Shown piece after piece: positions 1 through 45,605 of a stretch of DNA of 45,605 bases. A model generated the notes under the pieces. That model was not told the origin of the DNA. It searched no databases and saw only the letters and a list, made by a program, of their open reading frames with translations. The stretch covers positions 1-45,605 of the forward strand of contig JAIPJW010000009.1 of NCBI GenBank assembly GCA_021734075.1, read 5' to 3'. The first letter of the stretch is position 1. The number at the start of each line of letters is the position of its first letter. The translations under genes and the position numbers were made by a program. The stretch is from Cephaloticoccus sp. GTDB lineage: Bacteria > Verrucomicrobiota > Verrucomicrobiia > Opitutales > Opitutaceae.

Positions 1-1
1 G

Positions 2-247
2 GGCGAGAAACCCCAGCTGCACCATTACGCCTATGTCGGCACCGAGGAACTCACGACCACGGTCCTGCCCGATGCGGCCCCGGTCTGGGATGAAACGCTC
101 ATGCACTCCCACTTTGACCTCGCCCGTGCCATTCGCGAACCGCGTGACACCACCGGCTCGATGGAACGCAACCTGCGGATTCACGGGATCTTTGATGCCG
201 TGCTGGAGTCGGCCCGCACGCAACAGGCCGTTCGCATTCCCACCTGA
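2..247 (+). CDS. C-terminal end of a Gfo/Idh/MocA-type oxidoreductase (partial)
   Basis: The gene enters from the left edge; only the last 81 codons are visible, in the frame beginning at base 2 and ending at TGA 245-247. The visible part contains SHFDLARAIREPRDTTGSME and then RNLRIHGIFDAVLESA, which resembles the C-terminal helix of Gfo/Idh/MocA sugar oxidoreductases. There, a segment about the permitted sites for substitution is followed by 'A..ll.A.y.SA..g..v.lP'. The NAD-binding half is outside the window, so the assignment rests on this tail and on the isomerase gene 11 bases downstream, a common partner of such oxidoreductases. The two genes probably share a transcript. Confidence 0.55.
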   Translation, partial: GEKPQLHHYAYVGTEELTTTVLPDAAPVWDETLMHSHFDLARAIREPRDTTGSMERNLRIHGIFDAVLESARTQQAVRIPT

Positions 248-258
248 TATTTCCCGCC

Positions 259-1155
259 ATGTCCCTGCCCAACGAACTCATCCTCTTCAACAATCACTTC
301 GTGATGCACCGGCGGCACTACCCGTTCCGCACGCGCTTGGCGATTGCCGCCGATTGCGGCTACGACGGTTATGAGTTTCACCCGATGGAGCCCACGGACG
401 ACAAGTCGTGGGATGATGCCACCGCATCGTTTCACGCCAGCGGACTCAAACGTGCCGGCATGTATGTGGTTTCGAAAGGCATCAACGATGACGAATACGA
501 CAAATTCGACTCCGAGGTTGCCCGGGCCAAGGCGATGATCGACCGGCTCGCAACCATCGACCCCAAGGCCTTCGTCAACTTCACGATTATGAGCAACCCC
601 GCCGGACGATCGACGCCCGACTACCGGGATGCGGGTTCGGCCCGGGCGGAGGCGCGCCATTGGGAGCGCACGGCACAAATGATGAAGGAGGTCGACGATC
701 ACTTGGCGCTGCGGGGCTTGAGTGCCAATCTCTACAATCACGTCTGGTTCATGATTGATACTCCCGCGGCGGAGTTGCGGGCGATTCATGACAGCGGGGC
801 CAAGGTGATCCGTCCCGGCATCGCCATGTTTCACGCGCACTTTCATCTCGGAGTGCCTGATCTGCACGAGGTCATGGCCCAACCGGGCATGGAGCGGCTC
901 GGCTACCTTGCGCTGCTCAATGGCTGGCCCAAACCGGCCGAACCATTCCGCACGCGGCCGCTGGATGACGGCAACATCGATATCGCCGCAGTCCTGGGGC
1001 TGGCTTGGGCAAAGGGTTACACCGGGCCGATCATTTCCCAAGCCTACGATCTCGGCGGGGATGGCTACCTGACCGCCAAGCGGTCCATCGATTACATCCG
1101 CGAGATATATACCCGCTTCCAACGCAACCCCGCACTCAATCCGTATGCGGTATGA
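259..1155 (+). CDS. Sugar phosphate isomerase/epimerase-like TIM-barrel protein
   Basis: A 298-residue protein without a signal peptide, so probably cytoplasmic. The N-terminus (NHFVMHRRHYPFRTRLAIAA, then DCGYDGYEFHP) matches the first strand-helix units of the xylose-isomerase-like TIM barrel (AP_endonuc_2 fold), where an animal-like 'G.dgvE' motif follows strand 2. Downstream, NLYNHVW (about residue 155) and HAHFHLG (about 192) supply His residues of the kind that bind the divalent metal in this fold. Family members interconvert ketose and aldose sugars or act on inosose derivatives; the substrate here cannot be read. The gene follows the oxidoreductase after 11 bases, suggesting co-transcription in a sugar-catabolic operon. 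ATG 259 is the first start that includes the full barrel. Confidence 0.7.
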   Translation: MSLPNELILFNNHFVMHRRHYPFRTRLAIAADCGYDGYEFHPMEPTDDKSWDDATASFHASGLKRAGMYVVSKGINDDEYDKFDSEVARAKAMIDRLATIDPKAFVNFTIMSNPAGRSTPDYRDAGSARAEARHWERTAQMMKEVDDHLALRGLSANLYNHVWFMIDTPAAELRAIHDSGAKVIRPGIAMFHAHFHLGVPDLHEVMAQPGMERLGYLALLNGWPKPAEPFRTRPLDDGNIDIAAVLGLAWAKGYTGPIISQAYDLGGDGYLTAKRSIDYIREIYTRFQRNPALNPYAV

Positions 1156-1168
1156 TCGAATAAATTTT

Positions 1169-1232
1169 AGCCACAAAGGCGCCAAGAGACGGAGTCCATT
1201 TATTGGCTCAGCGTCTCCGTGTCTCCGCGGCT
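1169..1232 (+). repeat. Imperfect inverted repeat of the CCACAAAG...CTCCGTGTCTCCGCGG type
   Basis: The arm at 1169-1194 (beginning AGCCACAAAGGCGCC) and the arm at 1207-1232 (GTCTCCGTGTCTCCGCGGCT at its end) are near reverse complements, separated by 12 bases. It resembles the widespread intergenic 'GCCACAAAGGCACAAAG / CTTTGTGTCTTTGTGGC' palindromes seen in many bacterial genomes. It occupies nearly all the gap between the isomerase gene and the enolase-superfamily gene. An open frame can be extended back into it from 1245 to a TTG at 1203, but the repeat origin makes that extension unlikely to be coding. Confidence 0.6.
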
Positions 1233-1244
1233 ACTGCGCTTAAC

Positions 1245-2387
1245 ATGCCCCGCATCGTAAAAATCGAAATCGGCCGCTTTGATTATGCGGTCGCCGGCGA
1301 GTTCAAGTTTTTCAAACCCGGACCGGATGGCCGGATCACGCGGCCTTCTGTGCTGGTGCGTTTGACCGATGAGAATGGGGTGGAGGGCTGGGGCCAGTCC
1401 GTGCCGGTGCTAACCTGGACCTATGAGACGGTGGAGAGTGTGTTGACCACCCTTGAGCTTTATCTGGCTGAGGTGGTGCTCGGGCGCGACCCGACGGATT
1501 TTGCCGGGTTGCACGCGGCGATGAACACCGCGATCCGGCCGGCCTTTTCCGTGGGGCAGCCACTGTGCAAGGCGGCCGTCGATCTTGCGTGTCACGATCT
1601 CGTCGGGAAACAGCGCGGCGTGCCGGCGTGGCAGCTGTTTGGTGAACCGGCCCAGGCCCGGGAGGAAATCTTGCTCAGCTGGACCGTCGCCTCGCCGAAA
1701 ATGGAAACGGTGGAAGCCCAACTCGCCGAAGGCCGGGCGCGGGGCTATCGCAATTTCAACATCAAGGTCGGTGCGCCGCAATCAGCAGACTACGATCTGA
1801 CGCTGGCGCGCAAGGTCCGCGCCTTTGCGCCGGACGGTTTCCTGTGGGCTGATGCCAATACCGGTTATACCCCGGCGGAAGCGCTCGCGCTTGCGCCCAA
1901 GCTGCGTGATGCCGGCGTCGATGTGTTGGAGTCTCCCTTGGCCCCGACGCAGATCCGCGGGTATCAGGCGCTGAAAAAACAAGGTGCCCTGCCGGTGCTG
2001 ATGGACGAGGGGATTGTCGGCCCCGAGGTGGCCACGGAGTTCATCGCCCTCGACATGATGGATGGCATCGCGATGAAACCGGCCCGCAATGCCGGACTTT
2101 GGCCTTCCGTGCAGATTGTAAACCAGCTGCGGGAGCACGGACTCACGGTGCTCGGCTCGGGGCTGACCGATCCGGACTTTTCCCTGGCTGGCGCGCTGCA
2201 CCTGTTTGCCTGGAGCGGTATTACGCGACCCTGCGCGCTCAACGGGCCCCAGTTCCTGGCGGACAGTTTGTTGGGTGACGCGCTTGCGCCCGCGGCCGAT
2301 GTAATGGCCCTGCCCAGCGCTCCGGGATTGGGTGTTGCGCCTGATGGACGGGCTGTGTCTTGCCTGCACACCGTGGCGCGGTCGTAG
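1245..2387 (+). CDS. Mandelate racemase/muconate lactonizing enzyme family protein (enolase superfamily)
   Basis: A 380-residue cytoplasmic enzyme that probably abstracts a proton alpha to a carboxylate (epimerase, dehydratase or cycloisomerase). The N-terminal capping domain spans about residues 1-130 and the barrel about 140-370. Enolase-superfamily MLE-subgroup residues are visible: a catalytic lysine at K174 (FNIKVG), metal ligands D203 (WADANTGY), E229 (LESPLAP) and D254 (LMDEGIVGP), and the opposite lysine K278 (GIAMKPARNAG). The first lysine of the usual KxK is N172 here. The start chosen is ATG 1245, since the upstream extension runs into a repeat. It follows the isomerase gene by 89 bases. 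The substrate is not determinable; acid-sugar or amino-acid-derivative chemistry is possible. Confidence 0.8.
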   Translation: MPRIVKIEIGRFDYAVAGEFKFFKPGPDGRITRPSVLVRLTDENGVEGWGQSVPVLTWTYETVESVLTTLELYLAEVVLGRDPTDFAGLHAAMNTAIRPAFSVGQPLCKAAVDLACHDLVGKQRGVPAWQLFGEPAQAREEILLSWTVASPKMETVEAQLAEGRARGYRNFNIKVGAPQSADYDLTLARKVRAFAPDGFLWADANTGYTPAEALALAPKLRDAGVDVLESPLAPTQIRGYQALKKQGALPVLMDEGIVGPEVATEFIALDMMDGIAMKPARNAGLWPSVQIVNQLREHGLTVLGSGLTDPDFSLAGALHLFAWSGITRPCALNGPQFLADSLLGDALAPAADVMALPSAPGLGVAPDGRAVSCLHTVARS

Positions 2388-2389
2388 TG

Positions 2390-2454
2390 GTAGGGCTGCA
2401 CCTTGGTGCAGCCGCTCGGTCTGCGGGGACGGCCGGACCAAGGTCCGGCCCTAC
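2390..2454. repeat. REPIN-like double hairpin bounded by GTAGGG/CCCTAC
   Basis: Two perfect hairpins stand in tandem. GGCTGCACC/GGTGCAGCC (2394-2402 and 2405-2413) has a TT loop and GGCCGGACC/GGTCCGGCC (2431-2439 and 2442-2450) has an AA loop. The whole is bounded by GTAGGGC at 2390 and GCCCTAC ending at 2454. The same boundary hexamers frame the elements at 26159-26225 and 31358-31431, the latter next to a RAYT gene. It lies just after the stop of the enolase-superfamily gene. From 2455 to 2603 I see no gene or other clear element. Confidence 0.75.
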
Positions 2455-2603
2455 AGAATCCTGCAACGAATCGGTATAGCCCGATCTCCGAGCGGGCCGG
2501 GGAATCTTTGAGTAATTGCAACTGGCCCGCCGGTTCCTCTTGGTTGAGTCCGTGGGTGAGCGCCGCGGCGCTGGTCGGCGGAATGACTCAAGCTCAGGCT
2601 CCG

Positions 2604-4091
2604 TCAGGCCTCAAGGGCCGCACTGTAACCGACGAGGTTTTTTCCTGCCACCTTGATGCGGATATATTTCCCCTTCAATTCGTCGAGGTTGGCGTGGTTT
2701 TTCCAGATGATTTCCTGCCGCAGGCTGTCACCCGTAACAGGGATGCACTCGGCGAGAGAGAATCCCACATAGTCGCCACCGTAACCCGGTCGCTTGATGC
2801 AAACCGTGACCTCGCTCTTGCCGATGAAATTCAGAAAAAGACGGCCGCCCGGGCAGACGAAGGGCAACGTGGCAAAATACCCATCCCCCTCGGTCTGTTG
2901 CCCAACCAACCGGTTTTTGTGGAAAGTGGCGTAGGCCAGTGAAGGTTTTTGTGCGGGATTGCCGCCGGTATCCGCGACATCATGGCGGTCGGATGACGCA
3001 TAATAATAATATCGGTATTCCTCGCCGATGAGGATCGGTTCCGCCAGCCCGACATAGGCCCCTCCGCTGTCATACGTGCCGGGTGCGCCGGGTGACAGGA
3101 TGCGCGGACGCGAGGGCATCCGCCGCCAGTTGATATTGTCACCGCTCTCGACGAGTTCGACCCAAGTGGTTTGCGTTGTGAGGTCGTAAAGGTTGAGGAA
3201 CCCCAGCGTGCGACCCGCCATGACGAAGGCCGACTGGTTGTAGAAATTGGTGCCCGCGCTGTCGCCGTGATCCGGCGTGAAGATCCATTGCGGTTCGCTC
3301 CAGTGCTTGAAGTCGTCGCTGTGCATCAGCATGCGGCTGCGGTTACCGCCCAGTCGGTCCTTCAAAAAGGCGTAATACCGGCCCGTGCGCTTGTCCTGCC
3401 AGATTGACGACGCGTCCTGTGACGGCAATACCGTGCCGGTGAAGGTCCAGTGCAAGCCGTCCGGTGAAACGAACAGGCAGACGCCGGTGAGATCGTTGTC
3501 CTTGGTATCAATGTGAAACAGGGACATCTTGTAACGCCGCGACGGATCCGGATCGTGCAGATCCTCGAGGACGGTGCTGGCATCGTTGTAGTAGGCGGCC
3601 CAGGCAAAGATGATGTTGTTGTCCGGAAATTTTTCCTGGAAATACAGGTTTAGCGCCGGCCGGTGCCAGGTCAGCCCGTCGTCCGACTCGGCATAGCACA
3701 CGACACAGTGGTTTTTACCCTGCATGGAATTGTCCACCAGCACTGCGCCCTCCTGAACACCGGGGAAGTCCGTGCAGTAGAAAAACTTGAACTTGCCGTC
3801 CGCTGAGCGCAGGACGCTCCCCCAGTTGATGCCCCCGCCGCCTTCCCAGGGCATCTGCGCGGTCATGACGGGATTCTGTGCTGGTTTTTTCAACAACTCG
3901 AAACGGTCGTAGCAGTGGTTTTTTTCCGTGATATTGCCCGGACTAAAAAGCACTTCGCGCAGGATACCTCCGCTCGCCGCCGGGGTGACGACGACTCCCG
4001 ATTCCATTGCACTGAGTTTTAGGTTCAACAACGGCAGGGCGGCGGCGGCGGCCGTGGTGGTTTTTATAAAGTTGCGGCGGGTGTTTTTCAT
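2604..4091 (-). CDS. Tat-exported beta-propeller glycosidase-like protein (GH43/GH32-like fold)
   Basis: A 495-residue protein beginning MKNTRRNFIKTTTAAAAALP, a twin-arginine-type signal (RRNFIK, then a hydrophobic Ala/Leu stretch), so probably exported folded to the periplasm. The body repeats blade-like segments such as YAESDDGLTWHRPALN, LFVSPDGLHWTFTGTVLP, MLMHSDDFKHWSEP and VESGDNINWRRMP. This 'S.DG..W' pattern is typical of five-bladed propellers in families GH43, GH32 and GH68 and of related uncharacterised proteins. I cannot identify the catalytic acids with certainty. The final ~100 residues (GGRLFLNFIGKSEVTVCIKR onward) look like a beta-sandwich domain. The DUF4434-like gene lies 16 bases upstream on the same strand, suggesting one operon for glycan use. 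Confidence 0.6.
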   Translation of the reverse strand: MKNTRRNFIKTTTAAAAALPLLNLKLSAMESGVVVTPAASGGILREVLFSPGNITEKNHCYDRFELLKKPAQNPVMTAQMPWEGGGGINWGSVLRSADGKFKFFYCTDFPGVQEGAVLVDNSMQGKNHCVVCYAESDDGLTWHRPALNLYFQEKFPDNNIIFAWAAYYNDASTVLEDLHDPDPSRRYKMSLFHIDTKDNDLTGVCLFVSPDGLHWTFTGTVLPSQDASSIWQDKRTGRYYAFLKDRLGGNRSRMLMHSDDFKHWSEPQWIFTPDHGDSAGTNFYNQSAFVMAGRTLGFLNLYDLTTQTTWVELVESGDNINWRRMPSRPRILSPGAPGTYDSGGAYVGLAEPILIGEEYRYYYYASSDRHDVADTGGNPAQKPSLAYATFHKNRLVGQQTEGDGYFATLPFVCPGGRLFLNFIGKSEVTVCIKRPGYGGDYVGFSLAECIPVTGDSLRQEIIWKNHANLDELKGKYIRIKVAGKNLVGYSAALEA

Positions 4092-4107
4092 GACCGTTTG
4101 GCAGCGG

Positions 4108-5100
4108 TTAGGAATGCTTGGCGCGGTAGGTTATATAGGAGTCGTGCAGGACCTCAGCGCCGGGAGTGCCTATATTCACCTGCGCCGTGCGCTTGTTCAT
4201 CAGTCCCTGATATTGATACATGATGATCTTGTCCGCAATCGGCGCCGCCACTTCCAGCTGCCGCCTCAATCGCTCAAATTCGCACGACGTGCAAATCCGC
4301 CGGCCGTCGGGCCGCTTCTCGGTGTAGTCGAACACCTCGCAGTTGACCCACATCTGCTGGCCGAGCTTTTCGTGCAGGGGCTTGATGATCTGGTAGCCCT
4401 CCGCCGCTTCGTAAAAATTCAGGTCCGGATAAAGTTTCTCGAACCCAGCGTGATCCTGGTAGGCGAAGATATCCACGTTGAGCTGGTTCAATTGCCTGAG
4501 GAGCGGCTCAAGCTGAGCGGGCCGGGGGCGTTTGAGATTGGCGGGAGACATCATGAGTTTGGCGTCGCCAACCCGTTCGCGTATACGATGCACAAAACGG
4601 GCAGTCTTGTCGCAGTCGTCCTGCGCAAACAGACCGCCTTCCTTGATGGTATGGGCCTCGGCGGTGAGGTAAAACCCACGCAGGGCCTTGTGCTTGCCAT
4701 ATTTCTCGCGCAAGTCCTCCGCCATATTAGCCAGCCAGGTGTCATGCTCCGGTGTCAGGTCAGGATTGGCATTGAGAGAATAGCGACCAAAGGCCCCGAG
4801 GCCGAGATAGACACCCATGTTCCTTTTGTCCGCGGCGCGTATGATGGCCCCGACCGGATCCGCGCAGGGCATCGGCAACTGCAGGCCCACGGTCTTCCGG
4901 TTCGCCGGATAAAGTGGCCGGCCCCAAATGGCGCAGTTGGTGACGATCACCGTGTCCAAGCCGATCGCCTTCATGTCCTCGAAAATGGCTTCCCAGTTTT
5001 CTTCGCGCCAGTCCCGGCACTCGTCCACCCAGGATTGGGCATCCCAGTTGTTGACATGCTGGATGTCGATGAAACTACCCGTGATTAGAGGTCGTGGCAT
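4108..5100 (-). CDS. DUF4434-like TIM-barrel protein, putative glycoside hydrolase
   Basis: A 330-residue protein starting MPRPLITGSFIDIQHVNNW at ATG 5100; an upstream in-frame ATG at 5178 adds 26 residues that do not resemble the family. The opening 'ItGSFID' strand, WEAIFEDMKAIGLDTVIVTN, MGVYLGLGAFGRY and ALRGFYLTAEAH segments follow the pattern of DUF4434-type TIM barrels, which are distant relatives of glycoside hydrolases. The glutamate in FYLTAEAH and the aspartate in FAYQDHAG are candidate active-site acids by position, which is inference. It sits 16 bases upstream of the propeller glycosidase-like gene on the same strand, and they may act on the same glycan. No clear signal peptide is present with the chosen start. 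Confidence 0.6.
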   Translation of the reverse strand: MPRPLITGSFIDIQHVNNWDAQSWVDECRDWREENWEAIFEDMKAIGLDTVIVTNCAIWGRPLYPANRKTVGLQLPMPCADPVGAIIRAADKRNMGVYLGLGAFGRYSLNANPDLTPEHDTWLANMAEDLREKYGKHKALRGFYLTAEAHTIKEGGLFAQDDCDKTARFVHRIRERVGDAKLMMSPANLKRPRPAQLEPLLRQLNQLNVDIFAYQDHAGFEKLYPDLNFYEAAEGYQIIKPLHEKLGQQMWVNCEVFDYTEKRPDGRRICTSCEFERLRRQLEVAAPIADKIIMYQYQGLMNKRTAQVNIGTPGAEVLHDSYITYRAKHS

Positions 5101-5146
5101 GGGAAATTTGATGCAAGGGCAGACCTGCCGGATGGGTCTCGGGCTA

Positions 5147-5221
5147 AATATTATTTTGAGGGGGATCGCCTGATCCAACCGCCATCAAACGGCGGAATCA
5201 GGTGGTCTCCCCAACAATATT
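5147..5221 (-). repeat. Long imperfect palindrome immediately after the dioxygenase stop codon
   Basis: Four nested paired blocks are visible: AATATT (5147-5152 with 5216-5221), GGGGA/TCCCC (5161-5165 with 5208-5212), CCTGAT/ATCAGG (5169-5174 with 5197-5202) and CCGCC/GGCGG (5079+100 to 5183, that is 5179-5183, with 5191-5195). The element begins one base past the TAA of the dioxygenase gene on the minus strand. It could act as an RNA stem-loop protecting or ending that transcript, or be a small palindromic mobile remnant. Confidence 0.55.
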
Positions 5222-5222
5222 G

Positions 5223-6134
5223 TTACTTCACGGTCTCCAACTTGGAGTAATCGCAGCCGATGAAGATACCCTCGGGTCCGGTGAACTTTTTCATGTAGTC
5301 CTCCCGGGGCACAACCTGGGTGGCGGCACTGCGGTAGTGAAACTGCAGGGCGCGGCGGCGCAGGTTGGATTTGTTCGCCTCGGTCTCATGGGGCAGCAGG
5401 CCGTCGAAAATCATCAGGCCGCCGGGCGGCAACTCGATGGGCACCGCATCCGCCGGGTTCACCTTGTCGGTGGTGATCTCACAATCGACTTTGGACCAGT
5501 AGTGTTCCCGCGGCCCGGTGCGGTGCCCGCCGGGGATGACTTTCATGCAACCGTTCTCCGTGGTCGCCCGATCGAGGGCGATCCATACGCCGGCCACGCC
5601 GTCGAAACGGTTGACGGCAAAGTAGGCGAGATCCTGGTGCCAGGGTTTCTCGGCCCCGATACCGGCGGGTTTGCACAACGCCATGCTGGAGTAGGGCGCG
5701 TAATCCTCGCCGAGCACCGCCCCCAGCAGCGCCCGCAGTCGGGGGTGCTGGTGAGCGATGTAGTCGTAGATGGGCAACTCCATGTCGTAGGACTGAAATT
5801 TGCGGATGTTGTCCGCCAACTCGTCGAGCCGGTCCGGGCGCGCCTCATAGTCACCCTCGACCTGAAAATGGAAATCGGAAGTGCGGCTTTTGAACAGCAA
5901 GCCCCGACCGTTTTTCATCGGTTGCCCATAGCCCTTGTTCACGTGTTCGGTGAGTTCCTCGTTGAAGGCATACTTTCGCACCAACTCGTTGATCCCGTTG
6001 GAGGCCGCCGCCACTTCCTCGGGGGTCAGCACGTTGAGAAAGGCCAGGTAACCGCCCTCGCGGTAACGGGCGATCATCTCGGCATCAGGCTTTTCCGGCA
6101 GGGTGGGGTAGAAGTTGGGGGTGGAGATGCTCAT
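5223..6134 (-). CDS. Phytanoyl-CoA dioxygenase-like Fe(II)/2-oxoglutarate oxygenase
   Basis: A 303-residue cytoplasmic protein of the PhyH family, which uses iron and 2-oxoglutarate to hydroxylate small molecules. The metal site is visible: the HxD motif in KPWHQDLAYF, the distal histidine in GLLPHETEANKS, and a following arginine-rich strand (RRRALQFHYR) that would hold 2-oxoglutarate. ENGCMKVIPGGHRTGP is the usual 'NGc..viPGSH' family segment. The open frame extends upstream to 6368, but the extra residues lack family similarity, so ATG 6134 (MSISTPNFYPTLPE) is preferred. It diverges from the ECF sigma gene and lies upstream of the DUF4434-like gene on the same strand, separated by a 75-base palindrome. 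The true substrate is unknown; a second family member is at 34789-35601. Confidence 0.85.
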   Translation of the reverse strand: MSISTPNFYPTLPEKPDAEMIARYREGGYLAFLNVLTPEEVAAASNGINELVRKYAFNEELTEHVNKGYGQPMKNGRGLLFKSRTSDFHFQVEGDYEARPDRLDELADNIRKFQSYDMELPIYDYIAHQHPRLRALLGAVLGEDYAPYSSMALCKPAGIGAEKPWHQDLAYFAVNRFDGVAGVWIALDRATTENGCMKVIPGGHRTGPREHYWSKVDCEITTDKVNPADAVPIELPPGGLMIFDGLLPHETEANKSNLRRRALQFHYRSAATQVVPREDYMKKFTGPEGIFIGCDYSKLETVK

Positions 6135-6349
6135 GGCTGGTGATGTTGGGAGCGTGGGGAACAAAACAAAAATCCCCTGTGCTGTCACGCTTCGCCGTGC
6201 GGGGAAATAGCTTAGACGCTTGGGCGGTAAGTTTCCGTTAGGGGAAATTGTATTTTGTCCAGAATTGGGCTGTTGGAGCCATTTCCACTGGACATATCCG
6301 GTCAAAGGGCGGAGGCAGACGAGCGAATTATCCCAGTATTTCCGTTCCC
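6135..6349. promoter_or_regulatory. Divergent intergenic region with two GGGGAAAT octamers
   Basis: This 215-base gap separates the divergently transcribed dioxygenase and sigma-factor genes and must hold both promoters. GGGGAAAT occurs at 6201-6208 and 6241-6248, exactly 40 bases apart; the same octamer lies upstream of the second TonB receptor (15878-15885). GGAAAT is the reported -35 of FecI-type sigma factors, but I find no convincing matching -10 here, so autoregulation is only a suggestion. Confidence 0.3.
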
Positions 6350-6877
6350 ATGCATTCCGAAGACCCAAATTTCAGCCGCTGGTTTGCGGCGGAGATTGAG
6401 CCCCACGCCCCGGCTCTGCGGTCCTGGTTGCGGGGTCGCTTCCCGGGTTTGACCGATCCGGATGATATTATGCAGGAGGCATTCTCCCGGGTTTGCCAGG
6501 CTCATCAAACCGGAGCGATCGCCACCCCGCGGGCCTTCCTTTTTACCACGGCGCGCAATCTGGCCCTCGATCGGATTCGCCGCCATCAAATTGTTAATAT
6601 CGAGTCCCTAGCGGAAATCGAAGCCCTGTCCGTCTATACAGAGGAAGACGGTGTCGCCGAGACCGTCGCCAAAACCCAGGAATTGGAAATATTGACCCAA
6701 GCCATCCAGTCATTGCCTGACCGTTGTCGGCAGGTGCTCACCTTGCGCAAGATCTACGGACTTTCGCAGCGGGAGATCGCGGTCCAGTTGGGCATCACCG
6801 AACATACCGTTGAGGCCCAGGTGGGCATTGGTATGCGCAAGTGTGCGGAATTTCTAGCTCGGCTCGGTTTGCCCTGA
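6350..6877 (+). CDS. ECF RNA polymerase sigma factor, module copy 1 (FecI-like)
   Basis: A 175-residue sigma-70 family ECF factor. Region 2 contains LTDPDDIMQEAFSRVCQA (about residues 34-51) and the helix TPRAFLFTTARNLALDRIRR; region 4 contains IQSLPDRCRQVLTLRKIYGL followed by SQREIAVQLGITEHTVEAQV, the HTH that reads the -35. This is the pattern of iron-starvation FecI-type factors, whose activity is released by a FecR partner when a TonB receptor is occupied. The upstream frame to 6248 is not conserved, so ATG 6350 (MHSEDPNFSRW) is used. The fecR-like gene follows after 4 bases. It aligns by eye throughout with the sigma factor at 14266-14808. Confidence 0.95.
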   Translation: MHSEDPNFSRWFAAEIEPHAPALRSWLRGRFPGLTDPDDIMQEAFSRVCQAHQTGAIATPRAFLFTTARNLALDRIRRHQIVNIESLAEIEALSVYTEEDGVAETVAKTQELEILTQAIQSLPDRCRQVLTLRKIYGLSQREIAVQLGITEHTVEAQVGIGMRKCAEFLARLGLP

Positions 6878-6881
6878 TCCC

Positions 6882-7910
6882 ATGTCCAACCCCCTCACAC
6901 CCTCCCCAGAGTCTGACATCATCGCGGCCACGGCAGCGACCTGGCTGGCACGGCGCGACCGCAAACTGACGGCTGCCGAGCAGGACGACTATCTGCAGTG
7001 GCTGGCGGCCGATCCACGCCATGCGCAGGCCATCGCCCGCCTGGAAAAGGCCTGGGGCGCCTTGGATGCCCTGGCGCAGTGGCGCCCGGAGCACAGCACC
7101 CGGCCCAATCCCGACCTTCTGGCGTCCCCACATCGCCGCAGTAAGATCTACTGGTTGTCCACGGCCGTGTTTGCGGCTGCCGCCGCGTTGGTCTTGGCTG
7201 CGGTGACCTGGTGGCAACCGGTGTCCCCGCCCCCGTCCGGGCTCGATTCCCTGCGGACCATCGTGGCCGACACTTATCGGAAGCAGACTTTGCCTGACGG
7301 ATCGGTGGTCGAGTTGAAGGCGGGCTCACAGCTGGAGATTGGTTTTACCACGGCCATACGTCGCGTGCGTTTGGTGGCGGGTGAGGTGCATTTCACGGTG
7401 ACCAAGAATCCGGCCCGGCCTTTCGTCGTGCATGTGGGGAAACTTGCGGTGCATGCCGTGGGCACGGCCTTCAACATCCGCATGCAACCCGACCAGATCG
7501 AGGTGCTGGTCACCGAGGGCAAGGTGCGCGTCGACGAGCCGGCAACTCCGCATCGTGCAATCTTGAGCACACCGCTGCTGGTGGCCGGAGAACGGGCCGT
7601 CATTTCCACGGTGGAGAATGAACCCGCCGTGCTGGTGGCCGGAATGAACGCCCGGCAGATTGAAACCGAGCTGGCGTGGCAACCCCAGCGGCTCGCCTTT
7701 GTCGGGATGCCGCTCAGCGAGATTTTGGCCGACTTCAACCGCCACAACTCCACCCAGATCTTGCTGGGCGATGCCGATCTGGCCGACCTGCGCATTGGTG
7801 GAACCTTCCGGGCCGACAATCCCGAGGCGTTTGTGCGGCTGCTAGAAACGGGCTTTGGTATTCGGGTCGAACGCAACGGCGAACAGACCGTGCTCTATCG
7901 CCAGCCGTGA
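6882..7910 (+). CDS. FecR-like anti-sigma/signal transducer, module copy 1
   Basis: A 342-residue inner-membrane regulator. Order of parts: an N-terminal DUF4880 domain (about 14-62, with TWLARRDRKLTAAEQDDYLQ and the WL..DP.H motif) that would bind the sigma factor in the cytoplasm; a hydrophobic segment (about 89-111); a periplasmic FecR domain (about 130-220, with LPDGSVVELKAGS, GEVHFTV and AVGTAFNIR); and a C-terminal DUF4974/STN-like domain (about 268-342, FVGMPLSEILADFNRHN) expected to contact the receptor's STN domain. It follows the sigma gene by 4 bases and precedes the receptor gene by 115. The full-length FecR architecture suggests a working signalling chain. Confidence 0.93.
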   Translation: MSNPLTPSPESDIIAATAATWLARRDRKLTAAEQDDYLQWLAADPRHAQAIARLEKAWGALDALAQWRPEHSTRPNPDLLASPHRRSKIYWLSTAVFAAAAALVLAAVTWWQPVSPPPSGLDSLRTIVADTYRKQTLPDGSVVELKAGSQLEIGFTTAIRRVRLVAGEVHFTVTKNPARPFVVHVGKLAVHAVGTAFNIRMQPDQIEVLVTEGKVRVDEPATPHRAILSTPLLVAGERAVISTVENEPAVLVAGMNARQIETELAWQPQRLAFVGMPLSEILADFNRHNSTQILLGDADLADLRIGGTFRADNPEAFVRLLETGFGIRVERNGEQTVLYRQP

Positions 7911-7925
7911 GTGCTCGCGGCAACC

Positions 7926-7954
7926 GGAAATTCTTTTCGGTTTTAATTTCTAAC
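7926..7954 (+). promoter_or_regulatory. Possible FecI-type promoter for TonB receptor 1
   Basis: The 115-base gap after fecR holds GGAAAT (7926-7931), matching the reported FecI-type -35. At 17 bases spacing stands TCTAAC (7949-7954), only a partial match to the TCYTTT-like -10. The AT-rich stretch between them is unlike its surroundings. A small CGGGG/CCCCG hairpin lies further down, around 7988-8001. Promoter status is speculative. Confidence 0.25.
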
Positions 7955-8025
7955 GGAAGTTGTGGACCGACCCGTCGTAATGGGCAACGGGGACATCCCC
8001 GCCATACCCTCGATTACCAAACACC

Positions 8026-11000
8026 ATGACTACCCTGTTCAAGTCTGTCGGATGCCGGTTGGTTTTTACCGCCGTTTTTCTCCTTGGTTTGCTGACCTCC
8101 GCGCAAGCCGCGGATGAAGGGACGACCAAGTCCTACGATCTGCCGGCAGCTGATGCCACCACCGCCTTCCAGAGCTTTACTGAACAGTCCGGGCACGAAC
8201 TCATCTATCCGGCAACGGTGGTGGCCGGGGTGAAGACCCAGGCGGTCAAGGGCGAATTCACCGCCCTCGAGGCGTTGAATCACATGCTGGCCGGGACGGA
8301 ACTGGTCGCCGTGCAGGACAAGGAATCCGGCGCGTTCGCCGTCAACCGGGTCTCCGACCCAAACGGCCAAAGGGTGGCGCAACAAAACAGCGACCACCCG
8401 GGCGTGACTGAGGATGCGGGCCAGAAGGCAGTCCGGCTGGAGCGCTATGAAGTGTTGGGCAGTCGTATCCGCCAGACTGAGGATTTCAGTCCCTCCCCGG
8501 TCTCTACCTACGACAACGATTTCATCCGTTCCTCCGGTGCGCTGACCCTGGCGGATTTTCTCAGCCGGCTGCCTCAAAACTATGCCGGCGTCTCTGCCGG
8601 ACGTGGGAGCACTCCCAACGAGCTCAATCCCGAGTTCGGTTCGCGCACCGAGACGGCGACCCCGCCATTCAATCTGGCCCTGGGTGTATCCGCCGTGCGG
8701 GCGACAGCGACCGGTCAGTCCGGGGTGGGCCTGCGCGGGCTGGGAGCGGGCTCCACGTTGGTCCTGGTCGACGGCCGTCGCGTCGCCCAGTCGAGTGCGG
8801 GCAATGCCGGCACCGACTCAAGGCAGGGATTTGTCGACTTGAACACCATCCCCCTCGGCATGGTGGAACGCATTGAAGTGATCACGGACGGGGCCTCCGC
8901 CATCTATGGGGCCGATGCGGTCGCCGGCGTGGTGAACATTGTGCTCAAGAAAAACTGGTCGGGCAGCGAGCTGTCGGCCAATTACAAGGGCGCGTTTGCC
9001 GGTGGCGGCCATGAACGCTCGATCTCCCTCATCCATGGGTTCAATTACGGGCCTTTGCATGGCACCTTGAGTCTGGATTTCTATCAACGGGCTGATCTCA
9101 AGGCGGACCAACGGGTATTTTCCAACCAACAAGATCACACCGGCATCGTTGAAGGATTTGATCCCACCACCGGGGCCTGGGTATATGGGAGTAATTTTCT
9201 GCTGAATTATGGCTATCCAGCGACCGTGCAAGCCCGTTCGGGCAATCTGAGCGGCATCACGGCCAATGGGGTTCCCACCCGGGTTGCCCTTACTCCGGGG
9301 GGCCTGACCAGTGATCCGACAACCACGGCGGGTTTCGTTGGCGTGGCTCCCGTGGGCACAGCCACCCTGGCCGCGGCCTCGAAAGCCCGTCTCGGCAACA
9401 CCGCCGAGTTTCTGGATTTGATTCCCCCCTCGGAACGGCAGGGGATTTCCCTGAGCTTGGGTTACACGCTGCCCAACAGCATGGAATTGTATTCCCGTTA
9501 CAGCTATTCCGACGTCAAATCCTCCTTCTCGAGCCAGCCGGCTGTTTTTAATGCGTCTGCTTCCACCGGGTTTGGCAATTTCGCCAGCATCGTGCCGGCG
9601 GCCTACAACCCCTTTGGCCAGGACGTGCTGGTGGGGATGATCGTCTATGATTTCGGCAGCATTGTGCAAACGACCAAAACCACGGCAGACAATGCGGTGC
9701 TTGGCCTGCGGGGATCTTTCGGCGAGACCTGGCAGTGGGATTTGTCCGCCGGTTGGCAGGAGCAGGATTTCAGCCGGGTGGTGCGCGATTTCAACTATGC
9801 CGCCATCACGGCCGCGCTGGCCAATCCAGACGCGTCGCAAAGATTCAATCCCTTTGTGGATTCCCGGGCGTCCGGGGCCCCCGACCAGTCGGCCCTCCTG
9901 GCAACGATGGCCCGTTACATCACTTTTGAAGGCGTGTCCCGGATGCGCACCCTTGATTTCATCGCGGATGGTGGTGTCTTCGAGTTGACGGGCGGCATGG
10001 CCAAGATGGCGGCCGGCTTCTCGTATCAATACGACGAAAATTCCGGCACGTCGGTCACGCCCAGTGTGGCCGTGACCCCGGTCCTGGCGACGGTAACCAC
10101 CGGTGGAAATCGCAAGACCACGGCGGTGTTTTCCGAACTTTCGATTCCGATCTTTGGCAAGGGAAATGCCCGTCCCGGCTTTGAACGGTTGAACCTGCAG
10201 ATTGCCGGTCGTTATGAAGACCGGAGCGATGCGGGCAGTGTGACGGTGCCCAAGGTTGGGTTTACCTGGACTCCAGTCAAACCGGTGATGCTCCGGGCCA
10301 GCTATTCGGAGGGATTCCGCGCTCCCTCGCTCACGGAGTATCAACAAATCGTGGGCAATACCTTTACCAGCAACACCGTGGTTGATCCCAAACGCGGCAA
10401 TACGGTTACCCGGGGAGTGGTGGTCACCCGCGGAGCCAATCCCAATCTCAAACCCGAGACCTCGAAATCGGAGTTCTACGGGGTGGTGGTTGAGCCGCCC
10501 CAGGCCAAAGGCCTGACCTTTCAGGTCAATTACTATCGCACGACACAGGAAAACATCATCCAGGTCCTGACGGAACAGCAGTTGGTGAACAACGAGGCGT
10601 TTTTCCCGGACCGCGTCACCCGGACGGCGCCGACCGCCACGGATATTGCCAATGGTTGGGCCGGCGCGGTCATTGGGGCGGACCGATCGCTGCTGAATTT
10701 TGGCAAGGTCATCAACCATTCGTTGGATTTTTCCACCGACTACCGTTTGCCGTGGGAGGAAGTGGGCCGCTGGCGAGTCGGCTTCAATGCCTCGCGGACT
10801 CTCAAGTCCGAGCGAGAAGTAAGACCCGGGGAACCCGCCGTTGAAGACCTGGGCGACACCTTGAGCCCGCCCGAATGGCGAATGTCGGGCTCCCTGTTCT
10901 GGACCAAGGGCCCGCTCAATGCATCCTTGTTTGTCAACTACCTGAGCAGCTTTGACACCAACACGGCCGGCAACACGCGGTCCCCCCTTGCGATTCCCTC

Positions 11001-11205
11001 GCAAAAAGTGGTCGATGTGCGCATGGGTTATGAGTTCCAAAAAGGAGTGGTCGGCGAATATCTGAAGGGCTCCAGGTTGAGCTTTGGGATTGGCAACTTG
11101 CTGGACGAGCAGCCGCCATTCTCGGATACGGTCTTTGGCTACAATGGCGCCCTGCACAGCCCCCTGGGTCGGACCTATGAGCTGTCCTTGAGCTGCCCAT
11201 TCTGA
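8026..11205 (+). CDS. STN-domain TonB-dependent outer-membrane receptor, module copy 1
   Basis: A 1059-residue transducer-type receptor. The signal peptide covers about residues 1-29; an STN (secretin/TonB N-terminal) domain spans about 35-108 (SYDLPAADATTAFQSFTEQS, 'LEALNHMLAGT'); a TonB-box-like stretch is near 137-147 (RLERYEVLGSR); the plug runs about 155-325 (GVGLRGLGAGSTLVLVDGRR, ERIEVITDGASAIYGADAVA); the rest is a beta-barrel ending in YELSLSCPF, with the usual terminal Phe. STN receptors both import a ligand and signal its presence to FecR. No SusD partner is adjacent, so this is not a Sus-type glycan pair. The ligand is unknown; siderophore, peptide or protein are all possible. Confidence 0.93.
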   Translation: MTTLFKSVGCRLVFTAVFLLGLLTSAQAADEGTTKSYDLPAADATTAFQSFTEQSGHELIYPATVVAGVKTQAVKGEFTALEALNHMLAGTELVAVQDKESGAFAVNRVSDPNGQRVAQQNSDHPGVTEDAGQKAVRLERYEVLGSRIRQTEDFSPSPVSTYDNDFIRSSGALTLADFLSRLPQNYAGVSAGRGSTPNELNPEFGSRTETATPPFNLALGVSAVRATATGQSGVGLRGLGAGSTLVLVDGRRVAQSSAGNAGTDSRQGFVDLNTIPLGMVERIEVITDGASAIYGADAVAGVVNIVLKKNWSGSELSANYKGAFAGGGHERSISLIHGFNYGPLHGTLSLDFYQRADLKADQRVFSNQQDHTGIVEGFDPTTGAWVYGSNFLLNYGYPATVQARSGNLSGITANGVPTRVALTPGGLTSDPTTTAGFVGVAPVGTATLAAASKARLGNTAEFLDLIPPSERQGISLSLGYTLPNSMELYSRYSYSDVKSSFSSQPAVFNASASTGFGNFASIVPAAYNPFGQDVLVGMIVYDFGSIVQTTKTTADNAVLGLRGSFGETWQWDLSAGWQEQDFSRVVRDFNYAAITAALANPDASQRFNPFVDSRASGAPDQSALLATMARYITFEGVSRMRTLDFIADGGVFELTGGMAKMAAGFSYQYDENSGTSVTPSVAVTPVLATVTTGGNRKTTAVFSELSIPIFGKGNARPGFERLNLQIAGRYEDRSDAGSVTVPKVGFTWTPVKPVMLRASYSEGFRAPSLTEYQQIVGNTFTSNTVVDPKRGNTVTRGVVVTRGANPNLKPETSKSEFYGVVVEPPQAKGLTFQVNYYRTTQENIIQVLTEQQLVNNEAFFPDRVTRTAPTATDIANGWAGAVIGADRSLLNFGKVINHSLDFSTDYRLPWEEVGRWRVGFNASRTLKSEREVRPGEPAVEDLGDTLSPPEWRMSGSLFWTKGPLNASLFVNYLSSFDTNTAGNTRSPLAIPSQKVVDVRMGYEFQKGVVGEYLKGSRLSFGIGNLLDEQPPFSDTVFGYNGALHSPLGRTYELSLSCPF

Positions 11206-11212
11206 CCCGGGT

Positions 11213-11230
11213 GGTTGCGAATTCGCAACC
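11213..11230. promoter_or_regulatory. Perfect 18-base palindrome between receptor 1 and thioredoxin gene
   Basis: GGTTGCGAATTCGCAACC is a perfect two-fold palindrome 8 bases after the receptor stop and 40 bases before the next start. As DNA it would suit a dimeric regulator; as RNA it folds to a 7-bp stem with an AATT loop but lacks a following U-run, so it is not a canonical terminator. No counterpart is present at the same place in module copy 2. Confidence 0.5.
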
Positions 11231-11269
11231 CAGGACACAACCCTGCAAGAGGAGCAATATATCCGCATT

Positions 11270-13693
11270 ATGAATAACAACCGACCGATGTCCTTTTTGC
11301 TCCGCTTGCTGGGCACCCTTCTGGTGGTGGGGCCCGCGACCAGCGCCACCACTGCCGTCGCTCAGGAGCCGCCGCCGCGTCCTGCCTTTCGGGAGAGCTT
11401 TGCCAAGTTGAAGGCCGGGGAGAGCGTGCCTGATTTCTTGGTTCTTTCGGCCGACGGAAAGGAAGCCAGATTTTCGGACTATGCCAGGGGCAAGACGGTG
11501 GTGCTTGATTTCTGGGCGACGTGGTGCGGCCCTTGCCAGCAGGCCATGCCCCATTTGGAGGAGACCTACCGCAGCTATGCCGATCAGGGTGTGGTGGTCC
11601 TGGGCGTTTGCAGTTTCGACACGCGGGAGGCTTACGCCGGGTGGCTGGAGAAAAACCGGGAGCGCTACACCTTTCCAACCGTTTTTGATCCCATGGGCAA
11701 ACCTCGCAAGGGTCATCCAGAGGATATGGCCCAAACCGTGATGGTCCAATTGAGTGGGGGGCCGGTTACACCCTTGCCAACCACCTTGGTTGTCAGTTCC
11801 GCCGGCAAACTGGTCGGCTCCTACGTCGGGTTTCAGGCCAGCGGCTCCGGGGCCTTGGCAAGCTTGCTCATGCGCGCTGGAATCAACCTGAAGCCGGAGG
11901 ACCGGCCCGGGACCGTGCCGGCCGCAAATTTGGTAAAACCAGCACCGTTGCCGGCTACTCCGGCCAAGATGGAATTATTGCAAGCCGGGGTCCCGGCGCC
12001 GGACTTCGTCATGTTGGATGCAACCGATAACGAGGTCAGACTGGCCGACTTCAAGGGCAAGGTGGTGATCCTGGATTTTTGGGCGACCTGGTGCGGGCCC
12101 TGCCTTACCGCCATGCCCCATTCCCAGGCCTTGGCCGCCAAATACAAGGACCAGGATGTGGTGGTGATTGCATCGGGCACGAGCGATTTCACGGCCAAGT
12201 TCAAGGAGTGGATTCCTCAAAACCAGACCAAGTATCCCGACATCAAATTCTATTTTGATCCGCATGAGCGCAACTCCGCCGATTTCGGGCTGCGGGCCTC
12301 GAGTCGGCTCTACGGCGTGAGCAGCATTCCCACCCAGTTTGTCCTGGACCGGGATCATCGCATCGTGGCGACCGTGGTGGGTAACAATGGTGAAGCCGAT
12401 GCCCGCCTTGATGCCGCGCTGGCCAAGGCTGGCGTGACGGTGGACGCCAACCGCGTCGCCGCCGGGGAGAGGCAATTGCAGGATGCGGCGGACAAAGAAG
12501 CCGCCCGGGCCGAGGCCCTCGCTGAAGATCTCAGGAATCCCCGGCCAAAATTCCGGGAGGGCTACGGCAAGCTCAAGACCGGCCAACCGCTGGCTAACTT
12601 CACCGCCCAGGATGAAAACGGGAAAATGGTGCAATTTGCCGATCTGGCCCGGGACAAGACGGTCGTCATAAGTGTCTGGTCCGCCAGCTACGGGCTGCCG
12701 GATGAAGCCCTTGCGTTCCAGGATGCATGGGCCCGGAAATACGCAGATCAAGGGGTGGTTTTTCTCGGCCTTGGTGCCTATGGGACGCGGGAAGATTTCG
12801 ATGTCTGGATGGCAAACAACCGGGCGAAAATATCTTTTCCCGTGCTTTTTGATCCGGCTGGAAAACTCACTCCGCCCAAACCGGTCAACCAGATGAATGA
12901 CACTGAGAAGGCTGCGTTCAAGGTGGCCTCCAAGGACTATTACGCCAAGGTTCTGCCCATGCAGCTTGCCGGGGGCATGATGGCGCCGGTGCCGCACCAA
13001 ATCGTTGTGGGCCCTGACGGCAATTTGCTCGGCTTCTATGTGGGGTCCGGACCCCCGACCGCCGATTCACTTGGCAATCTGCTCATCCGGGCCGGCATCA
13101 AGCTCGCGGCCGAGGATATGCCACGCAAGGTGTTCACGGTTGAGGAATCAAAGGAAGCACCCCCACCGCCCAAAGTGGATTTGCTTAAAGTGGGAGCTGA
13201 AGCGCCCGACTTTCCCACCACCGATGTGGACGGCAAGTTGGTCAAACTGTCGGATTTCCGGGGCAAGGTGGTCATTCTGGACTTTTGGGCCACTTGGTGT
13301 GGACCCTGCCTTGCCTCCATGCCCCACACGCAGGAAGTGGCCGCCCATTACAAAGATCAGGGGGTCGTCGTGCTGGCTTCCTGCACCAGTGACAAGCGAA
13401 AGTCATTTGAAACCTGGGTGAAGCGTTACCAAAGCCAGTATCCCGATATCCGCTTCGCGCATGATGCCCTGGAGAAATCCAATGATCGGGCCTCACGGCT
13501 GCTCTATGGCGTCGGCGGAATCCCCCAGCAGTTCATCATCGATCGAAATGGCAAGGTGGTGGCGCTGGTAACGGGATACCTGAAAGGCGAGGCCATCCTG
13601 GATGCCGCCTTGGCCAAGGCGGGTATCCAGGTTGATCCTGCCCTCATCGCCAAGGGGGCGGCCGATCTTGAGGCCCGCAATGCCATGCGATGA
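11270..13693 (+). CDS. Exported four-domain thioredoxin-fold (TlpA-like) protein
   Basis: An 807-residue protein with an N-terminal signal (about 1-32), thus periplasmic or surface-facing. Four TlpA/ResA-type domains are visible in order. Domain 1 has WCGPC at C86/C89 and cis-Pro P170; domain 2 has C275/C278 and P354; domain 3 has the matching stretch WSASYGLP (470-477), with both cysteines lost (Y474, P477) but P575 kept; domain 4 has C677/C680 and P752. Domains 1 and 3 share FRE-KLK openings, YADQGVV and TRE-W segments; domains 2 and 4 share HYKDQ-like, S-DKR/SDF and QYPDI-like segments. The gene therefore looks like a tandem duplication of a two-domain unit. Active CxxC domains would reduce disulfides or peroxides. 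It follows receptor 1 by 64 bases; purine-rich AGAGGAG lies about 17 bases before the ATG. Confidence 0.9.
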   Translation: MNNNRPMSFLLRLLGTLLVVGPATSATTAVAQEPPPRPAFRESFAKLKAGESVPDFLVLSADGKEARFSDYARGKTVVLDFWATWCGPCQQAMPHLEETYRSYADQGVVVLGVCSFDTREAYAGWLEKNRERYTFPTVFDPMGKPRKGHPEDMAQTVMVQLSGGPVTPLPTTLVVSSAGKLVGSYVGFQASGSGALASLLMRAGINLKPEDRPGTVPAANLVKPAPLPATPAKMELLQAGVPAPDFVMLDATDNEVRLADFKGKVVILDFWATWCGPCLTAMPHSQALAAKYKDQDVVVIASGTSDFTAKFKEWIPQNQTKYPDIKFYFDPHERNSADFGLRASSRLYGVSSIPTQFVLDRDHRIVATVVGNNGEADARLDAALAKAGVTVDANRVAAGERQLQDAADKEAARAEALAEDLRNPRPKFREGYGKLKTGQPLANFTAQDENGKMVQFADLARDKTVVISVWSASYGLPDEALAFQDAWARKYADQGVVFLGLGAYGTREDFDVWMANNRAKISFPVLFDPAGKLTPPKPVNQMNDTEKAAFKVASKDYYAKVLPMQLAGGMMAPVPHQIVVGPDGNLLGFYVGSGPPTADSLGNLLIRAGIKLAAEDMPRKVFTVEESKEAPPPPKVDLLKVGAEAPDFPTTDVDGKLVKLSDFRGKVVILDFWATWCGPCLASMPHTQEVAAHYKDQGVVVLASCTSDKRKSFETWVKRYQSQYPDIRFAHDALEKSNDRASRLLYGVGGIPQQFIIDRNGKVVALVTGYLKGEAILDAALAKAGIQVDPALIAKGAADLEARNAMR

Positions 13694-13712
13694 TCCCTTT
13701 GTGTTGTTGTGC

Positions 13713-13749
13713 GGGTCGGGGGTTCTGCCCAAGGGCGGTCTCCCGACCC
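13713..13749 (+). promoter_or_regulatory. Stem-loop between thioredoxin gene 1 and luxR-like gene 1
   Basis: Outer arms GGGTCGGG (13713-13720) and CCCGACCC (13742-13749) enclose an inner GCCC/GGGC hairpin (13727-13730, 13733-13736). It lies between the thioredoxin stop and the chosen luxR-like start at 13767. A different but equally strong stem-loop occupies the same position in module copy 2 (20334-20364). No U-run follows, so it may stabilise or attenuate the mRNA. Confidence 0.5.
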
Positions 13750-13766
13750 ATGCAAACCACCAGCCC

Positions 13767-14051
13767 ATGGTATCCGCCCGTGCCAATATGGTGACGTCAC
13801 CGCTCCCTGTGCCCCCGACCATGAGTTGGCGGGAAATGGCGGCCGGTCTGCGCGTGCCGGCCGATCCGCAGCTGGCAGATCTCACCCCGGCGGAGCAGGT
13901 GGTGGTCACCTACCTGCGGCAGGGTATGTCCAACAAGGAAATCGCCCGGGCGCTCGGCAAGGCCGAGGCCACCGTGAAACATCAAGTCAGTGCCTGCCTC
14001 GCCAAGTTTGGCGTGCGCACCCGCACCCGGCTGATCGCCCTCCTTAGCTAG
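13767..14051 (+). CDS. Stand-alone LuxR/GerE-type HTH protein, module copy 1
   Basis: A 94-residue protein ending in a GerE-type HTH: LTPAEQVVVTYLRQGMSNKE, then IARALGKAEATVKHQVSACLAKFGVRTRTRLIALL. It has no receiver, autoinducer or sensor domain, only a ~38-residue N-terminal tail containing MSWREMAAGL. The start at ATG 13767 (MVSARAN) is chosen because the paralogue at 20379 also begins MVS; in-frame starts further upstream (for example 13680, overlapping the thioredoxin stop) are possible. By family it binds DNA as a transcription regulator, perhaps of the module itself. It lies 73 bases after the thioredoxin gene, probably in the same transcript. Confidence 0.8.
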   Translation: MVSARANMVTSPLPVPPTMSWREMAAGLRVPADPQLADLTPAEQVVVTYLRQGMSNKEIARALGKAEATVKHQVSACLAKFGVRTRTRLIALLS

Positions 14052-14056
14052 AGCTT

Positions 14057-14080
14057 CCACCTTCGCCAAGGCTATGGTGG
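14057..14080. repeat. CCACCTTCGCCAAGG-type palindrome after luxR-like gene 1
   Basis: CCACC/GGTGG arms (14057-14061, 14076-14080) with inner GCC/GGC pairs form a hairpin five bases after the stop. An almost identical element occurs at 20701-20726, there overlapping the end of the second luxR-like gene. This type of 'CTTCGCCAAGGCTATGG' intergenic repeat is common in several bacterial phyla. The remaining sequence to 14265 contains the promoter below and nothing else recognisable. Confidence 0.6.
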
Positions 14081-14157
14081 ACAAGATGGCGGACGGGCTT
14101 CTCGCAGGTTCCTGTTGCGCTGAGTTAACGCTTCACAGCGTTCGTGCTGGCAGGCAC

Positions 14158-14187
14158 TTGAAAAATAAATCCAGTTCGGGATATTTT
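14158..14187 (+). promoter_or_regulatory. Predicted sigma-70-like promoter for module copy 2
   Basis: TTGAAA (14158-14163) and TATTTT (14182-14187) are spaced 18 bases apart in an AT-rich patch about 80 bases upstream of the sigma-factor start. This fits a housekeeping promoter and would make the second module independent of read-through from the first. Confidence 0.45.
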
Positions 14188-14265
14188 TCTTTAATTGGTT
14201 TGTCGCGATGGAGTGTCTAAGGGTCGAGTGGTCCTGTCTCCGGCTGCTTTTCCTGTTTCCAAACG

Positions 14266-14808
14266 ATGTCCCTGCAAGATTCTGAACAAGCCCGCTGGTT
14301 TGCTGACGAAGCCCTGCCGCATGAGCCCATGCTCCGCGGGTGGTTGCAGGCGCGCTTCCCGACCCTGCCGGACATCGATGACCTGGTGCAGGATGCTTAC
14401 ACGCGGCTCCTGCGAGCCCATGAGACTGGGCCCATCGCCTGTGTGAAGGCCTTCCTCTTTGTTACGGCCCGCAATCTGGCCCTGAACAGCCTGCGGCATC
14501 TGCGCGTCGAACGTCCCTACCGGGTGCAGGAAATTGATCCCCTGTCGGTGTTGGATGACACGGCCAGCGTGCCGGAGAGTGTGGCCCGGGCGGAGGACTT
14601 CCAGCTTTTGGTCCAGGCGATTCAATCTTTGCCGGCCCGTTGTCGCCAGATCATGACGTTGCGCAAGATCTACGGGCTTTCGCAGCGCGAAGTCGCGGAC
14701 CGCCTGAATATATCCGAGCACACGGTGGAGGCCCAGGGCGCCATCGGCCTCGCCAAATGCATCAAATTTTTTCGCCGGCACGGATACCTCGCCGGACCCC
14801 GCCCATGA
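14266..14808 (+). CDS. ECF RNA polymerase sigma factor, module copy 2 (FecI-like)
   Basis: A 180-residue ECF sigma factor paralogous to the one at 6350-6877. Region 2 shows LPDIDDLVQDAYTRLLRAHE and KAFLFVTARNLALNSLRHLR; region 4 shows IQSLPARCRQIMTLRKIYGL followed by SQREVADRLNISEHTVEAQG. The identical LTLRKIYGLSQRE/MTLRKIYGLSQRE and EHTVEAQ segments in the two copies suggest overlapping promoter recognition. The fecR-like start codon overlaps its stop (ATGA at 14805-14808), implying translational coupling and balanced production of sigma factor and its partner. ATG 14266 gives an N-terminus that aligns with copy 1 (ARWFADEALPHEP vs SRWFAAEIEPHAP). Confidence 0.95.
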   Translation: MSLQDSEQARWFADEALPHEPMLRGWLQARFPTLPDIDDLVQDAYTRLLRAHETGPIACVKAFLFVTARNLALNSLRHLRVERPYRVQEIDPLSVLDDTASVPESVARAEDFQLLVQAIQSLPARCRQIMTLRKIYGLSQREVADRLNISEHTVEAQGAIGLAKCIKFFRRHGYLAGPRP

Positions 14809-15854
14809 AACCCATCGATTATTATTCGTCCGACGAGAGTGGCCCCGAACAGGAGGCCGCACTCTGGGTGCTGCGTCAGGACCGCGGCTTGACCGCGGAA
14901 GAACAGGATGCCTTTTCCCAATGGCTAGCCGAAAACCCGCTCCACCGCGAGGCCCTGGCCGCGCACCGTTGGGGCTGGGAGGAACTCGACCGGCTGGCCG
15001 GCTTGCAGGCCACTGTGCATGCCCCGCCCGATCCCGACCTGCTGCAGCCAACCCGTCGCAGAGCCTGGGGACGCATCATTCGCTTGTCCCGGCAGACGCA
15101 AAAAATTCTCTGGCCGCTGGCGGCGGCGGCGGCGCTGGCAACCGGGTATTTCATGTGGCGTCCAGTGAAGGAGGAAAAGATGGATCTGGCGCCACCGTCG
15201 ACCGCGCTGGCGGCGCCGATCGAGCAGCGCACCCTGGAAGACGGTTCGGTCGTGGAATTGAATCGGGGTGCGGCGCTTGTCGTGGCCTACACCGCGCAGG
15301 AAAGACGCATCACGCTCACCCGCGGCGAGGCGAATTTCAAGGTGGCCAAGAATCCCAACCGACCGTTCATCGTCAATGCCGGCGGGGTCGAGGTGCGGGC
15401 CGTGGGCACGGCGTTCAATGTGCGTCTCGACAACACCGCGGTGGAGGTGCTGGTGACCGAGGGCAGGGTGCGCGTTGACCAGACCATCGGCAGCACGGAC
15501 ACCGTGGCCGTGCCGTTGCTCGAGGCGGGCAATCGAGCCGTCGTCGCGCTGTCTCCGGCCGCGCCCGCCCCGGAAGTGGAGAGTTTGACCCCGGTTCAGG
15601 TGGAGGAGCGTCTGGCCTGGCAGCCCCGCCTGCTGGATTTTACCGATGCGCCGATGCGCGACATCGTGGCGGAGTTCAACCGGCGCAACCCGGTGCGGCT
15701 GGTGCTGGGCAGTTCCGAACTGGCCGACATGCGGCTCAGTGCCAATTTCCGCTCGGACAACGTCGAAGGCTTCGTGCGCCTGATGGAGTCGAACTTCGGC
15801 ATGCAGTCCGAGTGGAAAGGGGAGACCCAGATTGTCCTCACCCGGGCCCGCTAG
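14805..15854 (+). CDS. FecR-like anti-sigma/signal transducer, module copy 2
   Basis: A 349-residue membrane protein starting at the ATG that overlaps the sigma-factor stop. It has DUF4880 (about 14-62: RQDRGLTAEEQDAFSQWLAE), a transmembrane stretch (about 100-118), the FecR domain (about 138-225: LEDGSVVELNRGAAL, GEANFKV, AVGTAFNVR, VLVTEGRVRVDQ) and a C-terminal DUF4974 region (FTDAPMRDIVAEFNRRNPVR, ending with the MESNFGMQSE segment). All parts align with the copy at 6882-7910. It should hold the sigma factor until the receptor's STN domain signals. A longer frame from 14640 exists but lies inside the sigma gene and is not conserved. Confidence 0.93.
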   Translation: MKPIDYYSSDESGPEQEAALWVLRQDRGLTAEEQDAFSQWLAENPLHREALAAHRWGWEELDRLAGLQATVHAPPDPDLLQPTRRRAWGRIIRLSRQTQKILWPLAAAAALATGYFMWRPVKEEKMDLAPPSTALAAPIEQRTLEDGSVVELNRGAALVVAYTAQERRITLTRGEANFKVAKNPNRPFIVNAGGVEVRAVGTAFNVRLDNTAVEVLVTEGRVRVDQTIGSTDTVAVPLLEAGNRAVVALSPAAPAPEVESLTPVQVEERLAWQPRLLDFTDAPMRDIVAEFNRRNPVRLVLGSSELADMRLSANFRSDNVEGFVRLMESNFGMQSEWKGETQIVLTRAR

Positions 15855-15879
15855 TCCGATGCTTCCGGCGCGACCTCGG

Positions 15880-15908
15880 GGAAATCGGGATATCTGAAAA
15901 AAACTTTT
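15880..15908 (+). promoter_or_regulatory. Candidate FecI-type promoter at TonB receptor 2
   Basis: GGAAAT (15880-15885, inside GGGGAAAT) is followed after exactly 17 bases by ACTTTT (15903-15908), close to the reported FecI-type GGAAAT-N17-TCYTTT pattern. If real, transcription would begin at or past the annotated ATG at 15910, which would favour the in-frame GTG at 15943 as the translation start. Confidence 0.35.
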
Positions 15909-15909
15909 A

Positions 15910-18900
15910 ATGGAAATCTGCCGCTCGGGGTTTGTTACCAATGTGAAACCTGACTCTACCCTGTTGGCGGGAGTTTCCCGCCAGTGCCGCAGCGCGTTGT
16001 GGATCTGCCTCGCGCTTTTTGCCCTCTCACTCAATGCCGCTCCCGCCGAAACCGTGCGCTCCTTCAATGTGCCGGCTGGTGAGGCGGGCCAAACGCTCAA
16101 GCAGTTTGCCGAGCAGGCGAAATGCGAGATCGTGTTCCTGCCGGCCGCGGTCAAGGGACTCCAGACCAATGCGGTCAGTGGCGAGCTGACCCCGCGGGCC
16201 GCTCTCGACCAGATGCTGGCGGCAACCGGCCTGGTGGTTTCCGAGGATGAAAAAACCGGCGCCTTTGCTATCAAGGCCAAGGCTGAAAGGCCCAGCGAAA
16301 AAAACGCTGAGCGGGCGGCGCAAATCAGCGACCGCCCGGCAAAGGCAATTTTGACAGATGGAGACTTGGTGACTTTGGAGGAATACGCGGTCACCGGCTC
16401 ACGCCTGACGCTCAACGCGGGAGAGCAGCCGGTCCAGCCCGTGTTGACCTACACCGCCCTGGACATCGAGCGCACCGGTGCGAGCGACCTCGGCCAGTTG
16501 CTGCAGTATATCCCTTCGCTCACGAGCTACTCCACGGGAATAGCGACGGAGACCCTCAACGGTTCCGTGATCAGTGGCATGGTGGCTCAGACCAACGGCC
16601 GCACCACCGCACAATTACGCGGCGGTGATCAGACCTCCACGCTGCTGCTGGTGGATGGCAAACGCGTCGCCAATACCGCCATCCGGAACGTCGGCGGCAA
16701 CGGCTATGACCTCGGCGGCATTCCGCTCTCAGCTATCGACCGCGTGGAAGTGCTCCTCGACGGGGCCAGTGCCATCTACGGTGCTGACGCGATCCACGGT
16801 GTCATCAACGTCATTCTTAAGAAGCGCTACTCCGGCACCGAACTCAGATTCAGTTACGACAACACTTTCGACAAGGACGCCGGGATCAAGACCGTCAGCC
16901 TCTCGCATGGGTTCTCCACGGGCAAGCTGTCCGGTCTGGTCACCCTTTCTGCCTCGGACAGCAATCTGATGTTGCTGGCTGATCGCCGCATTCTGGCGAC
17001 TTATGATCGTCGCACCTTGGGTGGCACCTCGGATGGTTCCGGGTCCACCTCGGCCTTTTATAACGGGGCAGGATCGGTCAACCGCGCTTCGGGCATCTTG
17101 CCCGGCCTGACCTCGTTGCGGGCCTCGATTCCAACCAACAGCAATGGACAGAATCTCACTGTGACGGATTATGCCAACGCTCCGGTTCCGGTAGGTGGAA
17201 ACATTCCCGACATCGCCAGTGCAACTACGGCCGTGAAAAGAAAAAGTGGATATGCGCGCTTGGCCTATGATGTCGAGCCCTGGCTGCAGGTGGCGACGAT
17301 GGTTCGTTACGGCGAGAACCGATCAACGGACAACGGCCGGTATAGGATTATGGAAAACGTGACCATCCCAGTCGGTTACCCCGGCAACGTCTTTGGGGTC
17401 CCGATTCGCCTGCAGAAGAATTTCACTGATCTGCCACCCGTCTATAGCATAGTCGAATCGATCAATAGTGAGTATGCGCTCTCGTTTACCGGCAAATTGC
17501 CCGGGGACTGGCGCTACGAAGCCTCAGTCAATTTTTTGCGCGGTGAGAACAACCAGATTCCCACGCGAACGGCCGATGGCTCCGTGATCAACTATGCGGT
17601 CACAGCTTCCACAATGACCCAGAAAGTCGCCGCCGCTCAGGCGGCCGGCAACCCGCCGATCCTGATATACGACAGTCGTTCACAATCCCCCAACGCTCCC
17701 GGGGCCTTGGATCAGTTCTGGGTCAATCCCAATCCCACGGTCTTGCGCGATCTGAACGAGATCTGGACCTATGCAGGGCAGGTTGAGGGCAAGCTCTTCA
17801 ATCTCCCGGCCGGCGAAGTTCGCAGCGTGTTGGGCTTTGAATACCGTGAGGACACCGTATCTTTTCCCGCTGCCCTGGGGGGGTCGCTCTGGCCGAGTAT
17901 TCCCGAGCGGAAAATAACTTCATTCTTTATGGAGGCCCGGATTCCTCTGTTCTCCGCTAAAAAGAGCCTGCCACTGCTGCAACAGCTCGACTTGAATTTT
18001 GCCCTTCGCACCGAGGACTACAACGATGTCGGCGGTGCCACGACTCCGCGTTATGGAGTGGCCTGGCGGCCGATCAAGAGCTTGCTTGTGCGCGGGTCCT
18101 ACGGTGAGGGCTTCCTGGTGCCACAGCTTTACCGCACCGCCGGGCCAACCAGCGCGACCACGGTTCCGTGGTCGATTTTCGCCTCCAGCGGGGCGGATCC
18201 GGGTCGTGGCAATACGGTCAATCCGGGCACAGTCACCGTGATCGGTGGCGGCAATCCCGGCCTGGACCCGCAGAAATCCGAGCATGCGACCTACGGGATC
18301 GTTGTCGATGTGCCCAAGGTCGAGGGCCTGTCCTTCTCGTTCGATCTGTTCGACAACAATTACACTGATGGCTTTGGTTCGCTGAGCACGTTGGCTGACC
18401 GGGTTAACTACAAGCCCGAGACAGTTACCCGGGGGCCGAACCTGCCTACCGACCAACCCGGCTGGCTGGGGCCGGTCACTGCCTACGATGGCCGGACCAT
18501 CAACATCGCCAAGGCTCGCACGGCCGGGTATAATTTCGGCCTGCGTTGGTTTAAGAAAACCGGCTGGGGTGACCTGACTTTCAATTCCTCGGGCGAGCGC
18601 ATTGTCCGCGACGAGCAGCAGATCGTGCCCAACGGACCTTACACCGCCACGATCAACAAGCGCTACCGGCCGATGCGGGTGACGACCTCGCTGTTCTGGT
18701 CGCACAACGCGTGGGATGCCGGGGTCACCAACATGTTTGGTGGCGAATATTGGGTGGACACCTCCAACGCCACGCTCGCGCCCTCGCGATACACCGATTC
18801 GGTGATGCGCTGGGACTTCAATGCGAGCTACGATTTTGGTCGTCGTCCTGGATTCGGATCGAAAGGCAGCGCCTGGTGGCAGCGTGCCTTGGGCGACAGC

Positions 18901-19029
18901 AAGTTGCGTGTGACAATCATCAATGCCTTCGACACCGAGCCGCCGCTCGATGTGCGCGGTTACTTCAGTTCGGCGGTCATCGATCCGCGGCTCCGCCGCT
19001 ACGTGATCGACGTCACGAAACGGTTCTGA
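15910..19029 (+). CDS. STN-domain TonB-dependent outer-membrane receptor, module copy 2
   Basis: A 1039-residue receptor. A hydrophobic export signal lies at about residues 29-46; the STN domain at about 50-124 (SFNVPAGEAGQTLKQFAEQA); a TonB-box-like stretch at 155-166 (TLEEYAVTGSRL), matching the one in copy 1; the plug has AQLRGGDQTSTLLLVDGKRV and DRVEVLLDGASAIYGADAIH; the barrel ends in RRYVIDVTKRF with a terminal Phe. The first 11 or more residues before the signal peptide look superfluous, and a GTG at 15943 would give a more typical signal. The barrel loops differ from copy 1, so the two receptors probably take different ligands while using related signalling parts. The gene lies 55 bases after fecR and 48 before the thioredoxin gene. 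Confidence 0.92.
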   Translation: MEICRSGFVTNVKPDSTLLAGVSRQCRSALWICLALFALSLNAAPAETVRSFNVPAGEAGQTLKQFAEQAKCEIVFLPAAVKGLQTNAVSGELTPRAALDQMLAATGLVVSEDEKTGAFAIKAKAERPSEKNAERAAQISDRPAKAILTDGDLVTLEEYAVTGSRLTLNAGEQPVQPVLTYTALDIERTGASDLGQLLQYIPSLTSYSTGIATETLNGSVISGMVAQTNGRTTAQLRGGDQTSTLLLVDGKRVANTAIRNVGGNGYDLGGIPLSAIDRVEVLLDGASAIYGADAIHGVINVILKKRYSGTELRFSYDNTFDKDAGIKTVSLSHGFSTGKLSGLVTLSASDSNLMLLADRRILATYDRRTLGGTSDGSGSTSAFYNGAGSVNRASGILPGLTSLRASIPTNSNGQNLTVTDYANAPVPVGGNIPDIASATTAVKRKSGYARLAYDVEPWLQVATMVRYGENRSTDNGRYRIMENVTIPVGYPGNVFGVPIRLQKNFTDLPPVYSIVESINSEYALSFTGKLPGDWRYEASVNFLRGENNQIPTRTADGSVINYAVTASTMTQKVAAAQAAGNPPILIYDSRSQSPNAPGALDQFWVNPNPTVLRDLNEIWTYAGQVEGKLFNLPAGEVRSVLGFEYREDTVSFPAALGGSLWPSIPERKITSFFMEARIPLFSAKKSLPLLQQLDLNFALRTEDYNDVGGATTPRYGVAWRPIKSLLVRGSYGEGFLVPQLYRTAGPTSATTVPWSIFASSGADPGRGNTVNPGTVTVIGGGNPGLDPQKSEHATYGIVVDVPKVEGLSFSFDLFDNNYTDGFGSLSTLADRVNYKPETVTRGPNLPTDQPGWLGPVTAYDGRTINIAKARTAGYNFGLRWFKKTGWGDLTFNSSGERIVRDEQQIVPNGPYTATINKRYRPMRVTTSLFWSHNAWDAGVTNMFGGEYWVDTSNATLAPSRYTDSVMRWDFNASYDFGRRPGFGSKGSAWWQRALGDSKLRVTIINAFDTEPPLDVRGYFSSAVIDPRLRRYVIDVTKRF

Positions 19030-19077
19030 ACCAGTGCTTACGACAGGAAATCCGTCCAGCAACACTACCCAATTCCC

Positions 19078-20316
19078 ATGAAAATCATTCGTCTACTGAC
19101 TCTGTCAGCCCTGTTTTCCGTCGCCGCACTGGCCGAGACCACGGTGCCGCAGTTCAACCCGCCCGTCGAGCTCGATCCCGAAGTTCTGGCCGCGCCCGAC
19201 GCTGACGCGGCGTGGAAATCCATCGCACAGATGAACAACATGGACTACCTTATGGAGTTGATCGCCGAAGCCAAAGGTGCTGACAAAGAAGCCAAGCTGC
19301 GCTTTATTTATCTCCGCATTCTGCGGGTGACAGCCGCCTTTTATCAAAAGTATCCGAATGATCCCCGGCGATGGTTTTGCGTGCGCGATATGATGAGTGC
19401 GACCAAGGCGGTGGCGAACCCCGACGGCACCCCGCGAGGCGCGATCGAGGATTTCGTGTGGGACCAGACCACTTGGGTGGTATGGATTCCGCAAATTAAA
19501 GCACTCGCCCAGGCAGCGGCGACCGCGCCCGATGCACCGGACGAGTTCAAGATGGCCACAGAAGCGGCATTGCCCGGCGGACTCCGGAGTCTCGTGGCCG
19601 CCGCCGCCAAAGCGGCGGAGGCCAAGCAGTCGTTCGACTTCGGCCCCTTGAAGGCCGAGTTGCTCCGTCTCGCCGCGAAATTCCCAACCGTGAGAACCTT
19701 TACGCAATATCCCAACTATTACGTGCAGTTTCGCACCAAGACCGGCGGAACGAAGGAGGAGGTGCTTGCCGACCTGCAGGAGTTCGTCGCCCAGCCCAAC
19801 GCGGCTCTGAGCGAGAGCGCGCAGAAGGAAATCAACAAGCTCGCGATGGCCGATCGTCCGCTGGAGATTGTGTTCACCGCCGTAGACGGCCGCAAGGTCG
19901 ATCTCAAGGACTACCGCGGCAAGGTCGTCCTCGTGGATTTCTGGGCCACGTGGTGCGGGCCGTGCATCAAGGAGATTCCGAACATCAAGCAGGTCTATGC
20001 TGATTATCATGACAAGGGTTTCGAGATCATCGGCATCGCGTTGGAAAATGCGCGCTTATCCATGAAGGATACGCCTGAACAGGCGGCGACGAAACACGAG
20101 AAAGCCAGACAGGTGTTAAATGATTTCACGGTGAAGAACGAGATGTCCTGGCCCCAATATTACGACGGCAAGTTTTGGAAGAACGACATCTCCACCCGTT
20201 TCGAAATTGGTTCGATCCCGGCGATGTTCCTTATCGATCAGAACGGTAACCTGGTCTCCACCGAGGCCCGGGGTCCCAAACTCGAAGCCGAAGTGAAGCG
20301 CCTGCTGAAACTTTAG
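19078..20316 (+). CDS. Exported TlpA-like thioredoxin protein with N-terminal helical domain
   Basis: A 412-residue protein with a signal peptide (MKIIRLLTLSALFSVAALAE). Residues about 25-250 are mostly helical (ADAAWKSIAQMNNMDYLMEL onward) and not recognised. The C-terminal third is a TlpA/ResA-type thioredoxin domain: VDLKDYRGKVVLVDFWATWC, redox pair C293/C296 (WCGPC), and cis-Pro in IGSIPAMFLIDQNG. Such proteins reduce or exchange disulfides in the periplasm. It takes the position of the four-domain protein in module copy 1, but with one domain and an extra N-terminal region, so the slot rather than the exact protein is conserved. It follows receptor 2 by 48 bases and precedes the second luxR-like gene by 62. 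Confidence 0.9.
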   Translation: MKIIRLLTLSALFSVAALAETTVPQFNPPVELDPEVLAAPDADAAWKSIAQMNNMDYLMELIAEAKGADKEAKLRFIYLRILRVTAAFYQKYPNDPRRWFCVRDMMSATKAVANPDGTPRGAIEDFVWDQTTWVVWIPQIKALAQAAATAPDAPDEFKMATEAALPGGLRSLVAAAAKAAEAKQSFDFGPLKAELLRLAAKFPTVRTFTQYPNYYVQFRTKTGGTKEEVLADLQEFVAQPNAALSESAQKEINKLAMADRPLEIVFTAVDGRKVDLKDYRGKVVLVDFWATWCGPCIKEIPNIKQVYADYHDKGFEIIGIALENARLSMKDTPEQAATKHEKARQVLNDFTVKNEMSWPQYYDGKFWKNDISTRFEIGSIPAMFLIDQNGNLVSTEARGPKLEAEVKRLLKL

Positions 20317-20333
20317 TTGTGTGGGTTATGCAC

Positions 20334-20364
20334 CGGGCCGATCCCACGCAGGTGGGTCGGCCCG
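20334..20364 (+). promoter_or_regulatory. Strong stem-loop between thioredoxin gene 2 and luxR-like gene 2
   Basis: CGGGCCGA (20334-20341) pairs with TCGGCCCG (20357-20364), and CCCAC (20343-20347) with GTGGG (20352-20356), leaving one bulged T and a GCAG loop. It sits 18 bases after the thioredoxin stop and 15 before the chosen luxR-like start, so it could hide the translation start or protect the upstream mRNA. No U-run follows. Confidence 0.55.
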
Positions 20365-20378
20365 ACCGCCTGATTCTC

Positions 20379-20714
20379 ATGGTATCACTCCGTTCAAATC
20401 AACTCCCAGCCAAGCCAACGGTGGTTGCCCAAGAACTGAAGCGTCCGGCACAGTTGAAAACTGGTCAGGTTGTGTCAGCCACCACCAGTTGGCGTCAGCT
20501 GGCAATGGACCTGGCGAACCCACCCGGCGCGACCTTGGTCGGCCTGACTCCGGCCGAACAGGTGGTGATCACTTATTTGCTGCAAGGCTTGAGCAACAAG
20601 GAGATCGCCTGGATCCTGGGTAAATCCGCCTTCACCGTGAAGCACCAGATCAGCTCCTGTTTGGCCAAGTTCGGCGTCAGCTCCCGCACCCGGCTGATCG
20701 CCCACCTTCGCTAA
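20379..20714 (+). CDS. Stand-alone LuxR/GerE-type HTH protein, module copy 2
   Basis: A 111-residue protein with a C-terminal GerE HTH (LTPAEQVVITYLLQGLSNKE, IAWILGKSAFTVKHQISSCLAKFGVSSRTRLIAHL) and no sensor domain. It is plainly paralogous to the protein at 13767-14051: both have SWR-x-x-A about 20 residues before the HTH, and the same LTPAEQVV, SNKEIA, TVKHQ and CLAKFGV blocks. The N-terminal tail is 17 residues longer. ATG 20379 (MVSLRSN) is chosen by agreement with MVSARAN in copy 1; ATG 20328 is an alternative. The last four codons and the stop lie inside a palindromic repeat. The role in regulating the module is inferred from context. Confidence 0.8.
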   Translation: MVSLRSNQLPAKPTVVAQELKRPAQLKTGQVVSATTSWRQLAMDLANPPGATLVGLTPAEQVVITYLLQGLSNKEIAWILGKSAFTVKHQISSCLAKFGVSSRTRLIAHLR

Positions 20715-20726
20715 AGCTATGGTGGG
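20701..20726. repeat. CCCACCTTCGCTAAAG-type palindrome overlapping the end of luxR-like gene 2
   Basis: CCCACC/GGTGGG arms (20701-20706, 20721-20726) with inner GC/GC pairs form a hairpin that contains the TAA stop. It is the same repeat type as 14057-14080, which lies just past the stop in copy 1. The repeat has thus come to supply the last codons of this gene, or has been duplicated with it. Confidence 0.6.
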
Positions 20727-20747
20727 CAGGCTCCTCCTACGCTGAGA

Positions 20748-20775
20748 CTTCGCCGGAGTCGGCGCTCCGGCGAAG
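20748..20775 (+). terminator. Perfect 11-bp stem-loop downstream of module copy 2
   Basis: CTTCGCCGGAG (20748-20758) pairs perfectly with CTCCGGCGAAG (20765-20775) around a six-base loop. It lies between the luxR-like gene and the M16 protease gene. It lacks a U-run, so termination is uncertain; it may instead be another intergenic palindromic repeat. Confidence 0.4.
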
Positions 20776-20861
20776 CCACTGCCCCCGCCACTGATTCGAT
20801 ATTTTTAGGTCGTATTGCCCATGGTCGCCGGACGCGAAATACTTTAACCTCATCCTCACAT

Positions 20862-23672
20862 ATGCATGCCCGACTTTTCCTTTTGTGCGCGTTGTTTCTC
20901 GCGACCCGGCTCGCCGCGGCCCCGACCTTCCCGCATGAGGCCAGCGACCTGACGCCGGATCCGGCCGCGCACTTCGGCACCTTGCCCAACGGCATCCGCT
21001 ATGTCATCTACCCCAACCAGGAGCCGCAAGGGCGGGCGTCGCTGCGCCTGTTGGTGCTCGCCGGCTCCCTGATGGAGAATGAAGACCAGCGCGGGTTGGC
21101 GCACTTTCTCGAGCACATGGCCTTCAACGGGAGCACCCACTATCCTCCGGGCACCATGGTGGAATTCTTTCAGCGCATGGGCATGAGTTTTGGGGGCGAC
21201 ACCAACGCCATGACCAGCTTTGACCGGACCCAATACCTGCTGGAGCTGTCGCATGCGGACGAGACCACCCTCACCGAAGGGGTGCAAGTGCTCGGGGATT
21301 ATGCGGACGGCCTGCTCCTCCTCTTGCCTGAGATCGACAAGGAGCGCGGCATCATCATGAGCGAGAAGCGTGCCCGCGACAGCGTGGCTTTCCGCACCTT
21401 TGTCGCCCGGTTCGAATTCATGTTGGGTGACACCCTGCTGCCCAAGCGCCTCCCGATCGGTGTGCCCGAAGTGATTGAAAAGGCGCCGCGGGACCGGTTC
21501 ACGGAGTTTTGGGACACCTGGTATCGGCCGGAGAATCTGGTGATCGTGGCGGTCGGTGATTTTGATCCGGCACTGGTCGCAGGGCTGATCTCGACGAGGT
21601 TTGCGGCGATCACGGCCCGGGCTCCTTCCGGCCCGGAGCCTGAGTTGGGCAGTGTGCCGCAGTTTGCGGGGGTGCGGACGCTTTTCTTTCCTGAGCCGGA
21701 GGCCCCCGCGACAGAGGTGAGTCTGACGAAGATTTCTCCCTTTCTCGCTGAGGATGACACCGCTGCGAACCGGCTCAAACGACTCCCCCGTGATATCGCG
21801 GTGGCGATGCTCAACCGGCGTTTCGGTGAGCTCGCGAAAAAAGAAGGCGCCCCATTCAGCCAGGCCAGAGTTGGGGTTCAGGACGCGTTTCGATTTCTGC
21901 GCGAGGCCAGCGTGGAGTTGGTCTGCAAACCCGACCAGTGGCAGAGTGCGCTCGCGGTGGGTGAACAGGAATTGCGCCGGGCGATGGAACATGGGTTCGA
22001 GCCCGGGGAATTGAGGGAGGTGGTCGCCACTTTTGCCAACGGCCTCGATCAGGCCGTCAAGTCGGCGGGCACGCGGCGCTCGCCGGTCCTGGCGAACCAG
22101 ATCATCGGGGGCATGGCCGATCGCCGGGTGTTCACCCATCCAGCCGAGGAGCAAAGGCTTTACCAGCCGGTGCTGGCGCAGCTTTCCCAGGCGGATTGTC
22201 AGGCGGCCTTGCGTAGTGCCTTCGGGTCGCCGGGTCTGTTTGTCATGGTTTCGGGCAATGTCACGATCCCGGGGGATGCCAATGCGGCCATTGCCGACAC
22301 GCTTAAAAAATCCCGGACGGTTGCCGTTGCGGCCCGGGTCGCCCAAACCGAATCAGTCTGGGGCTATACCGACTGGGGGCCGGTTGGCCAGGTGGTCGAG
22401 CGGCGGCAGGTGGATGATCTCGGTTTGGAACTCGTCACCTTTGCCAACGGCGTGAGGTTGAATCTCAAGAAAACGGATTTCGAGGCGGGCCGCATCCGCA
22501 CCGGGTTGCGGGTGGGTGAGGGGGCCATCACCGAACCTGCGGATCAACGTGGTCTGGGCATTTTGGCCGGGGCGACGTTTGGCCCGGGCGGTCTCGGCCG
22601 GCACAGTGTCGATGAACTGCGGAGAATTCTGGCCGGCAAGAATGTCGGAGTGCAGTTTCGTCTGGCGCCTGATGCCTTCACCTTCACGGGAAACACCACG
22701 CCTGATGACCTGACCCTGCAGCTGCAGTTGATGGCCGCCGAGCTTACGGATGCGGGTTGGCGCCCGGAAGCACTGCGTCAGGCGCAAAAGGGACTGGAGC
22801 AGATGTATCTGGGTTTCGCGCATACCGCCAACGGACCGATGTCGATGGAGGTTGCCAACCTCATCGCCGGCGGGGACCCGCGTTTTGGCATACCACCCAA
22901 GGAAGTGATGTTTACCCGCAGGCTCGACGAGGTCCGGGTCTGGCTTGCGCCCCATTTGGTCAGCGGCCCGCTCGAGCTTTACCTCGTCGGCGATTTGGAC
23001 GTCGAGGCGGCCATCACCGCCGTGGCGCACACCTTGGGCGCCCTGCCATCTCGCGCCGCCAAGCGACCGCTGAATGAGCTGAAAAACGTCGCCTTTCCCG
23101 CCGAGCCTTTCAACCGGAGCTACTCGATTGCCTCGGAGATACCCAAGGGCAACGTGATGGTCTATTGGCCGACCGATGACGGGCTCGACGTGAAGCGCAT
23201 ACGCCGACTGGTCCTGTTGAGCCGCGTGCTGGGGGACCTGCTGCGGATAAGGATCCGCGAGGAACTGGGAGGCACCTACAGTCCCAGTGCCGGCAGCTTT
23301 GGCAGCGACACGTTTTCGGGTTATGGTTACCTGCAGGCTGGCTGTGTGGTCGATCCGGCCCAGGCCGATACCATTCGCGAGTTGATCGTCGACCTCGGGG
23401 ATATGCTGGCCACCAATGGAGTGACGGAGGATGAGCTCAACCGCGCCCGGCAGCCCACTTTGACCGCGGTCAGGGAATCGTTGCGCACGAACAATTACTG
23501 GGGGGACAAGGTGCTGGCCCAGGCCCAGGAGAAGCCCGAGGTGCTCGATTGGACCCGCTCACGATTGCCCGACCTTGAGTCGGTCACCGCCGCAGAATTG
23601 AGCGAACTGGCCAAGGCCTTTCTCGGGCGTGACCGGGCCTCGCGGGTCACAATTTTACCCAACGCCCCCTGA
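20862..23672 (+). CDS. Exported M16-family zinc protease (PqqL/FusC-like, two M16 halves)
   Basis: A 936-residue protein with a signal peptide (about 1-20), so periplasmic. The inverted zinc motif is intact: H81-F-L-E84-H85 (GLAHFLEHMAFNGS) with the third ligand E161 (IDKERGIIMSEKR), the usual HxxEH-x75-E spacing. The C-terminal half lacks zinc residues but keeps the R-E...Y substrate motif at about 798-806 (IREELGGTYSPSAG), as in single-chain, clam-shaped M16 enzymes. Relatives PqqL of E. coli and FusC of Pectobacterium act with TonB receptors to cut imported proteins. It starts 147 bases after the second luxR-like gene, with a stem-loop between, so it may be either a final module gene or separately transcribed. 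The next gene converges on it. Confidence 0.9.
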   Translation: MHARLFLLCALFLATRLAAAPTFPHEASDLTPDPAAHFGTLPNGIRYVIYPNQEPQGRASLRLLVLAGSLMENEDQRGLAHFLEHMAFNGSTHYPPGTMVEFFQRMGMSFGGDTNAMTSFDRTQYLLELSHADETTLTEGVQVLGDYADGLLLLLPEIDKERGIIMSEKRARDSVAFRTFVARFEFMLGDTLLPKRLPIGVPEVIEKAPRDRFTEFWDTWYRPENLVIVAVGDFDPALVAGLISTRFAAITARAPSGPEPELGSVPQFAGVRTLFFPEPEAPATEVSLTKISPFLAEDDTAANRLKRLPRDIAVAMLNRRFGELAKKEGAPFSQARVGVQDAFRFLREASVELVCKPDQWQSALAVGEQELRRAMEHGFEPGELREVVATFANGLDQAVKSAGTRRSPVLANQIIGGMADRRVFTHPAEEQRLYQPVLAQLSQADCQAALRSAFGSPGLFVMVSGNVTIPGDANAAIADTLKKSRTVAVAARVAQTESVWGYTDWGPVGQVVERRQVDDLGLELVTFANGVRLNLKKTDFEAGRIRTGLRVGEGAITEPADQRGLGILAGATFGPGGLGRHSVDELRRILAGKNVGVQFRLAPDAFTFTGNTTPDDLTLQLQLMAAELTDAGWRPEALRQAQKGLEQMYLGFAHTANGPMSMEVANLIAGGDPRFGIPPKEVMFTRRLDEVRVWLAPHLVSGPLELYLVGDLDVEAAITAVAHTLGALPSRAAKRPLNELKNVAFPAEPFNRSYSIASEIPKGNVMVYWPTDDGLDVKRIRRLVLLSRVLGDLLRIRIREELGGTYSPSAGSFGSDTFSGYGYLQAGCVVDPAQADTIRELIVDLGDMLATNGVTEDELNRARQPTLTAVRESLRTNNYWGDKVLAQAQEKPEVLDWTRSRLPDLESVTAAELSELAKAFLGRDRASRVTILPNAP

Positions 23673-23713
23673 TATTCATTCGGATCCACCTACAGCGCCC
23701 CGAATTCTCCGGT

Positions 23714-26149
23714 TCACTTTAGTTGCACCGACCACTTCGTGACGGCGGCGGTGGCGATGAGCGGGAGTTTGTGCAGCGCCGTTTGACCCGGCACGGCCCC
23801 GCGACCAAGCTCGGGGCAGGCGATCATGATGTAGCCGCTTTCGCCCTTGGGGCGGTGGAGCTTGCCGGAGAGCGTGCGGGTGCGCGGACTCCACTGCACG
23901 TCACTCAATTCACGCCCGCCGCTCTGGTGAAAACTTGTGCCAAGGGGCCAGGGGTGGGGCCGAGGCTTGCGCAGCACCAGCAGCTTAACGGCGGGGCCAT
24001 GAAATCCGATGTCCAGATGACCCGGAGGCGACTCGACCACGGGGTGACCAAACTCGCCCGGATGATGATAGGTGCCCGCAGGCTGTTCCAAGCGTGGCAC
24101 GGTGCCGAGAAATTGGCCGGACCAGAACTCGTAGGCCCATAATCGGGCGTTGCGGCTCAGGTTCAGTCGCTGCAATTCCACCCGAAAACGGCGTGCCACG
24201 TTTACGTTCGAACCTTCCTCAATCGCGGGTTCGATCCAGTTGAAAAACGCCACGAGAGTCCATTCGTCCCAATCGGTCTTGACCGGTAAGGTCCATACGC
24301 AGGCCCCCGCGGGATCAGGCTCAATCCGTGGCGCCGCCGTGGGTTTGGCCTTGATGAGGGAGAGATAGGGCAGGTTGCCGGTGGCAATCGGTTCGAACAG
24401 GTCGATCGGTCGAGCGGGCGTGTCGTTCGGGGGCAGACTCGCGAGGAGCACGGCCCAACGGTCCTCGGGCAGGGTGGTCAGGTCGTCACCAATATCCACA
24501 TGACCGGCACCCATGAAGGTGGCGGTGGCCCGAATGCGCGCTTCCTCGATGGTGCCGGGCAAACCCACCACCAGACATGAGGGCTGCAGGAGGGCCCAAT
24601 GGTGCTTGTAGAGATGACAGGCGAACGAGGTATAGACCTCACGCAGGTGCCGCCAACCGAGTCCGGAGTTGCCGGTGTCCATGTTGACGTAGTTGACCGC
24701 GGCAATGCCCGCCGCGGCGTAGTCCGTGCCCGAGCAGTCGATCATCACGGCTTTCTCGCCGGTGGAATCGAGCGCGGCCTGCGCAATGTGAAAGGCGGTG
24801 CGCACGGCTTCCCGGGCGCAGGTATTGACGAATTTTGGATCATGCCTTCCACGCAGGGCCTTTTCGGTGACCACACTGGCAAAATCCCACTTCACAAACC
24901 GCACGCCCTTTTCGGCGAGCCGGATGAAGTTTTCCCGCAACCATTCCTGCGCGCCGGGATGCGACACATCGAGGGCATAGATCGGACAGAACGGTTCCCA
25001 AAACCAGTTGTAGTTGTTGTGCGGTTTGCCATCAGGTCCGCGCAGCAGCCACTCGGGATGCTCCGTGGCGATCGGATGGGTCTCGGCGATACAGAGAACG
25101 CCCACCCAGACACCGAGGTCGAACTTGAGCGCCTGCAATTGTTGGCTCAACCAGCCCAGGCCGCGGGCAAAGCGTTCGTTCTCCTCAAAAAAGCTGGGCA
25201 CGTTGTCTTTTTCCCAACCGAGGTCCACCTGCAGGAAGCGCAGGCCGAGTTGGTGCAGGTTGCGGGCGCGGGCGGCGCGGGCGGTGGCGACCACCAGGTC
25301 GTCGGTCACCCCGAGGCGATACGGATACCAACTGCACCAGTTGGCCAGCGGGCCGATGGGGTCGGGCAGGCGGTTGCGCCGTTTGATGCGCCGGCCGTGC
25401 GCATCGAGGAGCGCGAGCGGATCGGGGCCCGTCGCGAGCACGAAGTCTCCGAGCGCGAGTGTTTCACCGGGGGACAGCTCGTAATCGCCGCCATCAAAAC
25501 CGATGGTGAACTCGCGGAAAGCGGGCACGCGGGTGGAAATGAGTTGCGCGGCCGACTTTGCCTTGGTTGCGCCTCCGTCCACATTGTCCATGCCGCTGAA
25601 CTCAGCGCCGGTCCCGGCAAACATGCGCGCCGAGAATTGTGGCAGCCAGCGATCAATCGTCTCGAAGCCGAGCAGCAAGGCCGAGCGGACCGGGTGGTTG
25701 TAAAATACGGTGACATTCTGGCTGACAAAGGCCCCCGAAGTGCCGTCGGTCGCCTTGAGATGATCGCTGCCGGTGAGCATCTGGCGTGGGGTGCGCACGC
25801 GGCCAAAGTAGGCGTTTTGCTCGAGTATGCGGGTATCCGCAGGATTCGGGCCGAGCCCGAGCTTTCGACTCCCGAACAGGATGACTTCGTTGAGCGTGAG
25901 TGGTCTTGTGCCGGAATTTTCCAGGGTGCTGGTGATCCGCAGCCGATCCTTGCTTTCGCGATCAATGCGCTGGGTTAGTGTCACCCCGCGGCCCGACCAG
26001 AGGAGCGTGCTGTGCTTGTCGCCGTCGTCACCGCCGAGGCAGCGCAAGATCACAGTTTTCCCGTTGAGCCGCAGGGCCGGTTGGCCTGGGCCGAGGGAGA
26101 ACACCTCATTGCTGAAGGTCAGCCGGCCGGCTTGAACGATAATTTTCAT
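23714..26149 (-). CDS. GH36-like alpha-galactosidase family protein
   Basis: An 811-residue protein with no export signal, probably cytoplasmic. It has an N-terminal beta-rich domain (1-270), then a TIM barrel with NWCSWYPYRLGV, LGLRFLQVDLGWEKD (the 'Q.DdGW' segment of GH27/GH36), DLGVWVGVLCIAETHP, and FVKWDFASV, whose D422 is the expected nucleophile (KWD motif). MDTGNSG, in NYVNMDTGN, is a candidate acid/base region. The C-terminal ~150 residues are beta-rich. GH36 enzymes release terminal alpha-galactosyl and related residues; the exact substrate is open. The oxidoreductase gene lies upstream on the same strand, with a REPIN between. Confidence 0.75.
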   Translation of the reverse strand: MKIIVQAGRLTFSNEVFSLGPGQPALRLNGKTVILRCLGGDDGDKHSTLLWSGRGVTLTQRIDRESKDRLRITSTLENSGTRPLTLNEVILFGSRKLGLGPNPADTRILEQNAYFGRVRTPRQMLTGSDHLKATDGTSGAFVSQNVTVFYNHPVRSALLLGFETIDRWLPQFSARMFAGTGAEFSGMDNVDGGATKAKSAAQLISTRVPAFREFTIGFDGGDYELSPGETLALGDFVLATGPDPLALLDAHGRRIKRRNRLPDPIGPLANWCSWYPYRLGVTDDLVVATARAARARNLHQLGLRFLQVDLGWEKDNVPSFFEENERFARGLGWLSQQLQALKFDLGVWVGVLCIAETHPIATEHPEWLLRGPDGKPHNNYNWFWEPFCPIYALDVSHPGAQEWLRENFIRLAEKGVRFVKWDFASVVTEKALRGRHDPKFVNTCAREAVRTAFHIAQAALDSTGEKAVMIDCSGTDYAAAGIAAVNYVNMDTGNSGLGWRHLREVYTSFACHLYKHHWALLQPSCLVVGLPGTIEEARIRATATFMGAGHVDIGDDLTTLPEDRWAVLLASLPPNDTPARPIDLFEPIATGNLPYLSLIKAKPTAAPRIEPDPAGACVWTLPVKTDWDEWTLVAFFNWIEPAIEEGSNVNVARRFRVELQRLNLSRNARLWAYEFWSGQFLGTVPRLEQPAGTYHHPGEFGHPVVESPPGHLDIGFHGPAVKLLVLRKPRPHPWPLGTSFHQSGGRELSDVQWSPRTRTLSGKLHRPKGESGYIMIACPELGRGAVPGQTALHKLPLIATAAVTKWSVQLK

Positions 26150-26158
26150 TGGGTGGAG

Positions 26159-26225
26159 GTAGGGACGGCCCGCCGTGGCCGTCCGAGGTTCGCGTGAGGC
26201 GGACGGGCGGGCCGCCCATCCCTAC
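26159..26225. repeat. REPIN-like double hairpin between glycosidase and oxidoreductase genes
   Basis: Bounded by GTAGGG (26159-26164) and CCCTAC (26220-26225). Hairpin one is GGACGGCC/GGCCGTCC (26163-26170, 26177-26184); hairpin two lies in 26201-26221 with GGGCG/CGCCC arms. It fills the gap between two minus-strand genes and shares boundary hexamers, but not core sequence, with the elements at 2390 and 31358. Confidence 0.7.
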
Positions 26226-26228
26226 CCA

Positions 26229-27155
26229 TTACATCTGCACCTCGCGGCCACCGTTGGCGCGACTTTCGTTGGCGGCCTCGATGAAGCGGATGAGTTCGAC
26301 CGTTTCCGCCGCCGGCACCGGAGGCTGCCGGGTCTTGAAAAATTCCATGATCGCCTCGCCGAGGCACGTGAAGAAGCCCTTCTCCTCGGTCTGGGTGTTC
26401 ACGTGCACGGAATTTTTTTCAAAGTGGATCACGCCGTGGTATTCGTAGTTGCCGGTGCGGTTGCAATGCACCGAGCCGATCCGGTCGTCGGCCCACACCC
26501 CGGTGATGAGGTCAAAGGAGTCGTTCGAGACGCAGCGCACACTGCGGCAGCCCGTCCCCATGGTCGTGTAGAGCATCTCAATCGGGTGGATGCCATACCA
26601 GTAGAAGCCGGGGTTGGTGGGTTCCATGGCCGCGGGGCCCTGGAACTGCGCGCCCTTGACCGTGGCTTTCGCTTCCGGGGTCAGCACGCGGGTCAAGGCG
26701 CCGGTGAAACGCAGCGACGACGAAGTGAAGATCGGCATCTTGGCGGCTTCCGCGACCGCAAAGATCGCCTTGGCGTCCGCCGTGGAGAGTGCAAACGGTT
26801 TGTCCACAAAGACCGGTTTGCCCGGACCCGCGGCGGCAATGCGCTTGAACTGCTCCAGGTGCACCCGCCCGTCGAGGGAGGTGTGCAGGATGGCGTCACT
26901 GGCCGCCACCACGGCCTCGATCGAATCCATGATCTCCACGCCGAATTTTTCCTTCAGGTCCTTCGTGTAGCCGGGCACGCGGCCAATGCTCGACTGCAGG
27001 TCGGGCGAGCCACCCGGCCAGGCCGCCACCACCCGGGCCCCCGCAATCGGATGCTTGGCCTCCGGATTGTTAAACTCGTCACTGAAAATGACGACGTGTG
27101 AGGTATCGAGGCCGATCAGGCCAAGTTTGAGAACGTCTGACGGGGGATTGCTCAT
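26229..27155 (-). CDS. Gfo/Idh/MocA-type NAD(P)-dependent oxidoreductase
   Basis: A 308-residue cytoplasmic enzyme. The N-terminus LKLGLIGLDTSHVVIFSDEF gives the dinucleotide-binding strand, although the usual GxGxxG is G-L-I-G-L-D-T-S; DAILHTSLDGRVHLEQFKRI and GKPVFVDKPFALS contain the catalytic-site lysine motif (the 'EKP' equivalent is DKP). FYWYGIHPIEMLY supplies the family's late histidine. It probably oxidises or reduces a sugar or inositol derivative, in line with the glycosidase gene downstream. ATG 27155 (MSNPPSDVLKLG) is preferred over 27212 because the shorter form begins just before the nucleotide-binding strand. It diverges from the asparaginase gene. Confidence 0.8.
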   Translation of the reverse strand: MSNPPSDVLKLGLIGLDTSHVVIFSDEFNNPEAKHPIAGARVVAAWPGGSPDLQSSIGRVPGYTKDLKEKFGVEIMDSIEAVVAASDAILHTSLDGRVHLEQFKRIAAAGPGKPVFVDKPFALSTADAKAIFAVAEAAKMPIFTSSSLRFTGALTRVLTPEAKATVKGAQFQGPAAMEPTNPGFYWYGIHPIEMLYTTMGTGCRSVRCVSNDSFDLITGVWADDRIGSVHCNRTGNYEYHGVIHFEKNSVHVNTQTEEKGFFTCLGEAIMEFFKTRQPPVPAAETVELIRFIEAANESRANGGREVQM

Positions 27156-27284
27156 ATAAGGAACGGTTCGAGGTTGATCGAACGGTGATACTAGCTCCGC
27201 CGCATGGGGCATCTCCAGCCCCGAGTGAAATTATCTTTCTGTATTTTCATCGCCGCGGCACGCGTCAGACTGTTGCACTACCTC

Positions 27285-28283
27285 ATGGCCACCACTTCCC
27301 CTCTACCCTGTGTTCGTCTGCTGGCGACCGGCGGCACCATTGCCGGGGCCCAAACCGAGGGACGGGGTTATGCGGCGGCGACAATTTCCGTGGAGGCGTT
27401 GCTGGCGGCGGTGCCCGAACTCAACAGCCTGGCCACCATTGAGGTGGAACAGGTGGCGCGTATCGGCAGCCAGGACATGGATGACACGGTCTGGTTGCAA
27501 CTCGCCGCCCGCGCCCAGGCGGCCCTTGACGACCCGGCGATTGCGGGGGTGGTGATCACGCATGGCACGGATACGATGGAGGAGACCGCGTATTTTTTGA
27601 ATCTGGCGCTCAAGTCAACCAAGCCGGTCGTGTTGGTGGGCGCGATGCGCCCGGCAACGGCGATCAGCCCCGACGGGCCGATGAATCTCTACAATGCGGT
27701 GGCGGTGGCGATTGACCCCGTGGCGTCCGATCGTGGCGTCCTCGTGGTCACCAACGATGAGATTCATTTTGCCCGTGAGGTTTCGAAAACCAACACGACC
27801 CAGGTGGGCACGTTCAAGTCGCCCAACCGGGGTCTCGCGGGACTGGTCAACCGGGGGCGGTTGCATTTTTTCGGACCCACGGTGCGGCGGCACACGGTCA
27901 CCAGTGAGTTTGCCCCGGTCGCCGCTACGGAGTTGCCCCGCGTGGATATCATTTATGCCCACGCCGGACTGCGGCGTGATTTGATTGATGCGGCGGTGTC
28001 GGCCGGGGCCCGGGGACTGGTGATTGCCGGGGTCGGGGCGGGCAATCTTTCCACCGGGGCGCTCGCCGCCTGCGCTGATGCGGTCAGGTCCGGCGTGTTG
28101 GTGGTGCGCAGTTCGCGCACCGGTGGCGGGGTGGTCGAGCGCAATATCGAGATCAATGACGACAAGCACGGCCTCATCGTGGCCGAGGAACTCAATCCGC
28201 AAAAGGCCCGGGTGCTGCTCATGCTCGGGCTTGGTCGGGGACTGGACGCGGCGGCCATCCAGGCGCGGTTCATGATTTACTAA
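27285..28283 (+). CDS. L-asparaginase family protein (type II-like sequence)
   Basis: A 332-residue enzyme that hydrolyses asparagine to aspartate and ammonia. Both catalytic blocks are intact: LLATGGTIAG with nucleophile T18, and VVITHGTDTMEETAYF with T95-D96; the later VGAMRPATAISPDGPMNLYN and VSKTNTTQVGTFKSPNRG blocks also match bacterial asparaginases, resembling the type II (high-affinity) form. With ATG 27285 there is no signal peptide; the longer frame from 27204 adds residues that are not a convincing signal and overlaps the divergent promoter region. The next gene starts one base after its stop, so the two are almost certainly co-transcribed. Confidence 0.88.
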   Translation: MATTSPLPCVRLLATGGTIAGAQTEGRGYAAATISVEALLAAVPELNSLATIEVEQVARIGSQDMDDTVWLQLAARAQAALDDPAIAGVVITHGTDTMEETAYFLNLALKSTKPVVLVGAMRPATAISPDGPMNLYNAVAVAIDPVASDRGVLVVTNDEIHFAREVSKTNTTQVGTFKSPNRGLAGLVNRGRLHFFGPTVRRHTVTSEFAPVAATELPRVDIIYAHAGLRRDLIDAAVSAGARGLVIAGVGAGNLSTGALAACADAVRSGVLVVRSSRTGGGVVERNIEINDDKHGLIVAEELNPQKARVLLMLGLGRGLDAAAIQARFMIY

Positions 28284-28284
28284 G

Positions 28285-29523
28285 ATGGCCTTTACTGACG
28301 ACCAACTGGCCGCCGCATTGCGCGAGGACTCTCCTCGGTGGAAATTCGTGGTGGGGACACGCTACCGAGAGATGCCGAGGGTTTTTGCCCTGCAGGTGCT
28401 GGCAATCGCGGCTCATCGGGAACCCGCCCGGGTAGTGGGCAACGAAACTCTGGCCGCAGCGTTCGCGGGCAAACTTCATGCCCTCCTCGGTGGAATGTCC
28501 CCGGATGCCGACGGCAACACGCGGGAACCCGAGGCGCAGGGCGGCATAGGTGGCTGGACGCATGCCGCGGCCGCGTGGATTTTACTTTTGGCCCAGCGCA
28601 CGCCGGCGGTCTGGACGCAGCTCAACGAGGCGGAGAAACACCGGGCCGATCTCATCATGCAGGCGCTGGCCGTGGCGGGGCATTTCACCATGGGGGACGG
28701 CAACGACTGCCACATTCTACTCGATGGCATCTCGGCCCACAACAAGAGCTGGAACATCAACATCACCGAGGGCTACGTGGATGTGCTGCTGGCGACCGCG
28801 GAGTATTTTGGCGCGGCCGAGTTGGAGAAATTTTTCACGGAATTTGATTTCGATGATTTTGTGGCCGGGCTGCGATCGGCGAATTTGCTCAACATTGCGC
28901 GCTGTTGGACCCACCGCCCGGAGATCAAGGCGCTGCTGATGGAGGGTGGCCGGCACGAGTTGCCGCCGGGCAAAACGCCGCTGGCCATGGGCGGGATCGC
29001 CGGTCATGCACTCGGCGTGCGCCGGCCTTGCACGTATCAAGGCATGCCCCTGGCCAATGTATGGCCGATTTTTTTGACTCAGGGCTACCGGCAATTCGCC
29101 AAGGCGGTGCGCACCCGCATTTTGGTGCAAACCGACACGCACACCCACCTGTTGCAACGGAAGACGAAGGCGGAGGTCTCTCCCTGGGAAGGCCGCCTCG
29201 GCATGTGCACGGAATTCGAGGGCACCGACTGGTATGGCGTGCGCAGCTGCCTGACCTATGCCTTCGAGGGCGTGATGATCAATGTGGGCACGGCCGCCTC
29301 GTTGCGGGCGCTCGGCCTCTGGTCGAATGATGCCACGGGACTCGAGTTGGAACAGCGCATGGGTGTCGGTATGGCGGATCTGATTTTCAAGGCCGACGAG
29401 GGCTACCATGGCTGGGCCCATGGCAAGGAGGTCATCCAAGGCATGGACGACCTGACCAAGGATGGCGCGGCGCATATCCTGGCAATGTGGCGGGCCTGGT
29501 TTGACCCGCCGGAGCTGATCTGA
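28285..29523 (+). CDS. Unrecognised 412-residue protein linked to asparaginase
   Basis: I do not recognise the family. The protein lacks a signal peptide and is probably cytoplasmic. It is mixed helical in the first half, with GHFTMGDGNDCHILLDGISA, HNKSWNINITEGYVDVLLAT and AEYFGAAELEKFF; the helices flanked by aromatic and acidic residues recall alpha/alpha-toroid glycan enzymes, but that is only an impression. The second half has MGGIAGHALGVRRPCTYQGM and VQTDTHTHLLQRKTKAEVSP. The only strong clue is context: its start is one base after the asparaginase stop and a membrane protein gene follows 21 bases later. Confidence 0.6.
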   Translation: MAFTDDQLAAALREDSPRWKFVVGTRYREMPRVFALQVLAIAAHREPARVVGNETLAAAFAGKLHALLGGMSPDADGNTREPEAQGGIGGWTHAAAAWILLLAQRTPAVWTQLNEAEKHRADLIMQALAVAGHFTMGDGNDCHILLDGISAHNKSWNINITEGYVDVLLATAEYFGAAELEKFFTEFDFDDFVAGLRSANLLNIARCWTHRPEIKALLMEGGRHELPPGKTPLAMGGIAGHALGVRRPCTYQGMPLANVWPIFLTQGYRQFAKAVRTRILVQTDTHTHLLQRKTKAEVSPWEGRLGMCTEFEGTDWYGVRSCLTYAFEGVMINVGTAASLRALGLWSNDATGLELEQRMGVGMADLIFKADEGYHGWAHGKEVIQGMDDLTKDGAAHILAMWRAWFDPPELI

Positions 29524-29544
29524 GATTCCTCCAAGTGTCCGCCC

Positions 29545-30849
29545 ATGAATTCTTCCACCAGCAAGGAGTCGGCAGCCTTCAATCCGGTCCGACTGTTTCG
29601 ACGCACTGTCGCGTTGTTGGTCTGGGCGGCGATCGGTATGGTGGTGGTGCAGGCCGCGTTGGCTGTGGGCAGCAGGATATATGGATTGGTCGGCTCAATC
29701 GTTGGCGTGGTTTTCGCGGTGGTGGCCGTCGCCATTATTGCCCGCCGACATTCCCTCAGGAGCTGGTGCCGGGTGCTGGTCGCGGCTGCGTTGGTGGCAC
29801 CGGCGTGGATTTACCTGAGCATGGACGAGGCCGAGTTGTTGCCGATCCCCGGACAATCGCAACCGACGCAACCGACGGATACCCAGCGTGCGAGTTTCGA
29901 GACGACCTTGCGGTTTGCCGTGCAAAACGGGCGGCCCATCGGTGCTGAGTTTGTCTCGCCGACTCTGGATGAGCCGCTGCCGTTCAACCATCCCGCGAAA
30001 TGGGCGGATTATTTGGCGAAGCACGGAGAACAGGTGCGGGCTGCCCGCGAGTCCAACGGGGCCGGACGGGACTGGCTGCGGGACATGGACGCCTTCGATG
30101 AGATAGCCGACCTCACGCCGTTGCGATTCGATGCGGTGATCCTCCCTTTTCGACCGTGGCGGGAGTCGGTGTCGCTTGAGGTCATGGAAGCCATGCGCCT
30201 GGCCGCCGAGGGGCGGGGCAACGAGGCCGTGGACGTGATCGTGCCGGTTATCCGGGTCTGTCGGAAGCTTCAGGCCAATGCCCGCACCCTGGTGCGTTTC
30301 ATGGGGGCGCGAGTGGCGCTGGCCCGGGCGATGGACGGTTTGGGTTTTATCCTCGAGCAATCCCCTCCCGATGCGGCCCACCGACGGGCGTTGATGGACG
30401 AACTGGCCGGGGGGGAACGTGGTGCGGCGGGGATCGAGCGGGCGATGTGGATCGAACCATCCTATTTCCCGGTGATCCTGGAACTCAGTCCCGGCCCCGG
30501 TTGGGCGCGGTTTGTCCCCACGCTGTTGCACCGTCGCCGCACTTGCAACGCGATGACCCGCTTCACGGCCCAGGTGGCCGCCCTGGCCGTTCGCCGTGAT
30601 GTGGACGGGATTGATGCGTTGCTGCAGCGACAGGCGACCGCCCGTTCCATCCTCGCCCGTTTTTTTACTCCGGGTTGGCTAAATCAACTGGCCGGGTTGG
30701 AGGAAAAAAGCCCGCCGATTGCCTTTCGCAATCCGCTGGGAGAGATCCTGCTGCCGCTCGCCATTCCGGCGTATGGTGGGATTGTGAAAAATTATTGGAA
30801 GGTCGAGGATCAGAGAACTGACCTGCTGGTCCGGTTGCGCGCTGAATGA
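29545..30849 (+). CDS. Unrecognised protein with N-terminal membrane segments
   Basis: A 434-residue protein of unknown function. Three hydrophobic stretches lie in the first ~95 residues (TVALLVWAAIGMVVVQAALA, GLVGSIVGVVFAVVAVAIIA, VLVAAALVAPAWIYLSM), followed by a soluble helical region of ~330 residues rich in Arg, Ala and Leu (EVMEAMRLAAEGRGNEAVDV, RKLQANARTLVRFMGARVAL). The soluble part would face one side of the inner membrane. Candidate roles cannot be told from sequence. It follows the preceding gene by 21 bases, and a REP hairpin stands four bases past its stop. Confidence 0.6.
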   Translation: MNSSTSKESAAFNPVRLFRRTVALLVWAAIGMVVVQAALAVGSRIYGLVGSIVGVVFAVVAVAIIARRHSLRSWCRVLVAAALVAPAWIYLSMDEAELLPIPGQSQPTQPTDTQRASFETTLRFAVQNGRPIGAEFVSPTLDEPLPFNHPAKWADYLAKHGEQVRAARESNGAGRDWLRDMDAFDEIADLTPLRFDAVILPFRPWRESVSLEVMEAMRLAAEGRGNEAVDVIVPVIRVCRKLQANARTLVRFMGARVALARAMDGLGFILEQSPPDAAHRRALMDELAGGERGAAGIERAMWIEPSYFPVILELSPGPGWARFVPTLLHRRRTCNAMTRFTAQVAALAVRRDVDGIDALLQRQATARSILARFFTPGWLNQLAGLEEKSPPIAFRNPLGEILLPLAIPAYGGIVKNYWKVEDQRTDLLVRLRAE

Positions 30850-30852
30850 AGA

Positions 30853-30877
30853 GGCGGGATCAGCGATCCCGCCCTAC
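30853..30877. repeat. Single REP hairpin 3' of the RAYT gene
   Basis: GGCGGGATC (30853-30861) and GATCCCGCC (30865-30873) form a perfect 9-bp stem with AGC loop, followed by CTAC (30874-30877). It keeps only the right-hand CCCTAC end of the elements seen elsewhere and lies between the convergent membrane-protein and RAYT genes. Confidence 0.75.
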
Positions 30878-30880
30878 AAT

Positions 30881-31348
30881 TCAAAATGCAAGCGGAATGA
30901 TTTCGCCGGTGTAGGGCCATAAGTCCGGGGTGGGGGCCAAGCCGGCCCGCACCGGGTTTGCCTGCACGTAGGCCCATTTCTCGGAATAGCTGTCGGCCGA
31001 CCGTATTACGTGATCGAAAAATTCAGGCTGCCACAGGGGCGGGGTGAGGGCGGCCTGTTTGATGATTTGATTGGCCGTCCAGCGTTTCCAGTTCCGCATG
31101 AATGTTGACAGCGGTTTTCCGTGAGAAAGGGGGCGTGCAAAGAAATGCACGTGGTCGGGCATGATGACGTAGCATCCGATAATCCAGCCATAGAGCCGCG
31201 GCGAATTTTGCCAGGCATTCAACAGGATATTGGCTGCCTTGTCATTGGCCAGAACGTGACGGCGATCCGCACAACACAAGGTCAGAAAATAGAGTGGGTT
31301 TTTTGTCCACACGTTATCCAGCCGGCGAAGGTGATTTCGATGTGGCAT
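30881..31348 (-). CDS. REP-associated tyrosine transposase (RAYT, Y1/IS200-like fold)
   Basis: A 155-residue single-strand DNA transposase-like protein that in other bacteria nicks and maintains REP palindromes. The HUH metal motif is H66-V-H68 in YVIMPDHVHFF, and the family's C-terminal block appears as KWAYVQANPVRAGLAP; Y127 or Y121 is the candidate catalytic tyrosine. FLTLCCADRRHVLAND is the usual N-terminal strand. The frame continues upstream to 31444, but those residues are translated from the REPIN, so ATG 31348 (MPHRNHLRRLDNVW) is the start. REP hairpins flank the gene at 30853-30877 and 31358-31431, as is typical. The reading frame appears intact, so it may be active. Confidence 0.9.
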   Translation of the reverse strand: MPHRNHLRRLDNVWTKNPLYFLTLCCADRRHVLANDKAANILLNAWQNSPRLYGWIIGCYVIMPDHVHFFARPLSHGKPLSTFMRNWKRWTANQIIKQAALTPPLWQPEFFDHVIRSADSYSEKWAYVQANPVRAGLAPTPDLWPYTGEIIPLAF

Positions 31349-31357
31349 GTTCCGAAT

Positions 31358-31431
31358 GTAGGGCGGGGATTCCGGTCCCCGCCATCGAAAAACAGGAATG
31401 AGAAAGGCGGGGATCGGAGTCCCCGCCCTAC
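31358..31431. repeat. REPIN (two inverted REP hairpins) 5' of the RAYT gene
   Basis: Bounded by GTAGGG (31358-31363) and CCCTAC (31426-31431). Both hairpins have the same GGCGGGGA/TCCCCGCC stem (31362-31369 with 31376-31383; 31406-31413 with 31420-31427) and different six-base loops (TTCCGG, TCGGAG). They are separated by a 22-base spacer. The unit ends nine bases before the RAYT start codon. Confidence 0.85.
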
Positions 31432-31453
31432 ACCTTTGCTGCATGCTTTTCGT

Positions 31454-33100
31454 TTATTCCAGGCCCGAGATGTTCACGTCCATGGGATAATCGATGGTAA
31501 ACTTCACGGTGAGCTCGCGCTTTTCGCCGGGCTTGAGATCGAGGGTCCACTTGAGTTTGCCCTCGGCATCGGGCTTCACGTCCTTCTCGGCCGGCGCGAG
31601 CACCTTGACGACGATTTTCTCGTTGCGCGACACCGGCACCTGATCGTTGACGATCACGCGTTCGGAGGTGCGCTTGTTGTTCTGGATCGTGATGAGATAT
31701 TCGTAGGTCAGGCGATGGTCCTTGCTGAAGACACCGGTTTCCTCGGCGAATTTCTGGATGCGCTGGTGTTTGACGCTGATGCCCTCGTCGGCCCCGAGTG
31801 CCAGTTCGAAGCGTTCACCGGGCATGACCGTGTGCATCCGGCTGGTGGCCACAAAGGTGCCGTCGAGAAACACATTCATGCCGCCGGCGAGCAGGGGGAA
31901 CTCGGTGTTGTTGTAGACCCGTGAGGTGAGGTAGGCGTTGGCCAGGAGCTTGGGGGTCGTGTTGTATTCGGACTGGACGTTGAGTCTGGCCGAGGTGATC
32001 GGCACCTTTTGCGGCGAATTGTCACTGGGGATGCTGGAAGCCACCGTGATCTTGAAGGAGGCACTGGTGGCACCGGCCTCGATGGTGGCCGCGGCCATGC
32101 CGGCATCCTTCAGCTCCATCGCCTGATCTGCTTCCCTTGACATGGCCCCGGCAACCATGGGCATGGCCATATTCTTGGCGCGCTCTTGGCGGGCATCGTA
32201 GGCCACCGGAGCCGGCCGGGGCACAAACACATCCAGATTCCAAACTCCGAGGTCGGGCGCGGCGCCGCCGAGACCGGGCCGGGCGGTCGAGAGGGTGAGC
32301 GCGACATCCTGCCAGTCCTCGCCGGTGTTTTGCCGCACGAGACCGAAATAACCGAGTTCCACGGCGCGGTCGGCGCTCAGGACCCGGGCATCGTAATTGG
32401 GCGACCAGGTGGCGCCCGGCACGGTGTAGGAAAGGGAAACCTGCAGGTTGCCGGCCTGTTCGGCGGACACGCGCACGGTCACGGTCTTGTAGCTTTTCCC
32501 GCCGGCCCCGCGCAGCTCGTTGAGCTGGCGTTGCACGGTGTTGATCTGGTTCTGCACGACTTCGCGTTGCTCATCGAGGGTGGCGCGGGTCGTGGTCAGG
32601 CGGGATTTTTGTTCGGTGAGATAAGTGAGCGCGCTGGTGAACTGTTCGAGTTCCGGCCGGGGCACATCCTTGGTGGGCGGGGCAAAAAGCGCGGCCTCCA
32701 TCCGGTCGAGCATCACACCCTGGGCCTGCAGCACATTGCCCTGGTCGTCGATTTCGCGGACCTGCTTGCCGAGGGTGCGGAGCTGGTCCTCCAGCTCCTT
32801 GACCCGGGCATTGGGGGTGAAATCGACGTAGGTCTTTTTTGCGCTGACATCGAGAATCAAGGCCTGCGCCGTGCCCTTGCCGCTCACTTGCAGCGACTGT
32901 TCATTGAGAGTCTGGGGCAGGTTGGCGAAGACGAGTTCGGCAACCCCGCCGGTCAGGTTGACGGTGGCGGTGCGGGTGACGACGGCACGGTCGGTATAGA
33001 CGGTAACCGCGCTGATGCGCGAGTCGACCGGGGCGGCGGCCAGCATGAACGGGGCGAACACAGTGGCGGCGAGGAGTGAGATGATTCGGGATTTTTTCAT
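31454..33100 (-). CDS. MuiA-like (DUF4140/DUF4139) exported protein
   Basis: A 548-residue protein with a signal peptide (MKKSRIISLLAATVFAPFML). After it, SRISAVTVYTDRAVVTRTAT matches the DUF4140 start, a Glu/Gln-rich coiled-coil region follows (about 90-190, KELEDQLRTLGKQVREIDDQ), then DUF4139 (about 200-548: VTVRVSAEQAGNLQVSLSYT, ATWSPNYDARVL, LGYFGLVRQNTGEDWQDVAL, TLSTARPGLGG). Proteins with this layout are annotated 'mucoidy inhibitor A'; the biochemical role is not known. A ~100-residue Ala-rich insert contains DQAMELKDAGMAAATIEAGA. It lies 63 bases downstream of the sialate-esterase gene on the same strand. Confidence 0.8.
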   Translation of the reverse strand: MKKSRIISLLAATVFAPFMLAAAPVDSRISAVTVYTDRAVVTRTATVNLTGGVAELVFANLPQTLNEQSLQVSGKGTAQALILDVSAKKTYVDFTPNARVKELEDQLRTLGKQVREIDDQGNVLQAQGVMLDRMEAALFAPPTKDVPRPELEQFTSALTYLTEQKSRLTTTRATLDEQREVVQNQINTVQRQLNELRGAGGKSYKTVTVRVSAEQAGNLQVSLSYTVPGATWSPNYDARVLSADRAVELGYFGLVRQNTGEDWQDVALTLSTARPGLGGAAPDLGVWNLDVFVPRPAPVAYDARQERAKNMAMPMVAGAMSREADQAMELKDAGMAAATIEAGATSASFKITVASSIPSDNSPQKVPITSARLNVQSEYNTTPKLLANAYLTSRVYNNTEFPLLAGGMNVFLDGTFVATSRMHTVMPGERFELALGADEGISVKHQRIQKFAEETGVFSKDHRLTYEYLITIQNNKRTSERVIVNDQVPVSRNEKIVVKVLAPAEKDVKPDAEGKLKWTLDLKPGEKRELTVKFTIDYPMDVNISGLE

Positions 33101-33163
33101 ACCATTAATGAGTTAACGGGGTGAATACGGGTGAGGGCAGGATTTATTAGACTGAGTGACAAT

Positions 33164-34678
33164 TTACCAATTGTCGCTGCGGAAAGGGGCGGCGGGCAGG
33201 CCAGCGCCGTTGAAGAGGTTGGCGCCGGGGGTATTGCTCCAGGCGTAGCGCACGGCCACCGGTTCCGCCACCTGGGGCGACTTCACGAGGAGCGTGTTGC
33301 GCTCAATCACCGCCGTGGCCGGATAAAATTTGCGGTCTTCGCCGGCGAGTTCGAGGGCCTGGGGTGGTTTGCCCTCGGCGATGAGACCCGTGAGGACCTC
33401 GTCGAATTGCACGCGCAGGGCCGGGCCCTCGCGTTCCGCGGAGGCAAAGCGCGGTCCGCGCCAATCCCCGGTGATCTTGTAAACATTGACGGCGGCGATT
33501 TGGGCGAGGCGCCGACCCACGATGGGCTTGTTCTGGGGGTGAATGTCCTGCGGGTTGCCGCAATCAAGCGTCACGGCCATGTCGGTATTGGGCAGTGCCA
33601 GGGCCTTGGCTTGGGCTTCCCGGATCAATGCCCAACCCTGCCCGGTGGCATCATTGGGTTGGGCGTAATTGGGCAACTGCACGAAATAAAAGGGAAAATC
33701 ACCGAGACCCCATTGGGCCCGCCAGGCCCGGATCATGGCTGGGAATAGTTCGGCGTATTCGGTCGGTTGGGCCCAGTTAGACTCGCCTTGATACCAGATT
33801 GCCCCGCGCAGCGCGTAGGGCTGGAGCGGGACAATCATGCCGTTGAAGCATTCGGCGGGCGAGTGTTGGGTGCCGGGACCGCGGGGCAGGAGGGGCGGCG
33901 GCACTGGGTTGGGCGTGCCCTTCGCCTTGGCTTCGGCATCAAGTTTTAGCCAGGCATCGTGGTTGGCCACGATGGTCGGATAATTCTTCACCAATTCCTG
34001 CCAACGCGCCTCAATGGCCGGCCAGGCGTTCACCGCGTGAAGGGTGTGCGGATCCATCCAGGTTTCGATTTTGCTGCCGCCCCAGGAACTGTGAATCAGG
34101 CCGACGGGGACCCCAAGTTTGCGCTGCAGATTGGCGGCAAAGAACCAGGCGACCGCGCTGAAATTGCCCGCATGTTCCGGTGTGCCCGGTTGCCAGCCGG
34201 AAGTTTCAACCGTTTCCATGGGAGTCGTGGCCAGGGTCTGCCTGATCGTGATGTGGCGGATCAAGGGTTGGTTGATCTTGGCAATGACTTCGGCGGCATC
34301 GGGCAGGGATGAGAGCTGCCGGTTCATGTTGGATTGGCCGGAAGCCAGCCAGACCTCACCGACCAGCACATCGTGGACAACCACGGTGGTCTTGCCGGTC
34401 ACGGTGAGGTCGGCCGGTTCAGTCGTGGCGGCGATGGGATCGAGGTAGACAATCCAGCGGCCGTCGCGATCGGTTGTGGCTCCCACGGTTTGGCCGCGGA
34501 AATTGACCGTGACGTGCTCGCCGGCTGACGCCTGCCCCCAGATTGGCAGGGCCCGGTTCTGCTGCAGGACGGCGTGATCACAGAAAAGCGGGGCAAGGGT
34601 GACGTCAGCCATGGCAGTAGAAAAACCCAAGGGCAGCCCGAGAACGATGGCAATTAAATGGGCGCGAAGTTTTCTCAT
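33164..34678 (-). CDS. Sialate O-acetylesterase family SGNH hydrolase
   Basis: A 504-residue exported esterase beginning MRKLRAHLIAIVLGLPLGFS, a clear signal peptide; the frame extends 20 codons upstream but the signal fixes the start at 34678. The catalytic serine is in VWLASGQSNMNRQL (the family's GQSNM block), and family segments GAIWYQGESNWAQ, LIHSSWGGSKIETWMD and HPQNKPIVGRRLAQIA are present. The His in DIHPQNK is the likely catalytic-triad histidine. Such enzymes remove O-acetyl groups from sialic acid or from plant polysaccharides. It is probably periplasmic, in line with the carbohydrate-degrading gene content. Confidence 0.9.
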   Translation of the reverse strand: MRKLRAHLIAIVLGLPLGFSTAMADVTLAPLFCDHAVLQQNRALPIWGQASAGEHVTVNFRGQTVGATTDRDGRWIVYLDPIAATTEPADLTVTGKTTVVVHDVLVGEVWLASGQSNMNRQLSSLPDAAEVIAKINQPLIRHITIRQTLATTPMETVETSGWQPGTPEHAGNFSAVAWFFAANLQRKLGVPVGLIHSSWGGSKIETWMDPHTLHAVNAWPAIEARWQELVKNYPTIVANHDAWLKLDAEAKAKGTPNPVPPPLLPRGPGTQHSPAECFNGMIVPLQPYALRGAIWYQGESNWAQPTEYAELFPAMIRAWRAQWGLGDFPFYFVQLPNYAQPNDATGQGWALIREAQAKALALPNTDMAVTLDCGNPQDIHPQNKPIVGRRLAQIAAVNVYKITGDWRGPRFASAEREGPALRVQFDEVLTGLIAEGKPPQALELAGEDRKFYPATAVIERNTLLVKSPQVAEPVAVRYAWSNTPGANLFNGAGLPAAPFRSDNW

Positions 34679-34788
34679 GGGAGAACAGACAGTCTGTTTG
34701 CCGGTCAGTGCCCCCGCAACGGGATTCGCGACGTTCAACTTGGGCCGGAGCCGGATTAACTACCCGGCGGCATCCCGCTAAGCGTTGG

Positions 34789-35601
34789 TCAATGCGCGGC
34801 GCCGATCCAGGTGTCCCCGCAGGCCCCCCCGCCGGTGACCGCCGCGACCTCGACCTCGGTGCCGTCGAAACGCACCAACGGCAGATAAAACTTGGAAATT
34901 TCATCGAGCGAACCGGCGGCGTAGTGACCAATGAAGGAACGACGAAAACGCGTCGGGTGCCGGTTGGCGCTGGAACCGTGGATGATGTTGCCGTGAAAGA
35001 AGAGCGTGTCGCCCGGTTGCATGCGCACCGGCGTGACTTTCATGCCCTTGGGCACCGGCACATGGTTGGGGGTGAAGGAGTCCGTCGTATCGGCATCGTG
35101 CTGGTTGCAGACGAGGTTGCCCAGGTGGGATCCGGGCACGACGAGCAGGCAGCCGTTTTGCTCGTCGCAAATGTCCATGGCCGTCCACGCGCCGATGCAG
35201 GTGCCGGGTTTGACGAGCAGGTAGAGGTTGTCCTGGTGCAGCGCCTGACCGCGGGCACCGGGCGGTTTGAAGTAATACATGGTCTGCGCCGCCACGGGTT
35301 CGTCGTCGTCCAGCAGCACCTTGAGGACATCGTGCACCGTGGGATGCAACAGGTGCTGGCGGGCGGTTTGATTGAAGCGGTGCGGGTGCACGACCCGCGG
35401 CCACTGCGCGAGCGGGTCCCGGGCATCGCGAATGTTGTCGGTGTGAATCAACTCCGACTGGCCGGCGTGATGGATCGCCTCAAAGGCGGCGATCAACTCG
35501 GCGACCTCGGTGGGGGAAAACAGTTGGGGCACGACGACATAGCCGTCGCGGTCATAGTCTGCTTTCAACTGGGAGAGGTCAGGCCGGGCAGGAGCAATCA
35601 T
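34789..35601 (-). CDS. Second phytanoyl-CoA dioxygenase-like protein
   Basis: A 270-residue PhyH-family oxygenase with the iron site HxD in ALHQDNLYL and the distal His in NIIHGSSANRH, followed by RFRRSFIGHY for 2-oxoglutarate. DEQNGCLLVVPGSHLGNL is the usual family loop. It starts MIAPARPDLSQLKADYDRDG at 35601; the longer frame to 35982 overlaps the TfoX-like gene in another frame and is not family-like. It has clearly the same fold as the protein at 5223-6134, but the two differ in length and spacing, so they are probably not recent duplicates. The substrate is unknown. Confidence 0.88.
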   Translation of the reverse strand: MIAPARPDLSQLKADYDRDGYVVVPQLFSPTEVAELIAAFEAIHHAGQSELIHTDNIRDARDPLAQWPRVVHPHRFNQTARQHLLHPTVHDVLKVLLDDDEPVAAQTMYYFKPPGARGQALHQDNLYLLVKPGTCIGAWTAMDICDEQNGCLLVVPGSHLGNLVCNQHDADTTDSFTPNHVPVPKGMKVTPVRMQPGDTLFFHGNIIHGSSANRHPTRFRRSFIGHYAAGSLDEISKFYLPLVRFDGTEVEVAAVTGGGACGDTWIGAAH

Positions 35602-35680
35602 GGGGGAAAATGAGGTGATGGCTTGGTGGGAGGGCCGGGCATTCGAGTCAATCCTTTGCCCGAGCGATCGGGCGCCGGGC

Positions 35681-36085
35681 TCAGGGCCGGAAATCGCGCC
35701 GGTCCCGCTTTCGTTTCGCCGCGGGAGGGACAATCCCGATGCGCGGGTCGCGTTGGCGGAGGCGCTCGACCAGCCAGCGGGCATCCGCCTCGAACGAATC
35801 GGCCGCCTCGGGCAGATAGAGCCATTTGGGCAGGACCGGATGCGGCGAGAGGGTGGTGAGATCGGCCACAACCGCAGCGTGGTGCTCGCGCTCCATCGGC
35901 ACCAGGAGGCCGCGCCAGGGTTCCTCCTTGTCAGCGAGAAAGAGGACGAAGCGTCCATGCAGGTAAACTGCCTTGCCGCCAAACATGCCTTTGACGAGCA
36001 GGGTAGGCTCGGACTCCAACGGATCCACCAGCCAAAGGTGGCGGTTGAGGGGTTTGACCGGACGATCGGAAGATCTGCGCGCCAT
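35681..36085 (-). CDS. TfoX/Sxy N-terminal-domain-like small protein
   Basis: A 134-residue protein with VKGMFGGKAVYLHGRFVLFL (the 'MFGG...y..g..f.l' block of the TfoX N-terminal domain), then PWRGLLVPMEREHHAAVVAD and HPVLPKWLYLPEAADSFEAD, as in single-domain TfoX-like proteins. The tail is Lys/Arg-rich (PPAAKRKRDRRD). In gamma-proteobacteria TfoX promotes competence, but single-domain versions elsewhere have no established role. It stands 20 bases downstream of uvrC, so it could be co-transcribed with it. Confidence 0.55.
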   Translation of the reverse strand: MARRSSDRPVKPLNRHLWLVDPLESEPTLLVKGMFGGKAVYLHGRFVLFLADKEEPWRGLLVPMEREHHAAVVADLTTLSPHPVLPKWLYLPEAADSFEADARWLVERLRQRDPRIGIVPPAAKRKRDRRDFRP

Positions 36086-36105
36086 GATTCAGATTGTAAT
36101 TGGGC

Positions 36106-37587
36106 TCAGGTTTCGGCCGGCCGGTTCAGGTAGGCGTGCAGGTCCGCGGCGAACTTGGGACCGATCCCGGGTGCGGCGGCGATAATCTCGACGGAAGCGG
36201 CCCGCAGTTTGTCAATGGAGCCGAAATGCTCGAGGAGGGCGGCTTTGCGCTTGGGCCCCAGATGGGGGAAATCATCGAGGACACTTTCCCGCATTTTGCG
36301 CGAGCGCAGATCGGCGTTGTAGGTGTTGGCGAAACGGTGGGCCTCATCGCGCAGCCGTTGCAGGAGGTTGAGCCCACTGTGGTTGATCGACAGATTGAGG
36401 GGAGGGCGCTCGTCGGGGAAGATGATCGTCTCGTGTTTTTTGGCCAGACCGATGAGGGCCGGGGGTTCCACCCCGATGGCGATGAAGGCCTTGAGGGCGG
36501 CGGCGATCTGGCCGCGGCCGCCATCGATCACGACGAGATCGGGCAGGGGCTTTTTTTCCTCTGCCAGACGCCGGTAGCGACGACCCACGACTTCCTCCAT
36601 GGCCCGGTAATCGTCGTTGCCGATGAAGCTCTTGATGCGAAAGCGCCGGTAGTGGTCCTTGTCGGGGCGGCCTTCGGTGAAGTGCACCATCGAGGCGACG
36701 ACAAAGGTGCCGGAAATGTGCGAGATGTCGAAGCACTCCATGTGGGTGGGCGGCACGGGCAGGTTGAGGGCCTGCTGCAGGGTGACGAGGCCGTCGACAT
36801 CGCTGCGCAGGAGCGTGCGGTCGCGCTCGAAGCGGCGGGTGCGTTTCAGGGTGCCCTCGAGGGCGGCGATCACGTCGCGCAGTTCGGCGGCCTTTTCAAA
36901 GTTCAGTTTTTCCGCCGCGGTGGCCATCTCGGTGCGCAGGGTTTCCAGCCATTCGCGGGTCTTGCCGTCGAGAAAGGCACAGGCCTCTTCCACGCGAAGG
37001 CGGTAGTCGGCGGTCGTGACCACATTGTCGTGGCCGTAGATGTCCTGCCGCACGTCGTCGTAGAGTTGCCAGCGGCCGTCGGGCAGTAGTTGCGGCGTGC
37101 CGTCGCTCAGGAGGACGCCGTATTGCCGCCTCATCTGGGCCAGGGTTTTGCGCAGCAGGCCGGAGTGGGCGAAGGGGCCGAAGTAGCGCGAGCGCGGGTC
37201 CTTGCGGATGCGGGTCAGCATGAAGCGCGGCAACTCCTGGGCGAAGTCGACCCGCACCAAAAGGAATCGCTTGTCGTCGGTAAAATCGGTGTTGTAGCGC
37301 GGCTTCCATTGCTTGATCAGCCGGCCCTCCAACAAGAGGGCCTCGGGTTCGGATTTCACCTCGATCGTATCCAGATCATGGATGGTATCGATCAGGGCGC
37401 GAATCTTGGGCTGGGCGATGGTGCGGGCGCGTCCGCGTTGAAAATACGACGAAACCCGCTTCTTCAGGCTCTTGGCCTTGCCCACGTAAATGATGCGGCC
37501 CAGGCGGTCCTTCATCAGGTAAACCCCCGGCTTGTCCGGCAGGGCCCGGACCTTCTCCTTGAGGTTTAATGAACGGTCTGCTGGCAT
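36106..37587 (-). CDS. uvrC: UvrC-like excinuclease subunit lacking the usual cysteine cluster
   Basis: A 493-residue nucleotide-excision-repair endonuclease subunit, shorter than the ~610 of E. coli UvrC. It has an N-terminal GIY-YIG domain (about 17-97: PGVYLMKDRLGRIIYVGKAK, E82 in SEPEALLLE), a UVR domain for UvrB contact (about 214-248: EKLNFEKAAELRDVIAALE), the RNase-H-like nuclease domain (ECFDISHISGT, LVVIDGGRGQ, RDEAHRFAN) and a tandem helix-hairpin-helix (LDDFPHLGPKRKAALLEHFG, APGIGPKFAADLHAYL). The region between GIY-YIG and UVR (about 140-205) that normally holds four Fe-S-binding cysteines has only C203. Both nucleases look intact. It diverges from cinA, 36 bases apart. Confidence 0.93.
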   Translation of the reverse strand: MPADRSLNLKEKVRALPDKPGVYLMKDRLGRIIYVGKAKSLKKRVSSYFQRGRARTIAQPKIRALIDTIHDLDTIEVKSEPEALLLEGRLIKQWKPRYNTDFTDDKRFLLVRVDFAQELPRFMLTRIRKDPRSRYFGPFAHSGLLRKTLAQMRRQYGVLLSDGTPQLLPDGRWQLYDDVRQDIYGHDNVVTTADYRLRVEEACAFLDGKTREWLETLRTEMATAAEKLNFEKAAELRDVIAALEGTLKRTRRFERDRTLLRSDVDGLVTLQQALNLPVPPTHMECFDISHISGTFVVASMVHFTEGRPDKDHYRRFRIKSFIGNDDYRAMEEVVGRRYRRLAEEKKPLPDLVVIDGGRGQIAAALKAFIAIGVEPPALIGLAKKHETIIFPDERPPLNLSINHSGLNLLQRLRDEAHRFANTYNADLRSRKMRESVLDDFPHLGPKRKAALLEHFGSIDKLRAASVEIIAAAPGIGPKFAADLHAYLNRPAET

Positions 37588-37623
37588 TTTGCTAAAATCG
37601 GTCTAATTTCACTTCCCGCAAGT

Positions 37624-38952
37624 ATGGTTTCTTCCGAATCTTCCACCACTCCCGTTACACTCATACCCAAGCGCTTCGAGCTGCTTACCCTGGGGGATGA
37701 ATTGCTGCTGGGGCTGACCGCCAATGGGCATCTCACCTTTATCGGGGCCGAGCTCGGGCGCCGCGGCGTGCAATTGGCCCGCAATGTCACCATCACGGAC
37801 GAGGCGGAGGCAATTGCCCGGCAGATTCGTGAAAGCCTGGCCCAGGCGGATGTCATCATCACCACGGGGGGGCTGGGGCCGACCTGCGACGACCGCACGC
37901 GTGAAGTCATTGCGGAAGTGCTGGGGCAGAAACTTGTCTTTGATCCGAGCATCGAGGCCGCGATTGTGGAGCGCTTCAATCACTTTGGCCGGGTGATGAC
38001 GCCCAACAATCTGAAGCAGGCCTACCGCTTTGAGGACGGCGAGGTGTTGCCCAACGCCAACGGCACCGCCCCGGGACTTTGGTTCGAGTATGAGGGCAAG
38101 GTGCTTTGCATGCTGCCCGGCCCGCCCAACGAATTGCAGCCGATGTTCATCGGACAGGTCATCCCGCGGCTGGCGGAGCGCGGGCTCCTGCTGATGCGCG
38201 AGGCCTACGTGCAGATCCGCAGTTCCGGCATCGGCGAGTCCGCGCTGGAGACAAAACTGCAACCGATTTTCGACCGACATGGCGCGGCGCTCAGCGTGGC
38301 CTTTTGCGCGCACCAGGGCCAGGTGGATTGCCGACTGAGTTCGCCGGGCGGGCAATTGAATCCGGGACAGATCGATGCGATTGCCGAGGAATGTGCGCAG
38401 CTGTTGGGGGAGGACTTCATGTGCTACGGCGACGACTCGATGGCGAAAGTCTGTGCCGACCTCCTGCGGGCGGATGAAAAAACCTTGGCGGTGGCCGAGG
38501 CGGGCACGGGGGGCCAGCTCTCCAGCGCCTTCACGGATATTTGCGGGAAGAACAAGTTTTTCAATGGCGGGGTCATTTGCAGTTCCAACGAGGCCAAGAT
38601 GACCTTGCTCGATTGTCCCGAATGCATGATTGCGCAGCACGGTGCGGTCAGCCCGGAGTGTGCCGTGGCACTGGCCACGGGAGTCGCCGAGACCCTGAGT
38701 GCGGATTACGCCATCGCCATCACGGGGTTTGCCGGCCCCTGCGCTGGCACCAAGGAAAACCCCATCGGCGCCATCTATGTGGCCCTGTATGCACCCCACG
38801 GCGTTTGGTCAAAGAAGCTCAGTTACCCGGGGCCGCGCAAGACGGTGAAGACCCGGGCGGTCAACTTTGCCCTCGATTGGCTCCGGCGGGAACTCGTGCG
38901 GGCCCAGGCCGGTCGTGTTTTGCCTGCCCGGCGTTTGACGGCGATGCAATAA
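37624..38952 (+). CDS. cinA: CinA-like protein with altered PncC active-site motif
   Basis: A 442-residue two-domain protein. The N-terminal MoaB/COG1058 domain (about 18-180) has LTLGDELLLGLTANGHLTFI, VIITTGGLGPTCDDRTREVI and MLPGPPNELQPMF. The C-terminal CinA_C/PncC domain (about 280-430) normally deamidates NMN with a Ser in an AESCTGG motif; here the stretch is A291-E292-A293-G294-T-G-G, so the Ser-Cys pair is Ala-Gly. FAGPCAGTKENPIGAIYVAL follows as usual. The N-terminal hydrolase may be active while the PncC half is doubtful. It ends five bases before a convergent membrane-protein gene. Confidence 0.9.
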   Translation: MVSSESSTTPVTLIPKRFELLTLGDELLLGLTANGHLTFIGAELGRRGVQLARNVTITDEAEAIARQIRESLAQADVIITTGGLGPTCDDRTREVIAEVLGQKLVFDPSIEAAIVERFNHFGRVMTPNNLKQAYRFEDGEVLPNANGTAPGLWFEYEGKVLCMLPGPPNELQPMFIGQVIPRLAERGLLLMREAYVQIRSSGIGESALETKLQPIFDRHGAALSVAFCAHQGQVDCRLSSPGGQLNPGQIDAIAEECAQLLGEDFMCYGDDSMAKVCADLLRADEKTLAVAEAGTGGQLSSAFTDICGKNKFFNGGVICSSNEAKMTLLDCPECMIAQHGAVSPECAVALATGVAETLSADYAIAITGFAGPCAGTKENPIGAIYVALYAPHGVWSKKLSYPGPRKTVKTRAVNFALDWLRRELVRAQAGRVLPARRLTAMQ

Positions 38953-38957
38953 GGGGG

Positions 38958-39779
38958 CTACCCGGTCCCGGGGGTCGGCCGCGCCAACTTTTCCGCCAGC
39001 AAGTCCGCCACGCGGTTGAGCCGCAGGGCAAAGGCGGCGTAAATCACCACCAGGGCGGTGATGCAGGCATTGCCCAGAGTGTAGTAATTGCGCCGGATCA
39101 TGGAATGCGACCAACCGTGCTCGGTCATGAGGCGATTCATGTCCCCGTTGGTGTCGTCCTCGCCCATGATGAGTGAACCCATGGGGATGTCCTCCAGCCC
39201 GTGATAGACGTCGCGCCAAAACAGATAGATATGCAGGAAGCAACTGGCGCCGATAAAGAGAAACACCCAGCGGCAGGCGCCCCATTTGAATTTGTCCGGC
39301 AGTTGCACGTAGAAGGCCCCGATCAGCAGGGTGCTCAGGTAAAACTCCCCGCCGATGCCGCTAAACGACCACCAAAACTCCTGCCGGTAAAGTGGGGTCC
39401 GCCAGGTGAGTTGATACTGAAGGGCGGCCAGGGCGACGGCGATCAGCATGGGCCAGATCTTCCGCTCGTGCCAACCGGAGACCAGCAAGGTTCCCAGCAG
39501 GGCCAATACCCCGAAATAAACAAAGGGTGAATACTCGTCCTCGATCGGGGTCCAGCCGATGGGCAGGGGTGTGGCTTTCCGCCCGGTCATCCAAGCCGCC
39601 GTGGCGTGGCCGAACTCGTGCATCCAGACGTGAAACCCCTGCATGAGGAAACCCAGTGGGGTGAGGGAAACGGCCCAAGCCAGGCCCGCGACGAGGGGCA
39701 GGGCCAGCAGGTTGACCTTCCAGTTGTCGAAGGCCAGCAGGGCGGGGGTAACCGGTTCCGGCCGTTCAAATACGTCCAT
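38958..39779 (-). CDS. Multi-pass membrane protein with HExxH metalloprotease motif (M50-like)
   Basis: A 273-residue protein with about seven hydrophobic segments. The first (KVNLLALPLVAGLAWAVSLT) and second flank H54-E55-F56-G57-H58 in GFHVWMHEFGHATAAWMTGR, an HExxH zinc motif followed by a membrane segment, as in site-2-protease-like proteins and related M50 relatives. I do not see a second NPDG-type motif. A periplasmic or cytoplasmic loop carries DTNGDMNRLMTEHGWSH. It may be a membrane protease, or an inactive or structural relative. It converges with cinA, whose stop is five bases away. Confidence 0.6.
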   Translation of the reverse strand: MDVFERPEPVTPALLAFDNWKVNLLALPLVAGLAWAVSLTPLGFLMQGFHVWMHEFGHATAAWMTGRKATPLPIGWTPIEDEYSPFVYFGVLALLGTLLVSGWHERKIWPMLIAVALAALQYQLTWRTPLYRQEFWWSFSGIGGEFYLSTLLIGAFYVQLPDKFKWGACRWVFLFIGASCFLHIYLFWRDVYHGLEDIPMGSLIMGEDDTNGDMNRLMTEHGWSHSMIRRNYYTLGNACITALVVIYAAFALRLNRVADLLAEKLARPTPGTG

Positions 39780-39881
39780 GGCCCAACCCTAAAATCCCCA
39801 CAGGAGCCAAGTCGAGCGTGCCCGTCTGGTGGAATCGCCACGCTTGCCAGTGCCGGTCCCGGGACTTAGTTTGGCCTCACC

Positions 39882-40268
39882 ATGAAGCTACCCCGATTTC
39901 TTGCGTTGTTCGTTTTCATCGGCTTGGTGCCGTTTGCTTCCGCTGCGGATGCCAATCCCATCTTCGGGCCCTACGAGGCCATTGTTTATGATCAAACCAT
40001 GCTGCAGGGCGTGAAGGTGGATGACGTGGGCGATGTCTTTCTCATGTTCCAGCCCGACAAGACCGACACGCAATTGACGATCCGCATCTCGATGGCGGAG
40101 GGTTCGCAATACCGCAAGTGGTTCACCGGGGACGAGGTGCTCGTCGCCCAGGAAAATGCCGGGCGCGCTCCGAATTCCTGGACCGATCGGGTGCAGACCA
40201 CGGCCAATTACATCGAATACATCGCGGACGGTCGGATTTTTCTACATCTGAAAAAGATCGAGGGCTGA
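39882..40268 (+). CDS. Small exported protein of unknown function
   Basis: A 128-residue protein with a signal peptide (MKLPRFLALFVFIGLVPFAS, cleavage near SAAD) and a beta-rich body (NPIFGPYEAIVYDQTMLQGV, RISMAEGSQYRKWFTGDEVL). No Cys follows the signal, so it is not a lipoprotein. I do not recognise a family. It starts 102 bases from the divergent membrane-protein gene and ends four bases before the glucosaminidase gene, suggesting that the two exported proteins are made together. Confidence 0.7.
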   Translation: MKLPRFLALFVFIGLVPFASAADANPIFGPYEAIVYDQTMLQGVKVDDVGDVFLMFQPDKTDTQLTIRISMAEGSQYRKWFTGDEVLVAQENAGRAPNSWTDRVQTTANYIEYIADGRIFLHLKKIEG

Positions 40269-40272
40269 ACCC

Positions 40273-41064
40273 GTGAATTCTCCGTCCGCAGCCCCCGGCT
40301 TAACCGCCCGATGGTTGCAACGGACTGTCAGTGCACGTGGGATGTCGCTCGGCATCATCGCATTGGCCGCCGGTGGGTGGCTTTGGTCGTCGCATGGCGC
40401 GGATGAATTGCCCGATTTCACGCAGCATGACAATACGGTGGATAAAAAGGAGGCCTTCTTTGCCTATCTCCTGCCGCATATCCGGTCGGTCAATACGCAG
40501 ATATTGGCCGAGCGCAAACGGCTCCGGTCCATCCGCGACCAGTTGATCGATGACGACAGCGCCGGATTTTTTGATGATCGTTGGTTGATCAGACTGGCGG
40601 GGGACTACGGGTTGGAACCGCCCGAGGTATTGAGCGAGGCGTTTGCCAATCAACTGCTGCGGCGGGTGGATATTATTCCTCCATCGCTCGTGCTCGCCCA
40701 GGCGGCCAATGAATCGGCCTGGGGCACCTCACGGTTTGCCCGCCACGGCAACAACCTTTTCGGGATGCGCACCTATGACGGGGACGGGATTGTGCCGCGC
40801 AGGCGGGCCGCCGGGAAAAAATTCCAGGTTGCGGTCTACGACACGGTGCGGGAATCGATCGGAGCCTACGCGGACAATTTGAACACGCATTACCGTTATC
40901 GCAGTATGCGCCAGATCCGGGCGAGCCTGCGCCGGCAGGGCCAGCCGGTCACGGGCTTGGCCCTCTCCAACGGGCTATTGGCTTATTCCACCCGCGGGTC
41001 GGAATACGTCGACATCATCCAATCGATCATCCGCTCCAACAATCTCGAGCAATACGACGAGTAA
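40273..41064 (+). CDS. Bax/FlgJ-like glucosaminidase (GH73 type)
   Basis: A 263-residue protein with an N-terminal membrane anchor or signal (GMSLGIIALAAGGWLWSSHG), thus acting in the periplasm on peptidoglycan. The catalytic region is IIPPSLVLAQAANESAWGTS, with the Glu in NESAWG as the expected acid, followed by RFARHGNNLFGMRTY, as in E. coli Bax and the FlgJ glucosaminidase domain. SIGAYADNLNTHYRYRSMRQ completes the fold. The start is GTG 40273, four bases after the previous stop; ATG 40342 just before the hydrophobic stretch is possible. Confidence 0.85.
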   Translation: MNSPSAAPGLTARWLQRTVSARGMSLGIIALAAGGWLWSSHGADELPDFTQHDNTVDKKEAFFAYLLPHIRSVNTQILAERKRLRSIRDQLIDDDSAGFFDDRWLIRLAGDYGLEPPEVLSEAFANQLLRRVDIIPPSLVLAQAANESAWGTSRFARHGNNLFGMRTYDGDGIVPRRRAAGKKFQVAVYDTVRESIGAYADNLNTHYRYRSMRQIRASLRRQGQPVTGLALSNGLLAYSTRGSEYVDIIQSIIRSNNLEQYDE

Positions 41065-41079
41065 GCTGGACTGGGCGGT

Positions 41080-42852
41080 TTACTTTTTGCCACCGAGGAG
41101 ACCGTTGAGGAGGCCGCCGGCCTTGTCCTTTAGTTTCTCGGCGGCTTTTTCCTTGAGTGCATCGGTGCCGGCCTTGAGCGCGAGGTCGCCCAGTGATTTG
41201 GCGTCCACCTTGATGCGCGGATTGTCGAGGGAGCCGGTGAGGCCGATGGGCAGGGTGAAACGGGAGACTTTCGTGTCGCGGCCCCCGAGGCTCAGGGTGG
41301 AATTGTTGATGGTGGCATCCAGCGGCAGGTCGATGGTGCCCGTGGCGGTGAAGTAGCGACCGCTCGCGGCGAGATCGATGGTGCCGCCCTTCAGGGTCGT
41401 GCCGGTGGATTTGAGAGTTTGCATCACGCGGTCCACTGGCAGGCCGCGGTAGTGGAAGCCGAGGGTATTGTCCGCGGCACTCGCACTGAGACCACCGAAC
41501 TTGGCGTTGAAGCCGATCTTGTCACTGGCGCTCGTGACGACGATTTCCGGGGCGCCACCCGCCAGGCTTGGCTGGGTGGAGAGATTGCGGGCCACCAGGT
41601 TGAGGATCTCACCGGGGAGCTGGGCCACGGTGACTTTGTTCGCCTGGATTTCGGAGATGAGAAGCGTGGGGGCCCCGGTGATGAGATGGGTGGCCTTGAG
41701 GGCGGCGTAACCTTGGGCGGCGGCCTGGCGACGCAGGCGCGCCTCGAGACTTTCCTCGGCCGGGGTGGCGGCTCCCGCAGTCGGTTCGGCCGGCGGACCA
41801 CTGAGTTTATCGAGCCATTTTTTGGCCTGCGCGAGCCGTTTACGCCAGATTTTCGCATTCTGCAGGTAATCATCGATGCTCTTCGCGTCAGGGACGGGCA
41901 CGGACACCGCGGCCTGGGTCGCGGGGGAGGTGCGGCGACCGGGGACGCGGCGCGCTTCGCCACTGGTTGCCCCCGTCACCACGACGCGGTCCAGCTGCAG
42001 GCGTTTCCTCAGGAGGTTCACGCCGCTCACGTCCGCCTCGATCAGATCGGCGCGAAACAGATCCGTGCCGAGGGCATTGGGGTCGGCGACCGCGAGTCCG
42101 GTCAAGGTCATGCGACCGGCCTTGAGATCGATCTCGGCACTTTCCAGATCCACCGTGGCCCCGTTGGCTCTTTCCAAGCCGCTCCGCAGAGCGGTCGTGA
42201 TGATTTCGGTGGCGAAAAATTGATAGCTGACCACGCCCAGAACCAGGCTAAGGACGACGAGGACGGCCCCGATTGGGCGGATGGGATTGCCGGTCTTTTT
42301 CGTGAGGAGTTTTTCGTAGTCGGGCGATTTGAGGCCGCCACCCGCGAGTAAGAACACCCCGAAGCGCATCCATTTTTTACCCATCATTTCCTGGTAACGG
42401 CTGGAGGATTGGCTGACCCCCGCCATCTTGGTGCGGAAGGATTTTATGCCGCGGGCAATGATTATGCCCACGCTGAGACCGAGGAGGGCCCCGAGCAGCA
42501 GTGCGCCGGTCGCGACATAGGACTCAAAGCCAAACAGGGCGAAAACCGGGGCATTGATCAGCTGCTGGAAAAATCCCTCGGTCGGGCCGTCGAGGAGAAA
42601 GTGGCCGACTTGAAATGACAGGGGCAGGAGGAGGAGACCGAGGAGCCTGGCGGCAAGGCCGACCAGACCGGCGAGGAGCAGGTTGGCGTTGATCAGGATC
42701 AGCGCGAAGGTGAGGAAGATGACGAGTCCGGGCGCCGTGGCAAAGTCGGGAATGAAACCGAGCATCGCCCCCAGCATGCACCCGGCGATGATTTGAAATG
42801 GAGTGGCTTTGCCGCGGAGGAGAGCGCCGATTTTGCGAAAGAGGAGAAGCAT
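41080..42852 (-). CDS. Membrane protein with TIGR03546-like N-terminus and AsmA-like C-terminus
   Basis: A 590-residue protein. The first ~170 residues have several membrane helices (FQIIAGCMLGAMLGFIPDFA, GLVIFLTFALILINANLLLA), resembling TIGR03546-type membrane proteins. Residues about 190-590 have one further helix (IGAVLVVLSLVLGVVSYQFF) and then an AsmA-like periplasmic region with TALRSGLERANGATVDLESA, RADLIEADVSGVNLLRKRLQ and FTLPIGLTGSLDNPRIKVDA, similar to TIGR03545-type proteins, which in other genomes are encoded next to TIGR03546. Here both appear in one chain, apparently a fusion. ATG 42852 (MLLLFRKIGALL) is used; the frame to 43002 is longer but not membrane-like. It converges with the glucosaminidase gene, 15 bases away. 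Confidence 0.65.
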   Translation of the reverse strand: MLLLFRKIGALLRGKATPFQIIAGCMLGAMLGFIPDFATAPGLVIFLTFALILINANLLLAGLVGLAARLLGLLLLPLSFQVGHFLLDGPTEGFFQQLINAPVFALFGFESYVATGALLLGALLGLSVGIIIARGIKSFRTKMAGVSQSSSRYQEMMGKKWMRFGVFLLAGGGLKSPDYEKLLTKKTGNPIRPIGAVLVVLSLVLGVVSYQFFATEIITTALRSGLERANGATVDLESAEIDLKAGRMTLTGLAVADPNALGTDLFRADLIEADVSGVNLLRKRLQLDRVVVTGATSGEARRVPGRRTSPATQAAVSVPVPDAKSIDDYLQNAKIWRKRLAQAKKWLDKLSGPPAEPTAGAATPAEESLEARLRRQAAAQGYAALKATHLITGAPTLLISEIQANKVTVAQLPGEILNLVARNLSTQPSLAGGAPEIVVTSASDKIGFNAKFGGLSASAADNTLGFHYRGLPVDRVMQTLKSTGTTLKGGTIDLAASGRYFTATGTIDLPLDATINNSTLSLGGRDTKVSRFTLPIGLTGSLDNPRIKVDAKSLGDLALKAGTDALKEKAAEKLKDKAGGLLNGLLGGKK

Positions 42853-43035
42853 GACGGGGATGGGTTGGGTGACGAAAACAAGGTTACTAGGGTTGGTCAC
42901 CGGGGAGAGGCCAAAGTTCACACAGACTGGCACCGGTCGCAAGCGCGGGCTGGGCAAGCTTTTTGGGGATAGGGACTTGCCGGAACCAATGAATCGCCCC
43001 AAATCATGGTCCGGAGTTGGCGGGAAATACTTGCG

Positions 43036-44400
43036 ATGAATCTACTCTTTATCACCTCGGATCACCAGCGCGCCGACAGCATCGGCCTGACCCAGGCGGA
43101 CCAGGTGGTGACCCCCACCCTAAACGCGCTGGCGGCCGGTGGGGTGCAATTTGCCCGGGCCTATTCGGCCTGCCCGCTCTGTGTGCCGGCGCGGGCCGCG
43201 CTGGCCACGGGTTTGCGACCGGCCCGCACCGGGGTCGAATGGAATGACTGGCAGGGGGCGCACGCGAAGGATGTCGTGACCTTGCATGAACGACTGGCTG
43301 CGGCGGGCTATGCCCTGGGTCACTGCGGCATGGATCATGTGCGACTGGGGCGGCGGCTGCGGGAGCGGGCGGACTTTGCGGTGTGGCTTGATGAGGCAGA
43401 TCACGAGCGGCATCTCAAGGAACGCGGCTGTGACCTGGCCGCCCTCGAGGCCTCGGGTCCCTTCCGCAAGAAAGTCGACGAGACCATCAATGGCGAAGTG
43501 CGGCGCACCGACTACTCGACCCCGCATGCGGCGCAGTGGCCGTTTGCGCGGGAGGATTTTCGCGACGATTTTTTCTCAGCCCACGCGGAGGCGGCCATCG
43601 GGCAACTGGCGGGGGGCGACCAGCCGTTTGCGATGTTTGTCAATTACTGGGCGCCGCATCCACCGCTCTATGTGCCGCAAGAGCTGACGGGACTTTTCCC
43701 ACCGGATGACATTGAATTGCCGCTCAATGTGGATTGCCCAGCGGAGGGTGAACCGGCGAATCGCCGCCTGGGCATTGCCGCGCAACTGGCCGAGGGGGTG
43801 GACGCCGCGGGATGGCGCCGGGCCTGGTCCGCGCATCTGGCTTTGACCCGGCTCGTGGATCAACAGGTGGAGCGTTTGTTGCAGGCTTTGGAAACTGCCG
43901 GTGTCGCCGGGGACACGCTCGTCATCTTTACCTCTGATCACGGCGAACATCTGGGCCAGCACGCGATGTATCAAAAGATGGAACTGTATGAGCAGGCGGC
44001 CCGGGTGCCGTTACTCGTGCGCGGCCCCGGGGTGGTCGCAGGGCAGATGATTGAGGTGCCGGTATCGCATCTGGATCTGGTGCCAACGATCATGGACCTC
44101 CTGCAATTGGAGACGCCTGCCGGGTTGGATGGAAGATCGCTGGCGAAGGCCCTGCAGGGAAAAGCGGAGTTGGAGAGAGTGCCGGTGTATACCCAGTTCA
44201 CAGGCAACAATGGTCCCAGTGTGGCGCGCCATGCGGTCATCCTCGGGACTTACAAACTGATCCTCGATCCGATGGACCGGCCCGAATTATACGATTTGGC
44301 GAGTGATCCCCTCGAGATGACCAACCGTGCCGGCGATCCGGCGCTGGTAGACATCGAGGCGGAGCTGACTGGGCTAGTGCAGGCGAGACTGGCCGAGTAG
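43036..44400 (+). CDS. Sulfatase-family hydrolase, formylglycine type
   Basis: A 454-residue enzyme without an export signal, so probably cytoplasmic. The N-terminus MNLLFITSDHQRADSIG holds the metal-binding Asp of the family, and the formylglycine site is C49-V-P-A-R in SACPLCVPARAALATGLRPA (core CxPxR, with A where S is common). Other ligands appear in VIFTSDHGEHLGQHAMYQKM. It should hydrolyse a sulfate or phosphonate ester; the absence of a signal peptide favours action on an imported small compound. A formylglycine-generating enzyme or anaerobic maturase is not in this window. The start ATG 43036 is preferred because the ten residues before it in frame are not conserved. Confidence 0.88.
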   Translation: MNLLFITSDHQRADSIGLTQADQVVTPTLNALAAGGVQFARAYSACPLCVPARAALATGLRPARTGVEWNDWQGAHAKDVVTLHERLAAAGYALGHCGMDHVRLGRRLRERADFAVWLDEADHERHLKERGCDLAALEASGPFRKKVDETINGEVRRTDYSTPHAAQWPFAREDFRDDFFSAHAEAAIGQLAGGDQPFAMFVNYWAPHPPLYVPQELTGLFPPDDIELPLNVDCPAEGEPANRRLGIAAQLAEGVDAAGWRRAWSAHLALTRLVDQQVERLLQALETAGVAGDTLVIFTSDHGEHLGQHAMYQKMELYEQAARVPLLVRGPGVVAGQMIEVPVSHLDLVPTIMDLLQLETPAGLDGRSLAKALQGKAELERVPVYTQFTGNNGPSVARHAVILGTYKLILDPMDRPELYDLASDPLEMTNRAGDPALVDIEAELTGLVQARLAE

Positions 44401-44462
44401 GGGAGTCCGGCTTCTGGATTTGGAGAATCCACGCCATCGGGCACGTCACCGATTATGTGATA

Positions 44463-44480
44463 TTTCCTCGGTTGAGGAAA
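44463..44480. terminator. Possible bidirectional terminator between sulfatase and purC
   Basis: TTTCCTC (44463-44469) and GAGGAAA (44474-44480) form a 7-bp stem with GGTT loop in the 84-base gap where two convergent genes end. The A/T ends of the stem give short T-runs in both directions. It is a weak but plausible terminator. Confidence 0.4.
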
Positions 44481-44484
44481 ACGT

Positions 44485-45396
44485 TTACCCGAGTAGATTC
44501 TGCAGGGCTGCGAGATATTTTTTCTGCGTGCGGGAGATGACGTCCGTGGGAAGCGTGGGCGCGGGTGGCTTCTGGTCCCATTTGATGGCGAGCAGATGAT
44601 CGCGCACGAACTGCTTGTCGTAACTAGGCGGCGAGCAATCGACGCGATACTCATCGGCCGGCCAATAGCGCGAGGAATCGGGCGTGAGCACTTCGTCGAT
44701 CAAGTAGAGGCTGCCGTTGGCATCGGTGCCGAATTCGAACTTGGTATCGGCGAGAATCATGCCGGCTTCACGGGCGCGCGCATGACCGAGTTCATACAGT
44801 GCGAGACTGGTGGACTTTACTAGCTCGTAGAGTCCCGCGCCGATGATGGCGGCACCCTGCGCATCGTTGATCGCCTCGTCGTGCTGACCCTTCGGCGCTT
44901 TGGTGGTCGGCGTAAAAATGGGAGCTGGAAGTTTGTCCGCCTGGCGGAGCCCGGACGGCAGCTTGATCCCGCAGACCTCGCCGGTCTTTTGGTAGGCACT
45001 CCAGCCACTCCCGATCAGGTAGCCGCGGGCCACGCACTCGATCGCGAGGGGTTTGAGTTTGCGCACAATCATGCTGCGCAGTTGCAAATCGCGGTCATGG
45101 AGGCCGCGGCGGGCGAATTCCCCGGTTTGGTCGGGCAGCAGGTGATTTTGGATAAGACCCTGTGTCTGGGCAAACCACCACAGGCTCATTTGGGTGAGAA
45201 TGATGCCCTTACCGGGAATGCCATCGGGCAGGATGACATCGAAGGCGGAAAGGCGGTCGCTGGCCACGAGCAGGAGGGCATCGCCCAAGTCGTAGATTTC
45301 CCGGACTTTGCCCGAGGCGAGGTGGGGGCAGGGGAGGCCGTCGAAGGTGGTGCGGGCGTGGGCGGGGAGCGCGGCGGCGATCTCGGTTGAGGTCAT
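44485..45396 (-). CDS. purC: SAICAR synthase (phosphoribosylaminoimidazole-succinocarboxamide synthase)
   Basis: A 303-residue purine-biosynthesis enzyme that couples CAIR and aspartate using ATP. Family blocks are all present: GKVREIYDLGDALLLVASDR near the start, LSAFDVILPDGIPGKGIILT, IVRKLKPLAIECVARGYLIG and the substrate-binding LIDEVLTPDSSRYWP. Length matches the longer bacterial/yeast-type PurC. ATG 45396 (MTSTEIAAALPAHARTTFDG) is chosen; the longer frame to 45489 has no family similarity. It is transcribed away from the tRNA gene, 119 bases upstream. Confidence 0.96.
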   Translation of the reverse strand: MTSTEIAAALPAHARTTFDGLPCPHLASGKVREIYDLGDALLLVASDRLSAFDVILPDGIPGKGIILTQMSLWWFAQTQGLIQNHLLPDQTGEFARRGLHDRDLQLRSMIVRKLKPLAIECVARGYLIGSGWSAYQKTGEVCGIKLPSGLRQADKLPAPIFTPTTKAPKGQHDEAINDAQGAAIIGAGLYELVKSTSLALYELGHARAREAGMILADTKFEFGTDANGSLYLIDEVLTPDSSRYWPADEYRVDCSPPSYDKQFVRDHLLAIKWDQKPPAPTLPTDVISRTQKKYLAALQNLLG

Positions 45397-45515
45397 GCGG
45401 ATGATTTGGACCCAATCCGGCAGCAGGGCGAAGCCAATTTTACCCTTTTGGGCGGGAAAATATTTCCCTTGCGCAGGGGGGGCCAGCACCTACATTCGCC
45501 GCTCTTTTGGTTTTT

Positions 45516-45593
45516 GTCCCTATCGTCTAGCCCGGCCTAGGACACCACCCTTTCACGGTGAGAACCGGGGTTCGAATCCCCGTGGGGACGCCA
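45516..45593 (+). tRNA. tRNA-Glu (anticodon TTC), CCA encoded
   Basis: A 78-base cloverleaf: acceptor arms GTCCCTA/TGGGGAC, the T arm with GGTTCGAATCC, and the anticodon loop CTTTCAC (45550-45556) with anticodon TTC at 45552-45554. The 3' CCA is encoded at 45591-45593. The anticodon stem has one outer mismatch (C45545 opposite A45561). It probably continues into a tRNA or other gene past the window. Confidence 0.95.
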
Positions 45594-45605
45594 AAATAAA
45601 GCCGC

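Follow-up and report, generated by a model that had tools for sequence, protein, structure and literature searches.

A stretch of 45,605 nt from Cephaloticoccus sp. (GCA_021734075.1, contig JAIPJW010000009.1; the window) carries two adjacent five-gene sets, both on the + strand, that encode an ECF sigma factor, a FecR protein, a TonB-dependent receptor with an STN domain, an exported thioredoxin-fold protein and a small GerE-type HTH protein. The five families recur in this order in other genomes, with the receptor and the thioredoxin as the most tightly linked pair. We give an even chance to the reading that such a cassette imports, in response to a surface signal, a peptide or protein with disulfide bonds, which would be reduced and, in the copy 1 type, cut in the periplasm.

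Results

Gene layout of the window

The original prediction of two five-gene sets was borne out, as all ten genes were located on the + strand, roughly where they had been placed and in the families named for them (Table 1). Pfam assigns to both sets an ECF sigma factor (PF04542 and PF08281, regions 2 and 4) adjoining a DUF4880+FecR protein, a Plug and TonB barrel protein with STN, an AhpC-TSA/Redoxin protein and a GerE protein. Two points were amended: the inventory had overlooked the same-strand M16 gene downstream, and the HTH gene of copy 1 keeps its family but not its start at 13602, which would mean a 92-base overlap with the thioredoxin gene; the gene caller gives 13767. By local alignment, the copies share 92/173 identical residues in the sigma factor, 146/317 in FecR, 315/965 in the receptor, 44/113 in the thioredoxin (domain only) and 51/79 in the HTH protein, with all five scores far exceeding those of 100 shuffles.

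Table 1. Features of the two gene sets and their surroundings in the window.
Feature	Position	Strand	Basis or remark
Copy 1 ECF sigma factor	6350..6877	+	Pfam PF08281/PF04542; sigma tree, with class I promoters
Copy 1 FecR (DUF4880+FecR)	6882..7910	+	Pfam; 81% identity to L013
Predicted class I ECF promoter before receptor 1, TAACGGAAG-N13-CGTC	7949..7981	+	23.0 bits
Copy 1 TonB-dependent receptor with STN	8026..11205	+	Pfam Plug, barrel; STN under cutoff; family HMM
Copy 1 four-domain TlpA/ResA-type protein (a-a-x-a), signal peptide by eye	11270..13693	+	
Copy 1 small GerE HTH	13767..14051	+	Pfam GerE, gene call; longest ORF from 13602
Copy 2 ECF sigma factor	14266..14808	+	Pfam; sigma tree, with class II promoters
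Copy 2 FecR	14805..15854	+	Pfam; start from gene call
Predicted class II ECF promoter before receptor 2, TAATGGAAA...GGTTTGT	15906..15938	+	22.9 bits
Copy 2 STN-TonB receptor ORF	15910..19029	+	True start probably 15943 or later
Copy 2 single-domain TlpA-type protein, N-terminal extension	19078..20316	+	
Copy 2 small GerE HTH	20319..20714	+	Pfam GerE
M16 peptidase, single chain, HFLEH motif and signal peptide by eye	20862..23672	+	Pfam PF00675/PF05193
Predicted class I ECF promoter facing divergent PhyH gene (5223-6134)	6210..6242	-	22.5 bits

Recurrence and linkage of the five families

Of 40 regions centred on the highest-ranking relatives of the HTH protein, 23 (from 16 genomes and 6 genera) contain ECF sigma, FecR, STN receptor, TlpA/thioredoxin and GerE HTH genes in order. 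Given this ordered recurrence, the outcome held to speak against the original prediction, namely that the thioredoxin and HTH genes are not conserved beside the trio in related genomes, did not occur. The proposed coupling of the trio to these two genes nevertheless stands only in part, for the thioredoxin is tied more to the receptor subfamily than to ECF-FecR. The thioredoxin label changes 7 times on the receptor tree (28.6 when shuffled) and 19 times on the FecR tree (28.7 when shuffled), and 40 of the 49 rows in one starred clade of the receptor tree have the gene. The receptor tree was made with FastTree, which gave long-branch warnings, and on it L021 is labelled as lacking the thioredoxin, where a receptor ORF split in the assembly is in fact followed by the gene. 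The tighter unit is the receptor with its thioredoxin, and ECF-FecR is absent from some loci.

A FecR-centred sample of 37 loci has a thioredoxin behind the receptor in 7 and an HTH gene in 4; in this family, the ECF-FecR-receptor trio thus mostly occurs without them. The thioredoxin follows 7/11 receptors of the cassette's subfamily in this sample, versus 0/26 others (7/11 versus 0/19, p=0.0002, when limited to loci with at least 5 kb visible). Chance adjacency was rejected on the receptor-tree linkage, the 23 ordered regions and this sample. From a thin comparison with Bacteroidota, a TlpA gene adjoins a TonB receptor gene on a Hymenobacter plasmid, and the gene table of another plasmid, itself incomplete, shows no such pair.

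Receptors and the STN domain

Pfam scores the STN domain of receptor 1 below cutoff and that of receptor 2 barely above. A family HMM detects it in all 43 receptors that have FecR and in 4 of the 16 called without; FecR- and Trx-linked receptors had supplied the seeds of both the STN and the receptor HMM, and receptor 1 was among those for STN. Two of those four (L097 and L161_12166) do carry FecR on inspection; L176, which has STN although gene calling gave no FecR on the 1.0 kb of contig ahead of it, may be a true exception to the pairing, and at L146 the contig is cut 0.6 kb upstream of the receptor. Where ECF-FecR is missing, the STN domain is usually missing as well. The signalled operon in the originally proposed receptor-signalled import is thus the part that fits the STN evidence, and the promoter evidence given below.

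None of the 17 solved chains matching receptor 1 at E<=1e-5 bears the name FusA, and as far as a comparison by chain name goes, membership of receptor 1 in the FusA family was rejected. Nor does receptor 1 come close to any of the solved protein importers named in that comparison. Since the annotated start of receptor 2, 15910, falls within the predicted promoter, translation probably begins later, at 15943, 15964 or 15997.

Promoters and sigma circuits

In 47/66 loci, the receptor gene has an ECF-type promoter motif ahead of it (0.4 when shuffled); the motif lies upstream of 2/101 thioredoxin, 5/57 HTH and 0/12 M16 genes (0.6, 1.0 and 0.2 when shuffled). Cross-trained motifs gave 26/39 and 15/27 before receptors, against 0-0.2 in shuffled sequence. 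The 19 receptors with no above-threshold motif in the scanned stretch include copy 2, because its site sits at the annotated start and was found by the window scan only. That scan, for which 1.2 sites above 11 bits are expected in the shuffled window, places the motif at both window receptors.

Two motif classes, defined post hoc once the sites had been seen, track the sigma tree, with one class per window copy: among labelled rows only, 1 change is needed (shuffled mean 7.4), 52 of the 92 rows having neither class and one row both. A class I label within the class II part of the tree (L044) sits at an unresolved fork. As the classes follow the tree and are divided between the copies, they suggest that the window copies run insulated circuits of different promoter specificities. 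A hairpin after fecR-1 (7922-7942) could be a terminator, which is only suggestive because scans for sigma-70 promoters (7 found versus 4.4 expected) and for terminators (22 versus 19.8) returned counts near expectation.

Thioredoxin chains

The exported thioredoxin-fold proteins of the original prediction kept their family and proved unequal in build. That of copy 1 is built of four Trx-like domains, of which three carry WCGPC and one is cysteine-free, and that of copy 2 has a single domain, its N-terminal part having no Pfam match; a Trx-type domain with WCxxC is thus present in the window proteins. Across receptors of one subfamily, the domain number runs from 1 to 7. Strict alternation of CxxC and CxxC-less domains occurs in 44 of 62 multi-Trx proteins, 27 of them a-x-a-x-a, and the two domain types need 4 changes on their tree (77 when shuffled); the CxxC-less domains form an old lineage of their own. 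Multi-Trx genes are also found before LuxR-type genes of ~400 aa, with no same-strand receptor. One fetched set of 40 regions yielded 39 that were read, L179 having given no gene calls.

The M16 peptidase

In 7 loci from two genera, a close M16 relative (63-73% identity) lies no more than 6 kb from a multi-Trx gene, and close M16 genes stand near receptor-Trx cassettes in the window as well as in 8 further genomes, again of two genera (in one of these, G152, the contig begins within the receptor). In a third genus (L149, L150 and L165), the gene that faces a multi-Trx gene, in the absence of a receptor, encodes a distant M16 protein with ~30% identity to the window peptidase P0011. Many cassettes have no M16 gene, and 147 of 200 family genomes contain a close M16 relative (E<=1e-120). 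Of the 150-odd M16 rows listed, 8 (the window's included) fall within ~10 kb of a match of the type of P0004, the copy 1 chain, as compared by eye; since these 8 come from two genera, the linkage may reflect shared ancestry. P0011 matches PqqL and, more weakly, 6b03 and 6brs, which are deposited as 'putative zinc protease' and which we take to be FusC. A Neorhizobium pqqL gene has no receptor among its 15 listed features, in gene tables that are incomplete.

Discussion

Each set would be an import operon with cell-surface signalling, as in FecI/FecR/FecA. By analogy, the ligand-bound receptor would signal via STN to FecR, which would release its own ECF sigma factor; this in turn would fire the promoter predicted, from motif and gene order, between fecR and the receptor gene, and receptor, thioredoxin and HTH genes may be driven together from it. 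Once imported, the ligand, most likely a small protein or a peptide, would have its disulfides reduced by the exported thioredoxin proteins; in the copy 1 chain, the inactive domain beside active ones may hold the substrate, and the neighbouring M16 peptidase, presumably periplasmic, may cut the opened chain. Electrons could come from a DsbD-like membrane protein encoded elsewhere in the genome, where one DsbD_TM protein was found. More tentative, and possible rather than probable, is a redox-and-protease-associated import in which a PDI-like alternating TlpA chain unfolds disulfide-bonded cargo, M16 digests it and sigma specificities separate parallel systems; this layout has so far been seen only in Opitutaceae.

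Several known systems bear comparison. First, the FecI/FecR/FecA likeness extends to the ECF sigma factor, the FecR domain, the STN-bearing receptor and the sigma-type motif before its gene. The Fec layout has an ABC importer for ferric citrate downstream, whereas the cassette has exported thioredoxins, a small GerE HTH and sometimes M16. Second, the TlpA/ResA/DsbE proteins share the WCGPC motif, a ResA-like domain and an export signal (by eye), but the cassette chains reach seven domains with a conserved CxxC-less lineage among them. Third, protein disulfide isomerase (a-b-b'-a') likewise combines active Trx domains with inactive ones in a single chain; judged by sequence, the cassette domains differ in being TlpA-like and mostly strictly alternating, and the two chains were presumably built independently. 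Fourth, the cassette resembles protease-associated import (FusA/FusC and YddB/PqqL; PMC6793856) in combining a TonB receptor with a single-chain M16 peptidase, and differs by its thioredoxin chain, ECF-FecR and HTH. That paper also suggests that the imported substrate is reduced by cytochrome c peroxidase-type enzymes in clusters without FusC (PMC6793856). PqqU is presented as a PQQ importer in PMC12124388; if PqqU is taken to be YddB, an M16 neighbour is therefore no proof of protein import. Searches of the open-licence PMC literature yielded no description of the cassette.

The thioredoxins might instead serve the envelope machinery, by maintaining the proper redox state of cysteines in the receptor, FecR or other exported proteins or by isomerising disulfides during receptor assembly, which we consider unlikely. 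The clients of TlpA/ResA-type proteins are usually envelope proteins, and a dedicated assembly factor would track the receptor subfamily as closely as the thioredoxin does; such a factor, however, explains neither the spread in domain number within one receptor subfamily nor the M16 genes near some multi-domain types.

It is rather doubtful that the cargo is a metal or haem carrier, from which the thioredoxins would free the metal by reduction or by opening a carrier disulfide, as in a methanobactin-like peptide. The methanobactin import genes mbnI/R/T, like FecI/FecR/FecA, have the ECF-FecR-STN receptor layout, and among NCBIfam models receptor 1 scores best with a haem receptor family, though its 94.5 bits fall far below the family's cutoff of 316.85. 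Against this, the few neighbouring genes scanned held no siderophore, haem or copper gene, and M16 and multi-Trx proteins are not known as components of such systems. Methanobactin import as such was rejected, the sigma_mbnA model scoring 56.6 bits against a cutoff of 350.

Glycan uptake resembling a Bacteroidota polysaccharide locus, with thioredoxin and HTH as loosely attached extras, appears improbable. In its favour, the window has a melibiase-like gene downstream as well as enolase-superfamily genes; L022 carries the latter too, and both it and L021 have aldo/keto reductase genes. The class I promoter facing the PhyH gene also fits, as does L069, where receptor and thioredoxin are separated by a 674-aa protein whose match to BNR (sialidase-type) repeats is below cutoff. 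Yet the flanking genes seen vary among genomes, and receptor and thioredoxin stay paired.

That a single five-gene unit was recently duplicated in tandem, as the original wording of 'two copies' implied, was rejected as highly improbable despite the adjacency, common gene order and homology of all five families, because the trees of FecR, receptor and sigma factor all make L013 the sister of copy 1 and place copy 2 elsewhere, and the promoter classes differ. The copies thus appear to be distinct systems, with different predicted promoter specificities, set side by side; copy 2 probably came to sit between the HTH gene of copy 1 and the M16 gene, which is probably the partner of copy 1.

If import with reduction of the ligand is the correct reading, a dedicated thiol-reducing step has been added to surface-signalled import, which would explain how disulfide-rich peptides could serve as food, and the series of one to seven Trx domains would be natural material on the function of inactive ones. 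The paired promoter classes offer a ready system for studying the insulation of parallel ECF-FecR circuits.

As for the small HTH protein, it might be expressed together with the other genes and, as a DNA-binding domain, tune the operon itself or genes next to it. It is absent from several cassettes (L124, L125 and L134, among others). A profile built from both window genes scored them at 304.9 and 237.4 bits in the genome, the next place reaching 39.5, and a seven-row profile that includes both gave 140.5 and 137.6 bits, with the next at 56.7. The HTH family also terminates an ApbE/DUF3570 cluster.

Gene content and origin of the two copies

The ten genes described in the original prediction as two sets of ECF sigma factor, FecR, STN-domain TonB receptor, exported thioredoxin-fold protein and small GerE HTH protein were borne out in position and family by the gene coordinates and Pfam. 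Copies 1 and 2 share 53% identity in sigma, 46% in FecR, 33% in the receptor, 39% over the thioredoxin domain and 65% over the HTH; since the alignment scores in all five families lie far above shuffled scores, the two copies are homologues. The copy-1 thioredoxin has four domains, three with WCGPC and one cysteine-free. An M16 peptidase gene lies downstream of copy 2 on the same strand. The genome assembly (3.53 Mb, 212 contigs) contains seven FecR matches.

The description as two tandem copies, read as a duplication, is contradicted by the trees, on which the copies stand apart: the trees of FecR, receptor and sigma all make L013, a relative's locus, the sister of copy 1, and the receptor tree gives copy 2 a sister in L071, which comes from another genus. 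The copy-1 receptor also stands beside L078 on the tree (genome G119, same genus as the window), where the order is ECF-FecR-receptor-thioredoxin-HTH-M16. The window M16 gene is thus more likely to belong with copy 1, and copy 2 would lie in between. A 20-base near-repeat, CTTCGCCAAGGCTATGGTGG, occurs with two mismatches right after HTH-1 and again spanning the end of HTH-2 (0.03 chance matches expected), and a strong inverted repeat read by eye, CTTCGCCGGAG...CTCCGGCGAAG, with no T run, lies in the HTH-2/M16 gap.

Recurrence of the cassette

A pattern-based scan that used the FecR pair as query, with one genome per species, gave 35 loci whose record titles name Opitutae or other Verrucomicrobia, groups to which we take the Pelagicoccus and Puniceicoccaceae loci to belong. 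The order ECF-FecR-receptor is general among the 35, and a thioredoxin gene lies 3' of the receptor in L013, L014, L021, L022, L025/L033 (a single contig) and L027. An alignment of the small HTH was then searched against 200 genomes of Opitutaceae, and 40 regions were taken from the best 43 rows, excluding the window's two and one inside a region already included. The full ECF-FecR-receptor-thioredoxin-HTH order, which had been put forward as a system, recurs in 23 of these 40, from 16 genomes and six genera. Five more have receptor-thioredoxin-HTH without ECF-FecR, among them L068 and L082, whose contigs begin at or just before the receptor; three have thioredoxin-HTH and nine have other layouts. 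Beyond Opitutaceae the HTH profile is rare, as only 13 of 273 order-wide genomes match at E ≤ 1e-18, and 12 of the 13 belong to that family.

Coupling of receptor, thioredoxin and ECF-FecR

Sampling the FecR listing at every fourth row, counted by hand, gave 37 anchors (34 new regions and three already in the set). Among these, a thioredoxin gene lies 3' of the receptor in 7/11 of this receptor subfamily versus 0/26 others (0/19, against the same 7/11, where at least 5 kb is visible downstream) and an HTH gene in 4/11 versus 0/26, a split that is partly circular since the window and its neighbours had served as seed for the receptor HMM. The receptor tree (85 rows, FastTree, with long-branch warnings) is the better test of thioredoxin linkage. 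On it the thioredoxin label takes 7 changes versus 28.6 when shuffled, and 40 of the 49 rows in one starred clade have a thioredoxin, whereas on the FecR tree (95 rows) the label takes 19 versus 28.7. Receptor and thioredoxin are thus the more stable unit, and exchange seems to have affected the ECF-FecR pair. L089, L091 and L105 are without ECF-FecR and have a divergent gene whose ~400-aa product bears a GerE domain at its C-terminus (Pfam run covering only the L105 protein).

An HMM with the window receptors and FecR-linked receptors as its seed found STN in all 43 receptors with FecR upstream; 12 of 16 receptors called without FecR were without STN and four had it, FecR status being uncertain in eight of the 16 because they lie near the end of the available stretch. 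For L097 and L161_12166, both STN receptors, FecR was found on inspection; the upstream region of L146 is cut by the contig end, and L176 may be an exception to the STN-FecR link.

Predicted ECF promoters

The motif TAACGGAAA-N13/14-CGTC scores above 10 bits 5' of the receptor gene at 47 of 66 loci, versus 0.4 in shuffles. It precedes 2/101 thioredoxin (shuffled 0.6), 5/57 HTH (1.0) and 0/12 M16 genes (0.2), and lies 5' of sigma genes in 7/71 cases forward and 17/71 reverse. Trained on thioredoxin-free loci, the motif was recovered in 26/39 loci with thioredoxin; trained on thioredoxin loci, in 15/27 without (reverse strand 0 both ways, shuffles 0-0.2). In class II, a type defined post hoc after the sites had been inspected, GGTTTGT replaces CGTC and the motif falls on one part of the sigma tree; counting labelled rows only (31 class I and 8 class II, out of 92), promoter class changes once versus 7.4 times when shuffled (minimum 5 in 300 shuffles). 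Copy 1 belongs to class I and copy 2 to class II. The copy-2 site overlaps the start annotated for receptor 2; the upstream-region scan missed it. Motif placement and the two classes together predict two insulated circuits, one per class, and a single transcription unit from receptor through HTH.

A PhyH-type dioxygenase gene adjoins copy 1, pointing away from it; the predicted class I promoter in front of it may place it in the sigma 1 regulon.

Predicted promoter sites and neighbouring features of the window
Feature	Position	Strand	Basis
Predicted class I promoter, copy 1	7949-7981		motif scan of window
Predicted class II promoter, copy 2	15906-15938		motif scan of window
Predicted class I site toward PhyH gene	6210-6242	-	motif scan of window
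Predicted class I site within sigma 1 gene	6607-6639		motif scan of window
Weaker predicted site, no clear meaning	5798-5830	+	13.7 bits
Weaker predicted site, no clear meaning	28295-28327	-	11.2 bits
PhyH-type dioxygenase gene	5223-6134	-	
Near-repeat, after HTH-1	14061-14080		
Near-repeat, HTH-2 end	20706-20725		
Inverted repeat, HTH-2/M16 gap	~20743-20775		

The multi-domain thioredoxin chain

Sixty-two multi-domain thioredoxins, including the window's, were scored by domain as a (CxxC at the aligned site) or x (no CxxC there), giving 159 a and 97 x. The pattern a-x-a-x-a occurs in 27 and strict alternation in 44; the final domain is a in 59, an adjacent x pair appears in only two, and the window protein reads a-a-x-a. 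Mapped onto the tree of domains, the a/x label takes 4 changes versus 77 when shuffled, which marks the x domains as an old, retained lineage rather than scattered decay.

Proteins like P0004, the copy-1 four-domain thioredoxin, were found (E ≤ 1e-60) in 56 of 200 Opitutaceae genomes and in 6 of 337 from a phylum sample, all six Opitutaceae. Gene calls, obtained for 39 of 40 further regions of this type, place the gene variously 3' of ECF-FecR-receptor, 3' of a receptor alone or 5' of a LuxR-type gene of ~400 aa; in a further layout it faces an M16 gene. In L142-L145, L147, L148, L151, L155, L156, L159 and L164, a five-domain thioredoxin gene (three CxxC) is followed by a same-strand ~400-aa LuxR-type gene, and in L147, L155 and L156 a receptor gene is convergent with this pair.

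The M16 peptidase and the proposed import function

Relatives of the window M16 peptidase at E ≤ 1e-120 occur in at least 147 of 200 Opitutaceae genomes. Those near cassettes, 63-73% identical, are in G037, G152, G071, G093, G147, G119, G161 and G197 (two genera), the gene lying 5' of the sigma gene in G161 and G197. A close relative lies within 6 kb of a multi-domain thioredoxin gene in seven of eight cassette genomes; the thioredoxin genes near M16 in G093 are single-domain, and in the window 7.2 kb, including copy 2, separate the two genes. In a third genus (G169, G055, G155), an M16 gene only ~30% identical faces a multi-domain thioredoxin gene.

Import by a receptor with an M16 peptidase is described in the text of the Fus/PqqL paper, as are reducing enzymes proposed for clusters without FusC (PMC6793856); its main text mentions neither thioredoxin, FecR nor disulfide, and that of an M16 protease review (PMC12731061) neither thioredoxin, TonB, disulfide nor sigma. 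PqqU is described as a PQQ importer in the text of PMC12124388. The solved chains closest in sequence to the window M16 are 9ldy, PqqL. Since PqqU is YddB, an M16 neighbour alone is no proof of protein import.

At the sequence level we regard it as shown that the cassette exists and recurs, that STN and the promoter motif follow the pattern described, and that the chain alternates. We infer that the thioredoxins would reduce the imported ligand, which would be a peptide or protein, and likewise infer what function the small HTH has. An import cassette with thioredoxin reduction of its ligand stands, as an overall explanation, at about even chances.

Several variants were seen in relatives. In L081 (7476-9314, minus strand) a 612-aa protein that has DsbD_N as its C-terminal domain is encoded between two cassette thioredoxin genes, hinting at a thiol relay. 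In L086 (7237-13689), ApbE, DUF3570, a small thioredoxin and Ig/NHL-repeat proteins are encoded with a member of the same small HTH family last and no receptor seen; L079 resembles this cluster in gene sizes. The receptor/thioredoxin gap of one cassette encodes a 674-aa protein that matches BNR repeats below the cutoff (L069, 9988-12012, plus strand).
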